From Terrabacter tumescens (GTDB lineage Bacteria; Actinomycetota; Actinomycetes; Actinomycetales; Dermatophilaceae): a stretch of 64,000 nucleotides of DNA. Position numbers and translations under genes: made by a program. The DNA lies in contig NZ_BMNZ01000008.1 in the NCBI RefSeq assembly GCF_014646815.1, positions 62,001-126,000 of the forward strand, written 5' to 3'. The notes beneath the pieces were generated by a model. The model had not been told where the DNA came from and did no database searches. It saw only the letters and a list, made by a program, of their open reading frames with translations. Positions 1-64,000 of the stretch are shown one piece after another (position 1 is the first letter of the stretch; every line of letters begins with the position of its first letter).

Positions 1-3000
1 ACCTCCGCGAGGTCGGCGTCGGAGCGCCAGGTGCCCGACTCGATGAGCGGGAGGATGCCGGCGCCGTAGGAGCCGGGCTTGCTGCCGAAGATGCGGGTCG
101 TCGCGCGCCGGGCGTCGCCGTGGTCGGCGAGGTCGCCGGCAACGTGGGCGCGCAGGTAGTTCTCGTCGGGTGACTCGTCGAGGTCGGCGACGAGCTGCAC
201 GGCGTCGTCGAGCATCGCGATGACGTGGGGGAAGGCGTCGCGGAAGAAGCCGGAGATGCGGACCGTGACGTCGATGCGAGGGTGACCGAGCTCGGCGAGC
301 GGCACCACGTCGAGCCCGACGACGCGGCGCGACATCTCGTCCCAGCGGGGCCGCACGCCGAGCAGCGCCAGCACCTCGGCGATGTCGTCGCCCGACGTGC
401 GCATCGCCGACGTGCCCCAGACCGACAGGCCCACCGAACGCGGCCACTCGCCGGTGTCGGCGCGGTGCCGGGCGAGCAGGTCGTCGGCGAGCCGCTGTCC
501 GGTCTCCCAGGCGAGCCGGCTCGGGATCGCCTTGGGGTCGACGGAGTAGAAGTTGCGGCCCGTGGGCAAGACGTTGACGAGGCCACGGAGCGGCGAGCCG
601 GAGGGACCGGCGGGCACGTAGCCGCCGTCGAGGGCGTGCAGCACCGCGTCGATCTCGCCCGTCGTCGCCCGCAGCCGCGGGACGACCTCGCGGCACGCGA
701 AGGCGAGCGAACGGCATACGCCCTCCCTGTCGACGTGCGGGAGGTCACCGAGCTGATCGGCGACGATCCCGGAGACCGCGCTCTCCTGCCAGCCGGCCTC
801 GGCGAGGGCCGCGACGAGCGCGACGGCCTGCTCCTCGGCGTCGTCGACGGACGAGCGCTCGGACTGCCCCTCACTCAGCCCGAGCGCCGTCCGCAGACCA
901 GGCACCGCGCCGACCGCGCCGGCGAAGACCTGGTTGGCCCGCAGGATCGCGAGCACGAGGTTGGCGAGGCCCTCCCCCGCGGGGGCCTCGCCGAGGACGT
1001 GGAGGCCGTCCCGGATCTGGACGTCCTTGACCTCGCAGAGCCAGCCGTCGACGTGCATGACGAACTCGTCGAAGGCCTCGTCGTCGGGACGCTCGTCGAG
1101 CCCGAGGTCGTGGTGCATCTGCGCGGCCTGGATGAGCGTCCAGATCTCGGCGCGCAGGGCCGGCGCCTTGGCCGGATCCATGACCGAGACGTTGCCGTAC
1201 TCGTCGAGCAGCTGCTCGAGCCGGGCGATGTCGCCGTAGGACTCGGCGCGCGCCATCGGCGGCACGAGGTGGTCGACGATCGTCGCATGGGCCCGGCGCT
1301 TGGCCTGGCTGCCTTCGCCGGGGTCGTTGACGAGGAACGGGTAGACGAGCGGGATCGAGCCGATCGTCGCGTCGGGTCCGCACGATGCGGAGAGCGCGAG
1401 GTTCTTGCCCGGCAGCCACTCGAGGTTGCCGTGCTTGCCCATGTGGACGATCGCGTGGGCGCCGAAATCCGCTGCGAGCCAGTCGTAGACGGCGAGGTAG
1501 TGGTGGGTCGGCGGGAGGTCGGGGTCGTGGTAGATCGCGATGGGGTTCTCGCCGAAGCCGCGCGGCGGCTGCACGAGGATGACGACGTTGCCGGCGCGCA
1601 GGCTCGCGGCGACGAGCTCGCCCTCGGCGTCCGTGTGCCGGTCGACGAAGACCTCGCCCGGCGCCTCGCCCCAGTGCTTCGTGACGGCGTCGCGCAGCGC
1701 GGCAGGCAGCGCGTCGAAGTGCTCGCGGTAGCGGGCGGCGGGGATCCGCACCGGCTGGCCGGTCAGCTGCTCCTGCGTCAGCCAGTCCTCGTCCTGGCCG
1801 CCGGCCTCGATGAGCGCGTGGATCAGGGCGTTTCCGGCCGTGGTGTCTGCGGTCTCGCCGTCGACGGGCTCGAGCGGTCCGGTGCCGGGGATGTCGCCCG
1901 GGGCGCCGAGGTCGTAGCCGGCGTCGCGCATGGCGCGCAGCAGCCGGATGATCGAGACCGGGGTGTCGAGGCCGACGGCGTTGCCGATGCGCGAGTGCTT
2001 CGAGGGGTACGCCGACAGCACGATCGCGATGCGGCGCTCACTGGTCGGGGTGTGCCGCAGGCGGGCGTGGTTCACGGCGAGCGTCGCCAGTCGCGCGCAA
2101 CGCTCAGGCTCGGGGACGTAGTGCGGCAGTCCGTCGCCGTCGATCTCCTTGAAGGAGAACACGCCCCCGATGATCCGGCCGTCGAACTCGGGCACCGCCA
2201 CCTGCGTCGCGACGTCGAGCGGGCTCATCCCGTCGTCGCTCGCCTCCCACTGGTCGCGGCCCCACGTGAGGCACAGGCCCTGGATGATCGGCACGTCGAG
2301 CGCGGCGAGGGCCTGCACGTCCCAGGCCTCGTCGTCCTCGCCGGCACTCGCAGTGCCGGGCTTGGTGCCGCCGGCGGCGAGCACGGTCGTGACGAGGACG
2401 TCGTATGCCGTGAGGTGCTCGAGCAGGTCGGCCGGCGCCTCGCGCAGCGACGACACGTGCACCGGGACGCCGATGCCGCCGGCTGCGTCGACCGCGTCGG
2501 CCAGCGCGTGGACGTAGGCGGTGTTCTCCGCGGCGAACTGGGCGCGGTAGAAGAGGATCCCGACGCGCGGGCGGGGAGTGTCGCCCGCGACGTCGGAAAT
2601 CTGGGTGGCCGCGGGCTCGGGGCGGTCGAGCACGCCCCAGGCCGGCAGCGGGGCCGGCGGCTCGAAGCCCTCGCCGGTCATGAGCAGCGTGTCGCCGAGG
2701 AAGGCGTGCAGCTCGCGCAGGTTCGCGGCCCCGCCCTCGGCGAGGTAGCGGTGGGCCTCGGCGACGACGCCGGGCGCGACGGTCGAGAGGTCCATGAGCG
2801 AGGCGTTCGGGGTCTGCTCCCCGCCGAGCACCACCATCGGCTTGCCGGCGCCCCGGATGCGGCGGAAGCCGTCGCAGAGGTCCTGGGGGCCGCCGAGGAT
2901 GCGGGCCACGACGACGTCGGCAGCCTCGATCGCCTCGGCCATCGAGGTGTGGCCGGGTCGCGACGGGTTGGCGAGCAGGTAGTCGGCACCGCTGCCGCGG

Positions 3001-3050
3001 GCACACAGCAGGTCGGTGTCAGACGTCGAGAGCAGCGCGATGCGCGTCAC
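1..3050 (-). CDS. cobN: Cobaltochelatase subunit CobN (3' end beyond window)
   Basis: Large ATP-dependent cobaltochelatase subunit that inserts cobalt into hydrogenobyrinic acid a,c-diamide in the aerobic B12 pathway. The reverse-strand frame is open for 1016 codons without interruption and reads as CobN throughout, with the conserved stretches HMGKHGNLEWLPGK, GVLFYRAQF-like GILFYRAQF and NFYSVDP. The family is about 1,200 residues long, so roughly the last 180 lie outside. The GTG start at 3050 is chosen because an AGGAG sits six bases upstream. The gene is preceded by a cobalamin riboswitch, so B12 should repress it. Its MoxR/VWA partner subunit is probably the gene at 12099. Confidence 0.95.
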   Translation of the reverse strand, partial: MTRIALLSTSDTDLLCARGSGADYLLANPSRPGHTSMAEAIEAADVVVARILGGPQDLCDGFRRIRGAGKPMVVLGGEQTPNASLMDLSTVAPGVVAEAHRYLAEGGAANLRELHAFLGDTLLMTGEGFEPPAPLPAWGVLDRPEPAATQISDVAGDTPRPRVGILFYRAQFAAENTAYVHALADAVDAAGGIGVPVHVSSLREAPADLLEHLTAYDVLVTTVLAAGGTKPGTASAGEDDEAWDVQALAALDVPIIQGLCLTWGRDQWEASDDGMSPLDVATQVAVPEFDGRIIGGVFSFKEIDGDGLPHYVPEPERCARLATLAVNHARLRHTPTSERRIAIVLSAYPSKHSRIGNAVGLDTPVSIIRLLRAMRDAGYDLGAPGDIPGTGPLEPVDGETADTTAGNALIHALIEAGGQDEDWLTQEQLTGQPVRIPAARYREHFDALPAALRDAVTKHWGEAPGEVFVDRHTDAEGELVAASLRAGNVVILVQPPRGFGENPIAIYHDPDLPPTHHYLAVYDWLAADFGAHAIVHMGKHGNLEWLPGKNLALSASCGPDATIGSIPLVYPFLVNDPGEGSQAKRRAHATIVDHLVPPMARAESYGDIARLEQLLDEYGNVSVMDPAKAPALRAEIWTLIQAAQMHHDLGLDERPDDEAFDEFVMHVDGWLCEVKDVQIRDGLHVLGEAPAGEGLANLVLAILRANQVFAGAVGAVPGLRTALGLSEGQSERSSVDDAEEQAVALVAALAEAGWQESAVSGIVADQLGDLPHVDREGVCRSLAFACREVVPRLRATTGEIDAVLHALDGGYVPAGPSGSPLRGLVNVLPTGRNFYSVDPKAIPSRLAWETGQRLADDLLARHRADTGEWPRSVGLSVWGTSAMRTSGDDIAEVLALLGVRPRWDEMSRRVVGLDVVPLAELGHPRIDVTVRISGFFRDAFPHVIAMLDDAVQLVADLDESPDENYLRAHVAGDLADHGDARRATTRIFGSKPGSYGAGILPLIESGTWRSDADLAE

Positions 3051-3094
3051 TGGAACTCCTCGGCGGGGTATCCGCGCCCCGCGGTCGAAAGGAA

Positions 3095-3205
3095 ACGAAG
3101 CGCTGCCGGCAGTTCCTGACTCACCGTCTCCCTCACGGGTGGCGGCTCACAGTGGCGGGACCGTCCCGGATTCTCACCGGGTTCCTGGGTCGACGACGCT
3201 GGGCC
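3095..3205 (-). promoter_or_regulatory. Cobalamin riboswitch upstream of cobN
   Basis: Read on the reverse strand the leader contains the hallmark core CCGGTGAGAATCCGG, then GGTCCCGCCACTGTGA, then the B12-box-like AGTCAGGAACTGCCGGC, in the usual order and spacing. It ends about 45 bases before the cobN start. No U-rich terminator was seen, so control may act on translation. Adenosylcobalamin binding would switch cobN off. Confidence 0.93.
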
Positions 3206-3206
3206 C

Positions 3207-3212
3207 ACCATA
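3207..3212 (-). promoter_or_regulatory. -10 element for cobN/riboswitch transcript
   Basis: TATGGT on the reverse strand lies a few bases upstream of the start of the riboswitch fold, where a -10 box is expected. No convincing -35 was seen. Confidence 0.45.
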
Positions 3213-3250
3213 GCCCGAGACGGGCGCCTTGACGACGCGAGGTCCGGGCC

Positions 3251-3256
3251 TATCCT
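3251..3256 (+). promoter_or_regulatory. -10 element of leaderless cobG promoter
   Basis: TATCCT ends seven bases before the GTG start of cobG and there is no Shine-Dalgarno sequence between them. This is the usual actinobacterial arrangement for a leaderless transcript whose first base is the start codon. It lies about 40 bp from the divergent cobN promoter. Confidence 0.6.
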
Positions 3257-3263
3257 GTGCCGC

Positions 3264-4394
3264 GTGACCGCCCCGACGAGCCGACCGCGCCCGGCAGCCG
3301 ACGCCTGCCCGGGTGTCGCGCGACCGTTCTCGGCGGCTGACGGCTCCATCGTGAGGCTGCGCCCGGCGGCCCGACCGGTGCCGGTGACCGCCCTACGGAA
3401 GCTTCTGGATCTCGTTGCAGGAGAAGCGGATCCGGTGATCCAACTGACGTCACGGGCCGCGCTGCAGCTGCGTGGTCTCCCGGACCCGCTCCCGCCTGTC
3501 ACCGTCGCCGCGATCCGGGCCACCGGGCTCGTCCCGTCCGACACCCACGAGCTCGTCCGCAACGTCGTCGCGTCGCCGCTCTCGGGCCTCGACGGTGTCG
3601 GCCGGTGCGACGTGCGGCCCCTCGTGGCCGACCTCGACGACGCCGTGTGCGCCGATCCCCGACTGTCGGGCCTGGGCGGACGGTTCCTCTTCGTCGTCGA
3701 CGACGGACGTGGCGACGTCAGCGGCATGACCGCCGACCTGGCCTTCCTCGCCACCGGGCCGGACCGCGGTGTTGTCCTCGCCGGCGGCAGCGGCCACGGC
3801 TGGGACGTGTCGCTCGACGAGGCGGTGGACCTGATCGTCCGCCTGGCGCGCGAGTTCGTCGACCGCGCCGGCGGCGACGAGTCGGTCTGGCACGTCGACG
3901 ATCTCGCCGACCCGCTCGGGCCCGAGCGGACCGCCGTGGCGGCACGCAGCCCCGCTCCCCCGCACCCGTTGGGAGCGGTCGGAGAGCACGCGATGGTCGG
4001 CGTGCCACTGGGGCTGCTCCGGCCCCACCACGTCGACGCCCTCGCCCGCACGACCGATGCCGTACGCGTGACGCCGTGGCGCTCGCTCGTCGTCGAGCGG
4101 GGCGCAGCCCTCCTCGCCGAGCTCGAGGCGGCGGGCTTCGCGACGCACGTCGGGTCGCCGTGGCACCGGCTGCACGCCTGCACCGGCCTGCCCGGCTGCT
4201 CGCGCTCGACCCTCGACACCCGAGCGCTCGCTCGTGAGCTCGCCCCCGTGCTGCCCGCCGGGCGCCTTCCCGTCCACGTCAGCGGGTGCGAGCGCCGGTG
4301 CGGGACGCCCGCCACGGCGTACGTCGACCTGCTCGCGCCGCCCTCGCTCGAGGCAGCCCTGACCACGATCCACGCCACCCCGGAGCCCAGATGA
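3264..4394 (+). CDS. cobG: Precorrin-3B synthase CobG
   Basis: Monooxygenase related to sulfite/nitrite reductases that makes the 20-hydroxy gamma-lactone of precorrin-3A, the oxygen-dependent step that marks the aerobic route. 376 residues. The iron-sulfur/siroheme-type cysteine pattern is present in the C-terminal half: C306 and C312 in ACTGLPGC, then C342 and C346 in GCERRC. GTG start directly after a leaderless -10 box. It overlaps cobH by an ATGA junction, so cobG, cobH and cobIJ form one operon. Unlike cobN across the intergenic region, it has no riboswitch. Confidence 0.88.
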   Translation: MTAPTSRPRPAADACPGVARPFSAADGSIVRLRPAARPVPVTALRKLLDLVAGEADPVIQLTSRAALQLRGLPDPLPPVTVAAIRATGLVPSDTHELVRNVVASPLSGLDGVGRCDVRPLVADLDDAVCADPRLSGLGGRFLFVVDDGRGDVSGMTADLAFLATGPDRGVVLAGGSGHGWDVSLDEAVDLIVRLAREFVDRAGGDESVWHVDDLADPLGPERTAVAARSPAPPHPLGAVGEHAMVGVPLGLLRPHHVDALARTTDAVRVTPWRSLVVERGAALLAELEAAGFATHVGSPWHRLHACTGLPGCSRSTLDTRALARELAPVLPAGRLPVHVSGCERRCGTPATAYVDLLAPPSLEAALTTIHATPEPR

Positions 4395-5041
4395 GCACGC
4401 CACCGACCCGGCGCTACGACTACGAGACGGACGGGGCGGAGATCTATCGCCGGTCGTTCGCGACGATCCGCGCCGAGGCCCGCCTCGACCACCTCGCCGA
4501 GGACGCTCGCGTCGTCGCCGTGCGCATGGTGCACGCGAGCGGCGACGTCGACCTGACCGAGCACATCGCCGTGCACCCCGGCCTCGTGGGCGCGGCCCGC
4601 TCCGCCCTGCGGTCCGGCGCACCCGTCTTCACGGACGCCCACATGATCGCCTCGGGCATCACCCGCGCCCGGCTGCCGCGCGACAACGAGGTCGTCTGCA
4701 CGTTGCGCGACGAGCGGGTCCCCGCCCTCGCAAAGGCTTGGGGCACCACGCGATCCGCGGCAGCGGTGTCGCTGTGGGGCGATCGCGTCGAGGGCGCCGT
4801 CGTCGCCATCGGGAACGCCCCCACGGCCCTCTTCCACCTGCTCGAGTCGATCGCCGACGGCGGCCCACGGCCTGCTGCGATCATCGGCATCCCGGTCGGC
4901 TTCATCGGGTCGGCCGAGTCCAAGGTCGCTCTCGCCGAGAACCCTTTCGACGTCCCATGGCTCGTCGTCCACGGCCGCCGTGGCGGCTCCGCGCTGGCGG
5001 CCTCGGCCGTCAACGCCCTGGCTCGGGAGCAGGAGCTGTGA
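4391..5041 (+). CDS. cobH: Precorrin-8X methylmutase CobH
   Basis: Moves the methyl group from C-11 to C-12 of precorrin-8X, giving hydrogenobyrinic acid. 216 residues, normal for the family, with the characteristic IGNAPTALFHLLE stretch and the IGIPVGFIGSAESK segment. Start ATG overlaps the cobG stop (ATGA); its own stop overlaps the next GTG, so it is translationally coupled on both sides. Confidence 0.93.
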   Translation: MSTPPTRRYDYETDGAEIYRRSFATIRAEARLDHLAEDARVVAVRMVHASGDVDLTEHIAVHPGLVGAARSALRSGAPVFTDAHMIASGITRARLPRDNEVVCTLRDERVPALAKAWGTTRSAAAVSLWGDRVEGAVVAIGNAPTALFHLLESIADGGPRPAAIIGIPVGFIGSAESKVALAENPFDVPWLVVHGRRGGSALAASAVNALAREQEL

Positions 5042-6564
5042 CCGGCTGGCTGCGTGGGGTCGGCGTCGGCCCCGGCGATCCCGAGCTCGTCACCGTCAAG
5101 GCGGCCCGGCTCATCGGACAGGCCGATGTCGTCGCCTTCCACAGCGGGCCGCGCGGCGACTCGATCGCACGGCGCATCGCGGCGTCGTACTTCCGCGACG
5201 GCGTCGTCGAGGAGCTGCTCGCCTACCCCGTCACGACCGGCACGACGGACCACCCGCTCGGCTACCACGGGCTCATGGCCGACTTCTACGACGAGTCCGC
5301 GGATCGCCTTGCGGCGCATCTGGACTCGGGCCGCAATGTCGTCGTGCTCGCCGAGGGCGACCCGCTCTTCTACGGCACGTACATGTATCTCCACGACCGT
5401 CTCGCGGACCGCTACGACACGGCCGTCGTCCCCGGCGTCACGTCGGTGAGCGGGTCCGCGGCTGCCGTCGCGACGGGTCTGTGCCGACACGAGGACGTGC
5501 TCACCATCCTGCCCGGCACGCTGCCGGTGCCCGAGCTCGCCCGCCGCCTCGCCGACACGGAGGCTGCGGTCGTCATGAAGCTCGGCCGCACCTTCGAGAA
5601 CGTGCGGGAGGCGCTCCGCCAGGCCGGCCGGCTCGACGAGGCTCGCTACGTCGAGCGGGCCAGCTCGGACGCGGAGCGCGTGCTGCCGGTCGCAGAGGTC
5701 GATGCGTCGACCGTGCCCTACATGTCGATGGTCGTCGTGCCGGGCAAGGACCTGCGCGCCGACGCTGCCGGCCGCGCGCAGCCTGCGACCACGGAATCGC
5801 CCGCCACCCAGCAGGACCCGTCGCCTATGCCGTCCGGCGAGGTCGTCGTCGTCGGGCTGGGACCGGGACCCGACCGTTGGCTGACGCCCGAGGTGTCGGC
5901 CGCCCTCGCCGAGGTCTCGCACGTCGTCGGCTACGCGCCCTACGTGGCCCGGGTACCGCAGCGGGAGGGCCTGACCCGGCGCGCGTCCGGCAACACCGTC
6001 GAGGTGGACCGGGCGCGGGACGCCCTCGAGCTGGCCCGCACGGGCGAGCGCGTCGCGGTCGTGTCGGGCGGGGATGCCGGCGTCTTCGGCATGGCATCGG
6101 CGGTGTTCGAGGCAGCCGAGACCCACGGCTACGCGGACGTGCCCGTGCGCGTGCTCCCTGGCCTGACGGCGGCCCAGGCCGTCGCCGCCCGGGCCGGCGC
6201 ACCGCTCGGTGGCGACTTCGCCGTCATCTCGCTCTCGGACCGGCTCAAGCCCTGGGCCGTCATCGAGCGACGCCTCCGCGCGGCCGCCGCCGCCGACCTG
6301 GTCGTCGCGCTCTACAACCCCGCCTCACGCTCGCGCACCGAGCAGATCGCCCGTGCCAAGGAGGTCTTACTCGAGGAGCGCGACCCCGGGACCGTCGTCG
6401 TCGTGGGCCGCGACGTCGGCCGGGCCGAGGAGTCGCTGACGGTGACGACTCTGGTCGACCTCGACCCCGCGACGATCGACATGCTGTGTCTCGTCATGGT
6501 CTGCGCCTCCGGCACCCGCGTCACCGACGCCGGCCAGGTGTGGACGCCACGCTTCGTACCGTGA
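5038..6564 (+). CDS. cobIJ: Fused precorrin-2 C20-methyltransferase / precorrin-3B C17-methyltransferase
   Basis: Two SAM-dependent tetrapyrrole methyltransferases in one 508-residue chain. The CobI half (about 1-245) begins GVGVGPGDPELVTVKA and contains the GDPLFYGT loop. A short Pro/Gln/Thr-rich linker follows around 250-265. The CobJ half (about 268-508) begins VVVGLGPGPDRWLTPE and has SGGDAGVFGMA and ALYNPASRSR. The fusion brings together the steps before and after CobG, and is common in actinobacteria. GTG start overlaps the cobH stop. Confidence 0.93.
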   Translation: MTGWLRGVGVGPGDPELVTVKAARLIGQADVVAFHSGPRGDSIARRIAASYFRDGVVEELLAYPVTTGTTDHPLGYHGLMADFYDESADRLAAHLDSGRNVVVLAEGDPLFYGTYMYLHDRLADRYDTAVVPGVTSVSGSAAAVATGLCRHEDVLTILPGTLPVPELARRLADTEAAVVMKLGRTFENVREALRQAGRLDEARYVERASSDAERVLPVAEVDASTVPYMSMVVVPGKDLRADAAGRAQPATTESPATQQDPSPMPSGEVVVVGLGPGPDRWLTPEVSAALAEVSHVVGYAPYVARVPQREGLTRRASGNTVEVDRARDALELARTGERVAVVSGGDAGVFGMASAVFEAAETHGYADVPVRVLPGLTAAQAVAARAGAPLGGDFAVISLSDRLKPWAVIERRLRAAAAADLVVALYNPASRSRTEQIARAKEVLLEERDPGTVVVVGRDVGRAEESLTVTTLVDLDPATIDMLCLVMVCASGTRVTDAGQVWTPRFVP

Positions 6565-6584
6565 GGGGTCGCGCCAGCTGACGC

Positions 6585-6956
6585 TCACGGTCCCCGAAAG
6601 GTGACGAGGAAGAGGGCGAAGAGGGCGACCACGACCAGCACGCTGCCCACAAGCACAGTGACGAGGTAGCCACGCGCGAGCGGCCGCGCCCGAGGCCGGC
6701 CGAGGGCGACGAGCGCGACCACGACCCCGACGAGCAGCGTCGCAAGGGGCACCTCCCTGCCGATCCGCACGAAGAGGGTGAGACCCACCACCCAGACGAG
6801 GTGGGCGACACCGACGAGCTTCCCCGTCCGGATCGCTCGCCGACGCTCCGCCGCGGACAGGGGTCGCGTCGACGCCGGCCTCGCCCCGGCGGGCGCCGCC
6901 GGCCAGCGGTAGCCCTCGTGCTGCGGCGGCAGGCCCGGCTCGTCACTGCTGCTCAT
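6585..6956 (-). CDS. Small membrane protein of unknown function
   Basis: 123 residues. The first 45 are polar and Pro/Arg-rich (including LSAAERRRAIRTGK). Three hydrophobic segments follow, roughly 46-63, 68-84 and 97-118, so the protein should span the membrane three times with a cytoplasmic N-terminal tail. Not recognised as a named family. ATG start, divergent from the DUF1905 gene 29 bp away and ending 20 bp after the convergent cobIJ stop. The open frame and codon pattern look coding. Confidence 0.55.
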   Translation of the reverse strand: MSSSDEPGLPPQHEGYRWPAAPAGARPASTRPLSAAERRRAIRTGKLVGVAHLVWVVGLTLFVRIGREVPLATLLVGVVVALVALGRPRARPLARGYLVTVLVGSVLVVVALFALFLVTFRGP

Positions 6957-6985
6957 CGACGCAGTGTGCCTGCCATCCTGTCCGC

Positions 6986-7276
6986 ATGGAGCTGGATTTC
7001 GAAGGATCCGTCTACCAGTGGCGCGGGCCGTCGCCCTACTTCTTCGTGCGCGTCCCGGAGCCCGAGGCCGAGGCGTTGCACGACGTCGCCCACGTCAGCT
7101 ACGGCTGGGGCATGATCCCCGTGACCGCGCGCGTGGGTCGCACCGAGTGGACGACATCCCTGTGGCCCAAGGACGGCGGCTACATCGTCCCCCTCAAGGA
7201 CGCCGTGCGCCGGGCCGAGGACATCGAGGACGGCGACGTCATCGGCATCGGGCTCGACGTGCGCGCGGACCTGTGA
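6986..7276 (+). CDS. DUF1905 domain protein
   Basis: 96-residue protein matching the small beta-barrel DUF1905 type: an N-terminal WRGPSPYFFVRVPE segment, a central ARVGRTEWTTSLWPKDGGYIVPLK and a final EDGDVIGIGLDV. Function unknown in the family. The CATCCT hexamer ends six bases before the ATG without a ribosome binding site, suggesting a leaderless transcript. It converges on the ferredoxin gene. Confidence 0.8.
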   Translation: MELDFEGSVYQWRGPSPYFFVRVPEPEAEALHDVAHVSYGWGMIPVTARVGRTEWTTSLWPKDGGYIVPLKDAVRRAEDIEDGDVIGIGLDVRADL

Positions 7277-7285
7277 CGCGACGCG

Positions 7286-7693
7286 TCAGACCGCCGACCA
7301 GGTCAGCGACAGCCCACTCGGTGTGAACGCACGCTCCGCGACCTCTGCACCGGGCTCGGCGACACCGGGCCCACCCTGCCTGACCCAGCCGGTGATCGCG
7401 TCGACCGAGGCGCCGTCGAGGACGGCTCGCACCCAGACGGGCCGACCTCCCGCGCGGCGACCCACGGCCGACGGCGTCACGACGACGACGTTCGACTCGT
7501 CGCACGCGAGCAGGCACCCGCTGCGCAGCACCCGGGCGCGTCCTCGGGTGCCGACCTCGAGGCGTGCGAGGAGCCCGTCATGGTCGACCCCGGGGTGCTT
7601 GCTCTCGGTGCCGCAGCAGCAGTCCCGGCACACGCGCACGATGCACGTGCGCTCGGGATCGTCGTCAGGACAAGGGCTCTCGTATGCCGTCAC
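7286..7693 (-). CDS. Thioredoxin-like [2Fe-2S] ferredoxin linked to CbtAB
   Basis: 135 residues. Cysteines C17, C22, C25-C27, C60 and C64 give the early Cys cluster plus CLLAC pair expected for a thioredoxin-fold [2Fe-2S] ferredoxin. It is the third gene of the riboswitch-controlled cbtB-cbtA unit and overlaps cbtA by GTGA, so it is made together with the cobalt transporter. A redox role in cobalt or corrinoid metabolism follows from the context but not from the sequence. The region around C22-C27 is unusually cysteine-dense. GTG start. Confidence 0.7.
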   Translation of the reverse strand: MTAYESPCPDDDPERTCIVRVCRDCCCGTESKHPGVDHDGLLARLEVGTRGRARVLRSGCLLACDESNVVVVTPSAVGRRAGGRPVWVRAVLDGASVDAITGWVRQGGPGVAEPGAEVAERAFTPSGLSLTWSAV

Positions 7694-8475
7694 GCCGACA
7701 CGGGCGCACCGGTGTCCGCGCGCACGTCGTCGTTTCGGGCCGCACCGGCTCGCTCCAGGAGCAGCCCGAACGTGAGCCCGAGCGTCAGCCAGAGGGCAGC
7801 GAGCTGCGCGAGGGACGCGAGACGGAAGTCCCAGACCAGGTCGGCCGGCACGTCGGCCGGCACCTGGTCCGGCGTCCCCGGCACGAAGGCCATCACGAGT
7901 CCGACGAGGAGGACGACTGCCACGACGTCGAGGGCCCAGCGCGTCGACGGCGCCATCACCCGTCCGGCCAGCCGCCGATCGAGCGCCGGCACGACGACCG
8001 CGATCGCCACTCCGAGAAGGAGGGTGACGGCATACAGCATCGTGCGTCGTCCGACGGTCGACGGGTCACCGACGGCGGGTGGGTTGGCCGGGATCTTCAG
8101 CGCCGGAAGGAGACTCACGGCTGCGAAGCCGATCGCGGCCAGCACGAGCGCGCGACCGAAGTCGCCACTCCCGGGAAGGCGGTCCCGCAGCCGGGCGAAG
8201 ACGACGGCGAAGACGACGCCGACGGCCACGCCGACGATCACTGCGGTCACGGCGCCGCCGACGACCTGGGCCGCACGCGACACGAGGGGCTCCTCACCGC
8301 CGTGCATCGGCAGGCCCGCGGCCTGTCCCCCGTGCATCCCCCGCCGGTCCTCGATGACGAGGGCCCGACGGATGACCGGTTCGACGACGAGCCAGATGAC
8401 GACCGCGGCCGCCAGGCCGGCGAGCATGCCTGCAAGGACCCCGCGCCGCAGCACGGAGCCGAAGCTCAGGCCCAC
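7690..8475 (-). CDS. cbtA: Cobalt transporter subunit CbtA
   Basis: 261-residue membrane protein with about six or seven hydrophobic segments. Its N-terminal RRGVLAGMLAGLAAAVV and the His/Met-bearing loop RRGMHGGQAAGLPMHGGEE fit CbtA. CbtA and CbtB form a predicted cobalt uptake system regulated by B12. GTG start one base after the cbtB stop; it is covered by the cobalamin riboswitch upstream of cbtB. Confidence 0.85.
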   Translation of the reverse strand: MGLSFGSVLRRGVLAGMLAGLAAAVVIWLVVEPVIRRALVIEDRRGMHGGQAAGLPMHGGEEPLVSRAAQVVGGAVTAVIVGVAVGVVFAVVFARLRDRLPGSGDFGRALVLAAIGFAAVSLLPALKIPANPPAVGDPSTVGRRTMLYAVTLLLGVAIAVVVPALDRRLAGRVMAPSTRWALDVVAVVLLVGLVMAFVPGTPDQVPADVPADLVWDFRLASLAQLAALWLTLGLTFGLLLERAGAARNDDVRADTGAPVSA

Positions 8476-8476
8476 C

Positions 8477-8683
8477 TCAGTGGCAGGGGACGCCGAGAGC
8501 GTGACGCGCGTCGTGCGTCAGCTCGTGGAGCATCTGCGCAGCAGGTGCACTGAGCAGCGCACCGTTCTCCTGCGAGACGAAGTAGAGCGCGAAGACCGCG
8601 AACGCGAGCAGGGCCCACGCCCAGACGGGGACACGGACGGCGGAGACGGACGGGGCGGCGGGAGCCGATGCAACAGTGGTCAT
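8477..8683 (-). CDS. cbtB: Cobalt transporter subunit CbtB
   Basis: 68 residues: one transmembrane helix (about 20-37) followed by the diagnostic histidine-rich tail HELTHDARHALGVPCH, a likely cobalt-binding site. The ATG at 8683 is preferred over an ATG at 8725, which lies inside the riboswitch. First gene of cbtB-cbtA-ferredoxin. The riboswitch immediately upstream should lower its expression when cobalamin is plentiful. Confidence 0.88.
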   Translation of the reverse strand: MTTVASAPAAPSVSAVRVPVWAWALLAFAVFALYFVSQENGALLSAPAAQMLHELTHDARHALGVPCH

Positions 8684-8721
8684 GGCGAATTGACCCTTTC
8701 TTTCCATGCCTCGTGGACAGA

Positions 8722-8912
8722 TCATCGCCGCAGCCGGTCTCCTGGCTTCCAGATCGTCACGCCTCCCCAGCCTTCCCGGCGACCTGAGGTCACCAGTGGC
8801 GAACGATGGGGACTTGCTCCCTGGTCACAGTGGCGAGGACCACGTCGGAATCACACCGACTTCCCGTGCACTGCGGCACTCGCATCCTGACACAGCCGAT
8901 GGCGCGGCGCCA
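8722..8912 (-). promoter_or_regulatory. Cobalamin riboswitch upstream of cbtB
   Basis: On the reverse strand: GGGAAGTCGGTGTGATTCCG, then CTCGCCACTGTGA, an intervening variable arm, and GCCAGGAGACCGGC as the B12 box. The outer segments can close a P1-type stem (CGGCTG near 8900 with CAGCCG near 8733). It ends about 40 bases before the cbtB start. Confidence 0.93.
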
Positions 8913-8940
8913 TGGGGACCCGCCGCCTAACCCGAAACCC

Positions 8941-9714
8941 TCACTCGCGCGGCGTGTTTCGCCCAAGACCCCTGATCCGTGTGCCGTAGAGGTGCGACTC
9001 GACGAAGTCGTCGCTGTCGCGCGCGCCCAGGGCGTGACCGACGAGGATGACCGCCGCCTGACGCAGACCGGCGCCCTCGACCCGGTCCGCGATGTCGCCG
9101 ACGGTGCCCCGCAGGACGAGCTGGTCAGGCTGCTCGGCGTTGGCGACGACGACGACGGGGCAGTCGTCGCCGTAGTCCTCGACGAGGGTGGCCATGAGCT
9201 CGCGCGTGCGGCGGATCGCGAGGTGCAGCACCAGGGTGGCCCGCGACCGGGCGAAGTGCGCCAGCGACTCCGTCTCGGGCATCTGCGTGGAGTCGCGGTG
9301 CGCGCGCGTCAGCACCACCGACTGGGCCACCTCGGGCACGGTGAGCTCGCGCCCGACGAGCGCCGCCGCGGCGGCGTAGGCGGGCACGCCCGGCGTGACG
9401 TCCCACGGCACACCGGCCCGGTCGAGCCGCCGCGTCTGCTCGGCGATCGCGGAGTAGAGCGACGGGTCGCCGGAGCACAGCCGGGCGACGTCGTGACCCG
9501 CCTCGTGCGCGCGGACGCAGCGCTCGGTGATGGCGTCGAGGTCGAGGTGCTGCGTGTCGACGAGCTCGGCCCCGTCGGGACAGTGCGCCAGTACCTCGGC
9601 ACCGATGTAGGTGCCGGCGTAGAGGCAGACCTGCGACTCGCCGACCATCCGGACGGCACGGAGGGTGAGCAGGTCGGCGGCTCCCGGGCCGGCTCCGATG
9701 AAGTGCACGGTCAC
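8941..9714 (-). CDS. cobM: Precorrin-4 C11-methyltransferase CobM
   Basis: SAM-dependent methyltransferase acting at C-11 of precorrin-4. 257 residues, with the family start VHFIGAGPGAADLLTLRA, the YAGTYI segment and CSGDPSLYSA. GTG start at 9714 overlaps the cobL stop by GTGA, so cobL and cobM are coupled. It ends about 30 bp from the outer edge of the cbtB riboswitch, which is transcribed away in the same direction, so read-through from cobLM into the cbt unit is possible. Confidence 0.93.
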   Translation of the reverse strand: MTVHFIGAGPGAADLLTLRAVRMVGESQVCLYAGTYIGAEVLAHCPDGAELVDTQHLDLDAITERCVRAHEAGHDVARLCSGDPSLYSAIAEQTRRLDRAGVPWDVTPGVPAYAAAAALVGRELTVPEVAQSVVLTRAHRDSTQMPETESLAHFARSRATLVLHLAIRRTRELMATLVEDYGDDCPVVVVANAEQPDQLVLRGTVGDIADRVEGAGLRQAAVILVGHALGARDSDDFVESHLYGTRIRGLGRNTPRE

Positions 9715-11000
9715 GACTGGTCCTCCGGATCCGTTTGGGGCACAGGCTTCTCCACCGACCACTGCACGACCGATCGTGCGGGCTTCCAGCCGTGGAGGCT
9801 TCCGATGGTGTCGAGGTCCTCGACGGCGATCCTCGTCATCGACCCGCCGAGGCGGCCGCGCGCCTCGTGCAGCAGCACCTCGGTCTCGACCGTGACGCCG
9901 TGGACGACGAGTCGCCCTCCCGGCGCCAGAGCGTGCCAGCAGGCGTCGATGAGGTCGGTGCTCGCCCCGCCACCGACGAAGACGGCATCGGGCTGCGGCA
10001 GCGTCGCCACAGCGTCCATGGACGCGCCCTCGACGACCCGCAGCCCCGGCACCCCGAGAGCTCGTGCGTTGCGGCGCACCCGCTCGGCCCGGACGGGGTC
10101 GCGCTCGACGGCGTGCACCTCGTTGCGCGGGTGCTGGCGGGCGAACTCGATGCCGACCGACCCGGCTCCGGCGCCGAGGTCCCACAGCACGTCGCCCGGC
10201 TGGGGCGCCAGGTGCGCCAGCGCGGCGGCCCGCACGACCCGCTTGGTCAGCTGCCCGTCGTGGTCGTATGCCGTCTCGCCCAGTCCCGGGACGAGCGACC
10301 TCGCGCTGCGGCCGGGGTGCGCCTCGCACTCGACGCAGACGAGGTGCAGCCGTGGCGCGGGGCCGCCGTCCCACGAGGCGGCAAGCCCGTCGGTCCGCGA
10401 CTCGTCCGGGGACCCGAGGTCACCGAGCACCGTGAGGCGACTGCCGGCATACCCCTCCTCGACGAGCAGGGAGGCGACGCGGGCCGGGGCGTCGGCACCG
10501 GACGTCAGGACGACGAGCCGGGCACGGGGCACGAGGTCGCGTCGCAACCGGTCGAGGTCACGACCGACGAGGGTGACGACGTCGGACTCCTCTGCGGCCC
10601 AACCCATCCGGGCTCGGGCCAGGGCGACCGACGACACGCCGGGGTGGATGCGCACGGCGTCCGCGCCGAGCTCGCGCACGAGGGTGGAGCCGATCCCCGA
10701 CACCAGCGGGTCACCGCTCGCGAGCACCACGACGCGCTGCGGGCCGAGCTCGGCGAGCAGGCCGCGAAGCCGAGGGAGGAGAGGTGACGGCCACGGCACG
10801 AGCCGCCGGTCGGGACGCGTCTCGAGCATGGCGAGGTGACGCTCGCCCCCGATGACGACGTCGGCCTCCTCGACCAGCCGGCGGCACGTGGCATCGAGCG
10901 AGTCGACCCCCGACGCGCCGACCCCGACCACCTCGAGCACCGGTGGACGGCCCGCCGTCACCGCACCGTCGCTGCTGCTCGCGTCCCGGATCGAAGCCAC
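9711..11000 (-). CDS. cobL: Precorrin-6Y C5,15-methyltransferase (decarboxylating) CobL
   Basis: Bifunctional enzyme: an N-terminal CobE/CbiE-type methyltransferase (VVGVGASGVDSL, ASGDPLVSGIG) and a C-terminal CbiT-type Rossmann methyltransferase (LWDLGAGAGSVGIEFAR, VFVGGGAS). It methylates C-5 and C-15 and decarboxylates the ring C acetate. With the GTG at 11000 it is 429 residues; another GTG near 10958 would shorten it slightly. No clear ribosome binding site decides between them. The open frame continues far upstream but that extension is non-coding noise. Confidence 0.9.
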   Translation of the reverse strand: MASIRDASSSDGAVTAGRPPVLEVVGVGASGVDSLDATCRRLVEEADVVIGGERHLAMLETRPDRRLVPWPSPLLPRLRGLLAELGPQRVVVLASGDPLVSGIGSTLVRELGADAVRIHPGVSSVALARARMGWAAEESDVVTLVGRDLDRLRRDLVPRARLVVLTSGADAPARVASLLVEEGYAGSRLTVLGDLGSPDESRTDGLAASWDGGPAPRLHLVCVECEAHPGRSARSLVPGLGETAYDHDGQLTKRVVRAAALAHLAPQPGDVLWDLGAGAGSVGIEFARQHPRNEVHAVERDPVRAERVRRNARALGVPGLRVVEGASMDAVATLPQPDAVFVGGGASTDLIDACWHALAPGGRLVVHGVTVETEVLLHEARGRLGGSMTRIAVEDLDTIGSLHGWKPARSVVQWSVEKPVPQTDPEDQS

Positions 11001-11174
11001 GCCGGTGACCCTAGCCGGGCGCCGCGGGCGATGGCCCTGCCGTCCGACGTGGACCTCCTGAATCGAGATGTCCGTTTCGCGCCGCAGAGGCGTCCGCGTC
11101 GTCCATGATGGGCTCCGGGTCCACGGGGGGTGGGCCCGACATGGAGATCTCCCGGGGGGACGGGGCCAGGCAGC

Positions 11175-11834
11175 ATGCACACGAACTTCTCGACCACGGC
11201 TGCGCGCGAGTCCGGCGCGTCGCACTGCGACGCGTCCCCGGGACGCCGCGGCCCCGGCACGCACGCCGACGTGGCGGGCGCGCTCGCGCGCCTCGACGCC
11301 GGCGCGGACCTTCATGCCCAGGTGGCGGTCGAGGTCGGCACCCCGGCCTCCGTCCTGCTGCACCACGGGTGGGTCGACCACACCGGCATCCTCGTCGTCG
11401 ACCGCGGGGCGCAGGGGGCCGACCTGATCGACGTCGACGTCGCGTTCCTGCCGGCGACCATCGCCCGGCTCACGAGGCTGCAACCACGCCCCCGGCTCGA
11501 GGGCCGGGGCGGACCCGTCGACCGCAGCGTCCTGGACGCGCTCGTGAGTCCCAGCCTGTCGTGCCGCCCGAGCTCCGCGGCAGCCCTCGCGACGGCAGCC
11601 GTCCGGTGGCCGGACGTCGCGCAGTGCCTCACGACGGGGGCGTGGCGAATGAGCGTCGTCGACGTCGCCGACAGCCGGACGGGCAGCACGCAGACCGAGC
11701 AGCTCAGCTGGCTCGACACCCCCGCGGGCGTGCTGCGGGTCGACGGCTACCCCCACGCGCCGGTCCTGGCCGGCACGTCGGCGGAGTGCATCTGGGAGGC
11801 GCTCGTCACGACGCTGCCGTCGTGCGCCCGTTGA
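11175..11834 (+). CDS. Hypothetical protein between cobL and the chelatase operon
   Basis: 219 residues starting MHTNFSTTAARESG. I do not recognise the family. It is soluble, rich in Ala, Val, Asp and Thr, with alternating predicted strands such as QVAVEVGTPASVLLHHGWVD and AGVLRVDGYPHAPVLAG, and no signal peptide, membrane segment or metal motif. The N-terminal 45 residues look disordered. An upstream ATG at 11130 is in frame but has unlikely Gly/Pro-rich sequence. It sits directly before the riboswitch of the cobalt chelatase operon, in the same direction, with no sign of a shared function. Confidence 0.5.
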   Translation: MHTNFSTTAARESGASHCDASPGRRGPGTHADVAGALARLDAGADLHAQVAVEVGTPASVLLHHGWVDHTGILVVDRGAQGADLIDVDVAFLPATIARLTRLQPRPRLEGRGGPVDRSVLDALVSPSLSCRPSSAAALATAAVRWPDVAQCLTTGAWRMSVVDVADSRTGSTQTEQLSWLDTPAGVLRVDGYPHAPVLAGTSAECIWEALVTTLPSCAR

Positions 11835-11929
11835 GCGCCCGCTGAGCCCTCGTACATCACCGCTGGCTGGCTGCTGACTCCACGGCCTGACACCCCCGCG
11901 CCGGGCCGCCCGTCGTCTGGCAGACTGCG

Positions 11930-12050
11930 CGATGGCGACTGGAGAGGAATCCGGTGCAAATCCGGGGCGGTCCCGCCACTGTGAACCTCCGACCACCCGG
12001 TCGGGGGAAGCCAGGGCATCTCCCGTCGCTGGTCGCGCCCGCCGGGCGCG
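11930..12050 (+). promoter_or_regulatory. Cobalamin riboswitch upstream of the chelatase-cobOBCAD operon
   Basis: Classic core: GGAATCCGGTGCAAATCCGG, GGTCCCGCCACTGTGAAC, then GGGGAAGCCAGGGCATC as the B12 box around 12006-12020. A 7-bp GC hairpin follows (CGCGCCC-gcc-GGGCGCG, 12034-12050) without a U tract; it may be part of the expression platform. The start codon is 48 bases further on. It should put six coupled genes under B12 feedback. Confidence 0.95.
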
Positions 12051-12098
12051 TCCGGTCCACCGACGCGGGCGAGGCACCCGCAGGAGGCTCGCAGTCCT

Positions 12099-14201
12099 AT
12101 GCGCGACGGCTCGAACGACTCGAAAAACCTTGTCCGGCAGGACTCCCCACCTGACACCTTCCCCTTCTCGGCGGTTGTCGGCTCGGACGACCTGGCCCTG
12201 GCGCTCGTCCTGACCGCAGTCTCGCCGGATGTCGGCGGTGTCCTCGTGCGCGGCGAGAAGGGCACGGCGAAGTCGACCATGGTGCGCGGCCTCGCGGCCG
12301 TGCTGCCGCACCAGCAGGTCGTGGCCGGCTGCCGTTTCGGCTGCGCGCCGGGTGACGGCGCCGGGTGCCCCGACGGTCCCCACGCCGACGACTCCGGGAT
12401 CGACCAGCGCGCCGCACGCCTGGTCGAGCTGCCTATCGGCGCGACGGAGGACCGCGTCGTCGGGTCGCTCGACCTCGAGCGGGCGCTGGGACGCGGCGAG
12501 ACGGCCTACCAGCCCGGCCTCCTGGCCGCCGCGAACCGCGGCATCCTCTACGTCGACGAGGTGAACCTGCTCCACGACCACCTCGTCGACCTGCTGCTCG
12601 ACGCAGCGGCGATGGGCCGCAACACCGTCGAGCGCGACGGTGTCTCGGTGTCGCACGCGGCCCGCATCGTGCTCGTCGGCACGATGAACCCCGAGGAGGG
12701 CGAGCTGCGCCCGCAGCTGCTCGACCGCTTCGGGCTCACCGTCGAGGTCGCCGCCCCTCGGGAGCCCGCGCTGCGCGCCGAGGTCGTACGCCGTCGGCTG
12801 GCCTTCGACGGCGACCCCGCTGCCTTCGTGGCCAGGTTCGAGGACGACCAGGAGGCGCTGCGCCGGCGCATCGCGGACGCGCGCTCACGCGTGGCCGCCG
12901 TGACGCTCACCGACGCGATGCTGACGAAGATCGCCACCGTCTGCGCCGGGTTCGAGGTGGACGGCCTGCGCGCGGACATCGTCACCGCTCGTGCTGCGGT
13001 CGCCCACGCCGCCTGGTCGGGGCGCACGAGTGTCACCGTCGCCGACGTCCGCGCCGCAGCGCGCCTGGCCCTGCCGCACCGCCGCCGGCGCAACCCCTTC
13101 GACTCCCCCGGCCTCGACGAGGATCTCCTCGACCAGCTGCTCGGCGACGACGAGCCGGAGCCCGACCCCGAGCACGACCCTGATCGCGATCCGGGCGACG
13201 ACAAGGGCGAGGACAAGGGCGACGGCGAAGGCGGGGCCGACGGCGAGGCGCAGCCGAGCACGTCGGACGAGCAGCTGCAGCGGGCCGACGGAGGCGACCT
13301 AGGCGACCGAGGCGACCGAGGCGACCGAGGCGACCGAGGCGACGACGGTGGGTCAGCGCCGACGGAGGCTCCCGCCGGCGCGCCCGCGACGGCGGGTGTC
13401 AGTGCCGCGGACGATCCCTACCGCGCGAAGCTGCTGCGCGCCAAGGGCATCGGCCACGGCGACCCCGGTCGCCGCTCGGCGGCCCTGACGAGCACCGGAC
13501 GCCGGGTCGGCTCGACGAGCGCCCGCACCGGACCGGTCCACCTCCCGGCGACGATCCGTGCCGCGGCCTCGCGCCGACAGGGCGCGGGCCGACTGCGCGT
13601 GCTCCCCGGCGACCTGCGCCGGGCGGTGCTCCAGGGCCGCGAGTCCAACCTCGTGCTGCTCTGCGTCGACGCGTCCGGCTCGATGGCCGCCCGCAAGCGC
13701 ATGGAGGCAGTGAAGTCGGCCGTGCTCTCGCTGCTCCTCGACGCCTACCAGCGCCGCGACAAGGTGGGCCTCGTGACGTTCCGCGGCGCGGGCGCCGAGC
13801 TCACCCTGCCCCCGACCGGCTCGGTCGACATCGCGGCCCGGCGGCTGCGCGACCTGGCCCACGGCGGACGCACGCCGCTCGCCGAAGGGCTCGAGACGGC
13901 ATACGACACGTTGCGGGTGGAGCGGCTGCGTGACCCGAACCGGCGGGCGCTGCTCGTCGTCGTCACCGACGGCCGGGCCACGAGCGGCCCTGACGCGCTG
14001 GCGCGGGCTGCTCGCATCGCGAGCGTGCTGCGGCACGAGGGCGTGGAGAGCGTCGTCGTCGACTGCGAGTCGGCGCGCTTCCGCCTCGGGCTCGCCGCCC
14101 GTCTCGCCGAGCACCTCGGTGCCGAGCACCTGCCCGTCGGCGAGCTCGCGGCCTCCGCCATCGTCGACGCGGCGCGGGCGAGCACCGGGCGGGCCGCCTG
14201 A
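12099..14201 (+). CDS. MoxR/ChlI-ChlD fusion, putative cobaltochelatase ATPase subunit
   Basis: 700-residue AAA+/VWA fusion like magnesium chelatase I plus D; in actinobacterial cob clusters it probably serves as the CobS/CobT equivalent that works with CobN. Walker A GEKGTAKST lies at 52-60 and Walker B VDEVNLL at about 152-158. An acidic, low-complexity linker (about 345-440, with a 9-bp DNA repeat) leads to a VWA domain whose MIDAS motif DASGSM is near residue 524. ATG start with AGGAGG eleven bases upstream, after a cobalamin riboswitch. First gene of the operon; its stop overlaps cobO by one base. Confidence 0.85.
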   Translation: MRDGSNDSKNLVRQDSPPDTFPFSAVVGSDDLALALVLTAVSPDVGGVLVRGEKGTAKSTMVRGLAAVLPHQQVVAGCRFGCAPGDGAGCPDGPHADDSGIDQRAARLVELPIGATEDRVVGSLDLERALGRGETAYQPGLLAAANRGILYVDEVNLLHDHLVDLLLDAAAMGRNTVERDGVSVSHAARIVLVGTMNPEEGELRPQLLDRFGLTVEVAAPREPALRAEVVRRRLAFDGDPAAFVARFEDDQEALRRRIADARSRVAAVTLTDAMLTKIATVCAGFEVDGLRADIVTARAAVAHAAWSGRTSVTVADVRAAARLALPHRRRRNPFDSPGLDEDLLDQLLGDDEPEPDPEHDPDRDPGDDKGEDKGDGEGGADGEAQPSTSDEQLQRADGGDLGDRGDRGDRGDRGDDGGSAPTEAPAGAPATAGVSAADDPYRAKLLRAKGIGHGDPGRRSAALTSTGRRVGSTSARTGPVHLPATIRAAASRRQGAGRLRVLPGDLRRAVLQGRESNLVLLCVDASGSMAARKRMEAVKSAVLSLLLDAYQRRDKVGLVTFRGAGAELTLPPTGSVDIAARRLRDLAHGGRTPLAEGLETAYDTLRVERLRDPNRRALLVVVTDGRATSGPDALARAARIASVLRHEGVESVVVDCESARFRLGLAARLAEHLGAEHLPVGELAASAIVDAARASTGRAA
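13285..13353 (+). repeat. 9-bp tandem repeat inside the chelatase gene
   Basis: About seven copies of a GACCGAGGC-like unit, in frame, encode Gly-Asp-Arg triplets in the acidic linker between the ATPase and VWA domains. The last four units are nearly identical, so copy number may vary by slippage without breaking the frame. Confidence 0.85.
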
Positions 14202-14812
14202 TGCGCGGGCAGCCGACGACCGTCCCCGAGGACGGCCTGACCACCCGCCAGCGACGCAACCGGCCGCTGGTCATCGTCAACACCGGCGACGGCAAGGGCA
14301 AGTCGACCGCGGCCTTCGGTCTCGCGCTGCGCGGCTGGAACCAGGGCTGGTCGGTCGGGGTGTTCCAGTTCGTCAAGAGTGCGAAGTGGCGCATCGGCGA
14401 GCAGACCGCCGTCGAGACCCTCGCCGAGCTGCACCGCGAGACCGGCCGGGGCGGGCCGATGGAGTGGCACAAGATGGGCGCCGGCTGGTCGTGGACCCGC
14501 AAGGAGGGCACCGAGGACGACCACGCCGAGGCGGCACGCGAGGGGTGGGCCGAGATCAAGCGCCGGCTCGCAGCCGAGACGCACGGCGTCTACGTCCTCG
14601 ACGAGTTCACCTACCCGATGGCGTGGGGCTGGATCGACGTCGACGACGTCGTCACGACCCTGCGGGACCGCCCCGGACACCAGCACGTCGTCATCACCGG
14701 CCGCCGTTGCCCGCAGGCCGTGCTCGACCTCGCCGACCTCGTCACCGAGATGACCAAGGTCAAGCACCCGTTCGACGCGGGCCAGAAGGGCCAGCGGGGG
14801 ATCGAGTGGTGA
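14201..14812 (+). CDS. cobO: Corrinoid adenosyltransferase CobO (CobA/BtuR type)
   Basis: Transfers the 5'-deoxyadenosyl group of ATP to cob(I)yrinic acid a,c-diamide or related corrinoids. 203 residues, with the P-loop variant NTGDGKGKSTAAFGLALR at about 27-44, VGVFQFVKS, and the VLDEFTYPMAWGW segment. This is the BtuR/CobO family, not PduO. Stop-start overlap with both neighbours places it inside the riboswitch operon. Confidence 0.94.
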   Translation: MRGQPTTVPEDGLTTRQRRNRPLVIVNTGDGKGKSTAAFGLALRGWNQGWSVGVFQFVKSAKWRIGEQTAVETLAELHRETGRGGPMEWHKMGAGWSWTRKEGTEDDHAEAAREGWAEIKRRLAAETHGVYVLDEFTYPMAWGWIDVDDVVTTLRDRPGHQHVVITGRRCPQAVLDLADLVTEMTKVKHPFDAGQKGQRGIEW

Positions 14813-16233
14813 GCACCCCTCTCCCCCGCCTCGTCGTGGCCGCCCCCGGCTCGGGCCACGGCAAGACGACCGTCGCGACCGGGCTCATGGCGGCCCTGCG
14901 CGCCCGGGGCCTCGGCGTCTCGGGCTTCAAGGTGGGGCCGGACTTCATCGACCCGGGCTACCACTCGCTCGCGACCGGACGCCCGGGCCGCAACCTCGAC
15001 CCGTTCCTCTGCGGGCACGACCGGGTGGCACCGCTGCTCGTGCACGGCGCCACCGCCGACGGCCCGACCGACGTCGCCGTCGTCGAGGGCGTCATGGGCC
15101 TGTTCGACGGGCGCATCGGGGGCGACGGCTATGCGTCGACGGCCCACGTCGCCACCCTGACGCGCACCCCTGTCGTGCTCGCGCTCGACGTCAGCCACAT
15201 GACGCGCACGGCGGCGGCGATCGTCCACGGCCTCGCGACCTTCGAGCCCGGCGTGCGCGTCGCCGGGGTCGTGCTCAACAAGGCGGCGTCCGGTCGGCAC
15301 ACGCGCGAGGTGTGGTCGGCGCTCGAGGCCACCGGCGTCCCGGTGCTCGGGGTGCTGCCGCGCGACGCGGGGATCGAGGCGCCCTCGCGGCACCTCGGGC
15401 TCGTCCCCGCGGCGGAGCGCGACGAGGCAGCCCGCTCGGTGCGCCTGCTCGCCGAGCGCGTGGCCGAGCACGTCGACCTCGACCACGTGCTCGCGATCGC
15501 ACGGTCGGCCCCCGACCTCGCCGACGCCGCGTGGGACCCGGCAGCCGCACTCGGGGACGCGGCGCGACCGACGACGGGTGCCCACCGTCCTGTCGTCGCC
15601 GTGGCCGGCGGCCGCGCCTTCACCTTCCGCTACGCCGAGACCGACGAGCTGCTGCGTGCGGCCGGCCTCGACCCCGTCGTCTTCGACCCGCTGCACGCGC
15701 GGTCGCTCCCGGCCGGCACCGCCGGCCTCTACCTCGGCGGCGGCTTCCCCGAGGTGCACGCGGCCGAGCTGTCGGCGAACTCGTCTCTGCGCCAGCACAT
15801 CCTGGCCGCCGTGCGCACTGGCCTGCCCACCGTCGCCGAGTGCGCCGGACTGCTCTACCTCTCCGAGTCCGTCGACGGCCACGAGATGGTCGGGGCCGTC
15901 CCGACGGTGGGGACGATGGGCCCCCGCCTCACGCTCGGCTACCGCACGGCCATCGCGCCGGGTGACTCGCTGCTCGGCCCGGCCGGCACCCGGGTGACGG
16001 GCCACGAGTTCCACCGGACGACAGTCGAATCCGACGACCGCTCGGGCTCGGCGGCGTGGCTGCTCGACGGCACCCCCGACGGCTTCGCGCTCGACCCCGC
16101 CGGCACCGGCCGCGGGACGCTGCACGCCTCCTACCTCCACACCCACTGGGCGGGCCACCCGCAGCTCGCGGTGCGCTTCGCCGTGGCCGTTCACGCGTAT
16201 GCCGTGTCGACCGACCACAGGAGGGCGTCGTGA
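14809..16233 (+). CDS. cobB: Hydrogenobyrinic acid a,c-diamide synthase CobB
   Basis: Glutamine amidotransferase that amidates the a and c side chains. 474 residues: N-terminal dethiobiotin-synthetase-like ATPase with APGSGHGKTTVATGLM (about 11-26) and FKVGPDFIDPGYH, and C-terminal class I amidotransferase with YLGGGFPEVHA and the nucleophile in VAECAGLLYL. GTG start overlapping the cobO stop (GTGA). Product feeds the CobN chelatase. Confidence 0.94.
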   Translation: MSTPLPRLVVAAPGSGHGKTTVATGLMAALRARGLGVSGFKVGPDFIDPGYHSLATGRPGRNLDPFLCGHDRVAPLLVHGATADGPTDVAVVEGVMGLFDGRIGGDGYASTAHVATLTRTPVVLALDVSHMTRTAAAIVHGLATFEPGVRVAGVVLNKAASGRHTREVWSALEATGVPVLGVLPRDAGIEAPSRHLGLVPAAERDEAARSVRLLAERVAEHVDLDHVLAIARSAPDLADAAWDPAAALGDAARPTTGAHRPVVAVAGGRAFTFRYAETDELLRAAGLDPVVFDPLHARSLPAGTAGLYLGGGFPEVHAAELSANSSLRQHILAAVRTGLPTVAECAGLLYLSESVDGHEMVGAVPTVGTMGPRLTLGYRTAIAPGDSLLGPAGTRVTGHEFHRTTVESDDRSGSAAWLLDGTPDGFALDPAGTGRGTLHASYLHTHWAGHPQLAVRFAVAVHAYAVSTDHRRAS

Positions 16234-17300
16234 GCGCGGTGTCGGGTCTCGTCGACCTGCACCACCACGGCGACCGCGACACCGCCCCGGGGCTCGTCGA
16301 CCTCGCGGTCAACGTGCGGCTGCCCGCTCCCCCGCCGTGGCTGGCCGACGTCGTGGCGGACTCGCTGCGCGACCTCGGTCGCTATCCCGACCCGACCCCG
16401 GCCACCCTCGCCATCGCGCGGCGGCACGGGGTCGACCCCGCGTGCGTGCTCCCGACGGCCGGTGGCGCCGAGGCGTTCACCCTCGTCGCCCGCGCCGTGC
16501 CCGGGGCGGACCCGGTGGTCGTCCACCCCCAGTTCACCGAGCCCGAGGCCGCCCTCATCGCAGCCGGGCGAGCGGTGTCCCGGCACGTGCTCCGGCGCGA
16601 GGACGGCTTCCGGCTCGATCCCGCCGCCTTCAAACCTCGGGGCGAGCACGCCGGCGCCGACCTCGTCGTCGTCGGCAACCCGACCAACCCGACGGGCGTG
16701 CTGCACCGGGCCGACGACCTGCGCGCGCTGCGTCGTCCGGGACGCGTCGTCGTCGTCGACGAGGCCTTCATGGACGCGGTGCCCGGTGAGCCCGAGTCGC
16801 TCGTCGCTCCCGACCTCGACGGGGTGCTCGTCATCCGGTCGCTGACCAAGACGTGGGGCCTGGCCGGGCTGCGGGCGGGCTACGTCGTCGGCGACCCCGC
16901 CCTCGTGGCGAGGCTGCGCGCCGTGCAGCCGCCCTGGTCGGTGTCGAGCCCGGCGGTGGCGGCGACGGTCGCCTGCGTGTCGGCCCGTGCCGTCGCGGAG
17001 GCGGAGGCCGCGGCGCTGGCGTATGCCGCCGACCGGGACGTCCTCGTCCGCGAGCTCGCGGCCGCCGGGCTGACGACGGCGGCACCGTCGCACGCTCCCT
17101 TCGTCCTCGTCGACACGAGCCCGCTCGGCACCGGATCGGTCCGGGAGGACCTCGCCCGGGTGGGGTTCGCCGTCCGGCGGGGTGAGACCTTCCCCGGGCT
17201 CGGACCCACCTGGGTCAGGATGGCCGTCAGGGGCCCCGAGACCTCGAGAGCCGTCGTCGCGGCCCTCGCCGACCTGAGGAGACGTCGCCGTGTCGCCTGA
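16230..17300 (+). CDS. cobC: PLP-dependent aminotransferase-fold enzyme CobC
   Basis: 356-residue fold-type I PLP enzyme, histidinol-phosphate aminotransferase-like, in the cob operon where actinobacteria (compare Rv2231c) place cobC. Likely role is L-threonine-O-3-phosphate decarboxylation to provide aminopropanol phosphate for CobD. Visible motifs are VVGNPTNPTGV, VVVDEAFMD and the PLP-lysine segment SLTKTWGLAGLRAGY. GTG start overlapping cobB. The same fold includes aminotransferases, so the exact reaction is inferred from context. Confidence 0.83.
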   Translation: MSAVSGLVDLHHHGDRDTAPGLVDLAVNVRLPAPPPWLADVVADSLRDLGRYPDPTPATLAIARRHGVDPACVLPTAGGAEAFTLVARAVPGADPVVVHPQFTEPEAALIAAGRAVSRHVLRREDGFRLDPAAFKPRGEHAGADLVVVGNPTNPTGVLHRADDLRALRRPGRVVVVDEAFMDAVPGEPESLVAPDLDGVLVIRSLTKTWGLAGLRAGYVVGDPALVARLRAVQPPWSVSSPAVAATVACVSARAVAEAEAAALAYAADRDVLVRELAAAGLTTAAPSHAPFVLVDTSPLGTGSVREDLARVGFAVRRGETFPGLGPTWVRMAVRGPETSRAVVAALADLRRRRRVA

Positions 17301-18300
17301 GCTGAGCTTCTCCGGACTGTCGGTCCTCATCGCGCGCGTCGCACCCCACTCGGTCGCGACCGTGCACGCGCTGCTCCGGGACGGTGCGCGCGTCACCGTG
17401 GCCGCCACGCTCGAGGGCCTGCCCACCTCGCTGCGCGACCTCGCCGAGCGCGGGCTCGTCACCCTCGACCCGGACGCCGACCCGACGGCCCACGACGTCG
17501 TCCTGCGTGGCGACGTGTCGACCGCACCCGTGCCGACCCCGGAGACCGCTGCAGCTCAGGGCGGCTCCGCCGTCGGCACCGTGACCCTGCTCGGCGGCGG
17601 CCTCGGCGACCCCGGGCTGATGACCGTGGCCGGCATCGAGGCCGTTCGGGTCGCCGACGTCATCGTCCACGACCGACTCGCACCGTTGAGCGTGCTCCGT
17701 CACGCCCGGGACGACGTGCAGGTCGTCGACGTCGGCAAGATCCCTCGCGGGGACTTCACACCGCAGGAGCGCATCAACGAGATCCTCGTCGAGCACGCCC
17801 TCGCCGGCCGGAACGTGCTGCGTCTCAAGGGTGGTGACAACTTCGTCTTCGGTCGCGGAGGCGAGGAGGCCGAGGCCTGCGCGGCCCACGGCATCCCCGT
17901 CGTCGTCGTCCCGGGCATCTCGTCAAGCATCGCGGCGCCGGCCCTCGCAGGCATCCCCGTCACGCACCGCGCACTGGTGCAGGGCTTCACCGTCGTCAGC
18001 GGTCACGTGCCTCCGGGTGACCCGCGCAGCACGCTCGACTGGGGCGCCGTCGCGCGCAGTCGCACGACGATCGTCATCCTCATGGGGGTCGCCACGCTCG
18101 GGGCCGTCGCCGAGACGCTCGTGGCCGAGGGCCTGCCGCCCGAGACCCCCGCGGCGGTCGTCGCCGACGCCGGGCTGCCGAGCATGCGCACGGCCCGCGG
18201 CACGCTCGCCGACATCGACGCCACGGCCCGCCGCGAGGGCCTCGGCGCCCCGGCGGTCGTCGTCATCGGCGAGGTCGCGGCACTCGACGTCCTCCGATGA
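17290..18300 (+). CDS. cobA: Uroporphyrinogen-III C-methyltransferase CobA
   Basis: SUMT, the entry enzyme that methylates uroporphyrinogen III twice to precorrin-2. 336 residues. An N-terminal 90-residue stretch (LIARVAPHSVATVHALLRDG) precedes the methyltransferase domain, which starts at VTLLGGGLGDPGLMTVAG and has KGGDNFVFGRGGEE and VVPGISSSIAAPALAGIPVTHR. The N-terminal part looks like a degenerate siroheme-synthase-like Rossmann segment, lacking a clean GGG motif. GTG start, 11-base overlap with cobC. Confidence 0.92.
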   Translation: MSPELSFSGLSVLIARVAPHSVATVHALLRDGARVTVAATLEGLPTSLRDLAERGLVTLDPDADPTAHDVVLRGDVSTAPVPTPETAAAQGGSAVGTVTLLGGGLGDPGLMTVAGIEAVRVADVIVHDRLAPLSVLRHARDDVQVVDVGKIPRGDFTPQERINEILVEHALAGRNVLRLKGGDNFVFGRGGEEAEACAAHGIPVVVVPGISSSIAAPALAGIPVTHRALVQGFTVVSGHVPPGDPRSTLDWGAVARSRTTIVILMGVATLGAVAETLVAEGLPPETPAAVVADAGLPSMRTARGTLADIDATARREGLGAPAVVVIGEVAALDVLR

Positions 18301-19256
18301 GCCGCGCCCTGGGCCTGGCGCTGGGCTGGGCGCTCGACCAGGCGATCGGTGACCCGCGGCACTGGCACCCGGTGGCCGGGTTCGGCTCTGTCGCAATGGC
18401 GCTCGAGCGGAGAACGTATGCCGCGTCGCGGACCAACGGGGTCGCCCACGTCGCGCTCCTGGTGACGGCGACGGCCGCCCTCGGCGTCGTCGCCGAGCGG
18501 GCGACGCGGCACCGTCAGCCTGCCCGCACCCTTGTCACCGCGACCGCGACGTGGGCGGTCCTGGGAGGCCGCTCACTGACCCGTGAGGCAGCCACCATCG
18601 ACGGGCAGCTGCGCCGCGGAGACCTCGACGCAGCCCGCGTGCAGGTGCGCAACCTCGTCGGCCGCGAGACCTCGACGCTCGACGCCGACGAGATCGCCCG
18701 TGCCTGCGTCGAGTCGCTGGCGGAGAACACGTCCGACGCCGTCGTCGCGCCGCTGCTCTGGGGCGGCCTGCTCGGCGTCCCGGGGCTGCTCGCCTACCGC
18801 GCCGTCAACACCCTCGACGCGATGGTCGGCCACCGCAACGAGCGTTACCGCGAGTTCGGCTGGGCCGCAGCCAGGCTCGACGACGTCGCCAACTGGGTCC
18901 CGGCCAGGGTCGCAGCGGCCCTGGCCCTCGCGAGCAGCGGCTCGCGAGAGCGTGCAGCGCAGGCGCGGGACGCCATCCGACGTGACGCCCCGGCCCACCC
19001 CAGCCCCAACGGCGGGGTCGTCGAGGCCGCCTTCGCCGGAGTCCTGGGCGTGCGTCTCGGCGGGTCCAACACCTACGACGGACGCACCGAGGACCGCGGC
19101 ACGCTCGGCACCGGCCCGGCGGCCGCCGTGCAGGACATCGGCCCGGCGAGCCGCCTCGCGCGACGTGTGTCGGCGGGCTCGCTCGCCGTGGCTGTCGCAG
19201 TGGCCGTCGCGATCGAGGCGCTCAGTGCGAGAGGTCGACCTCGTCGCCGACGCTGA
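18297..19256 (+). CDS. cobD: Adenosylcobinamide-phosphate synthase CobD (CbiB)
   Basis: Membrane enzyme attaching aminopropanol (phosphate) to adenosylcobyric acid. 319 residues with the family markers DQAIGDPRHWHPV near the start, ESLAENTSDAVVAPLLWG, YRAVNTLDAMVGH and PSPNGGVVEAAFAGVLGVRLGG. Several hydrophobic segments. ATG overlaps the cobA stop. It is the last gene of the riboswitch operon and its 3' end overlaps the convergent MOSC gene by 35 bases. Confidence 0.93.
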   Translation: MSRALGLALGWALDQAIGDPRHWHPVAGFGSVAMALERRTYAASRTNGVAHVALLVTATAALGVVAERATRHRQPARTLVTATATWAVLGGRSLTREAATIDGQLRRGDLDAARVQVRNLVGRETSTLDADEIARACVESLAENTSDAVVAPLLWGGLLGVPGLLAYRAVNTLDAMVGHRNERYREFGWAAARLDDVANWVPARVAAALALASSGSRERAAQARDAIRRDAPAHPSPNGGVVEAAFAGVLGVRLGGSNTYDGRTEDRGTLGTGPAAAVQDIGPASRLARRVSAGSLAVAVAVAVAIEALSARGRPRRRR

Positions 19257-19686
19257 TCGTCCCCGACGTCAGCAGCCGGAACACCGTCCCGGCCCGTGCG
19301 TGCAGCGCCCGCGCGGCGCCCGGCCCGAGGTTGTCGTCGAGCAGCCGGCACGGCGCAGCGACGCGCACGACCTCGAGCTCCACGTCGCCGATGGTGATGC
19401 GCTCCCCCGGCCTCGTCGGGATCGTCCCGCCGGAGATCGTCAGGTTGCGCCGCGTCAGGCCCGGATCGACGGGCCGCCCGAGGTCGGCGGCGGCCGCCTC
19501 GAGGTCCGGCAGCGCCTGGATCGTCACGTGCCGGTGCTTGCTGCCGTGGTAGCGGTCGCCGACGAGCCCGGCCCCCGCCTCGGCCTCGACGCTCGGAACC
19601 GAGCGCGTCGGCAGGCGGCGCCCCTTGGCGACGTGGATCGCGACGACGGTCGGCGTCGGGTCGCCTGACTCACGCTCGGTGTCCAT
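19222..19686 (-). CDS. MOSC domain protein
   Basis: 154-residue single-domain MOSC protein, related to the sulfur-carrier C-terminal domain of molybdenum cofactor sulfurases and YiiM-like enzymes. Seen: VEAEAGAGLVGDRYHGSKHRHVT, the LTRRNLTISG segment and the key cysteine in VVRVAAPCRLLDD. Such small MOSC proteins may act in molybdoenzyme maturation or N-hydroxylated base reduction; no partner is nearby. ATG start ten bases downstream in transcription of the sulP stop. Confidence 0.85.
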   Translation of the reverse strand: MDTERESGDPTPTVVAIHVAKGRRLPTRSVPSVEAEAGAGLVGDRYHGSKHRHVTIQALPDLEAAAADLGRPVDPGLTRRNLTISGGTIPTRPGERITIGDVELEVVRVAAPCRLLDDNLGPGAARALHARAGTVFRLLTSGTISVGDEVDLSH

Positions 19687-19695
19687 GCCGCAAGG

Positions 19696-21504
19696 CTAGG
19701 CGTCGGGCTCCGGCGGGGTGGGCTCGGGCTGCGCCGGCACGGGCGGGATGCGCAGCCCCGGCGGCCCCGAGCCGTGCTCGCGCTCGTACCACGCGGCATA
19801 CGCGGCGACGGCCGTCGGCAGGGTCGGGAAGATGAGGTCTGCACCGACCTTCTCGACGAAGCCGCCGGCCTCGAGCGAGATCCGCATGTCCTCCTTGACC
19901 CGGGCCATCGCGAAGCGGATCCCCCGCGCCGCGAGCGTGGAGCGCAGGGTCTCGAGGGCGTCCACCGCCGTCAGGTCGACCTCGGTGTTGGCCTCGGCAT
20001 TGAGCAGGAACCACTCGACCTGCCCGTGCCCCGAGGCCGTGTCGACGACCTCGAGCGCGCGCTTGACGAAGTCGTCGGAGTTGGCGAAGAAGAGCGGTGA
20101 GTCGTAGCGGTAGACGACGAGCCCGGGCACCTGGACGGCGTTCGGGTGGTCGTCGATGTCGTGCATGCCGGCGACGTCGGGCACGTAGCCGAGCACCCCG
20201 TCGTGCGGGTGGACGATGCGCCGCAGCAGGTCGAGGACCGACAGCGCGATCGCGGCGCCGATGCCGGGCAGCACCCCGAAGAGCAGCACGGCCGCCGTCG
20301 TCGCGAGCGCCAGCACGAGCTCGCTGCGCCGGAAGGCCGCGATCCGCCGCAGCTCGGCGACGTCGACGAGCCGGATCGCGGCGAAGACGACGACCGCCCC
20401 CAGCGCCGCGGTGGGGAAGGCGCCGATGACGGGCCCGAGCCAGAGCAGGGTCGCGATGACGATGACCAGCGAGACGAGCGAGTGCAGCTGGGTGCGCGCC
20501 CCCATCGCGTCGGCGATGACGGTGCGGCTGCCGCTCGAGCTGATCGGGAAGCCCTGGAGCAGGCCGGAGGCGACGTTGGCGCCGCCGAGCGCGAGGAACT
20601 CCTGGTTGCTGTCGATGCTCTCGCGGTGGCGCGCCCCGAACGCCCGGCCGGTCAGGACGTTGTCGGAGTAGGCGACGACGGCGACCCCGAGCGCCGCCGG
20701 CAGCAGGGCCCAGACGTCGACGTCGGCGACGTCGGGCAGCCTGACGGCCGGCAGCCCCTGCGGCACCGCGCCGACGACGTGCACGCCGGCTCGCTCGACG
20801 AGCCCGCCCGCCCAGACGACGACGGTCGCGCCGAGCATCGCGATGAGCGGCCCGGGCCAGTGCGGCGCGAAGCGCTGGAACGCGAAGAGCCCCGCGAGCA
20901 CGCCGAGCGCCAGCCACAGCGTCGGGAGGTGGACGTCGCCGAGGTGCGTGACGGCATACCTCAGCTCCTGGAGGAAGGAGTCGCCCACAACCTTCAGCCC
21001 GGTCACCTTGCCGATCTGGCTGACGACCATCAGCGCGGCGATGCCGGCCATGTAGCCGACGAGGACGGGCTTGGACAGCAGGTCGGACAGGAAGCCGAGC
21101 CGCGTCACGAAGCCGACGACGCAGATGAGCCCGACGGCGATCGCGAGGAGCGCCGCCATCTCCTGGCGCATCGCGAGCCCGCCACCCGCAGTGACGAGCG
21201 CTCCGACTCCGGCCGCGGTCATGAGGGCGGTCGTCGACTCGGGACCGACCGACAGCTGCCGCGACGAGCCGAGCACTGCGTAGACGAGCAGGCCCGGCCC
21301 CACGGCCCACAGGCCGGTGACGGCCGGGAGCCCGGCGACCTCGGCGTACGCGAGCACCTGCGGCACGAGGTAGGCGGCGACGGTGATCCCGCCGAGCACG
21401 TCGCCGCGCAGCCACACGCGGTCGTAGCGGCGCAGCACGGCGATGCCGGGGAGCAGCCGCTCCCACCGCGCGCGTTCGTCGTGTCCCGCCGGCCCCGCCG
21501 TCAC
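19696..21504 (-). CDS. SulP-family anion transporter with STAS domain
   Basis: 602 residues. About 11-14 membrane segments fill residues 15-440, including the SulP signature region VGPESTTALMTAAGVGAL and SNQEFLALGGANVASGLLQGFPISSSGSRT. A C-terminal STAS domain (about 460-570) contains FANSDDFVKRAL and LNAEANTEVDLTAVDALE. Family members carry sulfate, bicarbonate or dicarboxylates; the substrate cannot be told here. The GTG at 21504 is the first start giving a plausible N-terminus. It lies between the cob operon and cobK without obvious functional link. Confidence 0.88.
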   Translation of the reverse strand: MTAGPAGHDERARWERLLPGIAVLRRYDRVWLRGDVLGGITVAAYLVPQVLAYAEVAGLPAVTGLWAVGPGLLVYAVLGSSRQLSVGPESTTALMTAAGVGALVTAGGGLAMRQEMAALLAIAVGLICVVGFVTRLGFLSDLLSKPVLVGYMAGIAALMVVSQIGKVTGLKVVGDSFLQELRYAVTHLGDVHLPTLWLALGVLAGLFAFQRFAPHWPGPLIAMLGATVVVWAGGLVERAGVHVVGAVPQGLPAVRLPDVADVDVWALLPAALGVAVVAYSDNVLTGRAFGARHRESIDSNQEFLALGGANVASGLLQGFPISSSGSRTVIADAMGARTQLHSLVSLVIVIATLLWLGPVIGAFPTAALGAVVVFAAIRLVDVAELRRIAAFRRSELVLALATTAAVLLFGVLPGIGAAIALSVLDLLRRIVHPHDGVLGYVPDVAGMHDIDDHPNAVQVPGLVVYRYDSPLFFANSDDFVKRALEVVDTASGHGQVEWFLLNAEANTEVDLTAVDALETLRSTLAARGIRFAMARVKEDMRISLEAGGFVEKVGADLIFPTLPTAVAAYAAWYEREHGSGPPGLRIPPVPAQPEPTPPEPDA

Positions 21505-21533
21505 GCGACGAACGTACGCGACGACGTATGCCG

Positions 21534-22271
21534 TCAGGCGGGTTTCGCGCCCACCGCTCCGAGTGCGTCGTCCACCGTCGCGACGACGCGGACCCCCTCG
21601 GGCACCGGCGGGCGGCGGACGACGACGACGGGGACGCCGAGGTCGTGCGCGGCAGTGAGCTTGGCCTCGGTGAGCGCACCGCCCGAGTCCTTGGTCAGGA
21701 GCACGTCGATGCGGCGGCTCTCGAGCAGGTCGCGCTCGCCGGCGTAGGGGTAGGGGCCGCGGGCTCGGAGCACCTCCCACGACGCCGGGACCTCCCACTC
21801 GGGCGGGTCGACGACGCGCGCCAGGACGTAGCGGTCGTCCCACCCGGCGAAGGCGTCGAGCTGCTGGCGCCCCGTCGTGACGAACGGCCGGACCCCGAGG
21901 CCCTCGGCGGCGACGCGGGCGGCCTCGATGTCCTCGACCCACGTGAACGAGCCCGCCAGGGGGTGCACCTCCCAGCCGGGACGCTGGAGCCGGACGATCG
22001 GCACGCCGACCCGGTCGCACGCGGCGACCGCGTTGCCGGTGATCCGCGCCGCGAAGGGGTGGGTGGCGTCGACGACGTGGTCGAAGGAGCCGTCGACGTA
22101 GGCGGCGAGGCCGTCGACGCCGCCGAAGCCCCCGGTGCGCACCTCGCCGACGGGCAGGGCCGGCGCGCTGACCCGCCCGGCCAGGCTCGACACGACGACG
22201 TCGCCGCGCTCGACGAGCCGGGCCGCGAGGTCCCGCGCCTCGCCCGTGCCCCCGAGGACGAGGACCCGCAC
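21534..22271 (-). CDS. cobK: Precorrin-6A reductase CobK
   Basis: NADPH-dependent reduction of precorrin-6A to dihydro-precorrin-6 (precorrin-6B). 245 residues with the N-terminal nucleotide-binding VLVLGGTGEARDLA, the DATHPFAARI segment, RPGWE, and KDSGGALTEAKLTAAHDLGVPVVVVRRPP near the end. GTG start two bases after the stop of the CarH-like regulator, so it is the third gene of the SRPBCC-carH-cobK operon and is separated from the other cob genes. Confidence 0.93.
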   Translation of the reverse strand: MRVLVLGGTGEARDLAARLVERGDVVVSSLAGRVSAPALPVGEVRTGGFGGVDGLAAYVDGSFDHVVDATHPFAARITGNAVAACDRVGVPIVRLQRPGWEVHPLAGSFTWVEDIEAARVAAEGLGVRPFVTTGRQQLDAFAGWDDRYVLARVVDPPEWEVPASWEVLRARGPYPYAGERDLLESRRIDVLLTKDSGGALTEAKLTAAHDLGVPVVVVRRPPVPEGVRVVATVDDALGAVGAKPA

Positions 22272-22273
22272 GC

Positions 22274-23209
22274 TCAGGCGGGGATGCGCAGGCGGCGCGT
22301 CATCTCGCCGACGGCGACGGTGATCGAGTGGCCGAGGTGCACGCAGGTGCCGGTGATCTCGTTCTGCTGGCTGCCGCCGAGCCCGATGACGACCTCGGGG
22401 TGGGCGCGGCTCACGGTGTCGACGATCTCCTGGGCCATGGCGATGTCGATGTTGCGCGGCACGGCCATGACCATGCCGGCCGCCCGTCGGGCCTCGATGG
22501 CGCGCAGCCAGTCCTCGGCCGGCAGGTCGGCGCCGACGTAGACGGTGGCGAAGCCGGCCCTGCGGGCCGCCACGGCGAAGGCGAGCAGCCCGAGCTCGTG
22601 GCGCGAGCCCGGCGGCAGGCCGATGAGCAGGGTCGGGCCGTCGACCCGGCCGGACGCGGCCTCGTAGGCGGCCGCGAGACGTCGCTGCACGGCATACGAC
22701 ACGAGGTGCTCGCCGGCCACGGTGAGCCGGCCGTGCGCCCACGCGTCACCGACGAGGGCCAGGGTGGGCATGAGCCAGTCGTCGACGACGTGCTCGAACG
22801 TGCCGAGCGCGAACCGGGCGTCGAGGACGGCGCTCGCCGACGCGGAGTCGAGCCGCTCGGCCGCCCGGATGAAGGCCTCGGCGTCCTCGGACTGGTAGCG
22901 GCCACCCGGGCGCAGCGGGGCGACGCGCGAGCTGCGGCTCTCGCGGTCGCCGCGGCCGAAGGGCACCTCGCGACCGGCGGCGTCGCGGCTCGAGAGCCGG
23001 CGGATGGTCTCCGCGGCGGCCTCGCGGGCCGACCACCCCTCGTTGACGAGGGAGTTCATGATGGCGAGGGCGCGCACGTCCTCGGGGCCGTAGAGGCGGT
23101 AGCCGCCGTCGGACCGCTGCGGGCTGACGACGCCGTAGCGACGCTCCCACGCGCGGAGGGTGGCGACGCTGATCCCGGTCAGCTCCGCGGCACGTTTGAT
23201 GGTGTACAT
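22274..23209 (-). CDS. CarH/LitR-type B12-dependent light-sensing MerR regulator
   Basis: 311 residues. An N-terminal MerR winged helix (MYTIKRAAELTGISVATLRAWERRYGV) is followed by a four-helix cap and a cobalamin-binding Rossmann domain. The cap has the CarH signature W-x9-EH (W157, E167, H168), and the cobalamin ligand motif reads SRHELG, so H204 is the likely axial ligand, though the first position is Ser where family members usually have Glu or Asp. Known CarH/LitR tetramers bind DNA with adenosylcobalamin in the dark and release on illumination. Here the gene shares an operon with cobK and faces a photolyase operon, which supports the role. Confidence 0.88.
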   Translation of the reverse strand: MYTIKRAAELTGISVATLRAWERRYGVVSPQRSDGGYRLYGPEDVRALAIMNSLVNEGWSAREAAAETIRRLSSRDAAGREVPFGRGDRESRSSRVAPLRPGGRYQSEDAEAFIRAAERLDSASASAVLDARFALGTFEHVVDDWLMPTLALVGDAWAHGRLTVAGEHLVSYAVQRRLAAAYEAASGRVDGPTLLIGLPPGSRHELGLLAFAVAARRAGFATVYVGADLPAEDWLRAIEARRAAGMVMAVPRNIDIAMAQEIVDTVSRAHPEVVIGLGGSQQNEITGTCVHLGHSITVAVGEMTRRLRIPA

Positions 23210-23212
23210 CGG

Positions 23213-23677
23213 CTACCCCAACCTGTTCAAGGCGTCTCGCATGCCCTGCTCGGCCTCGTCGCCGAGCTTCTTGAAGGCCGGCGCGAGCAGGGGGGCGGCG
23301 AGCTTGGCGACGCCCTTGAACTCGAAGTCGGCGCGATAGGTGACGGTCGTGCCCTCGGCGCCGGCCCCGCCGTCGCCGGCGCCGCCCGTCACGGTGCGCA
23401 CGAAGGTCATCGTGTCGTTGGCGACGACCGTGGCGTTCTCTCCCCTGAGCGCGAACCGCTCGCCCGGCACGTGCTCGATGACGAGGTAGTCGAGCTCGGT
23501 CTCGCGGCCGAGGAACTTCGACACGTTGCGGTAGCGCGTGCCGAGGCCGCCGTCACCGGAGACCCGTTCGGTGCTCACGGTGCCCGGGTCCCACTCGGTC
23601 GTGTTGGTGAAGTCGCTGAGGTAGGCGAAGACGCGATCCACGGGCACTCCCACGGTGACGCTGCGCTCGATCTCCAT
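23213..23677 (-). CDS. SRPBCC (polyketide cyclase/START-like) family protein
   Basis: 154 residues with the SRPBCC outline: MEIERSVTVGVPVDRVFAYLSDFTNTTEWDPGT at the start and FKKLGDEAEQGMRDALNRLG as the closing helix. It would form a hydrophobic pocket for a lipid or polyketide-like ligand; function unknown. ATG start with GGAGAAGG upstream. First gene of the operon with the CarH-like regulator and cobK. SRPBCC genes are frequent neighbours of light-induced photolyase/Cfa clusters. Confidence 0.8.
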   Translation of the reverse strand: MEIERSVTVGVPVDRVFAYLSDFTNTTEWDPGTVSTERVSGDGGLGTRYRNVSKFLGRETELDYLVIEHVPGERFALRGENATVVANDTMTFVRTVTGGAGDGGAGAEGTTVTYRADFEFKGVAKLAAPLLAPAFKKLGDEAEQGMRDALNRLG

Positions 23678-23689
23678 GCCTTCTCCAAC

Positions 23690-23722
23690 CTTTGACAGAC
23701 CTTGAACAGCCACTCTACGGTG
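23690..23722 (+). promoter_or_regulatory. Promoter with 11-bp direct repeats, candidate CarH operator
   Basis: TTGACA (23692-23697) and TACGGT (23716-23721) with an 18-bp spacer form a sigma70-like promoter pointing at the FAD oxidoreductase operon. Two adjacent 11-bp segments, CTTTGACAGAC (23690-23700) and CTTGAACAGCC (23701-23711), match at 8 of 11 positions and cover the -35 and spacer. CarH from Thermus binds tandem 11-bp direct repeats overlapping a promoter -35, so this is the natural operator candidate for the divergent region. Confidence 0.6.
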
Positions 23723-23824
23723 TGGACGAAGGATGGACAACGCGCGCCGCGCACACTGTCCTCCTCCAATCCGGTCGGGGCATCGCGCCGAACCACACGG
23801 GACCACATCAGCCAGGAGGCCTCG

Positions 23825-25105
23825 GTGACTCGACCGAACCGATCCGACAGCACCCGACCCACCGCCGCCGTCATCGGCGCGGGCGTCTCGGGACTGACCG
23901 CAGCCCACGTGCTGAGCAGGACGCACGACGTCACGCTCTACGAGAGCGACAGCCGCATCGGCGGCCACGCGCACACCCACGACGTCGCCGGACGCGACGG
24001 CAGCCTGCGCATCGACAGCGGTTTCATCGTCCACAACGAGAAGACGTACCCGCACCTGCTCCGCCTCTTCGCCGAGCTCGACGTGCCGACCCAGCCCACC
24101 GAGATGAGCATGAGCATCACGTGCGAGGGCTGTGGGCTGTCGTATGCCGGGGGCCGCGGTCCCAAGGGCATGTTCGCCCAGAAGCGCCGCCTCGCCGACC
24201 CGCGGTTCGTCAAGATGCTGAGCGACGTGCCGCGCTTCCACAAGGCCGCGCACGCCCTCCTCGCCGACGAGTCGCAGAACCCGACGTGGGGCGAGTTCCT
24301 TGCCGCGCAGGGCTTCTCCGACTACTTCGTGCGCCACTTCGCCATCCCGCTCGTCGCCTGCGTCTGGTCGTGCGGCGACCTCGACGCCTCGTCCTACCCG
24401 GCCCGCCACCTCTTCCGGTTCCTCGACCACCACGGCATGCTGACGGTGACGGGTTCGCCGACCTGGCGCACCGTCACCGGCGGGTCGGCCACCTACGTCG
24501 ACCGGCTCGTCGCGCGACTGCCCGACGTGCGCAAGGAGAGCCCGGTGACCGCGGTGACGAGGCACGACGACGGTGTCGACGTGCTCGTGCGCGACGGGCA
24601 GACCGCGACCTTCGACCGCGCGGTGGTGGCCACCCACGCCGACTCGGCCCTCGACCTGCTGGCCGACGCGACGCCCGACGAGAAGCGCGACCTGTCGGCG
24701 ATCCGCTACTCCCGCAACGAGACCTGGCTGCACCGCGACTCCTCCGTGCTGCCCAAGCCCCGCCAGGCCAAGGCGTCGTGGAACTACCGCATGCACGCCT
24801 GCGACGCCCCGGCGCCCGACGTCACCGTCAGCTACTGGATGAACCGCCTGCACGGCATCACCGACGCCGACGACCACGTCGTGACGCTCAACCCGGCCGG
24901 CACCGTCGACGAGTCACTCGTGACGGCGCGGATGTCCTACGACCACCCGATCTTCACCCAGGAGGCGGTCGAGGCCGCGGGCCGCCTGCGAGGTGCGGGT
25001 GGCGACCGTCTGGCCTTCGCCGGCGCGCACCTCGGCTGGGGCTTCCACGAGGACGGGTGCCGCTCGGGCGTGGAAGCCGCCGAGTCGTTCGGGGTGCGCT
25101 GGTGA
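23825..25105 (+). CDS. FAD-dependent amine-oxidase-like oxidoreductase of the photolyase/Cfa cluster
   Basis: 426 residues. The N-terminal FAD dinucleotide motif is AAVIGAGVSGLTAAHVLS (GAGVSG at 18-23) and the C-terminal FAD contact is RLAFAGAHLGWGFHEDG. This is the NAD(P)/FAD-dependent oxidoreductase type found beside DUF1365 and Cfa-like genes; one proteobacterial relative, UfaD, acts on methylated fatty acids in furan fatty acid synthesis. Its substrate here is inferred. The GTG at 23825 is chosen because AGGAGG ends five bases before it; a longer in-frame ATG at 23702 would lie within the promoter. GTGA overlap with the next gene. Confidence 0.85.
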   Translation: MTRPNRSDSTRPTAAVIGAGVSGLTAAHVLSRTHDVTLYESDSRIGGHAHTHDVAGRDGSLRIDSGFIVHNEKTYPHLLRLFAELDVPTQPTEMSMSITCEGCGLSYAGGRGPKGMFAQKRRLADPRFVKMLSDVPRFHKAAHALLADESQNPTWGEFLAAQGFSDYFVRHFAIPLVACVWSCGDLDASSYPARHLFRFLDHHGMLTVTGSPTWRTVTGGSATYVDRLVARLPDVRKESPVTAVTRHDDGVDVLVRDGQTATFDRAVVATHADSALDLLADATPDEKRDLSAIRYSRNETWLHRDSSVLPKPRQAKASWNYRMHACDAPAPDVTVSYWMNRLHGITDADDHVVTLNPAGTVDESLVTARMSYDHPIFTQEAVEAAGRLRGAGGDRLAFAGAHLGWGFHEDGCRSGVEAAESFGVRW

Positions 25106-25857
25106 CGGCCGTCCTCACGCCGCCGCAGGTGCCTGCCCTCGTCGACGGCACCGTGGCGCACTCGCGTCGCACGCCGCTGCACCACAGCTTCACCCACGGC
25201 CAGTACCAGTGGCTCGTCGACATCGACGACCTTCCCCGACTTCCTTGGCCCGCAAGGCTGCTCGCCCGGTTCGATGCGCGCGACCACCTCGATGGCGGCC
25301 GGCTGGGCGGGGGGATCCGTGGTGACGTCCAGCGGTTCCTCGCCGCACGTGGCGTGACCCTGGCCGCCGACGACCGGGTGCTCATGCTCGCCAACGCGCG
25401 CGTCCTCGGCCACACCTTCGACCCCCTCAGCGTCTTCTGGTGCCTGCGCCCCGACGGCTCGCTGCTCGCCGTCGTCTTCGAGGTGCACAACACCTACGGG
25501 GAGCGCCACGCCTACCTCCTCGACGTCGAGGACGACGGCACGGCCTCCGTCGCCAAGGCCTTCTACGTCTCGCCCTTCAACGACACGAGCGGGGAGTATG
25601 CCGTCCGCCTCGTCCTGCGGCCCGACGCCGTCGCCGTGACGGTGGGCCTCGACCGCGGTGGCGAGCGCATCATGACCGCCGTCACCCGTGGCACCCCGGA
25701 GCCCGCCACGACCCGCTCCCTGCTCCGACTCGTCCGCCGTCACGGCCTCATGACCCAGAGGGTGACGGCCCTGATCCGGGTACACGGCATACGACTGTGG
25801 TTGCGTCGCCTGCCCGTCATGCCCCGCCCCCACCACCCCGAGGAGGCCGTCCGATGA
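25102..25857 (+). CDS. DUF1365 family protein
   Basis: 251 residues with the family hallmarks VAHSRRTPLHHSFTHGQY at the N-terminus, LGHTFDPLSVFWC and NTYGERHAYLL, and AKAFYVSPFND in the middle. DUF1365 proteins nearly always sit between an FAD oxidoreductase and a Cfa-like methyltransferase; they are thought to belong to the same lipid-modifying process but their activity is not established. GTG start overlapping the previous stop and ATGA overlap with the next gene show tight coupling. Confidence 0.88.
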   Translation: MTAVLTPPQVPALVDGTVAHSRRTPLHHSFTHGQYQWLVDIDDLPRLPWPARLLARFDARDHLDGGRLGGGIRGDVQRFLAARGVTLAADDRVLMLANARVLGHTFDPLSVFWCLRPDGSLLAVVFEVHNTYGERHAYLLDVEDDGTASVAKAFYVSPFNDTSGEYAVRLVLRPDAVAVTVGLDRGGERIMTAVTRGTPEPATTRSLLRLVRRHGLMTQRVTALIRVHGIRLWLRRLPVMPRPHHPEEAVR

Positions 25858-27164
25858 CCGCCCAGTCCACCCAGCCCGTCCCGTCGCCCGTCTCGCCGAC
25901 GCTCTCGATGGCCCAGCCCATCTGCCTGCGCCGGCCGAGCCTGCGGGTCCTCTGCGTCCGCGCCCGCCTGGCCCGCAGCATCCTCGCCCAGGTCGCCAAG
26001 CGCGTGCCGGTCGACGTCGTCATGCCCGACGGGTCGCTGCTCGGTGGCGGCACGCGCCAGGCCGGCCGCCCGGGCCTGGAGATCGTGCGCCCGACGGCCC
26101 TCTTCGAGCGCCTCGCCCACCACCCGAAGATCGGGATCGGCGAGGCCTACATGGCCGGCGACTGGAAGGCGGCCGAGGGCACCGACCTCGCCGAGCTGCT
26201 CATGCCGTTCGCCGAGCGGATGACGACGGCCGTGCCGGCCGGGTGGCTGCGGCTGCGCGGCTTCGTCGACCGCCGCATCCCGACGATCCAGAACAACTCG
26301 CTGCTCGGCTCGCGCCGCAACATCGAGGCGCACTACGACCTGTCCAACGACCTCTTCGCGACCTTCCTCGACGAGACGATGAGCTACAGCTCGGCGATCT
26401 TCGACGAGGACCAGCCGCTGCGCACGCAGTCCTTCGAGGAGGCCCAGCTGCGCAAGGTGCACGCGATCCTCGACATGGCCAAGGTCGGCCAGGACAGCCG
26501 CGTCCTCGAGATCGGCACCGGCTGGGGCACGCTCGCCCTCGAGGCCGCACGCCGCGGCGCCACGGTCACGAGCGTCACGCTCTCCAAGGAGCAGGCGGCA
26601 CTGGCCCGTCAGCGCGTCGCCGACGCCGGCTTCACCGACACGGTCGACATCCGCATCCAGGACTACCGGGAGGTCGAGGGCGTCTACGACGCCGTCGTCA
26701 GCGTCGAGATGATCGAGGCCGTCGGCGAGGAGTACTGGGAGACCTACTTCCGCACGATCGACGAGCGCCTGGCGCCGGGGGGCATCGCCGCGATCCAGGC
26801 GATCCTCATGTCGCACGAGCGGCTCATGGCCACGAAGCACTCGTACGGCTGGATCCAGAAGCACATCTTCCCCGGCGGGCTCATCCCGAGCCTGCAGGCG
26901 ATGAGCGAGACGACCGACGCCGCGACGACACTGCGCATGTCGGCCGTCGAGGCCTTCGGCACCGACTACGCCGAGACGCTGCGCCGCTGGCGCGAGACGT
27001 TCCTCGCGCGCTGGCCCGAGGTCAACGCCCTCGGCTTCGACGAGACGTTCCGTCGCAAGTGGGAGTTCTACCTCGCCTACTGCGAGGCGGGTTTCGCGAC
27101 GGGCTACCTCGACGTGGCGCAGGTGCGCTTCGAGCGGGAGGGCGCCGCGGTCGCGGCCTCCTGA
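25854..27164 (+). CDS. Cfa-family SAM-dependent fatty acid methyltransferase
   Basis: 436 residues of the cyclopropane fatty acyl phospholipid synthase family. The SAM site is VLEIGTGWGTLALEAARRG (EIGTGWG at 219-225), preceded by the substrate-side NIEAHYDLSNDLFATFLDETMSYS. It methylates or cyclopropanates unsaturated acyl chains of phospholipids; members in this operon type may instead be UfaM-like methyltransferases. The N-terminal 25 residues are Pro/Ser-rich and variable. ATG overlapping the DUF1365 stop; its own TGA shares one base with the photolyase ATG. Confidence 0.87.
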   Translation: MTAQSTQPVPSPVSPTLSMAQPICLRRPSLRVLCVRARLARSILAQVAKRVPVDVVMPDGSLLGGGTRQAGRPGLEIVRPTALFERLAHHPKIGIGEAYMAGDWKAAEGTDLAELLMPFAERMTTAVPAGWLRLRGFVDRRIPTIQNNSLLGSRRNIEAHYDLSNDLFATFLDETMSYSSAIFDEDQPLRTQSFEEAQLRKVHAILDMAKVGQDSRVLEIGTGWGTLALEAARRGATVTSVTLSKEQAALARQRVADAGFTDTVDIRIQDYREVEGVYDAVVSVEMIEAVGEEYWETYFRTIDERLAPGGIAAIQAILMSHERLMATKHSYGWIQKHIFPGGLIPSLQAMSETTDAATTLRMSAVEAFGTDYAETLRRWRETFLARWPEVNALGFDETFRRKWEFYLAYCEAGFATGYLDVAQVRFEREGAAVAAS

Positions 27165-28525
27165 TGGCTCCGGCGACGACGTCGATCCTGTGGTTCCGGC
27201 GAGACCTGCGCCTGAACGACCATCCGGCGCTGCTCGCCGCCGTCGACTCGGCCTCGCACGTGCTGCCGGTCTTCGTGCTCGACCCGCGCCTGCTCGAGCA
27301 CGAGACCCCGCGCACGCGGCGGCTGCTCGCCTCGGTGGCGTCGCTGTCCAAGGACACGCGCGGCGCCCTCGTCGTCCGCCGCGGTGACCCGGTCGAGGTC
27401 ATCCCGAAGCTGGCGAAGCAGGTCGGCGCGACGCAGGTCCACGTCTCGCGCGAGACGACGCCCTACGGCCGTCGCCGCGACGAGGCCGTCGAGAAGGCCC
27501 TCGCCGACGACGGACGCGAGCTCGTCGCGACCGGCACGCCGTATGCCGTGGGGCCGGGTCGCATCGTCAACCAGTCCGGCTCGCCCTACAAGGTCTTCAC
27601 GCCGTTCTCCAAGGCGTGGCACCAGCACGGCCGGCCGGCACCGGCCGACCGGCCGAAGCGCATCCCGTGGCTGCGCGACGAGGTGCACAGCGACCCGCTG
27701 CCGAAGACGCCCTCGGGGATCGAGGCCGGCGAGGCAGCCGCGCTCAAGCGGTGGGAGAGCTTCCTGCGCGACGGGCTGACGGCATACGACAGGGAACGCG
27801 ACCGACCCGACCTCGACACGACCTCGCGACTGTCGGCGCCCCTGAAGTACGGCGAGATCCACCCCCGGACGATCCTCGCGGACATCGCCGCGCACTCGGC
27901 CGGGCGGTCGCAGGCGGCCAACACCTACGTCACCGAGCTGATCTGGCGCGAGTTCTACGCCGACGTGCTGTGGCACCAGCCGGACTCGGCGTGGCACGAC
28001 CTGCGCGGCGAGCTCGCCAAGCTGCCCTACGACTCCGGCGCCGAGACCGACCGGCTCGTCGACGCGTGGCGCGAAGGCCGCACGGGCTACCCGATCGTCG
28101 ACGCGGGCATGCGCCAGCTCCTCGAGGAGGGCTGGATGCACAACCGGGTGCGGATGATCACGGCCAGCTTCCTGACCAAGGACCTCCACGTGTGGTGGCC
28201 GGTCGGGGCGCAGCACTTCCTCGACCACCTCATCGACGGAGACATCGCCAGCAACAACCACGGCTGGCAGTGGGTCGCGGGCACCGGCACCGACGCCTCG
28301 CCCTACTTCCGCGTCTTCAACCCGGTGACGCAGGGCAAGAAGTTCGACCCCGACGGGGAGTACGTCCGGCGCTGGGTGCCCGAGCTGCGCCACCTGAAGG
28401 GCAGCGCCGCGCACGAGCCGTGGAAGCACGACAACGGGTACGACGAGAAGTATCCCCAGCCGGTCGTCGACCACGACGACGAGCGCAAGGAGACCCTGGC
28501 CCGCTACGAGCGCGCCCGACGCTGA
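27164..28525 (+). CDS. phr: Deoxyribodipyrimidine photolyase (class I)
   Basis: FAD-dependent, light-driven repair of cyclobutane pyrimidine dimers. 453 residues. The N-terminal antenna domain starts ILWFRRDLRLNDHPAL; the C-terminal FAD domain has LIWREFYADVLWH, GYPIVDAGMRQLLEEGWMHNRVRM and DGDIASNNHGWQWVAGTGTDASPYFRVFNP. Motifs are intact, so it should be active. Its place in the operon under the CarH-like regulator predicts light induction. Confidence 0.95.
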   Translation: MAPATTSILWFRRDLRLNDHPALLAAVDSASHVLPVFVLDPRLLEHETPRTRRLLASVASLSKDTRGALVVRRGDPVEVIPKLAKQVGATQVHVSRETTPYGRRRDEAVEKALADDGRELVATGTPYAVGPGRIVNQSGSPYKVFTPFSKAWHQHGRPAPADRPKRIPWLRDEVHSDPLPKTPSGIEAGEAAALKRWESFLRDGLTAYDRERDRPDLDTTSRLSAPLKYGEIHPRTILADIAAHSAGRSQAANTYVTELIWREFYADVLWHQPDSAWHDLRGELAKLPYDSGAETDRLVDAWREGRTGYPIVDAGMRQLLEEGWMHNRVRMITASFLTKDLHVWWPVGAQHFLDHLIDGDIASNNHGWQWVAGTGTDASPYFRVFNPVTQGKKFDPDGEYVRRWVPELRHLKGSAAHEPWKHDNGYDEKYPQPVVDHDDERKETLARYERARR

Positions 28526-28544
28526 CGACCGGAGGAGACGAGAC

Positions 28545-29264
28545 ATGCGGGGCCCCGTGGCCGAGCTGCGCGCGTTCGTCAACGCGGCGCTCATCGAGAA
28601 GGTGGACCGCGACCACCACGACCCCGACGACGTCTTCCGGCGCCGCCAGGTGGTCGTCGCGATCACGTTCGTCGTCGGCACCGTCGTGCTCGCGTGGGCA
28701 CTCCGGATCACGCCGGGAGACCCCCTCTTCTACGTCGCGACGCTCGCGCTGGCGGCGGTGTGGCTCGTCGGGGCGCTGCTGTCCGGGCCGCTGCACGCCG
28801 GCTGGGGGCACACGCGTCGTGGCGAGCCGGCCCGGCCCATCGTCCAGTCGCTCGTGCTCGGCGTGCTGCTCCTGCTCGTCTTCCTCGTCGGGGCGCTCGT
28901 CGTCGCGCGCATCCCCGTGCTGCGCGAGCCCGTCGACCAGCTGCTCGACCACGCCCGGTTCGGCGCCTTCGCCGCCGTCCTCGCCATCACCTTCGTCAAC
29001 GGCGTCGTCGAGGAGCTCTACTTCCGCGGCGCCCTGTATGCCGCGCTCCCCCGCCACCAGGTCACACTGACGACGGTGCTCTACGCCCTGACGACCGTGG
29101 GCAGCGGCATCCCGCTGCTCGTCCTCGCCGCCGCCGTGATCGGTCTCGTGACCGCGCTGCAGCGCCGCGTCACCGGCGGCTTCCTCGGGCCGATCATCAC
29201 GCACGTCGTGTGGTCGACCGGGATGCTCGTCCTCCTCCCACCCGCCCTCGAGCTGACCAGGTGA
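28545..29264 (+). CDS. CPBP family intramembrane glutamic protease
   Basis: 239 residues with about five or six membrane helices. The active-site motif EExxxR is present as EELYFR at 156-161, and a later histidine lies in the THVVWSTGML segment, as in the CAAX/bacteriocin-processing ABI family. Substrate unknown. ATG start with GGAGGAG upstream, 19 bases after the photolyase stop and 4 bases before the next gene, so it belongs to the same transcript. Confidence 0.85.
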   Translation: MRGPVAELRAFVNAALIEKVDRDHHDPDDVFRRRQVVVAITFVVGTVVLAWALRITPGDPLFYVATLALAAVWLVGALLSGPLHAGWGHTRRGEPARPIVQSLVLGVLLLLVFLVGALVVARIPVLREPVDQLLDHARFGAFAAVLAITFVNGVVEELYFRGALYAALPRHQVTLTTVLYALTTVGSGIPLLVLAAAVIGLVTALQRRVTGGFLGPIITHVVWSTGMLVLLPPALELTR

Positions 29265-29268
29265 TCCG

Positions 29269-30666
29269 ATGACCTCCTCCCGCAACGCCCTCGTGACCGG
29301 AGCCTCCGGCTACATCGGGGGGCAGGTCGTGCCGCGGCTGCTCGACGAGGGCTGGACCGTGCGTGTGCTGACCCGCCACCGCAGCTCGATGGACGGCAAG
29401 CCGTGGGCCGACCGGGTCGAGGTCACCGAGGGTGACGTCGGCTCGGCCGACGACATGCGCCGGGCCCTCGAGGGGATCGACGCCGCGTGGTACCTCGTGC
29501 ACTCGATGGACGACAAGCCCGACTTCGCCGAGCGGGACCGCGAGGCGGCGACGATCTTCTCCGAGGCGGCCAAGGATGCCGGGGTCTCGCGCATCGTCTA
29601 CCTCGGCGGCCTGCACCCCGACGACGACGTCCTCTCGCCACACCTCGCCTCGCGCGTCGAGGTCGGACGCATCCTGCTCGACTCGGGCGTGCCCACGGCG
29701 GTGCTCCAGGCTGCGGTCGTGCTCGGTGACGGGTCGGCGTCGTTCGACATGCTGCGCTACCTCACCACTCGGCTGCCCGCGATGGTCGCGCCGAAGTGGC
29801 TCGACAACAAGATCCAGCCGATCGCCATCGACGACGTCGTGACGCTGCTCGTCGGCGCCGGCAGCCTGCCTCCCGAGGTCAACCGCACCTTCGACATCGG
29901 CGGCCCCGAGGTGCTGACCTACCGCGAGATGATCGGGCGCTTCTCCGACGCGACGGGCCGCCGCCGTCCCGTCGTCGTGACCGTGCCGGTGCTGACGCCG
30001 CGCCTCGCGAGCCACTGGGTCGGGCTCGTCACGCCGATCTCGGCCGGCCTGGCCAAGCCGCTCGTCGGCAGCCTCGTCCACGAGGTCGTCGCCAAGGAGA
30101 ACGACCTCGTGGACTACGTCGACGTGCCCGGTGGCTTCACCGACTTCGACACCGCCGTGCGGTCGGCCATGCGCACGGCGAAGCCCGACACGGCCATGCG
30201 CAACCTCGCCCTGACGAGTGCCGCGACCGTGGCGACCGTCGTCGTGGGCAGCCTTGCCACCAAGCCCGACTCGACCTGGTACCGCTCGCTCGACCTGCCC
30301 GACTGGCAGCCGCCGACGATCGCCTTCCCTGTCGTGTGGACCGCGCTCTACGCCGACATCGCGGCGAGCTCGGCGACCGCGCTCAACGCGTACGACAAGG
30401 CCGGCGACACCACGGGCCGCGACGCCTACCTCAAGGCGTTCGGGACCAACCTCGCGCTCAACGCGGCGTGGAGCGTCCTCTTCTGGCGCTCCCGCAGGCC
30501 GTGGGTCGCCGCGGCCGAGGCCGCCCTGCTCACGGCGAGCTCGGCCGACCTGGCGCGGCGCGCCGGCACCGCGAGCAAGGGGGCCGGGATCGCCCTGTCG
30601 CCGTATGCAGTGTGGTGCGGTTTCGCGACGGCCCTCTCGACCGCGATCGCCCGCCGCAACTCCTGA
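29269..30666 (+). CDS. Atypical SDR (NAD(P)-binding) fused to a TspO/MBR-like membrane domain
   Basis: 465 residues. Residues 1 to about 300 are an NmrA/SDR-a5-like Rossmann protein (VTGASGYIGGQVVPRLL, GASGYIG at 11-17; a YLVHSM segment). From about 308 a second domain has five hydrophobic segments and the TspO signature region STWYRSLDLPDWQPP (around 335-349) followed by AFPVVWTALYADIA and NLALNAAWSVLFW. TspO proteins bind porphyrins and respond to light or oxygen stress. A cytosolic reductase tied to such a membrane domain suggests chemistry on a lipid or tetrapyrrole ligand; that is inference. Last gene of the light operon. Confidence 0.82.
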   Translation: MTSSRNALVTGASGYIGGQVVPRLLDEGWTVRVLTRHRSSMDGKPWADRVEVTEGDVGSADDMRRALEGIDAAWYLVHSMDDKPDFAERDREAATIFSEAAKDAGVSRIVYLGGLHPDDDVLSPHLASRVEVGRILLDSGVPTAVLQAAVVLGDGSASFDMLRYLTTRLPAMVAPKWLDNKIQPIAIDDVVTLLVGAGSLPPEVNRTFDIGGPEVLTYREMIGRFSDATGRRRPVVVTVPVLTPRLASHWVGLVTPISAGLAKPLVGSLVHEVVAKENDLVDYVDVPGGFTDFDTAVRSAMRTAKPDTAMRNLALTSAATVATVVVGSLATKPDSTWYRSLDLPDWQPPTIAFPVVWTALYADIAASSATALNAYDKAGDTTGRDAYLKAFGTNLALNAAWSVLFWRSRRPWVAAAEAALLTASSADLARRAGTASKGAGIALSPYAVWCGFATALSTAIARRNS

Positions 30667-30675
30667 CGCCGCTCC

Positions 30676-31905
30676 TCACAGCCACCAGCAGTCGGAGACC
30701 TGCGGGAGACCGGCGACCCGCGCCTCGAGGAAGGCGTACTCCTTCGCGAACGACGGCACCGCACCCCCGACGTGGGTGGGGGTCACGTTGGCGGAGAAGG
30801 CGACGTTGGCGCCGCGGGCGCACCAGTCGTGGGCGAGACCTCGCCCCACGGCATACGGGATGACGTCGTCGAGCACCGAGTGCGTGAGCAGGACGGGGAC
30901 GGTGGGCTTGAGCCGGCCGAGGCGCTGGTCGGCGATGATCGAGCGGAAGGGCTCGGCCGCCGCGAGCTCGGTCAGGGAGCGGCCGTCCCTGGTCAGGTCG
31001 CTCGAGCGCGTGAAGGCGTGCAGGGCGATGGACTGGGCGACGCACTCGCCCTTGACGGCGTTGATGACCGACGTGCCGCGGGCGTTGAGGAAGCTGTCGA
31101 GGTCGAGGCCGTAGGCGGCGGACTGGCCGGCGACGGCGTAGAGCGCGAAGGCGGAGTAGAGGCTGCCGTCGAGGTGCGCGGCCACGGCGCCGAGCTCGGC
31201 GGGGACGGCTCCGGCCACGGCGCCCTTGAGCTTGAGCTCGGGAGCGTAGGTGGGCGCGAGCTCGGCGGCGGCAGCGCTCGCGCCACCGCCCTGGCTGTAG
31301 CCCGCGAGCATGACCGGGCCGGCGGTGGGCAGCCCGGTGCCGGGGAGGCGCTGGGCCGCGCGCACCATGTCGAGGACGGCGTGGGCCTGTGCCTCACGGA
31401 CCATGTAGGTGTGCGTGCCGGGCGTGCCGAGGCCCTGGTAGTCGGTCATGGCGACGGCATAGCCACGCGCGAGCAGGCCTGAGACGAAAGCGCCTTCGTA
31501 CTCCGACCCCGCGGCGAGCTGTCGGCTCGGCGCGCACTGGTCGCCCATGCCCTGGGTGCCTGCGGCGTAGCCGATGACGGGACGCTGACCTGCGCCGATC
31601 CACGGGACGGGCGGGACGAGGACCGTGCCGGTGACGGCGACGGGGACGCCGCTGCGGTCGCGGGTCGCGTACATGACTCGGGTCGCCCGAGCGGTCGAGC
31701 GGATGGTGCGGAGCGGGTCGAGGTAGAAGGTCATCGCCTCCGCCTCGAGCACCGTGCCGGGCACCGCGGTAATGGACGACGGCGGGTCGTAGAACCCGTC
31801 GGCCCGAGCTGTCGTGAACGGCGCCATGACCGCGGCGGCAAGGGCGAGGACGACGACACCGACGATGCGGCGGGTCCGGGACAGGCGGAGGGTCGATCGC
31901 GGCAT
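30676..31905 (-). CDS. Secreted lipase (LIP family alpha/beta hydrolase)
   Basis: 409 residues. A Sec signal peptide with a basic start, hydrophobic core (about 14-30) and likely cleavage near TTARADG (residue 36). The nucleophile elbow is GYSQGG at 202-207 (S204), and a THSVLDDVIPY segment and a late His in VTPTHVGG fit the catalytic Asp and His. It matches the secretory triacylglycerol lipase family of actinobacteria and fungi. ATG start with AGGAG upstream. Converges on the SDR-TspO gene with a 9-bp gap. Confidence 0.85.
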   Translation of the reverse strand: MPRSTLRLSRTRRIVGVVVLALAAAVMAPFTTARADGFYDPPSSITAVPGTVLEAEAMTFYLDPLRTIRSTARATRVMYATRDRSGVPVAVTGTVLVPPVPWIGAGQRPVIGYAAGTQGMGDQCAPSRQLAAGSEYEGAFVSGLLARGYAVAMTDYQGLGTPGTHTYMVREAQAHAVLDMVRAAQRLPGTGLPTAGPVMLAGYSQGGGASAAAAELAPTYAPELKLKGAVAGAVPAELGAVAAHLDGSLYSAFALYAVAGQSAAYGLDLDSFLNARGTSVINAVKGECVAQSIALHAFTRSSDLTRDGRSLTELAAAEPFRSIIADQRLGRLKPTVPVLLTHSVLDDVIPYAVGRGLAHDWCARGANVAFSANVTPTHVGGAVPSFAKEYAFLEARVAGLPQVSDCWWL

Positions 31906-31964
31906 GACGGCAGGCTCCTAGGGCAGCGGGACGGCGTCGGTGGCGTCCACTGGCCAGTAACCTA

Positions 31965-32054
31965 CTAGCGGTAACCACGCCTGTCGCGGCGAGATCCGCG
32001 GGTCCACGAGCGCTCTCGGCATTGCTAGCGGTGTCTAGCGTTGGTCCGATAGCG
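31965..32054. promoter_or_regulatory. Repeated CTAGCG motifs in lipase upstream region
   Basis: CTAGCG occurs at 31965, 32025 and 32035, with ATAGCG at 32049, in the 178-bp gap between the glxA-like gene and the lipase start. CTAG is rare in bacterial DNA, so clustering hints at a protein-binding region, perhaps for lipase control. A perfect palindrome CCTCGCGAGG follows near 32067 and could end the glxA transcript. Confidence 0.3.
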
Positions 32055-32083
32055 GCGCAGACTCTCCTCGCGAGGGTGGAGTG

Positions 32084-33046
32084 CTAGGCCGTGGCGGGCT
32101 GCCGGGCGAAGGCGCGACGGTAGGCGACGGGCGGGATGCCGATCTGGCGCTGGAAGTGGTGGCGCAGGACGGCGGCCGTCGCGAAGCCGCTCTCACGGGC
32201 GATGCGCTCGATGTCGAGGTCGGTGGACTCGAGCAGGTGGCGGGCCCGGAGCACGCGCTGGCTCGTCAGCCACTTGTGAGGCGTGGTGCCGACCTCGGCC
32301 GTGAACCGGCGGGCGAACGTGCGCTCGGACATCGCGGCGCGGCGCGCCAGGGACGGGATCGAGTGCTCCTCGTCGAGGCGCTCGGCCACCCACTCCATGA
32401 CGTCCTGCAGCCCCTCGCACGGCTCGGTCGGCACCGGCGTCTCGACGAACTGGCGCTGGCCACCGGACCGGTGCGGCGGGACGACCATGCGACGGGCGAT
32501 GCGGGTCGCGACCTCCGAGCCGAGCTCGGTGCGCACGAGGTGCAGGCACGCGTCGATGCCGGCAGCCGTGCCCGCGCTCGTCAGGACCGGGCCGTCCTCG
32601 ACGTAGAGGACGTCGAGGTCCACGCAGGCGCGCGGGTGCTCCTCGGCCAGGCGGGCGGCATACCTCCAGTGGGTGGTGCACTCACGCCCGTCGAGCAGGC
32701 CGGCTGCGGCGAGCTGGAAGGCGCCGGAGCAGACCGAGAGGACCCGACCCCCGCGCGCTGCGGTGTCGCGCAGAAGGTCGAGGACCTCGGGATCGTAGGG
32801 ACCGTCGACGGCGCCGCCGGGGATGGCGACGAGGTCGGCGCCGCGGGCGGCCTCGAGCGGGTGGGGCGCGATGACGCTCAGGCCGGTCGTCGTGCGGAGC
32901 GGCTCCCCCGGGCGGGCCGAGCAGACGCGGAAGTCGAAGGCGGGGACGCCGTCGTCGGTGCGGTCGATGCCGAACACCTCGCAGAGCACCCCGAGCTCGA
33001 ACGTCGCGACGGGCTCCTGGGCGATGACGGCGATGGTGCGCAGCAT
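32084..33046 (-). CDS. GlxA/FtrA-type AraC regulator with DJ-1/PfpI domain
   Basis: 320 residues. The N-terminal DJ-1/PfpI-like domain (about 1-175, with VCSGAFQLAAAGLLDG containing the elbow cysteine) senses an unknown ligand. A C-terminal AraC double helix-turn-helix (about 215-315) contains ARRAAMSERTFARRFTAEVG and IARESGFATAAVLRHHFQRQIG. Members regulate amine, arginine or carnitine-type catabolism, or stress genes. It faces a small membrane peptide gene across an intergenic region with paired inverted repeats, a likely autoregulatory site. Confidence 0.88.
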   Translation of the reverse strand: MLRTIAVIAQEPVATFELGVLCEVFGIDRTDDGVPAFDFRVCSARPGEPLRTTTGLSVIAPHPLEAARGADLVAIPGGAVDGPYDPEVLDLLRDTAARGGRVLSVCSGAFQLAAAGLLDGRECTTHWRYAARLAEEHPRACVDLDVLYVEDGPVLTSAGTAAGIDACLHLVRTELGSEVATRIARRMVVPPHRSGGQRQFVETPVPTEPCEGLQDVMEWVAERLDEEHSIPSLARRAAMSERTFARRFTAEVGTTPHKWLTSQRVLRARHLLESTDLDIERIARESGFATAAVLRHHFQRQIGIPPVAYRRAFARQPATA

Positions 33047-33065
33047 CCGACCAGCATGACACTGT

Positions 33066-33138
33066 TGGCAGAATCTTGTCGATCATCGACAGTTCTGCCA
33101 CTCGTGGCAGGATCGTGATGAGCGCAGGCTTTCTGCCA
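33066..33138. promoter_or_regulatory. Paired inverted repeats between glxA-like gene and 59-aa gene
   Basis: TGGCAGAA (33066-33073) pairs with TTCTGCCA (33093-33100), and TGGCAG (33105-33110) pairs with TTCTGCCA (33131-33138). The two pairs have nearly equal spacing, 27 and 26 bp between half-site starts. A perfect palindrome GTCGATCATCGAC lies inside the first pair (33079-33091). The last half-site includes the first base of the small gene's start codon. Likely operator for the AraC-type regulator. Confidence 0.55.
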
Positions 33139-33317
33139 TGGACATCATCTTCTTCATCGCCATGATCGTTGCTCTCGTCGCGGCCGCCGGGCCGCACCAC
33201 CGCCGGACGTTCTCACTGCCGCGCGCCCCCTTCGGCGCCGACGCCGAGCTCGACCGTGACATGGACCGCGTGCTCCACGACGCGCCCTTGGCGCACGACA
33301 CCCGGGTCGCCCACTGA
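33138..33317 (+). CDS. 59-residue membrane-anchored peptide
   Basis: Starts MDIIFFIAMIVALVAAAG, a single N-terminal hydrophobic helix, followed by a charged tail with HHRR and several Asp residues ending DTRVAH. The N-terminus is too short for a cleavable signal with a secreted product, so it probably stays in the membrane. Divergent from the AraC-type regulator and directly behind the paired inverted repeats, which suggests it is the regulator's target. No Shine-Dalgarno is seen. No recognised family. Confidence 0.5.
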   Translation: MDIIFFIAMIVALVAAAGPHHRRTFSLPRAPFGADAELDRDMDRVLHDAPLAHDTRVAH

Positions 33318-33432
33318 CCCTCGGACAACCTCGGATTCACCTCGGACCGAACCGCGGGCCGAACCGGTGACGGGCGTCCGCGACAGGACCTCCTTGGCGT
33401 GGACGTCAGAGCCCGATGCAAGGGTTGTGCGC

Positions 33433-33825
33433 ATGACGACCTCACCTGCACCCGCCGTCGGCTGGCTCGCCTCCGTGTCCCTCGACTGCCCGGACCCGTC
33501 CGCGCTCGCCGACTTCTACGGCGCGCTGCTCGGCCTGCCGCGCGCGTACGAGAGCCCGGACGGGGGCGTCGTGTCGCTGTCCGACGGTGGCATGGCCGTC
33601 ACGATGATGCGGGCGACCGACCACGTGCGGCCGACCTGGCCGGAGCCGGGCCAGCAGCAGCAGCTCCACCTCGACATCCTCGTCACCGACCTCGACGACG
33701 CGGTCGAGCGGTCGATCGCCCTCGGCGCCACCGAGGCCGCCCACCAGCCGGCGCCGTCGGCCTGGCGAGTGCTGCTCGACCCCGTCGGTCACCCCTTCTG
33801 CCTGACGACCGTCACCGGCGACTGA
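33433..33825 (+). CDS. VOC (glyoxalase/dioxygenase) superfamily protein
   Basis: 130 residues with two beta-alpha-beta-beta-beta modules: SVSLDCPDPSALADFYGALLGLP in the first, LHLDILVTDLDDAVERSIALGA in the second, ending LLDPVGHPFCLT. Typical single-domain VOC protein; metal ligands and substrate are unclear. ATG start about 115 bp after the small membrane peptide gene, no coupling. Converges on the HNH gene. Confidence 0.83.
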   Translation: MTTSPAPAVGWLASVSLDCPDPSALADFYGALLGLPRAYESPDGGVVSLSDGGMAVTMMRATDHVRPTWPEPGQQQQLHLDILVTDLDDAVERSIALGATEAAHQPAPSAWRVLLDPVGHPFCLTTVTGD

Positions 33826-33835
33826 CCGCCCCCGC

Positions 33836-35476
33836 TCAGAACGGGGGCAGGTCGTCCAACGTCGGTGCGTCCGGCCCGTCGTCCGGCACGTCGTCCGGCA
33901 GGTCGGCCGGCACAACACCCGGCGCGTCGTGCGCGTGATCGTCGACCGAAGCGCCCGGTGGGGCGCCCCGCCCCGGTGGACCCGAGCCCCGGTCGCGCAG
34001 CGGTTCGCGCCAGTCCTTCGGGTAGGTGATGTACTCCCGGCCGGCCAGCGAGGTCCACGAGATCCCCTCGTCGGCCGCTTGGCGAACGCGCCAGACCCTC
34101 GCGGTCTTGCCGTTGTGACAGCCGCGACTCAGCGAGTCGAGGTTGGAGACGTGGGTGCGGCCGGCCGGCCACGGTTGGAGGTGGTCGACGTCGCACCGGT
34201 CGGCCGGGACCTGGCACCCCGGGCCGCGACAGACGCCGTCCACCGCCTTGACGTGCTCGATCATCTCGGGCGTCGGGGTGTAGCGGTCGGTCGAGAGCTC
34301 GAGGGCGCGGCCGGTGTCGACGTCGGCCGCGAGACGCTGCCACACCGAGCCGGGGGCCGTGATGATCCGGCGAGCGTGCGCTGCGGTGACCCAGCCGTGG
34401 CCGGTCAGCTCGCACGGTGCGTCGGACAGACCGACGGCCACCTCGAAGGGGACGACGATGCGAACCGCCGCGGGCGGGGCGTCCGAGAGGCCGGACCAGC
34501 CCAAGCCGCTCGCGGACGGGCCATCTTGGGACGGGCCACCCTCGGACGGGCCACCCTCGGACGGGCCACCCCGGGTCGGGCCACCCCGGGACGGGTTACC
34601 CGCGGACGGGCCACCCGCGGACGGGTTGCCCTCGGGGTCCGGGACGATGCCGAAGAGGACGAGGTCGCAGAGGAGGTCGCTGCGCAGCTGGTCGAGGGTG
34701 CGGGCGTCACCGGCCGCACGGGCGGCCCGTGCCATCGCGTCCACCCGGTCGAGCACCCCGACCACCCGCTCGGCCGGCGCCACGACGGTGAACGTGCCCA
34801 TGCCGTCCTCGACCAGGCGGCCGAAGACCGTGCGCCTGACCTTGGCAGCCTGTCGACGCTCCTCGTGCCCGCGCGGGTCCGCCGCTCGCACGCACCGCCG
34901 CAGCCGCTCACCGAAGAGACGGTGCGACGGGATCGACCCGTCGCGAGCCGGCGCGAGGACGGTCGCCTCGAGATCGGGGACGGCGTCGTCGTCGAGCATC
35001 CTCGTCTCCACGACGATGCGCAGCGCCCGCTGGAGGCTGACCGAGCCGGCGCGCAGCCGCTCGCGCAGCACGCGGTGGCGCCGGGGCGCCGTCGCCAGCT
35101 CGAGCCGACGCGCGACCTCCGACGCGCCCACCCCGGTCGCGCACGCGACCTCCTGCGTCACGACCTGGTCGGCCGTGATGGGTACCGGCGAGCTCGTGAC
35201 CAGCTGGGAGAGGTGCTGCTCCTCGACGGAGTGCAGCGCGGCGTAGGCGTCGACGATCCGGCCCTCGAGGCGGCCCTTGTGGACCTCGAGTCGCTCGATC
35301 TGCGACAGCTCCGCCTCCGCCTCGTCGAGCAACGAGCGCGGTGGACGCGGCTCCGGCCGCGCCCTGGGCACCTGTCCAGACACGGACTTCGCGTGCTTCA
35401 GCAGCCAGACGACACGCGGGTTGAGCCCGCCGTCAGTCGCGTCGGGAGCCGAGCGCCCGGAGTCGAGGAATGGCAC
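33836..35476 (-). CDS. DUF222 / HNH endonuclease domain protein (13E12 repeat family)
   Basis: 546 residues. The DUF222 region (about 60-270) has a leucine-rich helical pattern (VVTQEVACATGVGASEVARRLELA). A Gly-Pro-Ser repeat encoded by a 15-bp minisatellite follows (about 280-325). The HNH motif lies near the C-terminus: CDVDHLQPWPAGRTHVSNL with DSLSRGCHNGKT. The final 45 residues are acidic and Pro-rich. The family occurs in many copies in actinobacteria and is part of the SOS regulon in mycobacteria. A near-perfect LexA site 39 bases upstream of the start predicts damage induction here too. Confidence 0.9.
   Translation of the reverse strand: MPFLDSGRSAPDATDGGLNPRVVWLLKHAKSVSGQVPRARPEPRPPRSLLDEAEAELSQIERLEVHKGRLEGRIVDAYAALHSVEEQHLSQLVTSSPVPITADQVVTQEVACATGVGASEVARRLELATAPRRHRVLRERLRAGSVSLQRALRIVVETRMLDDDAVPDLEATVLAPARDGSIPSHRLFGERLRRCVRAADPRGHEERRQAAKVRRTVFGRLVEDGMGTFTVVAPAERVVGVLDRVDAMARAARAAGDARTLDQLRSDLLCDLVLFGIVPDPEGNPSAGGPSAGNPSRGGPTRGGPSEGGPSEGGPSQDGPSASGLGWSGLSDAPPAAVRIVVPFEVAVGLSDAPCELTGHGWVTAAHARRIITAPGSVWQRLAADVDTGRALELSTDRYTPTPEMIEHVKAVDGVCRGPGCQVPADRCDVDHLQPWPAGRTHVSNLDSLSRGCHNGKTARVWRVRQAADEGISWTSLAGREYITYPKDWREPLRDRGSGPPGRGAPPGASVDDHAHDAPGVVPADLPDDVPDDGPDAPTLDDLPPF
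34513..34642 (-). repeat. 15-bp minisatellite in the HNH gene
   Basis: About eight to nine copies of a degenerate unit close to ACGGGCCACCCTCGG on the plus strand. Being a multiple of three it stays in frame, giving five-residue GGPSE-type repeats in a linker between DUF222 and HNH domains. Copy number may differ between strains. Confidence 0.88.
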
Positions 35477-35514
35477 GAACTCACTCCTCCCACCCGGGTC
35501 GCCGACTTCTCAAT

Positions 35515-35530
35515 TAGAACACATGTTCGA
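35515..35530. promoter_or_regulatory. SOS box (LexA binding site) upstream of the HNH gene
   Basis: TAGAACACATGTTCGA agrees with the actinobacterial SOS box TCGAAC-N4-GTTCGA except for one base in the left arm; the core GAAC-acat-GTTC is perfect. It lies 39 bases upstream of the start codon of the DUF222/HNH gene, a family known to be LexA-regulated in Mycobacterium. Confidence 0.8.
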
Positions 35531-35595
35531 ACTGGGAGGAAGGCCTGTCCACACCTCAGTGGCAGCCGATTCGCTTGGACCCCAGCGGGATCCAC

Positions 35596-36534
35596 TCAGC
35601 CGTCGACCTCAGGCCGCTGCCTGCTCGGCGACTTGCGCCTCGTCAGGAGCACGCCGGCGATGCACAGGGCGCCACCGACGAAGGTGAGCGGCGGCGGCAC
35701 CTCGGAGAGCAGCGCCCAGGCGATGAGCGTCGCGATGAACGGGACGAGGAACGTCGTCAGCGTCAGCGTGCCGGCGTCGCTCCGCGCCAGCACGTAGGCC
35801 CACGTCGAGAAGGCGATGGCCGTCGGGAAGATGCCGAGGTAGGCGATCCACCACAAGGTGCTCGCATCACTGTCGCGCACGACGGTCACGAGCTCACCGC
35901 TCCACGGCAGACAGACGACCGCGCCGATGATGCACGCGATCCACGTGACCTCCGGCCCGGGCAACCGCCCGAGGAGAGGCTTCTGCGCGAGGACGCCCAC
36001 GGCATACGTGATCGCGGCGAGGACGGCGAGCCACACGCCCACCATGTCGCCCGAGTCCCCGGACGAGAAGCCGCGGGCGATGACGACGACTCCGGCGAAG
36101 CCGACGGCCATGCCGATGAGGAGCCAGCGGCTCATCTTCTCGCCGAGGAAGACGGTGGCGAGCAGGGCCACGATGATCGGGCCGATCTGCACGATGAGCG
36201 CGGACGTGCCGGCATCGATGCGGCGCTCGGCCTCGTTGAGGGCGAGGTTGTAGACGCCGAACCAGCCCACGCCGCAGAGCAGCAGCAGCGGCCAGTCACG
36301 CCGGGCGGGCCACGTGCGCGGCCGGCGGAAGACCAGGACTCCCAGCGCGACCGAGGCCACGAGCAGGCGACCGAGCGACAGCGCACCCGGCGGCATGTCG
36401 TGTCCGAGGTGACGGATCGCGACGAAGGCCGACGCCCAGAGAAGCAGCGTGACGGCCACCGCCCCGAGCACGAGCCACCGCGTGCGGCGGGCGGTCGTCG
36501 GGGCGTCACTGGCAGTGCGGCTGTCCACGGTCAC
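35596..36534 (-). CDS. EamA/DMT family exporter
   Basis: 312 residues with ten predicted membrane helices in two EamA repeats: the first begins LLLWASAFVAIRHLG and the second LAVLAAITYAVGVLAQKP. The GTSALIVQIGPIIVALLATVFLGEK and TFLVPFIATLIAWALLSEVPPP segments are characteristic. Substrate unknown; relatives export amino acids or metabolites. It faces the cysteine dioxygenase leader region across about 120 bp, which makes a sulfur or amino acid metabolite possible but not shown. Confidence 0.87.
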   Translation of the reverse strand: MTVDSRTASDAPTTARRTRWLVLGAVAVTLLLWASAFVAIRHLGHDMPPGALSLGRLLVASVALGVLVFRRPRTWPARRDWPLLLLCGVGWFGVYNLALNEAERRIDAGTSALIVQIGPIIVALLATVFLGEKMSRWLLIGMAVGFAGVVVIARGFSSGDSGDMVGVWLAVLAAITYAVGVLAQKPLLGRLPGPEVTWIACIIGAVVCLPWSGELVTVVRDSDASTLWWIAYLGIFPTAIAFSTWAYVLARSDAGTLTLTTFLVPFIATLIAWALLSEVPPPLTFVGGALCIAGVLLTRRKSPSRQRPEVDG

Positions 36535-36620
36535 CCCCGAACCCTAGGCGTGGGGACCGACACCGCGCCGCGCCCTTTTCGGCCAGAACCCCGCGACTTC
36601 CCGCCACCGCAGACCCGTCG

Positions 36621-36650
36621 TTGTCGAGGACCAACCACATAAGTTAACGT
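36621..36650 (+). promoter_or_regulatory. Putative promoter of the leader peptide / cysteine dioxygenase transcript
   Basis: TTGTCG (36621-36626) and TAACGT (36645-36650) with an 18-bp spacer. This AT-rich patch stands out in the GC-rich surroundings. The predicted start of transcription falls at or within a base of the ATG of the short reading frame at 36658, so the peptide mRNA may be leaderless. Confidence 0.4.
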
Positions 36651-36657
36651 TTGCTTT

Positions 36658-36726
36658 ATGGCAATGCATGGTTATGTCTTGGTCTGGCTTCGCTGTCGAC
36701 TGCTCGGGACGATGTGCGCGCACTGA
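36658..36726 (+). CDS. Putative 22-residue leader peptide with Cys codons
   Basis: Short frame reading MAMHGYVLVWLRCRLLGTMC plus AH, with two UGC/UGU cysteine codons, the second three codons from the end. It lies 64 bases upstream of the cysteine dioxygenase start. Actinobacterial sulfur-metabolism genes are often preceded by such short cysteine-containing leader frames, which could sense cysteinyl-tRNA supply by ribosome stalling. A weak 5-bp hairpin (CCGCT-cccg-AGCGG, 36732-36745) follows. The assignment rests on position and composition. Confidence 0.45.
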   Translation: MAMHGYVLVWLRCRLLGTMCAH

Positions 36727-36790
36727 GCGCCCCGCTCCCGAGCGGCCCCGACGTCCTGCAACAGACCCGACCCGACCGAAAGGCACGACC

Positions 36791-37288
36791 ATGTCCCGCG
36801 GCGCCCAGCGCACCTCCGTCGACCTCGCCGACACCGCCCGCCGACTCTCCCGCCAGCGCACGCTCTGGCAGGGCCTCGTCGACTTCGACCCCATCACGCG
36901 CTACTACGCGCGACTGCTCGCCGACCACGACCACGAGGCGTGGCTGCTCACCTGGCTGCCGGGCCAGGGCACGCCGTGGCACGACCACGGCGGCAGCGCC
37001 GGCTCGTTCGTCGTGCTCCAGGGCGTGCTCACGGAGGAGGTCGCCGGCTACCGCACGGCGGTCGACCTCGACGACGTCCGGCGGGTCACGGGGCCCGGCG
37101 TGCTGCTCGGCCCGGGCGACCAGCGGACCTTCGGCACCCGTCACCTGCACCGGGTGACCAACGCCGGCTCCGACCCGGCCGTGAGCCTGCACGTCTATGC
37201 GCCCAAGCTGACGGCCATGACCAACTACCGCGCCGTCGACGGCGTGCTCGAGGTGGAGGAGCAGGCCGAGGTCGGGGTCGACTGGTGA
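36791..37288 (+). CDS. Cysteine dioxygenase type I
   Basis: Non-heme iron cupin that oxidises cysteine to cysteine sulfinate. 165 residues. Iron ligands are visible as H64 and H66 in TPWHDHGGSAG and H120 in RHLHRVTN; the FVVLQGVL strand matches the cupin core. The ATG at 36791 has AAAGG upstream; the open frame extends further but overlaps the leader region. Coupled by GTGA overlap to a rhodanese gene, a common actinobacterial pair for cysteine degradation and sulfane sulfur handling. Confidence 0.88.
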   Translation: MSRGAQRTSVDLADTARRLSRQRTLWQGLVDFDPITRYYARLLADHDHEAWLLTWLPGQGTPWHDHGGSAGSFVVLQGVLTEEVAGYRTAVDLDDVRRVTGPGVLLGPGDQRTFGTRHLHRVTNAGSDPAVSLHVYAPKLTAMTNYRAVDGVLEVEEQAEVGVDW

Positions 37289-37710
37289 CGCCGCCTGCTG
37301 ACCGTCCCCGCACGATCGACGAGGTGCTGGCCGAGGCACGCAGTCGTCTGCACCGCCTCACCCCCGAGGACGCCGAGCAGGCCCGCGGCAGAGGCGCCTT
37401 CGTCGTCGACATCCGCCCGGCCGCGCAGCGCGACGCCGAGGGCGAGCTGCCCTTCGCGACGGTGATCGAGCGCAACGTCCTCGAGTGGCGCCTCGACCCC
37501 TCGAGCGACGCCGCACTGCCGAACGCGAGCCACGACCTCGAGGTCGTCGTCCTCTGCCAGGAGGGCTACACGTCGAGTCTCGCGGCAGCAGCCTTGCAGG
37601 AGCTGGGGATCCACCGTGCGACCGACGTCATCGGGGGGTATGCCGCGTGGCGCGCTCTGCTGGACGACGCACCGTCGAGCGCGGGGCCGCCGACGACGCC
37701 GCCGTCCTGA
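37285..37710 (+). CDS. Rhodanese-like sulfurtransferase
   Basis: 141 residues, single rhodanese domain: FVVDIRPAAQRDAEGELPFA followed by the active-site loop LCQEGYTSS with nucleophile C91, and DVIGGYAAW at the end. Likely transfers sulfane sulfur, working with the upstream cysteine dioxygenase. GTG start overlapping the dioxygenase stop. Its last 83 bases overlap the convergent lysG gene, an unusually long overlap. The C-terminal Pro/Ser tail lies in that overlap. Confidence 0.87.
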   Translation: MTPPADRPRTIDEVLAEARSRLHRLTPEDAEQARGRGAFVVDIRPAAQRDAEGELPFATVIERNVLEWRLDPSSDAALPNASHDLEVVVLCQEGYTSSLAAAALQELGIHRATDVIGGYAAWRALLDDAPSSAGPPTTPPS

Positions 37711-38554
37711 CGGTCTCGCTCAGCCGGTCCAGGTGCGCGGAGGGCAGCCGCCAGCGCTGCCAGTAGAGCTGGACGTCGACGTGGTCCCGGGAGCCGAGGC
37801 GCACGACGTCGCCCGCCTCGAGGAGCGGAGCGAGCTGTGTGGTGAGCAGGGCACCCCAGCCGAGGCCGGCACGGACGGCGGCCACGAAGCCGGCGCCGTC
37901 GGGCACCTCGTGCGTCGGAGGCGCGCTGGCCACCCCGTGCCGGTCGAGGAGGCGCTGCTGGATGTCGTCCTTGCCGTTGAAACGCACCAGCGGCGCTGTG
38001 GCCCAGTCGAACCCGCGGCCGGCACGGTGACGGTCGAGCAGCTCCGGCGTCGCGGCCGGCAGGTAGCGCATCGTCACCAGCGGCTCGGTGGAGCAGCCCT
38101 GGACCGGTGTGGGGTCCGAGGTGACCGCACCGAGCACCTCACCCGAACGCAGCAGCCGGGCCGAGTGATCCTGGTCCTCGACACGGACACGCAGCACCAC
38201 GTCGTCCCAGCCGGCCGCATCGGTCAGCACCCCGGTGAACCACGTCGACATCGAGTCGGCGTTGACGACGATCGGCAGGTCCACCCGGTCCCCCTCTCCG
38301 GTGGCGAGGCCTGCGAGCGCCTCGGACTCGAGCAGGCTCTGCTGCCGGGCCAGCCGGACGAGCGCCTCACCGGCCGGTGTCGCGCGGCAGGGTGCGGTGC
38401 GCACGACGACGACCTGACCGACCTCCGCCTCGAGCGCCTTGACGCGCTGGCTGACCGCTGACGGCGTCACGTGGAGCCGCCGGGCGGCCGCGTCGAAGGT
38501 GCCGGCATCGACGATGGCGAGCAGGGTGGCGAGGTGCTCGGGCTGCAACCGCAT
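37628..38554 (-). CDS. lysG: LysR-type regulator LysG/ArgP
   Basis: 308 residues. The N-terminal winged helix is LATLLAIVDAGTFDAAARRLHVTPSAVSQRVKALE and the effector domain has LPIVVNADSMSTWF, the ArgP/LysG signature for binding lysine or arginine. Divergently placed from lysE, its usual target: basic amino acids bound to LysG switch on the exporter. The C-terminal 25 residues (SAAPRSTVRRPAERATRHTP) lie in the overlap with the rhodanese gene and look non-conserved. Confidence 0.92.
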   Translation of the reverse strand: MRLQPEHLATLLAIVDAGTFDAAARRLHVTPSAVSQRVKALEAEVGQVVVVRTAPCRATPAGEALVRLARQQSLLESEALAGLATGEGDRVDLPIVVNADSMSTWFTGVLTDAAGWDDVVLRVRVEDQDHSARLLRSGEVLGAVTSDPTPVQGCSTEPLVTMRYLPAATPELLDRHRAGRGFDWATAPLVRFNGKDDIQQRLLDRHGVASAPPTHEVPDGAGFVAAVRAGLGWGALLTTQLAPLLEAGDVVRLGSRDHVDVQLYWQRWRLPSAHLDRLSETVRTAASSAAPRSTVRRPAERATRHTPR

Positions 38555-38586
38555 GAAGCCATGCTAATGATGCTGTAGGAACCTTC

Positions 38587-38599
38587 GCTTCACTGAAGC
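38587..38599. promoter_or_regulatory. Inverted repeat in the lysG-lysE intergenic region
   Basis: GCTTC-act-GAAGC is a perfect 13-bp palindrome midway in the 69-bp gap between the divergent genes, the position expected for the LysG operator. A TACCGT hexamer (38612-38617) ends six bases before the lysE GTG, consistent with a leaderless lysE transcript. Confidence 0.5.
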
Positions 38600-38623
38600 A
38601 GCGTCCGCCCGTACCGTCGGCGG

Positions 38624-39220
38624 GTGACCTCCCTCCTGCCCGGCTTCCTCACCATGGCCTCGCTCATCGTGGCCATCGGGGCCCAGAACGCCTACGTGCT
38701 CCGGACCGGGCTGGCGCGCCACCACGTCGGGCTCGTCGTCGCCGTCTGTGCCGTCAGCGATGCGGTGCTCGTCATGGCCGGGGTGCTCGGCGTCGGTGGT
38801 CTGGTCACGGCCCACCCGGGACTGCTCACGGTCGTCCGGTGGGTCGGCGCGGCATACCTCGTCGGCTACGGCGTGCTCTGCCTGCGAAACGCCCGCCACC
38901 CCAAGGCACTCCAGGCGGAGGGCGCCCAGGCGTCCCGGAGCGGCGTGCTCGCCACCGTCGTCGCGCTGACGTGGCTCAACCCGCACGTCTACCTCGACAC
39001 GGTGCTGCTCGTCGGGTCGCTCGCCAACCAGCACGGCCCCGACGGACGCTGGTGGTTCGCAGCCGGCGCCGCTGCCGCGAGCCTCGCCTGGTTCGCCTCC
39101 CTCGGCTACGGTGCGCGGCTGCTGGCGCCGCTCTTCGCCCGCCCCGCCACGTGGCGCGTCCTCGACGTCGCCATCGCGGTGGTCATGTTCGCCATCGCCG
39201 CCACCCTCGTCCTCGGCTAG
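38624..39220 (+). CDS. lysE: LysE/ArgO-type basic amino acid exporter
   Basis: 198 residues with five or six membrane helices. Family signatures are LIVAIGAQNAYVLRTGL near the start and ALTWLNPHVYLDTVLLVGSLA in the middle. It exports lysine or arginine and protects against build-up from peptides. GTG start next to a likely leaderless promoter; controlled by the divergent LysG regulator. Confidence 0.92.
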   Translation: MTSLLPGFLTMASLIVAIGAQNAYVLRTGLARHHVGLVVAVCAVSDAVLVMAGVLGVGGLVTAHPGLLTVVRWVGAAYLVGYGVLCLRNARHPKALQAEGAQASRSGVLATVVALTWLNPHVYLDTVLLVGSLANQHGPDGRWWFAAGAAAASLAWFASLGYGARLLAPLFARPATWRVLDVAIAVVMFAIAATLVLG

Positions 39221-39287
39221 GACTGACTTGGCCGTTGGCCTGCGCAGCCCCGCCGGTCCTTCCACCCGCCTGAGGCGGCGGCGAGCG

Positions 39288-39382
39288 CCTACCTCAGACG
39301 CGCCACACGGCATACGCCATCGGATCTGAGGTAGGTGGTGCGCGCGGATAGGGAGGTCGTCCGATGTGGGGCCCTACCTCAG
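39288..39382. repeat. Three alternating copies of a 10-bp element before the LuxR operon
   Basis: CCTACCTCAG at 39288-39297, its exact reverse complement CTGAGGTAGG at 39326-39335, and CCTACCTCAG again at 39373-39382. The middle copy can pair with either outer copy, so the transcript could form two mutually exclusive hairpins; alternatively they are protein-binding half-sites. They occupy most of the 209-bp region between lysE and the small gene at 39430. Confidence 0.65.
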
Positions 39383-39429
39383 CGGCCGAGTCTGGAGGAG
39401 TCCAGAAAGGCACGAGCAGAGGAAAGACC

Positions 39430-39588
39430 ATGATCGAGCACTACAGCGACCTCCGGGCAGTCCAGGCCGAGATCGAGTCCCGCTACCCCCAGCGCCGTCG
39501 CACCCGTCGCGACTCGTCGCTGGAGGTCATCCGCCGCACGATGGCACGCAACACCCGGGAGGAGAACGGCCAGGGTCGCCGGAGGTGA
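39430..39588 (+). CDS. 52-residue basic protein translationally coupled to the LuxR gene
   Basis: Starts MIEHYSDLRAVQAEIESRYP and ends NTREENGQGRRR, with the cluster QRRRTRRDSS in the middle; predicted helical and strongly basic. ATG with AGAGGAAAG upstream. Its stop overlaps the GTG of the large LuxR-family gene (GTGA), so the two are coupled. No recognised domain; it may help start translation of the regulator or act with it. Confidence 0.55.
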   Translation: MIEHYSDLRAVQAEIESRYPQRRRTRRDSSLEVIRRTMARNTREENGQGRRR

Positions 39589-42500
39589 CCACGGCGACGG
39601 AGGCCGTGTCCCCGCCAGCCGCACCGATGTCGGTGGAGTACGCGATGATGCCGCGTATGCCGCTGCGCACCGGCCCCATCATCGGGCGGGACACCGACCT
39701 GTCCCGGCTCGCCGACGCCATCGGACTGCGCCCCACCGGGGGCGTCCAGCCCGGTGGCGTCGTCGTGCTGTCGGGCGACGCAGGCATCGGCAAGTCGCGC
39801 ATCGTCGGCCAGCTCGTCACCGACGCCACGGACGTCGGGTGGTTCACCGCGATCGGCCACTGCGTCGGGCAGGCCGGCAGCAGCCTCGCCTACCTCCCCT
39901 TCGTCGAGCTCGTCGGCACCATCGACGCCGGCCACCCCGACGTCGTCGAGCGCGTGCTCGACACCCACCCCAGCCTCGGTCACCTCCTGCCCGCACGTGC
40001 CGACGCGCACGATCCCGAGCGAGCCGGACGCGCCACCGACCCCGGGCAGGTCGCCGAGGCCGTGCACGCGCTCCTGTCGGCGCTCGGCGACGAGCAGCCC
40101 TCCCTCGTCGTCGTCGAGGACGTCCACTGGGCCGACCACTCGTCGCGCGACCTCATCACCCTCCTGCTCACGCGCGGCTTCACCAGGGCCGTCGGGCTCG
40201 TCGTGACCTACCGCTCCGACGACCTCTTCCGCCGCCACCCTCTCCACGACACGCTCGCCGTCTGGGCGCGCATCGCGGGGCTCGAGCACGTCGAGCTCGC
40301 CCCGCTGACCGACGACGCCGTCCGAGAGCTCGTCTCCGGCGTCGAAGGCGCGCCGACCGACGCCGCCACGAGCTCCGAGATCGCGCGACGTGCCGAGGGC
40401 AACCCGTTCTTCGCCGAGGAGCTCGTCGCGAGCGCCGCGGCGGGTCAGGCGCTGACCGGCGGCCTCAGCCGCGTCCTTCGCGCCCGTGTCGAGCAGCTCG
40501 ACGACACCGCTCAGCGCGTGCTGCGCGCCATCGCCCTCAAGGGCGGCCAGTTCATCGGCCACGACCTGCTCTCGCGCGTCCTCGCCCTGCCCGACGAGAC
40601 CCTCGAGGCGGCCCTCGCCGCCGCCGTCGAGCACCACGTGCTCGAGGCGCGCTGGCCCCCGGCCTACACCTTCCGCCACGCCCTCCTCGGCGAGACCGTC
40701 GCCGACAGCCTGCTCCCGGGCGAGCGCCTGCGCCTCCACCGGGCGTATGCCGCCGTGCTGGCCGAGCGCCCCGACCTCGCCCCCGCGTCCGAGCTCGCCC
40801 GCCACGCCGCTGCGGTGGGCGACCTGCCGACGGCGGTCCGGGCCAGCCGCGCGGCAGCCGAGTCGGCGATGGCCGTCGGTGGCCCCCAGGAGGCCCTGCT
40901 CCACCTCGAGCGGGCCCTGACGTGGCTCGGCGAGGACGACCTCGAGCGCGACGAGGTGACGCTCGGCGCCTCGCGCGCGGCGATGGTCGCCGGCGACTCG
41001 ATCCGCGCCATCGACCTGCTGCGTGACCGGCTCGACCACCCCGGGACGTCCCAGCACCCGGGCGCGCGCGCCGACCTGCTCGCGACGCTCGTCATCCGCT
41101 CGCGCATCCTCGACCTGCCCGTCGACTCGATCGCCCTGACCGACGAGGCCCTCTCGCTCATCGGTGAGGAGGCCGACGAGCGCCGCGTCCGGGTGCTCGT
41201 CGCGCGCGTGCAGGCCCTCGTCGACAACGGCTCGTTCGTCGAGGCGGCCGTCGTCGGCAACGAGGTGTCGCTGCTCGCCGAGCGGCTCGGCCTCGGGGTC
41301 GCGCTGGCCGAGGTGCGCACCATCCTCGCCCGGGTGCTCGAGGCGCAGGAGGACCTGGAGTCGGTCGAGGCGCACCTGCACGCGGTCGTCGCCGACATCC
41401 CGCCCGACGACCCGCTCCTGCTGCGGGCCCTGCACCAGCTCGCGTCGCTGGCGCACCGCCGGGGCGACCTGCCCGGGTCGCTCGCGCTCTACGACCGCGG
41501 CGCCGACGTGGCCCGGCACCTGCACCGCGAGTGGGCCCCGTGGGGACAGGAGTGCCGCCTGCTCGGCGGCCTCACGGCATACGAGCTCGGTGACTGGGAC
41601 GGCGCCGTGCGCCGACTCGACCTCGCAGGACGACCCGCGCCCCAGCCGGGGCGCACGATCTTCACGGCGGCCGCGCTGTCCGTGCGGGCCGGTCGCGGCG
41701 AGCCCGTGGACCCCCACCTCATAGCGGCGCTGCGCGAGTGGTGGCACGTCGACGGCCTCTGCGTCGTGCTCACGGTGATGCCGGGCGTCGACGTGCTCGG
41801 GCAGGCCGGCGACCTCGCCGCCGTGCTCGACCTGACCGAGGCCGCCGTGAGCGTCCTCGACGCCGCCTGGGGCGAGTACCACGCCGTCGCGCGGCTCGCC
41901 GCGGTCGTCGCGGGCCAGGCGGCGGCCCTCGTGCCCCACGCCGACCCTGATCTGCGTGCGCGCGCCGTGGCGCTCGTCGACGACCTCGCCGACCGGGCCC
42001 GCCGCATCGGCCAGCTGCGGCCGGCGGTGGAGAAGGCGAGCCGGCCCAAGTTCGAGCGCTCGGCCCGGCAGTCGCTCGAGGACACGAGCCGCGAGACCTG
42101 GGCGTGGATCGCCCGGCTCGAGGCCGAGGTGCTGCGCCTGCAGCGGGTCGCCGGGCTCGAGGACCCACCCCCCGTCGAGGAGCTCGTCGACGCCTGGCGC
42201 GAGAGCGCCGCGGCGTTCGAGCGCTACGGGCACGTCTTCGAGACCGCCCGGTCGCGGGCCCGGCTGGCCGCCGCGCTGCGAGCCGCCGGAGACGTCGCCG
42301 CGTCGAGCGAGGTCGCCGAGCAGGCCCGCGAGGTCGCGGTCCGCCTCGAGGCCAAGCCGCTGCTCGCCGAGCTCGACGACGTGCGACCGGGCCCGGGCGC
42401 CGGCCGTACGGGGACGGGTCGGGCGGCCGTCGGTGACGACGAGGGTGCGGCCGAGCTGACGCCGCGCGAGCTCGAGGTGCTGGCGCTGCTCGCCCAGGGC

Positions 42501-42644
42501 CTGACCAACGGCCAGATCGGCAAGCAGCTCTACATCAGCACCAAGACCGTGAGCGTCCACGTGTCCAACCTGCTCGCCAAGCTCGGCGCCTCCGGTCGCA
42601 CCGAGGCTGCGGCCATCGCCCGCCGGCGCGGCCTCGTGACGTGA
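39585..42644 (+). CDS. Large ATP-binding LuxR-family (LAL) transcriptional regulator
   Basis: 1019 residues. AAA/STAND-type ATPase at the N-terminus: Walker A VVLSGDAGIGKSRIVG and Walker B LVVVEDVHWADHSS. A long alpha-helical, TPR-like region spans about 350-930. The C-terminal LuxR helix-turn-helix reads ELTPRELEVLALLAQGLTNG with QLYISTKTVSVHVSNLLAKL. Such LALs switch on catabolic or secondary-metabolite genes after ligand and ATP binding; the target is not evident. GTG at 39585 overlaps the preceding small gene; a longer upstream open frame is excluded because it covers that gene and the repeat region. Confidence 0.88.
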   Translation: MTTATEAVSPPAAPMSVEYAMMPRMPLRTGPIIGRDTDLSRLADAIGLRPTGGVQPGGVVVLSGDAGIGKSRIVGQLVTDATDVGWFTAIGHCVGQAGSSLAYLPFVELVGTIDAGHPDVVERVLDTHPSLGHLLPARADAHDPERAGRATDPGQVAEAVHALLSALGDEQPSLVVVEDVHWADHSSRDLITLLLTRGFTRAVGLVVTYRSDDLFRRHPLHDTLAVWARIAGLEHVELAPLTDDAVRELVSGVEGAPTDAATSSEIARRAEGNPFFAEELVASAAAGQALTGGLSRVLRARVEQLDDTAQRVLRAIALKGGQFIGHDLLSRVLALPDETLEAALAAAVEHHVLEARWPPAYTFRHALLGETVADSLLPGERLRLHRAYAAVLAERPDLAPASELARHAAAVGDLPTAVRASRAAAESAMAVGGPQEALLHLERALTWLGEDDLERDEVTLGASRAAMVAGDSIRAIDLLRDRLDHPGTSQHPGARADLLATLVIRSRILDLPVDSIALTDEALSLIGEEADERRVRVLVARVQALVDNGSFVEAAVVGNEVSLLAERLGLGVALAEVRTILARVLEAQEDLESVEAHLHAVVADIPPDDPLLLRALHQLASLAHRRGDLPGSLALYDRGADVARHLHREWAPWGQECRLLGGLTAYELGDWDGAVRRLDLAGRPAPQPGRTIFTAAALSVRAGRGEPVDPHLIAALREWWHVDGLCVVLTVMPGVDVLGQAGDLAAVLDLTEAAVSVLDAAWGEYHAVARLAAVVAGQAAALVPHADPDLRARAVALVDDLADRARRIGQLRPAVEKASRPKFERSARQSLEDTSRETWAWIARLEAEVLRLQRVAGLEDPPPVEELVDAWRESAAAFERYGHVFETARSRARLAAALRAAGDVAASSEVAEQAREVAVRLEAKPLLAELDDVRPGPGAGRTGTGRAAVGDDEGAAELTPRELEVLALLAQGLTNGQIGKQLYISTKTVSVHVSNLLAKLGASGRTEAAAIARRRGLVT

Positions 42645-42659
42645 TCCGCGGACGGGCCT

Positions 42660-42684
42660 GCTGACGTGACCCGCTGACGTGACC
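42660..42684 (+). repeat. Direct repeat upstream of the P-type ATPase
   Basis: GCTGACGTGACC occurs twice, separated by one base, in the 100-bp gap between the LuxR gene and the P-type ATPase gene. A related CGTGACGTGATCC lies just before, overlapping the LuxR stop. It could be an operator or simple duplication. Confidence 0.45.
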
Positions 42685-42744
42685 TCGCCCTCGGTGTGAC
42701 ACAGATCGTGAGCCACGCCCCGGTTCGAGGAGCACCATGAAGGG

Positions 42745-45465
42745 GTGAGCTCCGGGGTGCTGGCACCGAGCAGCGCGGCGGCGTCCGTCCGGGCCGCCGC
42801 GGGCCGACCCGCACCCGAGGTGCTGAGCTCGCTCGGGGTCGACCCGGCTGCCGGTCTCAGCGCGGACGAGGTGGCTCGACGGCGGGTCACGTACGGCCCT
42901 AACGCGATCGCCACTCACCACGCGCGAGTCCTCACCGTGCTGTGGCACCAGCTCAACTCGCCGCTGCTCGGCCTGCTCCTCGTCGCGGCGACGGCGTCCT
43001 ACTTCGTCGGGGAGAAGAGCGACGCCGTCATCATCGGGGTCATCGTCGTCGTCTCGGTCGGGCTCGGCTTCGTCAACGAGTACCGCGCCGAGCAGGCCGC
43101 CGCGTCGCTGCACTCCCAGGTCAGCCACGAGGCGGTCGTCCTGCGCGGCGGCGCGTTCGGCCGCGTCGACGTGACCTCGCTCGTGCCCGGCGACGTCGTT
43201 GAGCTGAGCCTCGGCGAGGTCGTGCCGGCCGACATCCGTCTCGTGTCCGTCGTGCGGCTCGAGTGCGACGAGTCGGTGCTGACCGGCGAGTCCCAGCCGG
43301 TCGAGAAGTCCACCGAGGTGGTCGACGGGAGCGCCACGCTCGCCGACCTCACCGGGTGCGCGCTGATGGGGACCGTCGTGCACGCCGGGAGCGGGCGTGG
43401 CGTCGTCGTGGCCACGGGCTCGCGGACCGAGTTCGGCGCCATCGCCACCGGCCTCGGCACCCACCAGCTCGACACCGAGTTCCAGGTCGGGCTGCACCGC
43501 TTCTCGATGCTGCTCGTCAGAGTCGCCGGCGCCCTGACGACCTCGATCTTCGTCATCAACGTGCTGCTCCACAAACCCCTCCTCGACGCCCTGCTGTTCT
43601 CGCTGGCCATCGCGGTCGGCATCACCCCGCAGCTGCTGCCGGCCGTCGTCTCGACGAGCCTGGCCGCGGGCTCGCGCCAGATGAGCCGGCGCAAGGTCCT
43701 CGTCAAGCGGCTCGTCTGCATCGAGGACCTCGGCGACATCGACCTGCTCTTCACCGACAAGACCGGCACCCTGACGGCCGGCCGCATCGACTACGCACGT
43801 GCCGTGCCCGCGGCCGGGCAGCGCTCGGACGACGTGCTGCGGTGGGGCCTGCTCTGCGCCGAGAGCGCTCCGGCAGGCGCCGGCGGCACGGTGGCCGTCG
43901 GGAGCAACCCCCTGGACGAGGCCCTGTGGGAGTCTCCCGCCACGGCCGCGGTCCGGGAGTCTCTGACCGCCCACGAGGTGCTCGGTGCGCTGCCCTTCGA
44001 CCACGAGCGCCGGATGCTCTCCGTCGTCGTCCGCGACGGGGCCGGGGACCTGCACCTCGTCACGAAGGGTGCACCAGAGACGGTGCTCGAACGCTGCGTC
44101 GACGTCGCGCCCGAGACACGTGCCGCCCTCGACGCGGAGTTCGCGGCCGGCAACCGCGTCGTCGCCGTCGGGAGCCGTCCGGTCAGCTCACCCCGCGCCC
44201 CCGAGCCCGCGGACGAGCACGACCTGCGCCTACGGGGACTGCTCGTCTTCCTCGACCCGCCGAAGCCGGACGCCGCGGCGGCGCTCGGCCGGCTCGCTTC
44301 CCTCGGCATCCGGGTCAAGGTGGTGACGGGCGACAACGCCGTCGTCGCGGCCAAGGTGTGCCGGGACCTGGGCCTGCCGGGCGACGCGGTCCTCACCGGG
44401 AGCGACCTCGACGCCCTCGACGACGAGCACCTCATCGACGCCGTCAGCGCCACGACCGTCTTCGCCCGGGTCAGCCCGGAGCACAAGGCGCGCATCGTCC
44501 GGGCGCACCGACACGGCGGAGGGGGCGTCGCGTTCCTCGGCGACGGGGTCAACGACGCCGTCGCGCTGCACGCCGCCGACGTGGGGATCTCGGTCGACTC
44601 GGGCACCGACGTCGCCAAGGACGCGGCCGACGTCATCCTGCTCGAGAAGAGCCTCGACGTGCTCGCGGACGGCGTCGTCGAGGGCCGGCGCATCTTCGCG
44701 AACACGCTGAAGTACGTCCTCATGGGCACGTCGAGCAACTTCGGCAACATGGCCTCGGCGGCCGGGGCCTCGCTCTTCCTGCCGTTCCTGCCGATGCTGC
44801 CCTCGCAGATCCTGCTCAACAACCTGCTCTACGACACCGGCCAGCTCGCCATCCCGACGGACCACGTCGACCCGGAGCAGCTGCGACGGCCGTCGCACTG
44901 GGACATCGCCTTCATCCGGCGCTTCATGCTGCTCTTCGGACCACTCAGCTCGCTCTTCGACTTCCTCACCTTCGGCGTCATGCTCTGGGTCTTCCAGGCC
45001 GGCCCCGACCTCTTCCGGTCGGGCTGGTTCGTCGAGTCGCTCGCGACGCAGACGCTCGTCATCTTCGCGATCCGCACGCGCGCGGTCCCCTTCTTCCGCA
45101 GCCACCCGAGCCTCCCGCTGACCCTCGCTGCCCTCGGCGTCGTCCTCGTCGGGGCGGTGCTGCCGGCGACCCCGCTGGCGGCGACCCTGGGCTTCGCGCC
45201 CCTGCCCGGCGGCTTCTTCGCGGCGCTCGTCGTCATGGTCGTCGCCTACCTCGTGCTCGTCGAGCTCGGCAAACGGTGGTTCTACCGGCCCGCCGCGCCG
45301 CCGCGTTCGGGAGTGCCGACCGACCTGGGCAACCGGTTCGTCCGGCGCCGCGCCGCACGCTTCAGCGTCGCCGCCACCCCGACCCGACCGCTCAGCCGAC
45401 CGCTGAGGTCGAGGCACCCACGAGGACCCCGGCCCCCGGGCGCGAACGACGCAGCCCGGGCGTGA
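42745..45465 (+). CDS. Magnesium-translocating P-type ATPase (MgtA-like)
   Basis: 906 residues. Actuator-domain TGES motif in SVLTGESQPVEKS, phosphorylation motif DKTGTLT with D338, and hinge GDGVND at 599-604. TM4 region AIAVGITPQLLPAVVSTSLA and the C-terminal NNLLYDTGQLAIPTDHVD are typical of type IIIB Mg importers. Usual length about 900. The C-terminal 50 residues are Arg/Pro-rich and overlap the convergent MFS gene by 74 bases, so the real protein may effectively end earlier in conserved terms. GTG start. Confidence 0.87.
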   Translation: MSSGVLAPSSAAASVRAAAGRPAPEVLSSLGVDPAAGLSADEVARRRVTYGPNAIATHHARVLTVLWHQLNSPLLGLLLVAATASYFVGEKSDAVIIGVIVVVSVGLGFVNEYRAEQAAASLHSQVSHEAVVLRGGAFGRVDVTSLVPGDVVELSLGEVVPADIRLVSVVRLECDESVLTGESQPVEKSTEVVDGSATLADLTGCALMGTVVHAGSGRGVVVATGSRTEFGAIATGLGTHQLDTEFQVGLHRFSMLLVRVAGALTTSIFVINVLLHKPLLDALLFSLAIAVGITPQLLPAVVSTSLAAGSRQMSRRKVLVKRLVCIEDLGDIDLLFTDKTGTLTAGRIDYARAVPAAGQRSDDVLRWGLLCAESAPAGAGGTVAVGSNPLDEALWESPATAAVRESLTAHEVLGALPFDHERRMLSVVVRDGAGDLHLVTKGAPETVLERCVDVAPETRAALDAEFAAGNRVVAVGSRPVSSPRAPEPADEHDLRLRGLLVFLDPPKPDAAAALGRLASLGIRVKVVTGDNAVVAAKVCRDLGLPGDAVLTGSDLDALDDEHLIDAVSATTVFARVSPEHKARIVRAHRHGGGGVAFLGDGVNDAVALHAADVGISVDSGTDVAKDAADVILLEKSLDVLADGVVEGRRIFANTLKYVLMGTSSNFGNMASAAGASLFLPFLPMLPSQILLNNLLYDTGQLAIPTDHVDPEQLRRPSHWDIAFIRRFMLLFGPLSSLFDFLTFGVMLWVFQAGPDLFRSGWFVESLATQTLVIFAIRTRAVPFFRSHPSLPLTLAALGVVLVGAVLPATPLAATLGFAPLPGGFFAALVVMVVAYLVLVELGKRWFYRPAAPPRSGVPTDLGNRFVRRRAARFSVAATPTRPLSRPLRSRHPRGPRPPGANDAARA

Positions 45466-46612
45466 CGGCGAGAGACACGACGACGGACGCCACGGCCATG
45501 ACCCCCATCGCGTGCGCCGCAGCGACAGGGCCGACCCCCAGGCCACTCGCCACCGCGCCACCCAGCAGGGCGCCCAGGGCCTGGCCCACCATGAGGCCGG
45601 TGCCCTGCAGACCGAAGACCTGCCCTCGGGCCTGACCGTCGGTGTGCGAGACGAGCCGCTCCTGCAGGGGCAGGCTCGCCGAGTAGCCCACGGACGCCAC
45701 GAAGGCGAGCGACGCGGCATACGGAAGCGACGGGACGAGGAAGAACGCGAGGTAGGGTACGGCGAGCAGCAGGCGCAACGGGCCGATGAGTCGGTCGCGC
45801 ACCCCGACGTCGAGGAAGCGGCCGACGACGACGTCGCCGATGAGCATGCCGGCTGCGGTCACGGCGAAGAGGTAGCCGGCGCCCTCCCCCGCGAACGGCA
45901 CGAAGAGCGCCTCGCAGCCGACGATCAGGCCGTTGGGGACCCACATCGTCAGCAGGAGCGGACGGACCACGCGCGAGCCGAGCAGGGCGCGGTTCACCTC
46001 GCGCGTTCGGCGGACGAGGGAGGCTCCCGCGTGGCGCGGAGGGTGGTCCGAGAGGCCGAGGCGCAGCAGGAGCACCGCGACGAAGAGGGCTGCGCCCGCA
46101 CCGAGGAAGAGCTGGGTCGTCGTGAAGGTGATGAGGAGCAGGCCGCCGATGCCGTAGCCGACGATCTGCATGCCGCCGACCGCGATGTTCATCGTGGCTC
46201 GGCCGAGGATGAAGCCGTCCGGCGGGAGGATGTCGGAGACGAGAGCCATCATGCTGCCGCCGAGCGCCGAGGTGATGAGCGGACCGACCGCGAGCAGCGC
46301 GAAACGCCAGCCCCATCCGAGCCCGGGAAGTGCCTGGAGCAGGTCGGTCACCATCGTCGTGCTGGCGACGAGGACGAGGGCGGTGCGCGGCCGCACGAGG
46401 TCGGACCCGGAGCCGAAGAGCGTCTGCCCGACGAGGCGCATGAGGGGCGCGCCGAACATCGCGAGCGCCGTCAGGACGGGCGACGCGGTGGCCGCGAAGG
46501 TGATGGTGCCCAGCGCGAGGGACGCGACGGCATACGACCCGACGTTGAGGCACTGGACGACGAAGAGGACCCGGAACTCACGGACGGCGAACAGCTGGCG
46601 GTAGGTCTTCAC
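45392..46612 (-). CDS. MFS transporter paired with a DUF5937/ArsR regulator
   Basis: 406 residues, about 12 membrane helices. It starts VKTYRQLFAVREFRVLFVVQCLNVGSYAVASL and belongs to the MFS_1 drug/metabolite efflux type; the GQALGALLGGAVASGLG segment resembles motif C of efflux pumps. Substrate unknown. Divergent from the HTH regulator with a 57-bp gap holding an inverted repeat, an arrangement typical of an efflux pump and its local repressor. GTG start at 46612. Confidence 0.82.
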   Translation of the reverse strand: MKTYRQLFAVREFRVLFVVQCLNVGSYAVASLALGTITFAATASPVLTALAMFGAPLMRLVGQTLFGSGSDLVRPRTALVLVASTTMVTDLLQALPGLGWGWRFALLAVGPLITSALGGSMMALVSDILPPDGFILGRATMNIAVGGMQIVGYGIGGLLLITFTTTQLFLGAGAALFVAVLLLRLGLSDHPPRHAGASLVRRTREVNRALLGSRVVRPLLLTMWVPNGLIVGCEALFVPFAGEGAGYLFAVTAAGMLIGDVVVGRFLDVGVRDRLIGPLRLLLAVPYLAFFLVPSLPYAASLAFVASVGYSASLPLQERLVSHTDGQARGQVFGLQGTGLMVGQALGALLGGAVASGLGVGPVAAAHAMGVMAVASVVVSLAVTPGLRRSRPGAGVLVGASTSAVG

Positions 46613-46649
46613 CCGGTCACCCTGACGGCCTGACGTCACCCACGCTAAT

Positions 46650-46669
46650 GTTTCGGACGGAGGCGAAAC
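46650..46669. promoter_or_regulatory. Inverted repeat operator between MFS and DUF5937 regulator
   Basis: GTTTCG-N8-CGAAAC is a perfect 6-bp inverted repeat ending directly at the ATG of the regulator. It overlaps a TAATGT hexamer (46646-46651) that could be the -10 of the regulator. Likely autoregulatory site for the ArsR-type protein and the divergent transporter. Confidence 0.55.
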
Positions 46670-47665
46670 ATGGGGACGTGGCGGATCTCGGCCGACCTGC
46701 TGGCGCGGAGCCGCTTCGTCGTGTCCCCACGCATCGAGACCGTGGCCGCCCTCAACGACCTCGTGCGACCCAGCGACGCGGCCGGACGTGCCTTCGCCGC
46801 CGCACACCGGGAGTCCTTCGAGGCGATGCTCGCCGAGCACCCTCGACGCCGTGCCGTGCTCGAGCACAGCTGGCGCCCCGGCTGGATCTCCGACTGGCTC
46901 GCGCTGCCGCCCGACGGTCCGGGACGCACCTTCGCCGAAGAGATCCAGGACGTGCGGGCGTTGGGGGACAAGCAGGTTCGTGCCCACCTGAGGGAGAGCA
47001 CGCCCGAGCAAGCCCTGCCGCACAGCCTGACCCGACCGGGCGTCGCAGAGCACGCGGCTCAGCTCCTCGAGTGGGTGTGGACGCACGCGCTCGCCACCGA
47101 CTGGGCCCGCCGCGAACGCATCCTGCGCGCCGACATCGTCTCTCGCACAGCGAGACTCGCCACCCACGGTTGGGCGGCGGTGCTGCGCGACCTGGGTCGG
47201 GACCGTGAGTGGCTCGGCGACGGGCAGCTGCGGATCAACCGCTACGACCTGCCCTCGCGCGTGCTGGATGACGACGCCGACCTCTACTTCGTGCCTGCCC
47301 ACGGCACCGCGACGTGGGTCGGTTGGCACCTGCCGAGCCGCTACGCCATCTACTACCCCGTCACCGGCGCGCTCGCCGAGGTCGACGGGCAGGCCGACGA
47401 CGGGCTCGAGCGGCTCGTCGGGAGCGCGAGGGCCACCCTGCTGCGCACGATCGACGAACCGTCGAGCACGAGCGCCCTCGTCGCCCGCACGGGTATGCCG
47501 TTGGGCTCGGTCGGCGACCACCTCAAGGTGCTGCTCGCGGCCGGCACGGTGCTGCGCCGGCGCTCGGGGCGCGAGGTGCTCTACTGGCGCACCGCGCTGG
47601 GCGACGCGCTCGTGGCATCGGGCCGGGGAGTTCTCCCCATGTACCGCAACGGCGCCCGGCCCTAG
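46670..47665 (+). CDS. DUF5937 / ArsR-type winged-helix regulator
   Basis: 331 residues. The N-terminal two thirds match DUF5937 (WRISADLLARSRFVVSPRIETVAAL, later LPSRYAIYYPVTGALAEV). The C-terminal 85 residues form an ArsR-like winged helix, with ARATLLRTIDEPSSTSALVARTGMPLGSVGDHLKVLLAAG. Probably represses the divergent MFS pump. ATG lies at the edge of the inverted repeat and has GGAGG nine bases upstream. Confidence 0.82.
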   Translation: MGTWRISADLLARSRFVVSPRIETVAALNDLVRPSDAAGRAFAAAHRESFEAMLAEHPRRRAVLEHSWRPGWISDWLALPPDGPGRTFAEEIQDVRALGDKQVRAHLRESTPEQALPHSLTRPGVAEHAAQLLEWVWTHALATDWARRERILRADIVSRTARLATHGWAAVLRDLGRDREWLGDGQLRINRYDLPSRVLDDDADLYFVPAHGTATWVGWHLPSRYAIYYPVTGALAEVDGQADDGLERLVGSARATLLRTIDEPSSTSALVARTGMPLGSVGDHLKVLLAAGTVLRRRSGREVLYWRTALGDALVASGRGVLPMYRNGARP

Positions 47666-47722
47666 CGTCGGCGCTGCGGACGCGCCCGCGTCCACGCCAT
47701 CGACACGCGATCAGGGGTCGTC

Positions 47723-48724
47723 ATGTGTGAGCTCCAGGAAACCACCAGTCCCTCCGTCGGCCGCCGCACGCTGATCCGTGGCGCGAGCGGCCTCCTCATC
47801 GGTGGCGGGCTCGTCGCCGCCACCGCCACGGCCGCCCAGGCCGCCACCTCGCAGAACGGCTGGTCCGCCGGCTCGTCGTCCGTCGTGCCGCTCAGCACCC
47901 TGTCCGTCGGTGCGGCAACCTTCCCGGCCGGCGTGCGCCGCGGCGACGTCCACATCGTCCTCGGCTACGTCGCCCGCCGCTTCGACCGCGAGGTCGAGGC
48001 CCTCGTCAAGGGATGGTGCTGGGGCCACAGCTACCGCGTCATCTCGGGCAGCACCTCGCTGTCGAACCACTCGAGCGGCACCGCCATCGACCTCAACGCA
48101 CCGCGCCACCCGCTCGGGAAGTCCGGCACCTTCAGCGCCACGCAGCGCTCGCACATCCGCTCGATCCTCAACTCCTGCAACGGGGTCGTGCGCTGGGGCG
48201 GCGACTACTCGGGCCGCAAGGACGAGATGCACTTCGAGATCAACGTGCGTCCGGGCGACGCGCGGCTCGCGGCCCTCGCCAAGCGCATCGGCGGCGGAGG
48301 CGGCGGCACACCGGCGCCGGCCCCGGTCGCCTGGACCACGGTCAAGCGCGGCGCGAGCGGCTTCCGGGTCACGGCGATCCAGCACCTGCTGCGCCAGCGC
48401 GGCTACAGCCTCACGGTGGACGGCTCGTTCGGCCCGACGACGCAGAGCCAGGTCATCTCCTTCCAGCGCGCCAAGGGCCTGGGCGCGGACGGCATCGTCG
48501 GCGCCAAGACGTGGTCGGCCCTCGTCGTCACCGTCAAGCGGGGGTCGAACGGCCAGGCGGTGGTCGCGGCCCAGAAGCTGCTGACCCATCGCGGCTACTC
48601 CCTCACCGCCGACGGGGTCTTCGGAGCCATGACGGCGACGAAGACGCAGGCCTTCCAGCAGTCCCGCGGCCTGACGGCCGACGGCGTCGTGGGCGCCCGG
48701 ACGTGGGCCAAGCTCACCGCCTGA
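47723..48724 (+). CDS. Secreted M15-type D-Ala-D-Ala peptidase with two peptidoglycan-binding domains
   Basis: 333 residues. Tat-like signal with RR at 14-15 (GRRTLIRGASG) and cleavage near AAQAATSQ (about 40). Zinc peptidase of the M15 type: H116 in SNHSSGT, D123 in AIDLN, H170 in DEMHFEI. A Gly/Pro linker (about 190-203) leads to two PG_binding_1 repeats, about 207-265 and 272-331, each with the QxxLxxRGYSLTxDGxFG pattern. Likely a cell-wall hydrolase. Followed by a strong terminator hairpin. Confidence 0.88.
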   Translation: MCELQETTSPSVGRRTLIRGASGLLIGGGLVAATATAAQAATSQNGWSAGSSSVVPLSTLSVGAATFPAGVRRGDVHIVLGYVARRFDREVEALVKGWCWGHSYRVISGSTSLSNHSSGTAIDLNAPRHPLGKSGTFSATQRSHIRSILNSCNGVVRWGGDYSGRKDEMHFEINVRPGDARLAALAKRIGGGGGGTPAPAPVAWTTVKRGASGFRVTAIQHLLRQRGYSLTVDGSFGPTTQSQVISFQRAKGLGADGIVGAKTWSALVVTVKRGSNGQAVVAAQKLLTHRGYSLTADGVFGAMTATKTQAFQQSRGLTADGVVGARTWAKLTA

Positions 48725-48740
48725 CAGCGGTCGCACAGGA

Positions 48741-48774
48741 GCCTCGGGGTGAACGCCCACCCCGAGGCTCTTCT
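48741..48774 (+). terminator. Intrinsic terminator after the M15 peptidase gene
   Basis: Perfect 11-bp stem GCCTCGGGGTG / CACCCCGAGGC with a 6-base loop, followed by TCTTCT. It begins 17 bases after the stop codon. Confidence 0.82.
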
Positions 48775-48839
48775 CATCGGCGCCGCGCGGGTTTAGCGTC
48801 GCTCGTGTTCCAGCCAATCAACGAAGAGGGGCACGGCAC

Positions 48840-49160
48840 ATGGCAGAAGACTGGGCAGCAGACGTGAAGAAGTACTCCACCGACGCCGACGACGCAGCCA
48901 TCAAGGGCATCGTCCGACACTGCGGCATCGCCTTGCAGAAGCGCGACTCGGCACTCGTGTCGTTCAGCGACAAGAGCGAGACCGACCGCGTGCGTGACGG
49001 ATTCATGAAGAAGAAGCTCGGCCTCACCGACTCCGACGCCGAGCTCGACGCCTCGCTGGCCGAGGTCGGCCAGACGCTCAAGGGCGACCGCACGAAGAAC
49101 CGCGTCACCGTCTACTACCTGCTCGCCGAGAAGCACGGGAAGCTCGACCTCTTCCGCTGA
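48840..49160 (+). CDS. DUF2853 family protein
   Basis: 106 residues, highly helical and charged: DWAADVKKYSTDADDAAIKG at the start, LVSFSDKSETDRVRDGFMKKKLGL in the middle, TKNRVTVYYLLAEKHGKLD at the end. Matches the small cytosolic DUF2853 family, function unknown. It has clearly lower GC in its Lys/Asn/Tyr codons than its neighbours because it is Lys-rich. Own transcription unit between two hairpins; a TTTAGCG -10-like patch lies near 48791. Confidence 0.85.
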   Translation: MAEDWAADVKKYSTDADDAAIKGIVRHCGIALQKRDSALVSFSDKSETDRVRDGFMKKKLGLTDSDAELDASLAEVGQTLKGDRTKNRVTVYYLLAEKHGKLDLFR

Positions 49161-49186
49161 TCCCGTCTCGCAGGACGCGAGAGCAC

Positions 49187-49217
49187 GTATGCCGCCGGTC
49201 CGAGCCCGGCGGCATAC
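49187..49217 (+). terminator. Hairpin built from two copies of the window-wide octamer
   Basis: GTATGCCGCCGG (49187-49198) and its exact reverse complement CCGGCGGCATAC (49206-49217) form a 12-bp stem with a 7-base loop, 26 bases after the DUF2853 stop. No U tract follows, so it would be a non-canonical, GC-rich terminator. Both arms start with the octamer GTATGCCG that recurs across the window. Confidence 0.6.
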
Positions 49218-49376
49218 CCGCGCGTGGTGACCGTCAGGGGCCGCCAACGGAACACGGAACGAGGGCTGTGAGGCAGACGCGACCCCGACGCCGACCTCGA
49301 TGCCGAGCGCGGCGCGACCCTCGACAACGCCCGAGCGCCCCTTCCGAGGACGGCGGTCGTGTGCGCAGGATGGGGA

Positions 49377-50381
49377 ATGGACACTCACACGCCCAGCCCC
49401 CGACCACTGCCCCGCCCCACCCGCCGTGCCGTGCTGACGACAGCAGCCGCCGGCGCCCTCGTCGCCCTCACCGCCCCGGCGGTGTCTGCCGCCGCCGGTG
49501 GGCGCTCGCCCGCGCCCGAGACGGTGGCCCTGCCCGACGGCATACGCCCCGAGGGCATCACGTCGGGTCCCGGGACGACCTACTACGTCGGGTCGCTCGC
49601 CGACGGCCGCATCGTCACGGGTGACCTGCTCGCGGGCACCGTGGCCACCCTGCTGCCGGGCGCCGCCGGGCGCGCCCTGCGCGGGCTCTTCCACGACGAC
49701 CAATGCGGCGTCGTCTGGGCGGTCGGCGGCATCACGACCGGCTCGGTCACCGAGGGCCACGTGTGGTGCGTCGACGCGACGACGGGCGCGGTCATGCACG
49801 ACGTCGTCGTCCCGGGAGCGGGCTTCCTCAACGACCTCGTCGTCACCGATTCGGCCGTCTGGGTGACGGACTCGAGGGTCGACCGGCTGACCGTCATCAC
49901 GCACGACCACGCGACCATGTCAGTGAGCGGACCGACGTTCGTGCCGCTGACCGGCGCGTGGCCCGCCGGTGACGGAGTCGCCAACAACGCCAACGGGATC
50001 CGACTGCTGCCCGACGGCGAAATCGTCCTCAACAACAGCCGCGTCGGCGGGCTCTGGCAGGTCACGCCGGCCACGGGCGCGACCCGCGAGATCCCGGTGC
50101 GCGGAGGCCTCGGCATCATCGGCGGCGACGGGCTCGAGACGGACGGCTCGGTCCTCTACAACGTGCGCGGCAGCGGCCAGTACGAGGTCTCGATGCTGCG
50201 CCTCGCTCCGACGGGCACCGGGTGGTCGGCGAAGTGGACCGGCGCCCGCACCGACGACACCCTCGACATCCCGTCGACGGCGACGCTCGCCGGTGGCTGG
50301 CTGTGGGCCGTGAACGCCCGCTTCGGCGCGGCCTCACCGGGCACGGCGAGCTACTGGATCACGCGCCTGCCAGCCGTCTGA
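49377..50381 (+). CDS. Secreted SMP-30/beta-propeller-like protein
   Basis: 334 residues. A Tat-like signal peptide carries RR at about 16-17 (PTRRAVLTTAAAGALVALTA) with cleavage near VSAAAG. The mature part reads as repeated strands of a beta-propeller related to SMP-30/gluconolactonase and superoxide-dismutase-like lipoproteins: PEGITSGPGTTYYVGSLADG, GFLNDLVVTDSAVWVTDS and ANGIRLLPDGEIVLNNS. Enzyme activity cannot be assigned. ATG with AGGATGGGGA just upstream. Its 3' end overlaps the convergent DUF3800-like gene by 31 bases. Confidence 0.78.
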   Translation: MDTHTPSPRPLPRPTRRAVLTTAAAGALVALTAPAVSAAAGGRSPAPETVALPDGIRPEGITSGPGTTYYVGSLADGRIVTGDLLAGTVATLLPGAAGRALRGLFHDDQCGVVWAVGGITTGSVTEGHVWCVDATTGAVMHDVVVPGAGFLNDLVVTDSAVWVTDSRVDRLTVITHDHATMSVSGPTFVPLTGAWPAGDGVANNANGIRLLPDGEIVLNNSRVGGLWQVTPATGATREIPVRGGLGIIGGDGLETDGSVLYNVRGSGQYEVSMLRLAPTGTGWSAKWTGARTDDTLDIPSTATLAGGWLWAVNARFGAASPGTASYWITRLPAV

Positions 50382-51391
50382 CGAGGGCGTATGCCGTCAC
50401 GTCCCTCGTGGACGTCGACCCACGTCGAGCGTGGGCTGACGTAGGGCGAGATCAGCTCGACGAGCACCGGATCTGCCTCTCCTGCAAGGACGTGCGAGGC
50501 GACCCGCCGTGCGGCGCCGGCCAGGAAGTCGGCCAGCTGCACGCGCGGGTCGTCCTGCGAGTCGACGAAGCTGATGCCCTCGAGCGAGTCGGACCACCCG
50601 TCGGCGCTCGACCCGACGGCGGTGCGGATGGCGGCATCGGTGAGGGTCGCCTGCACGTCGTGCACGACCCAGAGCGGGCGGCCCGCGCCTCCCCAGTGGC
50701 GCAGGACCTCGGCGAGCGCCGGCACGATCGGGTCGAGCGCACCGCGTCCGCGTGCCACGAGGGCGAGCAGGCCCTCCGGGTCGTCGGGCACGGCCGCGAC
50801 CACCGAGCGCACGAGCTCGCCCGAGTCCGCCGGGAGGCCGGGCAGGTCCGCCAGCCCGACGAGGCCACGACGCAGCGCCGACGCGCTCGCCGCCGCGTCC
50901 TGGAGCGAACGGGCCCGTACGACGTCGTTGAAGTCCGCCAGCACCGTCTCCCACGCCGCCGGGCCGAGGCGTCGCGAGGCCGATCGGTGCAGCAGCTCCA
51001 CCCGGCGGGCGACGTCCCGTTCCGACGGGGCGCCGTCGCTGCCCTCCCCGCCGCCGAGCAGCGCCACGAGGCGGCCGGTGAGGTGCAGCGCCTTGTCGGT
51101 CAGGTGCACGTGGGCACGGCCGAGGAGCGGGCCGTCCTCACCGAGGAGCCACTCGAGCAGCCGCCGGTTCTGCGGTCGCAGGACGACGCTCGCCTTGACC
51201 TCCGTCGCGGGCGAGCGCGCCTCGACGCGCACGCGCTCGATCGTCGCGAGGGCGGCGCCGGTCGTGACGTCGACGCTCGCGTGGGCGAAGGTGTCGGTGC
51301 TGCCCCGGACGAGCTTCTCGCCCTCCGAGCCGGACTCGTCGCACGCCACCTCGAGGAGGACGGCGGTGCGCGAGGGCGCGGCGGACGGCAT
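50351..51391 (-). CDS. DUF3800-like protein
   Basis: 346 residues. The early ACDESGSEGEKL motif (DESG at about 18-21) and the late SQDDPRVQLADFLAGAARR segment carry acidic residues placed as in the DUF3800 family, which has an RNase H-like fold and often accompanies mobile or defence genes. The middle is Ala/Leu-rich and helical. Function unknown; nuclease activity would be inference. ATG start with GGATGAG upstream. Divergent from the B12-binding gene. Confidence 0.55.
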   Translation of the reverse strand: MPSAAPSRTAVLLEVACDESGSEGEKLVRGSTDTFAHASVDVTTGAALATIERVRVEARSPATEVKASVVLRPQNRRLLEWLLGEDGPLLGRAHVHLTDKALHLTGRLVALLGGGEGSDGAPSERDVARRVELLHRSASRRLGPAAWETVLADFNDVVRARSLQDAAASASALRRGLVGLADLPGLPADSGELVRSVVAAVPDDPEGLLALVARGRGALDPIVPALAEVLRHWGGAGRPLWVVHDVQATLTDAAIRTAVGSSADGWSDSLEGISFVDSQDDPRVQLADFLAGAARRVASHVLAGEADPVLVELISPYVSPRSTWVDVHEGRDGIRPRQTAGRRVIQ

Positions 51392-51547
51392 ATCTCATCC
51401 TGTGCCGCGGGCGACGGCTCGCCAACCGACTTTGCCCGGAAGGGCACGATTCGGTCACGACCGTGGGCAGATCGGCTCGAACGGGTACGACGCGTCAGTT
51501 CTGACCCCGGACCTCGCGGTCCCCGACCCGCGGAGAGGAGCCCGACC

Positions 51548-52219
51548 ATGACCACGTCACCCGCGCCGACTCCCGACGACTGGCGGGACGCCCTCCAGCG
51601 CACGCTCGAGGCGTTCGACGAGGCCGGCGGGCACCGCGTCCTCAGCCAGGTCTTCGAGCAGCTCGGTGTCGAGGACGCCCTCTCGCTCGTCGTGCTCCCC
51701 TACCTCCACGACGTCGGGGAGCGGTGGTCCGCCGGGTCGATCGGCGTGGCCCAGGAGCACTTCGCGAGCAACGTCCTGCGCTCGCGGCTCTCGGTCCTCA
51801 TGGGCGCCGACGAGCGTCCCCACGGTCCGATGGCGGTGCTCGCGTGCATGCCCGGCGAGCACCACGAGTTCGGTCTCATGGCGACCTCCATCGTGCTGTC
51901 CCGACTCGGCTGGCGCACCAGCTACCTCGGCGCCAACACCCCGACGTCCGAGCTCGCCCTGGCGGCCCGGACGCTCCAGCCGGAGGCCGTCGTCGTCGCC
52001 GCGCACCGCGCCACGGCCTTCGCGGCCCACGCGCCGGCGCTGCGCCGGGTGGCGCGGTCGACGACGGTCCACCTCGCGGCCCAGGGCGCCACCGACGAGG
52101 TCGCCGCCCTCTGCGACGCGGCCAGGCTCGACGGTGACCCGATCTGGGCGGCCCGCGCCCTGCACGCGGCGTTCGGCGACGTGGGGACGCCGGATCTCGC
52201 CGAGGACACCCCCGCCTGA
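51548..52219 (+). CDS. Stand-alone cobalamin-binding photosensor-like protein without HTH
   Basis: 223 residues consisting only of a helical cap plus a cobalamin-binding Rossmann domain. The cap has W-x9-EH (W60, E70, H71), the pattern used by CarH/LitR to hold adenosylcobalamin, and the axial ligand motif is the full E-x-H-x-x-G (E104, H106, G109 in PGEHHEFG). No MerR helix-turn-helix precedes it: the first 12 residues are Pro/Thr-rich and an AGAGGAG ribosome site lies just before the ATG. By architecture it resembles AerR, an HTH-less B12 photoreceptor that acts by protein contact. Its partner is unknown. Confidence 0.83.
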   Translation: MTTSPAPTPDDWRDALQRTLEAFDEAGGHRVLSQVFEQLGVEDALSLVVLPYLHDVGERWSAGSIGVAQEHFASNVLRSRLSVLMGADERPHGPMAVLACMPGEHHEFGLMATSIVLSRLGWRTSYLGANTPTSELALAARTLQPEAVVVAAHRATAFAAHAPALRRVARSTTVHLAAQGATDEVAALCDAARLDGDPIWAARALHAAFGDVGTPDLAEDTPA

Positions 52220-52291
52220 GACGCGACACCCCGGACCCTGCCGGGCCACCGCCCGCGCTGCGTGACCCCTGCGGCGATAGGCTCGTTTGCC

Positions 52292-52576
52292 GTGCCCACG
52301 CACCGTGATCCGCAGGACCCGACCGATGGAGCCCTCATGACCGCAGGACCGACCGGACACCCGGACCGCATCGAGCAGGTCGCGCCCGTCGAGCAGGTCG
52401 AGCCCGTCGAGTCCGTCGAGTCCGCGGACCAGGTCGAGCCGCTCGGGTCGGGGCTCATGGAGGGCAGCGGGCGCAAGGGGCGCGACGCACGCCTCGGCCT
52501 CGTCATCGCGGGCATCGCCGGCGCGGCGCTGCTCGTCGGTGGCCTCATCGCCCTCGTCATCACGATGGCCGGCTGA
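52292..52576 (+). CDS. Small acidic protein with C-terminal membrane anchor
   Basis: 94 residues from the GTG at 52292. An acidic, repetitive first half (IEQVAPVEQVEPVESVES) and one C-terminal transmembrane helix (LVIAGIAGAALLVGGLIALVITMAG). TAGGCT (52278-52283) ends eight bases before the GTG with no ribosome site, a leaderless pattern; an ATG at 52337 is the alternative start. Unknown family. Its 3' end overlaps the convergent LysR gene by 17 bases. Confidence 0.6.
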   Translation: MPTHRDPQDPTDGALMTAGPTGHPDRIEQVAPVEQVEPVESVESADQVEPLGSGLMEGSGRKGRDARLGLVIAGIAGAALLVGGLIALVITMAG

Positions 52577-53489
52577 GCGCCGCCAGCGCGACCGACCGGC
52601 CCGAGCGGGTCACGAACTCCTCGAAGGCCGCCACCGTCGGGTCGTGGGCGGGGTTGCGCACCATCGCGCCGATGGTCCGCAGCGCCTGCGGGTGGTCGAG
52701 CCCGACCGGCACGACGTCACCCTCTGGCGCGAAGGCCGGCAGGATGGCCACGCCCAGCCCGGCGCCGACGAGTCCCCTTGCGGTGTGGACGTCCTCGGCC
52801 TCGAAGCCGACGCGCAGCGGCACTCCCGCGTCGGCGTAGATCTCCTCGACGCGACCGCGCAGGCCGAAGCCGGTCTTGAGCACGATGAGCTCGTCCCGGG
52901 CGACGGTGGCGAGCCGCTCGACCGAGACCGAGCCGGAGCCCGCGACGGGGTGCGAGCGGTGGACGGCCACGACGAGGGGCTCGTCGTAGAGCACGGTCGT
53001 CGAGGCTCCGGCGACCTCCGGCGGGGAGGCGACGAGCGCGACGGTGCAGCGGCCGGCTTCGAAGTCGTCGAGCGCCTTCTGCCGCGAGCCCTGCGCGAGC
53101 TCGAACCGCACGCCCGGGAACCGGTCGCGGAACCGCCGGATCAGGGCCGGGACGACGGCCTCGCCGAGCAGGGTCTGGAACGACAGGCTCACGGTGCCGT
53201 GCCCGACGACGCTCGAGCGCGTCACGACGTCGACCCCGCGCTCGAGGGCGCCGACACCCTCCTGGGCGAAGGGCAGCAGGGCGCGGCCGGCCGCCGTCAG
53301 CGCGATCCCGCGCCCGTCGCGCTCGACGACGGGCGTGCCGAGGAGCTCCCCGAGCCGGGCGAGGGCCCGGCTGACGGTGGGCTGCGGCATGCCGAGCACC
53401 GCGGCGGCCGTCGTCACCTGGCCGACCTCGGCGACGACGACGAAGACCGGCAGCAGCTGCACGACGGCCCGGAACTCGGCAGGTCTCAT
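52560..53489 (-). CDS. LysR-family regulator divergent from an MFS gene
   Basis: 309 residues. Winged helix LPVFVVVAEVGQVTTAAAVLGMPQPTVSRALARLGE at the N-terminus and a typical periplasmic-binding-like effector domain (GTVSLSFQTLLGEAVVPALIRRF). It most likely controls the divergent MFS transporter, a common LysR arrangement. An inverted repeat with 11-bp spacing covers its own start codon. Confidence 0.88.
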   Translation of the reverse strand: MRPAEFRAVVQLLPVFVVVAEVGQVTTAAAVLGMPQPTVSRALARLGELLGTPVVERDGRGIALTAAGRALLPFAQEGVGALERGVDVVTRSSVVGHGTVSLSFQTLLGEAVVPALIRRFRDRFPGVRFELAQGSRQKALDDFEAGRCTVALVASPPEVAGASTTVLYDEPLVVAVHRSHPVAGSGSVSVERLATVARDELIVLKTGFGLRGRVEEIYADAGVPLRVGFEAEDVHTARGLVGAGLGVAILPAFAPEGDVVPVGLDHPQALRTIGAMVRNPAHDPTVAAFEEFVTRSGRSVALAALSRPS

Positions 53490-53505
53490 GCGCTGATCGT
53501 ATGAG
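53485..53505. promoter_or_regulatory. LysR-type operator CTCAT-N11-ATGAG
   Basis: CTCAT (53485-53489) and ATGAG (53501-53505) form a perfect inverted repeat containing the T-N11-A core typical of LysR-type regulators. The first arm includes the start codon of the LysR gene, suggesting autorepression, and the site is 56 bp from the MFS start. Confidence 0.5.
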
Positions 53506-53560
53506 TCGGGGCCCTGACATGCATTGGTGCGATGCGTCGCGCCGACCTAGCGTCGAGCGC

Positions 53561-54838
53561 ATGACCTGGGCCGGACACCTCCCCGCGAGCCGCGAGTACC
53601 GCCGCATCCTCGTCGGGCTCGGGGCGGCCGGCGTCGCGACCTTCGCCCAGCTCTATTCGCCACAGGGCCTGCTCCCGACGCTCGCGCGCGGCCTCGAGGT
53701 GAGCCCCGCCGACGCGGCCCTGTCCGTCTCGCTCGCGACCCTCGGCGTCGCGCTCGCCGTGCTGCCCTGGTCGTGGGTCGCCGACCGGGTCGGCCGCCTG
53801 CGCGCCATGCAGGTCGCCATCATCGCCTCGACCGTGCTCGGTGTCCTCGTCGTCCTCGCCCCGGGCATCGAAGCGCTCCTCGCGCTGCGCCTCGTCGAAG
53901 GCATGGCGCTCGGTGGCCTGCCCGCCCTCGCGGTCACCTACCTGCACGACGAGGTCCATGCGCGGCACACGGCTGCGGCCGCCGCGGCCTACATCTCCGG
54001 CACGACGATCGGCGGCGCCGCCGGTCGGCTCATCGCCGGACCGCTCGCCGGCATCGTGGGCTGGCGTCCTGCGCTGCTCACCGTCGCTGCCGTGTGCGCG
54101 ATCGCCTCGATCGTCTTCCTGCGCCTCATGCCCCGTCCACGTGGCTACCGACCGACGACCGCGGCGACCGTGCGCACGGTCGCGGACGGCATACGCACCA
54201 GCGTGCGCGACCCCGCGCTGCTCGCGCTCTACGCCCAGGGCGCGCTGCTCATGGGCGGCTTCGTCGCGGTCTACAACTACCTCGCCTTCCGCCTCGAGGG
54301 GCCGGAGTTCGGGCTGCCCGCGACGGTCGGGTCGCTGATCTTCGCCGCGTATGCCGCGGGCACCGTCAGCTCGCGACTGACCGGCCGCTGGGTGCCGCGT
54401 CTCGGACGGCGGCGCGTGCTCGTCGCGGGCACGACGACCATGGCCGCAGGCTCCCTGCTCACCCTCTCGAGCGCGCTGCCCGTGGTCGTGGGCGGCCTGC
54501 TCGTGCTCACGGCCGGCTTCTTCGCGGCGCACGCGACGGCCTCGGCGTGGGTCGGCGCGCGCGCCACGACCGGGCGCGCGCAGGCGACGGCGCTCTACAA
54601 CGTCTGCTACTACAGCGGATCCGCGCTCGTCGGGTGGCTGCTCGGCTACGCATGGTCGGGCCCGGGATGGGGTGCGGTGGTCGGAGCCGTCGTCGCGCTC
54701 GCGGTCCTCGCTGCCGGGCTCGCCCTCGCGGTGCTGCCCGCCCGCTCCCCCGCTCGTGCCGCCGTTACGCCTCCGACGGGACCCGGCGCGGTGCATGCTG
54801 TCCCGCATGACCGACGGTCCGGTGGGGGGACCACGTAG
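53561..54838 (+). CDS. MFS transporter (YnfM-like)
   Basis: 425 residues with 12 membrane helices. Starts with EYRRILVGLGAAGVATFAQLYSPQGLLPTLARGL, the YnfM/CynX-like type, with the MFS motif ADRVGRLRAM after helix 2. Substrate unknown. The Pro/Arg-rich C-terminal tail (about 395-425) overlaps the acyltransferase start by 32 bases. Regulated presumably by the divergent LysR protein. Confidence 0.85.
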   Translation: MTWAGHLPASREYRRILVGLGAAGVATFAQLYSPQGLLPTLARGLEVSPADAALSVSLATLGVALAVLPWSWVADRVGRLRAMQVAIIASTVLGVLVVLAPGIEALLALRLVEGMALGGLPALAVTYLHDEVHARHTAAAAAAYISGTTIGGAAGRLIAGPLAGIVGWRPALLTVAAVCAIASIVFLRLMPRPRGYRPTTAATVRTVADGIRTSVRDPALLALYAQGALLMGGFVAVYNYLAFRLEGPEFGLPATVGSLIFAAYAAGTVSSRLTGRWVPRLGRRRVLVAGTTTMAAGSLLTLSSALPVVVGGLLVLTAGFFAAHATASAWVGARATTGRAQATALYNVCYYSGSALVGWLLGYAWSGPGWGAVVGAVVALAVLAAGLALAVLPARSPARAAVTPPTGPGAVHAVPHDRRSGGGTT

Positions 54839-57017
54839 GGCGGACATCCAGGGCCTGCGGGCCGTGGCAGTGCTCGCCGTCATCGCCTTCCACGTCTTCG
54901 GCTGGCCCGGCGGCGGCTACCTCGGGGTCGACGCCTTCTTCGTCGTGTCCGGCTTCGTCATCACCGGGGTGCTCCTGCGCGAACGGGACCGGACGGGCCG
55001 GATCTCCCTGCGCGCCTTCTGGATCCGACGGGCACGGCGCATCCTGCCGCTCGCGCTCGTCGTCATCGCCGCCGTGGTCGTGGTCGCGCCGTGGGCCTGG
55101 GCGGGGGCCAAGGTCGCGTCCGTCCGCGCCGACGCGCTCTGGGCGACGCTCTTCGCCGCGAACTGGCACTACGCCGCGCGTGCCGACAGCTACTTCGACA
55201 CGGGCTCGGCGCCGTCGCCCCTGCTCCACTACTGGTCGCTCGGCGTCGAGGAGCAGTTCTACCTCGCGTGGCCGCTCCTCGTCGTGCTGGCCGTCGCCGT
55301 CGCCGGTGGTGTGCGCCGTCACCGGGCCGCGGTCGCCGCGCTGGCCGTCGCCGTCGGCGCCGCCTCCCTCGTCTGGGCCGCCCTCCAGAGCACGTCGGAC
55401 CCGACGACCGCCTACTACTCGACGCTGACGCGCGCGTGGGAGCTCACGCTCGGCGCCGCCCTCGCCACCCTGCCTGCTGGAGCCGGCGCTCAGCGCCGGA
55501 ATGCCGTGCGACTGCGCCTTGCAGCCCGCACCGCGCTGTCGTGGGCGGGGCTCGCGACGCTCGTGACGGCATACGTCCTCGTCTCCCCGGACACGGGCAG
55601 CCCGTGGCCGGCGGCGCTCTGGGCGGCGGCAGGGACGGCCCTGGTGCTCGTCGCCGGCATCGGTGCGCCCGTCCCGGGAGCGGTGGTGCTGACGAACCGG
55701 GTGAGCGGCTACGTCGGCGACATCTCCTACGGGCTCTACCTGTGGCACTTCCCGCTCGTCGTGCTCGCGCCCGCGGTGCTCGCGACGACGGGCGCCGCCA
55801 CCACGGCGGTCGTGCTCGTCGGCACCCTGGCCCTCGCCGCCATCTCGCACCACCTCGTCGAGCGCCCGATCCTCGACGCGCCCCGCGTGCGACGGCGCGG
55901 GGTGCTCGCCGCGGCCGTGGCGCTCGTGCTGCTCGTCGCCGGCGTCGGAGGCGCAGCGGCCGCGCGGCCCGACCTCTTCTCGGGCGGGACGGTCGTGGCG
56001 GCCGCGGAGCCCGACGGCGCGGTGCCGCCCCCGGTCGGCGAGGCCCCCGAGACGACTGAGGCGCCGGCCACGCCCGAGGCGACGTCTACCCCGTCGCCGC
56101 CGAGCCTGTCCGCCGCACCCACGCCGACACCGACCCAGACACCGACGCCGACCGGATGGACTCCCATCCCCTTGGGCGCCACGGGAACCCGCATCCAGGA
56201 CGGACTACGCGGCGCGCTCGCCTCCAGCTCGTGGCCCGCCGACCTCAACCCGTCACCGGACCAGTGGCAGACGACCGCAGACCAGCGGGCCGCGATGAGC
56301 GCGTGCACCGCGACCGGTGCCGCGGACCCCGAGTCGTGCACGTTCGGCAACCGCGCCGGGCCCGAGATCATCGTCTACGGCGACTCGATCGGCTTCCCGC
56401 TCCTCGCGACGGTCGAGAAGGCGTACGGCGCGCGCTACAAGGTGCGCGGGATGACGAAGATCGCGTGCGCCGTCAACGGCGTCGACGCGAACTACGGCAA
56501 GGACGAGTGGGCGGTCCCGTGCGTCAACCACCGGAAGATGGTCCTGGACTACGTGCGGCGGGTGAGGCCGAAGGTGCTCATCATGACCGAGACGTACTCG
56601 TGGGCGGTGCGGCTCAAGTCCGGCGCCAAGGGGGCGGCGTCGGCGAGGGAGTGGCTCGCCGCCGACCAGAGGTTCGTCGACTCGGTGCGCGGCAGCGTCG
56701 GCACCGTCGTCATCGTCGCGCCGTCGATGCCGGGCGTCGCCTTCCTCGACTGCTACCGACCGGGCGGCTCGCCGGGAAGGTGCGTCACCGGCATACCGAC
56801 GTGGTGGGCGCGCACCCGCGACGTCGAGAAGAAGGTGCAGCACGCGGTCTTCGTCGACACGACGCACTGGTACTGCGTCGACGACCGCTGCCCGATCTTC
56901 ACGACCACGACCGGCACGGTGCTCAAGGGCGACTACCTCCACACGTCGGTGCAGTACGCGCGGCAGCTCGCGCCCGACCTCACCCATCTGCTGCGGGCCT
57001 CCGGCGTCAGGCTGTGA
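54807..57017 (+). CDS. OafA/acyltransferase-3 family surface O-acyltransferase with SGNH domain
   Basis: 736 residues. The acyltransferase-3 membrane domain (about 10-375, ten helices) begins RADIQGLRAVAVLAVIAFHV and has the FFVVSGFVITGVLL and SLGVEEQFYLAWPLL signatures. A Pro/Thr-rich spacer (about 410-450) leads to an extracytoplasmic SGNH-like domain with YGDSIGFPLL near residue 524 and TTHWYC and DYLHTS in later blocks. It would acetylate or otherwise acylate a cell-surface polysaccharide or peptidoglycan. ATG inside the end of the MFS gene. Confidence 0.88.
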   Translation: MTDGPVGGPRRADIQGLRAVAVLAVIAFHVFGWPGGGYLGVDAFFVVSGFVITGVLLRERDRTGRISLRAFWIRRARRILPLALVVIAAVVVVAPWAWAGAKVASVRADALWATLFAANWHYAARADSYFDTGSAPSPLLHYWSLGVEEQFYLAWPLLVVLAVAVAGGVRRHRAAVAALAVAVGAASLVWAALQSTSDPTTAYYSTLTRAWELTLGAALATLPAGAGAQRRNAVRLRLAARTALSWAGLATLVTAYVLVSPDTGSPWPAALWAAAGTALVLVAGIGAPVPGAVVLTNRVSGYVGDISYGLYLWHFPLVVLAPAVLATTGAATTAVVLVGTLALAAISHHLVERPILDAPRVRRRGVLAAAVALVLLVAGVGGAAAARPDLFSGGTVVAAAEPDGAVPPPVGEAPETTEAPATPEATSTPSPPSLSAAPTPTPTQTPTPTGWTPIPLGATGTRIQDGLRGALASSSWPADLNPSPDQWQTTADQRAAMSACTATGAADPESCTFGNRAGPEIIVYGDSIGFPLLATVEKAYGARYKVRGMTKIACAVNGVDANYGKDEWAVPCVNHRKMVLDYVRRVRPKVLIMTETYSWAVRLKSGAKGAASAREWLAADQRFVDSVRGSVGTVVIVAPSMPGVAFLDCYRPGGSPGRCVTGIPTWWARTRDVEKKVQHAVFVDTTHWYCVDDRCPIFTTTTGTVLKGDYLHTSVQYARQLAPDLTHLLRASGVRL

Positions 57018-57699
57018 AGGCCGTCGACGGCAGGTCGCGCTCGTCGTCGGCGAGGGCCCGCACGACGCGCTCGGCGACGGCCTCGGGGTCGAGGCCCTGC
57101 GGCAGCCGGGGCGCCTCGCCGGCGACCGGACGGGTCGCGAGCCCGGTCTCGGTGTGCGGCGGGCGCACGTCGAGCACGCGGATGCGGCGGCGGCGCAGCT
57201 CCGTCGCGAGCGCCGCGTCGAAGGCCGTGAGCCCCGCCTTGGCGGCGCTGTAGGCGGCCATGCCCGGCATCGCCTTCTCGGCGACGACGGCGCTGACCTG
57301 GGCGAGGAAGCCACCCTCCGGGATGATGCCGAGCGCGGCCCGGGCCAGGCGGATCGGCGCGACGAGGTCGAGGAGCAGCACCTCGTCGAGCGCGTCGTCG
57401 TCGAGGTCCTCGACGGCACCGAACGCGACGACGCCGGCCGCGTTGACGACGCCCGTGAGCGGCGCGGCCTCGGTGGCGGCGCTCACGACCGAGGCGGGTC
57501 CGTCGGGCTTCGTCAGGTCGGTGACCACCGTCGTGACGACGGCACTGCCGAGCTCGTCGGCGAGCGCCGTCAGCCGTGGCTCGTCCCGGCCGGACAGCGT
57601 CACCCGGGCGCCCGAGGCGACGAGCCGTCTGGCGATCGCTCCGCCGAGGCCACCTGTCGCGCCGAGGACGAGGACATGGGCTGCGGCGAGATCGGTCAC
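57007..57699 (-). CDS. Short-chain dehydrogenase/reductase
   Basis: 230 residues, classical SDR. Cofactor motif VLVLGATGGLGGAIARRL near residues 9-26, NAAG in VVNAAGVVAFG, and catalytic Ser with YSAAK (YxxxK) in the QVSAVVAEKAMPGMAAYSAAKAG segment. Substrate unknown. GTG start at 57699. Convergent with the acyltransferase gene, overlapping by 11 bases. Confidence 0.85.
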   Translation of the reverse strand: MTDLAAAHVLVLGATGGLGGAIARRLVASGARVTLSGRDEPRLTALADELGSAVVTTVVTDLTKPDGPASVVSAATEAAPLTGVVNAAGVVAFGAVEDLDDDALDEVLLLDLVAPIRLARAALGIIPEGGFLAQVSAVVAEKAMPGMAAYSAAKAGLTAFDAALATELRRRRIRVLDVRPPHTETGLATRPVAGEAPRLPQGLDPEAVAERVVRALADDERDLPSTAFTA

Positions 57700-57839
57700 C
57701 GAGACATCATCACCCGGTCCCGGGCTCCTCGGAAGGCGCGCTCGAAATCTGCGAGGAGCTCCGGGCGCCACGGCGGCGGAACTTGGGTCAGACTGGTGGG
57801 AGAGCGTCAAGGGGGCGCGGATTCTCGGGGGAGAACACG

Positions 57840-58055
57840 ATGGCAAGGACGCAGTCGTCGACGCAGGGGCACGACCCTGATCTCATGGCGCCGCACGAGG
57901 TCGCCGAGATCTTCCGGGTGTCGCCCGCGACCATCACCCGCTGGGCTCGCGTCGGCCTGCTGCCGTGCACCCGGACGGCAGGTGGCCACCGCAGGTTCGA
58001 GCGGAGCTACGTCATCGACCACGTGGAGCGTCTGCTGCACGAGACCGAGGGCTGA
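57840..58055 (+). CDS. BldC-like MerR-type DNA-binding protein
   Basis: 71 residues: a single winged-helix MerR-like domain with LMAPHEVAEIFRVSPATITRWARVGLL and TAGGHRRFERSYVIDHVERLL, very close to BldC, the developmental regulator of Streptomyces that binds head-to-tail on direct repeats. No effector domain. ATG with GGGGGA upstream. It precedes the SWIM-DUF5691-MoxR-DUF5682 set by 89 bp in the same direction, so it could regulate it, but BldC homologues are often global. Confidence 0.88.
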   Translation: MARTQSSTQGHDPDLMAPHEVAEIFRVSPATITRWARVGLLPCTRTAGGHRRFERSYVIDHVERLLHETEG

Positions 58056-58144
58056 GCGCGCCCGAGCGCACCCGAGGACCGGGCGACACGGCATACGCCC
58101 GTCCGGCCCCCGTTGTGGGAGGCGTCGGCCATGATGTGCGAGTC

Positions 58145-59482
58145 ATGACGCGATGGACTGCCCAGCAGGTGGCCGGCCTGGCCCCCGACGCCTCGTCGCT
58201 GACGGCTGCCCGCCGGCTCGCGCGGCCGGGCCCGTGGTCCGACACCGGGTCGACGCCGACCCTGCTGTGGGGCAAGTGCCAGGGCTCGGGCAAGACGCCC
58301 TACCAGGTGAGCATCGACCTCATCGGCCCGGCGTTCCGCTGCTCGTGCCCGAGCCGCAAGTTCCCGTGCAAGCACGGGCTCGCGCTGCTGCTCCTCTGGG
58401 TCGACGGGTCGGGCTCGGTGGCCGACGCCGACGAGGCGGCCGGCTTCGCGCAGGAGTGGGCGTCCGAGCGCTCGGCCCGCGCCGAGGCGAAGGCCGCGGG
58501 TGACGCGGCCAAGTCGACGCGGACGCCCGACCCCGCCGCGGCCGCCAAGCGGCTCGAGGAGCGGCTCGCCCTCATGGACGGCGGCATGGACGACTTCGCC
58601 CGCTGGCTCACCGACCTCGCGCGCAGCGGCACGGCCTCCGCGCGGCAGCAGTCCTATGCGTGGTGGGACGGCACCGCGGCTCGCCTCGTCGACGCGCAGC
58701 TGCCCGGGCTCGCCGACGACGTTCGCTCGGTCGGCGGCGCGGTGAGCGGTCGACCCGACTGGGCCGAGCGGCTGCTCGTGGCGCTCGGCCGCTGGTGGAC
58801 GGCGACTCGGGCGTGGTCTGCGCGGGAGTCGCTCGGCGAGGACCAGCTCGGCGACCTGCGCGCCTACCTCGGCTGGTCGACGAGCACCGAGTCGGTGCGC
58901 CGGGCCGACGCCGTGACCGACCGGTGGCTCGTCCTCGGCGCGCACCGCAGCGACGACGGACGTCTCCAGCAGCAACGGACCTGGTTGCGCGGCAACGCCT
59001 CCGGCGAGATCGTGCAGGTCCTCGACTTCGCCGCGGGCGGTCAGGTGCTGCCCGTCGCACGCGTCGTCGGCTCGAGCCTCGACGCGACCCTCGCCCGCTA
59101 CCCCGGCGCCGCCGTGCGCCGTGCGCTCTTCGTCGACGAGCCGGCTGTCGCCGACGACCGAGGGCGTATGCCGTCCGGCGCGTCCCTCGAGGAGGCCCGG
59201 TCCGCGGCTGCGCAGGCGTGGGGGCGCAACCCGTGGGCGCGCCGGGTGCCCGTCGTCCTCGCCGACGTGCGTGTCGGTGTCGACCGGGTCGTCGACGCCG
59301 ACGGCGCGAGCGTGCGGCTCACCGACGACGCCGACGTCTGGCCGCTGCTCGCCCTGACCGGTGGCCGGCCGGCACGTGTCTTCGGCGAGCTCGAGGAGTC
59401 GCGGCTGCGGCCGCTCACCGTCGTCGTGGCCGGCGACGGTGGCGGCTCCGGCGACGGGGACGGCGAGGTCGTGGGCCTGTGA
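58145..59482 (+). CDS. SWIM zinc finger protein
   Basis: 445 residues. The SWIM motif CxCx6CxH is complete: C66, C68, C75, H77 in FRCSCPSRKFPCKHG. After an Ala-rich helical linker (about 100-140) the rest is a long domain of unknown function shared by SWIM proteins in this gene arrangement (WWDGTAARLVDAQLPG, WLVLGAHRSDDGRLQQQRTW). SWIM domains bind DNA or protein. Stop overlaps the next GTG, so it is the first gene of a coupled set with DUF5691, MoxR ATPase and DUF5682. Confidence 0.85.
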   Translation: MTRWTAQQVAGLAPDASSLTAARRLARPGPWSDTGSTPTLLWGKCQGSGKTPYQVSIDLIGPAFRCSCPSRKFPCKHGLALLLLWVDGSGSVADADEAAGFAQEWASERSARAEAKAAGDAAKSTRTPDPAAAAKRLEERLALMDGGMDDFARWLTDLARSGTASARQQSYAWWDGTAARLVDAQLPGLADDVRSVGGAVSGRPDWAERLLVALGRWWTATRAWSARESLGEDQLGDLRAYLGWSTSTESVRRADAVTDRWLVLGAHRSDDGRLQQQRTWLRGNASGEIVQVLDFAAGGQVLPVARVVGSSLDATLARYPGAAVRRALFVDEPAVADDRGRMPSGASLEEARSAAAQAWGRNPWARRVPVVLADVRVGVDRVVDADGASVRLTDDADVWPLLALTGGRPARVFGELEESRLRPLTVVVAGDGGGSGDGDGEVVGL

Positions 59483-60999
59483 GCGACCTCGACACGTGGT
59501 GGCGTGACGTCGGCAACGCGGCGGTCGTCGGCACGGCCCGGCGCCCGGTGCCGCCGCTGCCCGACCTCGGGCCGTCAGGAGTGCAGGCTCGTCCGGCGGG
59601 TCAGCCGCGCGAGGAGGCGCTCCTCGACGCCGCCGCCCTCGGCGGGGCCGCGCTGCGCGCCGGACGCAGGCTCGACCACGCCGAGCCTCCGGAGGCCGCA
59701 CCCGACGACCAGCGGGCCGAGGCCCCGAGGCGGGCCGTCCAGCTGCTCGAGCTCGTCCTCACCCAGCCACCCGCCGGCGCCGCGCAGCGCACGGGCCTGC
59801 TCGCCCACTGGCTGCGCGCCGCGGACGACGCGGGCTGCCGCGTGCCGCACGTGCTCGTCCCGACCCTGCTGACCCTCGCCACGGGGTCGCGCGAGCTGCG
59901 GCGCCCGACGGCTGCTGTGCTCGACGAGCGCGGCCGGTGGCTCGCGGGCCTGCGCGAGGACTGGTCGTGGGTGACCGATGCCGCTGCGGGCGCCGAGGCG
60001 CGCAGCGCGTCACGCGCCGCCGGCATCGCGCCCCCGGCCGACGAGTGGGGGCGCCTGCCCTCGACCGACCGGGTCGCCGTGCTGTCCTCCGTCCGCGCGC
60101 ACGACCCAGCCGCGGCACGGGAGCTCATCAGCTCGACGTGGGCGAGCGACTCCGCACGAGACCGGCGCTCGCACCTCGAGACGCTGCGCATCGGCCTGGG
60201 CCCCGACGACGAGCCGCTGCTCGAGGCGGCGCTCGACGACCGCGCCGGCACCGTACGCGAGATCTCGACAGAGCTGCTCGACGTCCTGCCCGGCTCGGCG
60301 CGCGCCGCGCGGATGGCCGAGCGCCTGCGCCCTCTCGTCCGACGCACCGGACTGCTCGGCCGTGGCGTGGAGGTCACCCTGCCCGACGAGCCCGACCCGG
60401 CCGGCGTCCGCGACGGCCTCGGCAAGCCCCCGCCGCGTCGCTCCGCCCGCGGCTGGTGGCTCGAGCAGCTCTGCGCCGGCGCGCCCCTCGAGGTCTGGGC
60501 CGAGCTGACCGGCGCCGACCCGTCCGCGACGGTCAAGAGGCTCACCGACGCGCAGGCGACGGACGCGCTGGCCGGCATACGCCGTGCGGTGCAGGCCCGG
60601 CGCGACCCCGAGTGGGCGGCAGCGCTGCTCGAGCGGGGCTGGGACGCCACGCTCGTGCCCGCCCTGCCCCGGGAGCGCCGCGAGCGCATCGTGCTCCAGC
60701 GGGTCGACGCCACGACCGAACGGGTGCACGAGATCGGCTCGGTCGTCGGCTCGGTCGACGCGCCGTGGTCGCCGGACTTCAGCGTCGCGCTCGTCTCCCG
60801 GCTGCGGGCGTCCAGGTTCGGCTCCGCCATGGTGATGGCCTCGATGCCGCACCTGCTCGCCGGGCTGCACCCGGCGGCCCTCGACCCGCTCGAGCGCTGG
60901 ATCGAGTCCACCGGCGCCGACCAGACCCTGACGACCAACCTGCGCAACCTGCTCCAGTTCCACTCCGTCAAGCGATCGATCACCGAGGCCTTCAGATGA
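59479..60999 (+). CDS. DUF5691 family protein
   Basis: 506 residues, mostly helical and repeat-like, starting SDLDTWWRDVGNAAVVGTARRPVPPLP and with LLAHWLRAADDAGCRVPHVLVPTLL, HLETLRIGLGPDDEPLLEAALDDRAGTVRE and a closing FSVALVSRLRASRFGSAM. The HEAT-like pattern suggests a scaffold. DUF5691 occurs in this same neighbourhood next to SWIM and MoxR proteins. GTG start overlapping the SWIM stop and ATGA overlap with the ATPase. No catalytic motif seen. Confidence 0.8.
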   Translation: MSDLDTWWRDVGNAAVVGTARRPVPPLPDLGPSGVQARPAGQPREEALLDAAALGGAALRAGRRLDHAEPPEAAPDDQRAEAPRRAVQLLELVLTQPPAGAAQRTGLLAHWLRAADDAGCRVPHVLVPTLLTLATGSRELRRPTAAVLDERGRWLAGLREDWSWVTDAAAGAEARSASRAAGIAPPADEWGRLPSTDRVAVLSSVRAHDPAAARELISSTWASDSARDRRSHLETLRIGLGPDDEPLLEAALDDRAGTVREISTELLDVLPGSARAARMAERLRPLVRRTGLLGRGVEVTLPDEPDPAGVRDGLGKPPPRRSARGWWLEQLCAGAPLEVWAELTGADPSATVKRLTDAQATDALAGIRRAVQARRDPEWAAALLERGWDATLVPALPRERRERIVLQRVDATTERVHEIGSVVGSVDAPWSPDFSVALVSRLRASRFGSAMVMASMPHLLAGLHPAALDPLERWIESTGADQTLTTNLRNLLQFHSVKRSITEAFR

Positions 61000-62093
61000 G
61001 CGAATCACCTTCTGCCACCACGGTCCTGCGCGCCCACGCCGAGAACGCGTATGCCGCCGAGCTGGCCGCGCTCGCGGCCAGCGACGACCGACCGCGTCCA
61101 CCACGCTGGCGGATGTCGCCCTGGGCCGTCACGACCTACCTCCTCGGCGGCACGCTCGACGACGGCACCGAGATCACGCCGAAGTACCTCGGGTCGCGCC
61201 GGCTCATGGAGGTCGCCGTCGCCTCGCTCGCCACCGACCGGGCCCTGCTGCTGCTCGGAGTGCCCGGCACGGCCAAGACGTGGGTCAGCGAGCACCTCGC
61301 GGCCGCTGTCAGCGGGTCGTCGACGCTCGTCGTCCAGGGCACGGCCGGCACGCCCGAGGAGTCGCTGCGCTACGGCTGGAACTACGCGCGGCTGCTCGCC
61401 GAGGGCCCGACGCGTGGCGCTCTCGTGCCGAGCCCGGTCATGCGCGCCATGGAGACGGGCTCGCTCGTGCGCATCGAGGAGCTGACGCGCATCCCGGCCG
61501 ACGTCCAGGACGCCCTCATCACGGTGCTGTCGGAGAAGCACCTGCCGATCCCCGAGCTCGACTCCGAGGTGCAGGCGCAGCAGGGCTTCAACGTCATCGC
61601 CACGGCCAACAACCGCGACAAGGGCGTCAACGACCTGTCGTCGGCGCTCAAGCGCCGCTTCAACACGCTCGTGCTGCCGCTGCCCGACTCCCTCGAGCAG
61701 GAGGTCGAGATCGTGCGCACCCGCGTCGACTCCCTCGGCCGCTCGCTCGAGCTGCCGCCCGGGCTCGAGTCGCTCGCGGAGATCGAGCGCGTCGTCACGA
61801 TCTTCCGCGAGCTGCGGTCGGGCGTCACGGCCGACCAGCGCACGACGGTGAAGTCGCCGTCGGCCACCCTCTCGACGGCCGAGGCCATCTCGGTCATGAC
61901 CAACGGCCTGTCGCTCGCGGCCCACTTCGGCGACGGCGTGGTCCGTGCCGACGACGTCGCGGCCGGCCTCGTCGGGGCTGTCGTCAAGGACCCGGTCCAG
62001 GACCGGATCGTCTGGCAGGAGTACCTCGAGACCGTGGTCAAGGACCGCACCGAGTGGACCGACCTCTACCGCGCGTGCCGCGAGCTGGGCTGA
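60996..62093 (+). CDS. MoxR-type AAA+ ATPase
   Basis: 365 residues. Walker A GVPGTAKT at 88-95, Walker B LVRIEEL around 157-163, sensor 1 in FNVIATANNRDKGVNDLSSALKRRFNT, which also has the arginine finger region. MoxR ATPases work as chaperones with VWA-domain partners that carry metals or regulate complexes. The VWA partner is not in the window; it is expected after the DUF5682 gene. ATG overlaps the DUF5691 stop and the next gene starts one base after this stop. Confidence 0.9.
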   Translation: MSESPSATTVLRAHAENAYAAELAALAASDDRPRPPRWRMSPWAVTTYLLGGTLDDGTEITPKYLGSRRLMEVAVASLATDRALLLLGVPGTAKTWVSEHLAAAVSGSSTLVVQGTAGTPEESLRYGWNYARLLAEGPTRGALVPSPVMRAMETGSLVRIEELTRIPADVQDALITVLSEKHLPIPELDSEVQAQQGFNVIATANNRDKGVNDLSSALKRRFNTLVLPLPDSLEQEVEIVRTRVDSLGRSLELPPGLESLAEIERVVTIFRELRSGVTADQRTTVKSPSATLSTAEAISVMTNGLSLAAHFGDGVVRADDVAAGLVGAVVKDPVQDRIVWQEYLETVVKDRTEWTDLYRACRELG

Positions 62094-62094
62094 C

Positions 62095-64000
62095 ATGACC
62101 CAGGTGGAGGTGCTGGGCGTCCGGCACCACGGACCGGGCTCCGCGCGATCGGTCGCGCGCGCCCTCGACGAGCTGCAGCCCGACGTCGTCGTCATCGAGG
62201 GGCCGCCCGAGCTCGACGCCCTCGTCCCGCTCGCGGCCGACCCCGACCTCGTGCCGCCGGTGGCCGGCCTCGTCTATGCCGTCGACGAGCCGCGGCGCGC
62301 CGCCTTCTACCCGTTCGCGGTCTTCTCACCCGAGTGGGTCGCCCTGCGGTGGGCGCTCGAGCACGGCGTCGACGTCCGCTTCGCCGACCTGCCCGCGACG
62401 CACCACCTCGCCGACAGCGACGGCGAGGAGGCGCCTCGCCGCCCGGGTCGGCGGGTCGACCCGATCACGGCCCTCGCCTCGGCCGCCGGCTACGACGACC
62501 CCGAGCGCTGGTGGGAGGACGCTGTCGAGCACCGCCGCACGTCCTCGCTGACGCACTTCGCGCACCTGCGCGAGGCGATGCACGGTGTCCGTGGAGACCT
62601 CGAGGTCGACGACGACGCCCGACGAGAAGCGTTCATGCGCAAGGTGATCCGGGCCGAGATGCGCGCCGGTCGCGAGCGCGTCGCCGTCGTCTGCGGCGCC
62701 TACCACGCGCCGGCCCTCGACCCGGCGTCGTTCCCGCCGGTGAGCCGCGACAACGCCCTGACGAGCAAGCTGCCCAGGATCAAGGTCGCCGCGACGTGGG
62801 CGCCGTGGAGCTCCGAACGGCTGTCGTATGCCAGTGGCTACGGCGCCGGGGTCCGCTCGCCGGGGTGGTACCACCACCTCTTCGTCACCCCCGACGACGA
62901 CGTCGTGCCGTCGTGGTTCGTCCGGGTCGCCCGGACCCTGCGCGGCGAGAACCTCGACGCGTCGACGGCGTCGGTCGTCGAGGCGACCCGGCTGGCCGGT
63001 GCGCTCGCAGCGGTGCGTGGTCGTCCGTCCGTCGGCCTGGCCGAGCTGACCGACGCCGCCCGCGCGGTGCTCACCGAGGGCGCCGACCTCCCGCTGCGGT
63101 TCGTCGACCGCACCCTCGTCATCGGCGAGGAGCTCGGCCGGGTCCCGGAGTCCACCCCCATGGTCCCGCTAGCCGGCGACCTGGCCCGGCAGCAGAAGTC
63201 GCTGCGGCTCAAGGCCTCCGCGACCTCGACCGTCGTCCAGCTCGACCTGCGCCGCGAGTCGCAGCTGGCCCGCTCGGTGCTGCTGCACCGCCTCGCGGTG
63301 CTCGACGTGCCGTGGGGCACGCAGGTCGAGGCGGGCCGCACCATGGGCACGTTCAAGGAGGCGTGGGAGCTCGAGTGGACGCCCGAGCTCGCCGTCGCCG
63401 TCATCGAGGCGAGCCTCTACGGCACGACCGTCCGCACCGCGGCCGAGTCCCGCATCGCCGAGGAGGCCCGTGAGGCAGCCGACCTCGGCGTGCTCGGCCG
63501 GCTCATCGAGGAGTGCCTGCTCGCCGACCTGCCCGAGGGCCTGCGCGCCGTCGTCGCCGCTCTCGCCGAGCGCACGGCCAAGCAGCACGACACCCGGGCC
63601 CTGCTCGAGACCGTCGAGCCCCTCGCCCGCACCTGCCGCTACGGCGACGTCCGCGGCGTCGACGTCGCCGACGTGACCCACGTGCTGCAGACCGTCGTCG
63701 TGCGCGCCTCCGTCGGGCTCCGGGCAGCCTGCTCCAGCCTCGACGACGACAGCGCCGCCGCGATGCGGACCGCGGTCGAGGCGGCCCACCGAGGGGTGGC
63801 CCTCGTCGACCGCGACGACCTGCGCGAGCCGTGGTCCGAGGCGCTCGTGACGGTCGGCCGCGACGAGGCCATCCACGGCGCCGTCGCCGGGCGCGTCAAC
63901 CGGCTCCTGCTCGACGGCGGCCTGCTCACCCACGACGAGGCGGCCGCGCGCCTGAGCCGCCGCCTCTCCCCCGGCACGCCCGCCCCCGCGGCGGCCGCCT
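62095..64000 (+). CDS. DUF5682 family protein (3' end beyond window)
   Basis: 635 codons are visible and the frame is open at the edge. It starts MTQVEVLGVRHHGPGSARSV, and VVIEGPPELDALVPLA follows; the early RHHGPGS and EGPPE motifs and the later VVCGAYHAPAL recall the TraB/PrgY/EreA-like hydrolase fold, in which conserved His and Glu residues are catalytic. DUF5682 is a constant partner of SWIM, DUF5691, MoxR and VWA genes. The start is one base after the MoxR stop. Its activity is unknown. Confidence 0.83.
   Translation, partial: MTQVEVLGVRHHGPGSARSVARALDELQPDVVVIEGPPELDALVPLAADPDLVPPVAGLVYAVDEPRRAAFYPFAVFSPEWVALRWALEHGVDVRFADLPATHHLADSDGEEAPRRPGRRVDPITALASAAGYDDPERWWEDAVEHRRTSSLTHFAHLREAMHGVRGDLEVDDDARREAFMRKVIRAEMRAGRERVAVVCGAYHAPALDPASFPPVSRDNALTSKLPRIKVAATWAPWSSERLSYASGYGAGVRSPGWYHHLFVTPDDDVVPSWFVRVARTLRGENLDASTASVVEATRLAGALAAVRGRPSVGLAELTDAARAVLTEGADLPLRFVDRTLVIGEELGRVPESTPMVPLAGDLARQQKSLRLKASATSTVVQLDLRRESQLARSVLLHRLAVLDVPWGTQVEAGRTMGTFKEAWELEWTPELAVAVIEASLYGTTVRTAAESRIAEEAREAADLGVLGRLIEECLLADLPEGLRAVVAALAERTAKQHDTRALLETVEPLARTCRYGDVRGVDVADVTHVLQTVVVRASVGLRAACSSLDDDSAAAMRTAVEAAHRGVALVDRDDLREPWSEALVTVGRDEAIHGAVAGRVNRLLLDGGLLTHDEAAARLSRRLSPGTPAPAAAA

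What the first reader, a model, noticed from the sequence alone, without database searches (positions are those of the whole stretch)
1..64000. Octamer GTATGCCG is strongly over-represented across the whole window
By eye I count 44 exact copies: 20 as GTATGCCG (for example 2403, 7682, 16197, 24142, 40745, 54349, 61049) and 24 as CGGCATAC (for example 712, 13897, 25785, 36000, 49538, 60573). With about 72% GC and independent bases, roughly two would be expected in 64 kb. Copies occur in genes of both strands, in intergenic DNA and in different codon phases (Tyr-Ala, Gly-Ile-Arg, Val-Cys-Arg). They account for many of the otherwise rare TAT and ATA codons, so selection seems to act on DNA, not protein. 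It behaves like the cyanobacterial HIP1 octamer. Possible roles are a methylation site, a chromosome-organisation site or a repair/recombination signal.
Basis: seen in the sequence. Interest (0 to 1): 0.85.

Follow-up and report, generated by a model that had tools for sequence, protein, structure and literature searches.

The report
DNA-uptake-like tags in Terrabacter relatives
Soil actinobacteria related to Terrabacter carry thousands of copies of one short DNA word, spaced and oriented as if it were a self-recognition tag for taking up DNA, a trait described so far in two Gram-negative families; other words seem to replace it in some relatives, like dialects.

Summary
The octamer is real: exactly 44 copies in the window (0.69 expected) and 2,358 in the genome. 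It is no HIP1-type palindrome. Its properties fit a DNA-uptake-sequence (DUS/USS)-like tag. (1) At least 400 copies in 106 of 186 family genomes, in 0 of 238 sampled non-family genomes of the order. (2) In 12 of 21 sampled poor or intermediate genomes other words are enriched, as with dialects. (3) No local strand bias. (4) 34 convergent hairpin pairs, about 6.5 expected; 15 of 21 inspected pairs lie within 100 bp after an ORF. (5) Same-orientation neighbours are depleted within about 1 kb, opposite ones are not: p below 0.05 in 9 of 12 genomes, gone beyond 1.5 kb. This implies a strand-polar process reaching about 1 kb, such as import and recombination. ComEC is near-universal; one Tad pilus ATPase is lacking mainly in motif-poor genomes, with exceptions, and is split by an integrase element here. 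Uptake itself is untested. Best call: a further, independent uptake-sequence system, in Gram-positives.

The parts
712..719 (-). motif copy
2403..2410 (+). motif copy
7682..7689 (+). motif copy
8028..8035 (-). motif copy
10266..10273 (+). motif copy
10445..10452 (-). motif copy
13897..13904 (-). motif copy
16197..16204 (+). motif copy
17021..17028 (+). motif copy
18416..18423 (+). motif copy
19794..19801 (-). motif copy
20952..20959 (-). motif copy
21526..21533 (+). motif copy
22690..22697 (-). motif copy
24142..24149 (+). motif copy
25596..25603 (+). motif copy
25785..25792 (-). motif copy
27541..27548 (+). motif copy
27780..27787 (-). motif copy
29036..29043 (+). motif copy
30849..30856 (-). 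motif copy
32656..32663 (-). motif copy
36000..36007 (-). motif copy
37638..37645 (+). motif copy
38850..38857 (-). motif copy
39308..39315 (-). motif copy
39655..39662 (+). motif copy
40745..40752 (+). motif copy
41575..41582 (-). motif copy
45715..45722 (-). motif copy
46528..46535 (-). motif copy
47493..47500 (+). motif copy
49187..49194 (+). motif copy (left arm of hairpin)
49210..49217 (-). motif copy (right arm of hairpin)
49187..49217 (.). convergent motif pair forming a perfect 12-bp stem, starting 27 nt after the end (49160) of an ORF; terminator-like, without a run of T
   Evidence: (z -3.1 against shuffles)
49538..49545 (-). motif copy
50389..50396 (+). motif copy
54187..54194 (-). 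motif copy
54349..54356 (+). motif copy
55567..55574 (-). motif copy
56789..56796 (-). motif copy
58089..58096 (-). motif copy
59166..59173 (+). motif copy
60573..60580 (-). motif copy
61049..61056 (+). motif copy

Best explanation
GTATGCCG (extended preference CGTATGCCG[T/C]) is the uptake tag of a DNA-uptake-sequence system in the Dermatophilaceae. Inferred mechanism: during competence an extracellular filament (most likely a Tad/Flp pilus, as in Micrococcus luteus), or a DNA receptor on it, binds the word in one orientation on double-stranded DNA; ComEA/ComEC then import one strand starting near the tag, and the imported stretch of about 1 kb recombines into the chromosome. Because tagged DNA is taken up and recombined more often, the tag accumulates (molecular drive and/or selection for kin DNA). 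Because import is strand-polar, a second tag in the same orientation within one import length is redundant and is not retained, whereas one in the opposite orientation is. Receptor changes shift the preferred word between genera. Shown here: enrichment, family restriction within the order sampled, other enriched words in some relatives, local strand balance, terminator-like hairpins, conservation above background, orientation-specific exclusion. Inferred: uptake, receptor, import polarity, drive.
For: 2,358 copies, reversed word 199. At least 400 copies in 106 of 186 family genomes, 30 of 53 genera; the most in any of 238 sampled non-family genomes is 177. Replacement inside a genus: G008 has 37 GTATGCCG where its four congeners have 1,251-1,660, but GTAGACC at 107 per 180 kb (13.9 expected). 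Other words: GTACGNCG in G002, G014, G015, G084, G090 (single forms mostly 3- to 8-fold over expectation); GGATGCCG in G178, 39 per 40 kb against 3.6; CGAAGGGG in G052, G091, G093. Convergent hairpin pairs: 34 here against about 6.5, 205 in G049 against about 15 (expectations are my arithmetic counts). Of 21 sampled pairs in two words, 19 lie outside ORFs and 15 within 100 bp downstream of an ORF end (rough gene calls). Motif intact at 69-84% of sites in six comparisons with five congeners, against 37-48% for 8-mers of equal composition and 54-64% for those with TAT, ATA, TAC or GTA. Same-orientation pairs at 60-1000 bp: 17 against 32.6 permuted here (p 0.0002); p 0.0004, 0.0008, 0.0004, 0.0034, 0.0058, 0.010, 0.027, 0.043 in G142, G165, G009, G091, G052, G084, G008, G093; no depletion at 1.5-4 kb (lowest p 0.16 of 13 rows). 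ComEC in 180 of 186. TadA type B wholly missing in 15 genomes at least 80% complete, 2 of them GTATGCCG-rich, against 98 rich of 161 with a full or partial copy. A serine-recombinase element splits tadA-B in its P-loop codons here; another element splits it in G100. Literature (passages seen): DUS spacing of 1.1-1.5 kb matches conversion fragments of 1.1-1.7 kb (PMC2397512); DUS dialects and inverted pairs (PMC3630211); TadA1 of tad-1 essential for transformation in M. luteus (PMC8467076).
Against: No uptake or transformation data for this family were seen. PMC1939737 (passages) reports that in H. influenzae neither position nor orientation of the best uptake word affected uptake, so strand-polarity is not an established property of uptake words at the uptake step. 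The alternation of GTAGACC is not significant (35 opposite, 30 same). Exclusion at 60-1000 bp is not significant in G178 (p 0.074; 0.036 at 1.5 kb) or G083 (0.22; 0.005 at 1.5 kb), at 60-1500 bp not in G084 (0.073) or G093 (0.16), and G041 had 1 pair. G093 keeps CGAAGGGG, and G118 and G124 keep 1,624 and 994 GTATGCCG, without a full TadA-B; the Fisher p of 0.0005 ignores phylogeny and counts genomes with other words as motif-poor. G011, G019, G021 and G184 have TadA-B but no convincing word in 40-120 kb. In this genome tadA-B is itself interrupted. Hairpin pairing is near chance in G117 (8 against about 5) and no pair was found in the G008, G084, G154, G178, G083 or G184 samples, where fewer than 1 each was expected. 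The T4a marker is absent here, so a ComP-type receptor is unlikely. The exclusion test was not run on a proven DUS/USS genome.
Confidence: 0.68

Rival explanations
1. A Chi-like recombination hotspot read by a strand-polar nuclease-helicase (RecBCD/AddAB/AdnAB class), acting on breaks or on imported DNA after entry, without being an uptake tag.
For: Orientation-specific exclusion over about 1 kb shows a strand-polar reader; the word varies between genera; CGAAGGGGG is G-rich as several Chi sites are (recalled). Nothing here separates recombination of imported DNA from its uptake.
Against: Contiguous stretches are balanced: 53 against 51 copies on the two strands of 200 kb here, 40/38 and 43/34 in 80 kb of G142 and G165, 55/59 in 100 kb of G091; none of 13 rows split by GC skew reaches p 0.05 (lowest 0.078; skew of 20-kb pieces is a weak guide to replication direction). 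Chi is strongly biased with replication (recalled). Whole-genome totals say nothing on this point, since a circle balances them. Chi does not predict hairpins just after ORFs.
Confidence: 0.16
2. A DNA-modification or self/non-self mark (orphan methyltransferase, BREX-like or phosphorothioation site), or a HIP1-like mark.
For: Octamer abundance like HIP1 (recalled; counts); specificity could shift between genera; a non-palindromic site fits single-strand modification systems (recalled).
Against: Modification does not by itself enrich a site; orientation-specific exclusion and hairpins after ORFs stay unexplained; the word is not a palindrome, unlike HIP1 (recalled). No methylome was at hand and no methyltransferase search was made.
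Confidence: 0.08
3. A chromosome-organisation or segregation site (nucleoid protein, FtsK-polar or SMC-loading sequence).
For: Copies lie in every 20-kb stretch of this genome that was counted (5-15 each in 13 stretches).
Against: Balanced strands in contiguous stretches, so not FtsK-polar; no reason for hairpins after ORFs, or for relatives such as G008 and G084 to lack the word.
Confidence: 0.05
4. By-product of codon-pair or mutational bias.
For: The commonest phase in the window is Tyr-Ala (17 of 35 genic copies, rough gene calls).
Against: Copies on both strands, several phases and outside ORFs; 8 of 12 TAT codons lie in copies while TAC is 12 times commoner; hairpins, exclusion zone and restriction to the family.
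Confidence: 0.02

Closest known systems
Neisserial DNA uptake sequence (DUS) and its dialects
   Same: Short non-palindromic word at roughly 1 per 1-2 kb, strict core, dialects between related species, inverted pairs in terminators, spacing on the scale of recombination tracts (PMC3630211, PMC2397512, passages seen).
   Different: Different word (a partial likeness of ATGCCGT to the DUS start ATGCCGTCTGAA quoted in PMC5031613 is probably chance), Gram-positive hosts, T4a marker absent here, so receptor and entry route probably differ.
Pasteurellacean uptake signal sequence (USS)
   Same: 1,471 copies in a first genome (H. [quoted passage not shown] (all as cited in PMC1939737, passages seen).
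   Different: Different word, phylum and probable machinery; orientation had no effect on uptake there (PMC1939737), while orientation matters for spacing here. USS has a longer flanking consensus (recalled); here only a few flanking bases are preferred, except in G041.
Cyanobacterial HIP1
   Same: A very frequent octamer in coding and non-coding DNA (recalled).
   Different: HIP1 (GCGATCGC, recalled) is a palindrome, so cannot have an orientation; this word has one, and its spacing depends on it.
Micrococcus luteus Tad/Flp-dependent transformation
   Same: Actinobacterial competence by ComEA/ComEC plus a Tad pilus whose TadA1 is essential (PMC6370729, PMC8467076, passages seen).
   Different: No uptake word is mentioned for M. 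luteus in the passages seen; orthology of its TadA1 to the TadA-B here was not tested.

Membership tests
DNA uptake sequences (DUS/USS) | Hundreds to thousands of copies of a short non-palindromic word, far above expectation | tested here: met
   2,358 copies; 148 against 3.8 expected in 264 kb
DNA uptake sequences (DUS/USS) | Both orientations equally frequent, locally too | tested here: met
   53/51 in 200 kb here, similar in five other genomes; no significant GC-skew preference in 13 rows
DNA uptake sequences (DUS/USS) | Inverted pairs associated with transcription terminators | tested here: met
   34 pairs against about 6.5 here; 15 of 21 sampled pairs within 100 bp after an ORF. Position and fold only, no termination assay; near chance in G117
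DNA uptake sequences (DUS/USS) | Related dialects in related genera | tested here: met
   12 of 21 sampled poor or intermediate genomes show another word, one weakly; exploratory k-mer scans, 27-180 kb each; not found in 9
DNA uptake sequences (DUS/USS) | More even spacing than chance | tested here: met
   Within each orientation only. Among 682 other 8-mers here 2 are as low; in the slightly different count, 3 are lower, one of them TATGCCGT overlapping the motif
DNA uptake sequences (DUS/USS) | Host is naturally competent with a DNA-import channel | tested here: inconclusive
   ComEC in 180 of 186 genomes, so present but not discriminating; competence itself not testable
DNA uptake sequences (DUS/USS) | Recognition by a type IVa pilus minor pilin (ComP in Neisseriaceae; not defining for USS, whose receptor is not settled) | tested here: not met
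   T4a marker PilM_2 in 7 of 186 genomes and not in this one; ComP itself not searched. Hence 'works like', not a homologous member
DNA uptake sequences (DUS/USS) | Preferential uptake of tagged DNA in an assay | not testable with these tools
   needs the bench
HIP1 | Palindromic GCGATCGC-type octamer | tested here: not met
   GTATGCCG is not its own reverse complement (sequence itself); GCGATCGC is recalled
Chi | Strong bias to the leading strand | tested here: not met
   53/51 in 200 contiguous kb; 86 on the G-rich against 90 on the C-rich strand; replication direction not known
DNA methylation site | Base modified in vivo | not testable with these tools
   no long-read signal data

The most novel reading that the evidence does not exclude
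A further independent origin of sequence-specific DNA uptake, the first in Gram-positive bacteria, with at least five words within one family, running on a Tad pilus instead of a type IVa pilus; and an orientation-specific exclusion zone of about 1 kb that reads out strand-polar import directly from genome sequence.
Probability: 0.6. Interest if true: 0.93.

Novelty: new variant of a known kind. Interest (0 to 1): 0.87.

Why it matters
A 2016 review names two families, Pasteurellaceae and Neisseriaceae, with sequence-tagged uptake (PMC5031613, passages seen). Ten searches of the held open library listed no paper whose title or abstract opening describes an uptake word in actinobacteria; four of the lists were cut (20 of 643, 8 of 59, 12 of 63, 8 of 211 papers shown), most subscription papers are not held, and for most papers I saw the listing only. 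If true, it would show the trait arising again in a distant phylum with a different filament, give many environmental hosts in which to test drive against selection, predict that bacteria such as Terrabacter, Knoellia and Janibacter are naturally transformable with tagged DNA (a practical tool), and offer a sequence-only test (orientation exclusion) for finding uptake words elsewhere.

Tried and rejected
Type IVa pilus as the cofactor: PilM_2 in 7 of 186 genomes, rejected. ComEC presence as the discriminator: near-universal. Strand bias as for Chi or FtsK-polar sites: none. A word in every TadA-B genome: not found in G011, G019, G021, G184 (weak GCGTCCG in G184 and CTGACG in G021 not accepted); G114 unresolved, 27 kb only. 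TadA-B as strict determinant: fails for G093, G118, G124; kept as an association. Pooled Geodermatophilaceae tad loci showed GATC palindromes and no comparable word. Exclusion and hairpin tests on a real DUS/USS genome: not run, no source left for it. The split into TadA-B absent, partial and full was sorted by hand from the E-values, whose list of places was cut; some partial cases may be contig breaks. The counts include orthologous stretches of five congeners; the independent test is, in which 'own genome' pools four regions, 'window alone' is part of it, and the G084 row uses GTACG[AG]CG although its label reads otherwise.


Full report
Observation. Dinucleotide shuffles give 0.69 (maximum 3 in 100 shuffles). 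The whole genome (4.71 Mb) holds 1,158 + 1,200, against 199 of the reversed word. In 264 kb of this genome 148 copies stand against 3.8 from an order-2 model. Variants at positions 5-8 number 10 (about 19 expected); other one-mismatch words are mostly near or below expectation, GGATGCCG (48 against 26.5) and CTATGCCG (6 against 2.5) being above. Flanks: C before in 101 of 148, T or C after in 124 of 148, A after in 4. The excess is genome-wide and not a by-product of a longer repeat.

Where it lives. Of 186 family genomes 106 have at least 400 copies, in 30 of 53 genera; 14 are intermediate and 66 low (cut-offs are mine). Of 258 genomes drawn from the order, 20 are family members; of the other 238 none exceeds 177 copies (G395, control 135), and the highest ratio with more than 50 copies is about 3 (G195, 88 against 29). 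In 42 named loci around tadA the word is clearly in excess in, for example, the Pedococcus loci, Phycicoccus Root101 and Soil802, Knoellia, a Tetrasphaera MAG, Serinicoccus, five of six Ornithinimicrobium loci (6-15 copies), Metallococcus, Arsenicicoccus and Terrabacter; it is absent (0 copies) from the Phycicoccus endophyticus, Humibacillus, Nostocoides, Kribbia and Janibacter loci and from the Cellulomonas and Kineosporia loci.

Other words. 21 genomes poor or intermediate in GTATGCCG were scanned for words enriched against their own order-2 model and against the other genomes (exploratory, 27-180 kb each). That is 12 of 21. No convincing word in 9: G001, G022, G038, G096, G011, G019, G021, G184 and G114 (27 kb only). 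Among GTATG-type genomes, G009 prefers GTATGNCG (81 of 86 GTATG in 80 kb), G142 and G165 mostly C or T and then G after the octamer, and G041 a longer consensus. GTACGNCG, GGATGCCG and GTAGACCG differ from GTATGCCG by one or two bases, as neighbouring DUS dialects do (PMC3630211, passages); CGAAGGGG does not.

Conservation. In the window the motif is intact in a sister species at 26 of 35 aligned sites, against 1,542 of 3,418 8-mers of equal composition; in a second region 14 of 17, 16 of 19, 16 of 19, 9 of 13 and 14 of 19 in five congeners (largely the same sites seen repeatedly), against 37-48%. Equal-composition 8-mers with TAT, ATA, TAC or GTA are at 54-64%. Of the 27 non-conserved states, 12 read GTACGCCG, GTAGGCCG or GGATGCCG.

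Hairpins. GTATGCCG-N3-24-CGGCATAC occurs 34 times here; chance gives about 6.5 (1,158 x 1,200 x 22 / 4.71 Mb, my arithmetic). Other genomes reach 205 (G049, about 15 expected), 97 (G142, about 20), 90 (G140, about 8.5); G117, an Ornithinimicrobium-type genome, is near chance (8 against about 5). In the sampled loci of seven genomes and two words 21 pairs were inspected: 19 outside ORFs, 15 of them within 100 bp downstream of an ORF end and 4 elsewhere (rough gene calls). The window's pair (49187-49217) has a 12-bp perfect stem 27 nt after an ORF end and a fold z-score of -3.1. Samples of G008, G084, G154, G178, G083 and G184 held none, with fewer than 1 expected each. DUS also occur as inverted pairs in terminators (PMC2397512 and PMC3630211, passages); PMC1939737 (passages) argues that termination is not their main role.

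Orientation. Contiguous stretches are balanced: 53/51 in 200 kb here, 22/20 in G170, 40/38 in G142, 43/34 in G165, 55/59 in G091, 30/25 in G008. None of 13 rows shows a significant preference for the G-rich strand (lowest p 0.078). Successive copies alternate orientation: 427 opposite and 207 same for GTATG words, 131 and 85 for CGAAGGGG, 35 and 30 (not significant) for GTAGACC (orthologous stretches included). The cause is that same-orientation pairs are missing at short range while opposite pairs are at expectation. With positions fixed and orientation labels permuted within regions, same-orientation pairs at 60-1000 bp are 17 against 32.6 in the window's genome (p 0.0002, the floor of 5,000 permutations), 26 against 40.6 in G142 (0.0004), 24 against 36.1 in G165 (0.0008), 17 against 29.3 in G009 (0.0004), 46 against 59.2 in G091 (0.0034), 13 against 20.5 in G052 (0.0058), 49 against 61.7 in G084 (0.010), 18 against 24.8 in G008 (0.027), 19 against 25.4 in G093 (0.043), 8 against 11.9 in G178 (0.074), 9 against 11.3 in G083 (0.22); G041 has 1 pair. 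The window alone gives 4 against 8.4 (0.023). At 60-1500 bp the p-values run 0.0002 (own, G142, G009), 0.0026 (G165), 0.0054 (G083), 0.013 (G091), 0.031 (G052), 0.036 (G178), 0.040 (G008), 0.066 (window), 0.073 (G084), 0.16 (G093), 0.70 (G041). At 1.5-4 kb no row shows depletion (lowest p 0.16). Among 682 other 8-mers of comparable count here, 2 have as low a ratio (1 of 71 in G142, 0 of 33 in G165, 0 of 119 in G009, 2 of 53 in G091); the recount finds 3 lower, one of them TATGCCGT, which overlaps the motif. The range stays about 1-1.5 kb although mean spacing differs 1.7-fold between this genome (1,776 bp) and G142 or G165 (about 1,030 bp). In Neisseria, DUS spacing of about 1.1-1.5 kb equals conversion-fragment length of about 1.1-1.7 kb (PMC2397512, passages). 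Against a simple transfer of this idea, orientation had no effect on uptake in H. influenzae (PMC1939737, passages).

Machinery. ComEC is present in 180 of 186 genomes. The T4a marker PilM_2 is in 7 of 186, not here. T2SSE-type ATPases, which include TadA, are in 22 of 22 tested genomes. One Tad locus (TadA 'type B', in the loci read usually with tadB, tadC and TadE-like genes, beside an FtsK/FHA protein and in some prfB; prfB recognised by eye) was traced family-wide with the G142 TadA. By my sorting 137 genomes have a full copy, 31 a partial one, 18 none: six whole genera (13 genomes) plus G093, G118, G124 and the incomplete G101 and G181. Of 15 genomes at least 80% complete without it, 2 (G118, G124) are GTATGCCG-rich, against 98 of 161 with it (Fisher p 0.0005, phylogeny ignored). 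Of the six genera without it, four were sampled (G001, G022, G038, G096) and none showed another word; G093 lacks it yet keeps CGAAGGGG. In the window's own genome tadA-B is interrupted within the P-loop codons by a 5.4-kb element with a serine recombinase (Resolvase, Recombinase, Zn_ribbon_recom domains), an FkbM-type methyltransferase and a STAND-type ATPase. In G100 a stretch of about 11 kb, with a recombinase-like gene recognised from its translated start only, separates the two halves at about the same place. Mobile elements recurrently disrupt competence genes elsewhere (PMC4774983, passages), which fits a competence role; but a conserved ATP-binding codon stretch is also simply a good attachment site.

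Conclusion. The tests on the word itself mostly match uptake sequences, including two properties (hairpins after ORFs, orientation-specific exclusion) that the rivals other than a Chi-like signal do not predict, and Chi does not predict the first. Missing are an uptake experiment, an identified receptor and a positive control for the exclusion test. I rate a DUS-like uptake tag at 0.68, a Chi-like recombination signal 0.16, a modification mark 0.08, chromosome organisation 0.05, codon or mutational bias 0.02.

Noticed in passing
L083:7216-12654 (G000:C6), not in the window: A 5.4-kb serine-recombinase element (GC 0.65, one motif copy) in the P-loop codons of tadA; it also carries an FkbM-type methyltransferase and a STAND-type ATPase. 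Borders taken from ORF ends.
   Followed up: partly
L242 (G100:C43:9001-21500): A different stretch of about 11 kb with a recombinase-like gene separates the halves of the same tadA gene. By my sorting 31 of 186 genomes give only partial TadA-B matches, at several break points; some may be contig ends.
   Followed up: partly
G141, G077, G115, G030, G126: TadA-B matches with one in-frame TGA.
   Followed up: no
L202-L239, Blastococcus, Geodermatophilus and Modestobacter tad loci: GATC palindromes over-represented: GTGATCAC 28 against 5.0 (Blastococcus), 14 against 1.4 (Geodermatophilus), CTGATCAG 20 against 3.5 (Modestobacter); as palindromes these look more HIP1-like than the present word.
   Followed up: no
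G041 loci L056-L059: In this genome the flanks are conserved well beyond the octamer (C before, then CTG.GGC after; 31 copies of TATGCCG), a longer consensus than elsewhere.
   Followed up: no
G086:C2:210707-221974: A genome of the family with a clear PilM (E 3e-38) and a strong T2SSE ATPase (E 7e-135) about 10 kb apart, apparently a type IVa pilus cluster.
   Followed up: no
window 12099-19256: ORFs in this stretch look like a cobalamin-biosynthesis cluster (recalled likeness of translated starts only; no family search made).
   Followed up: no
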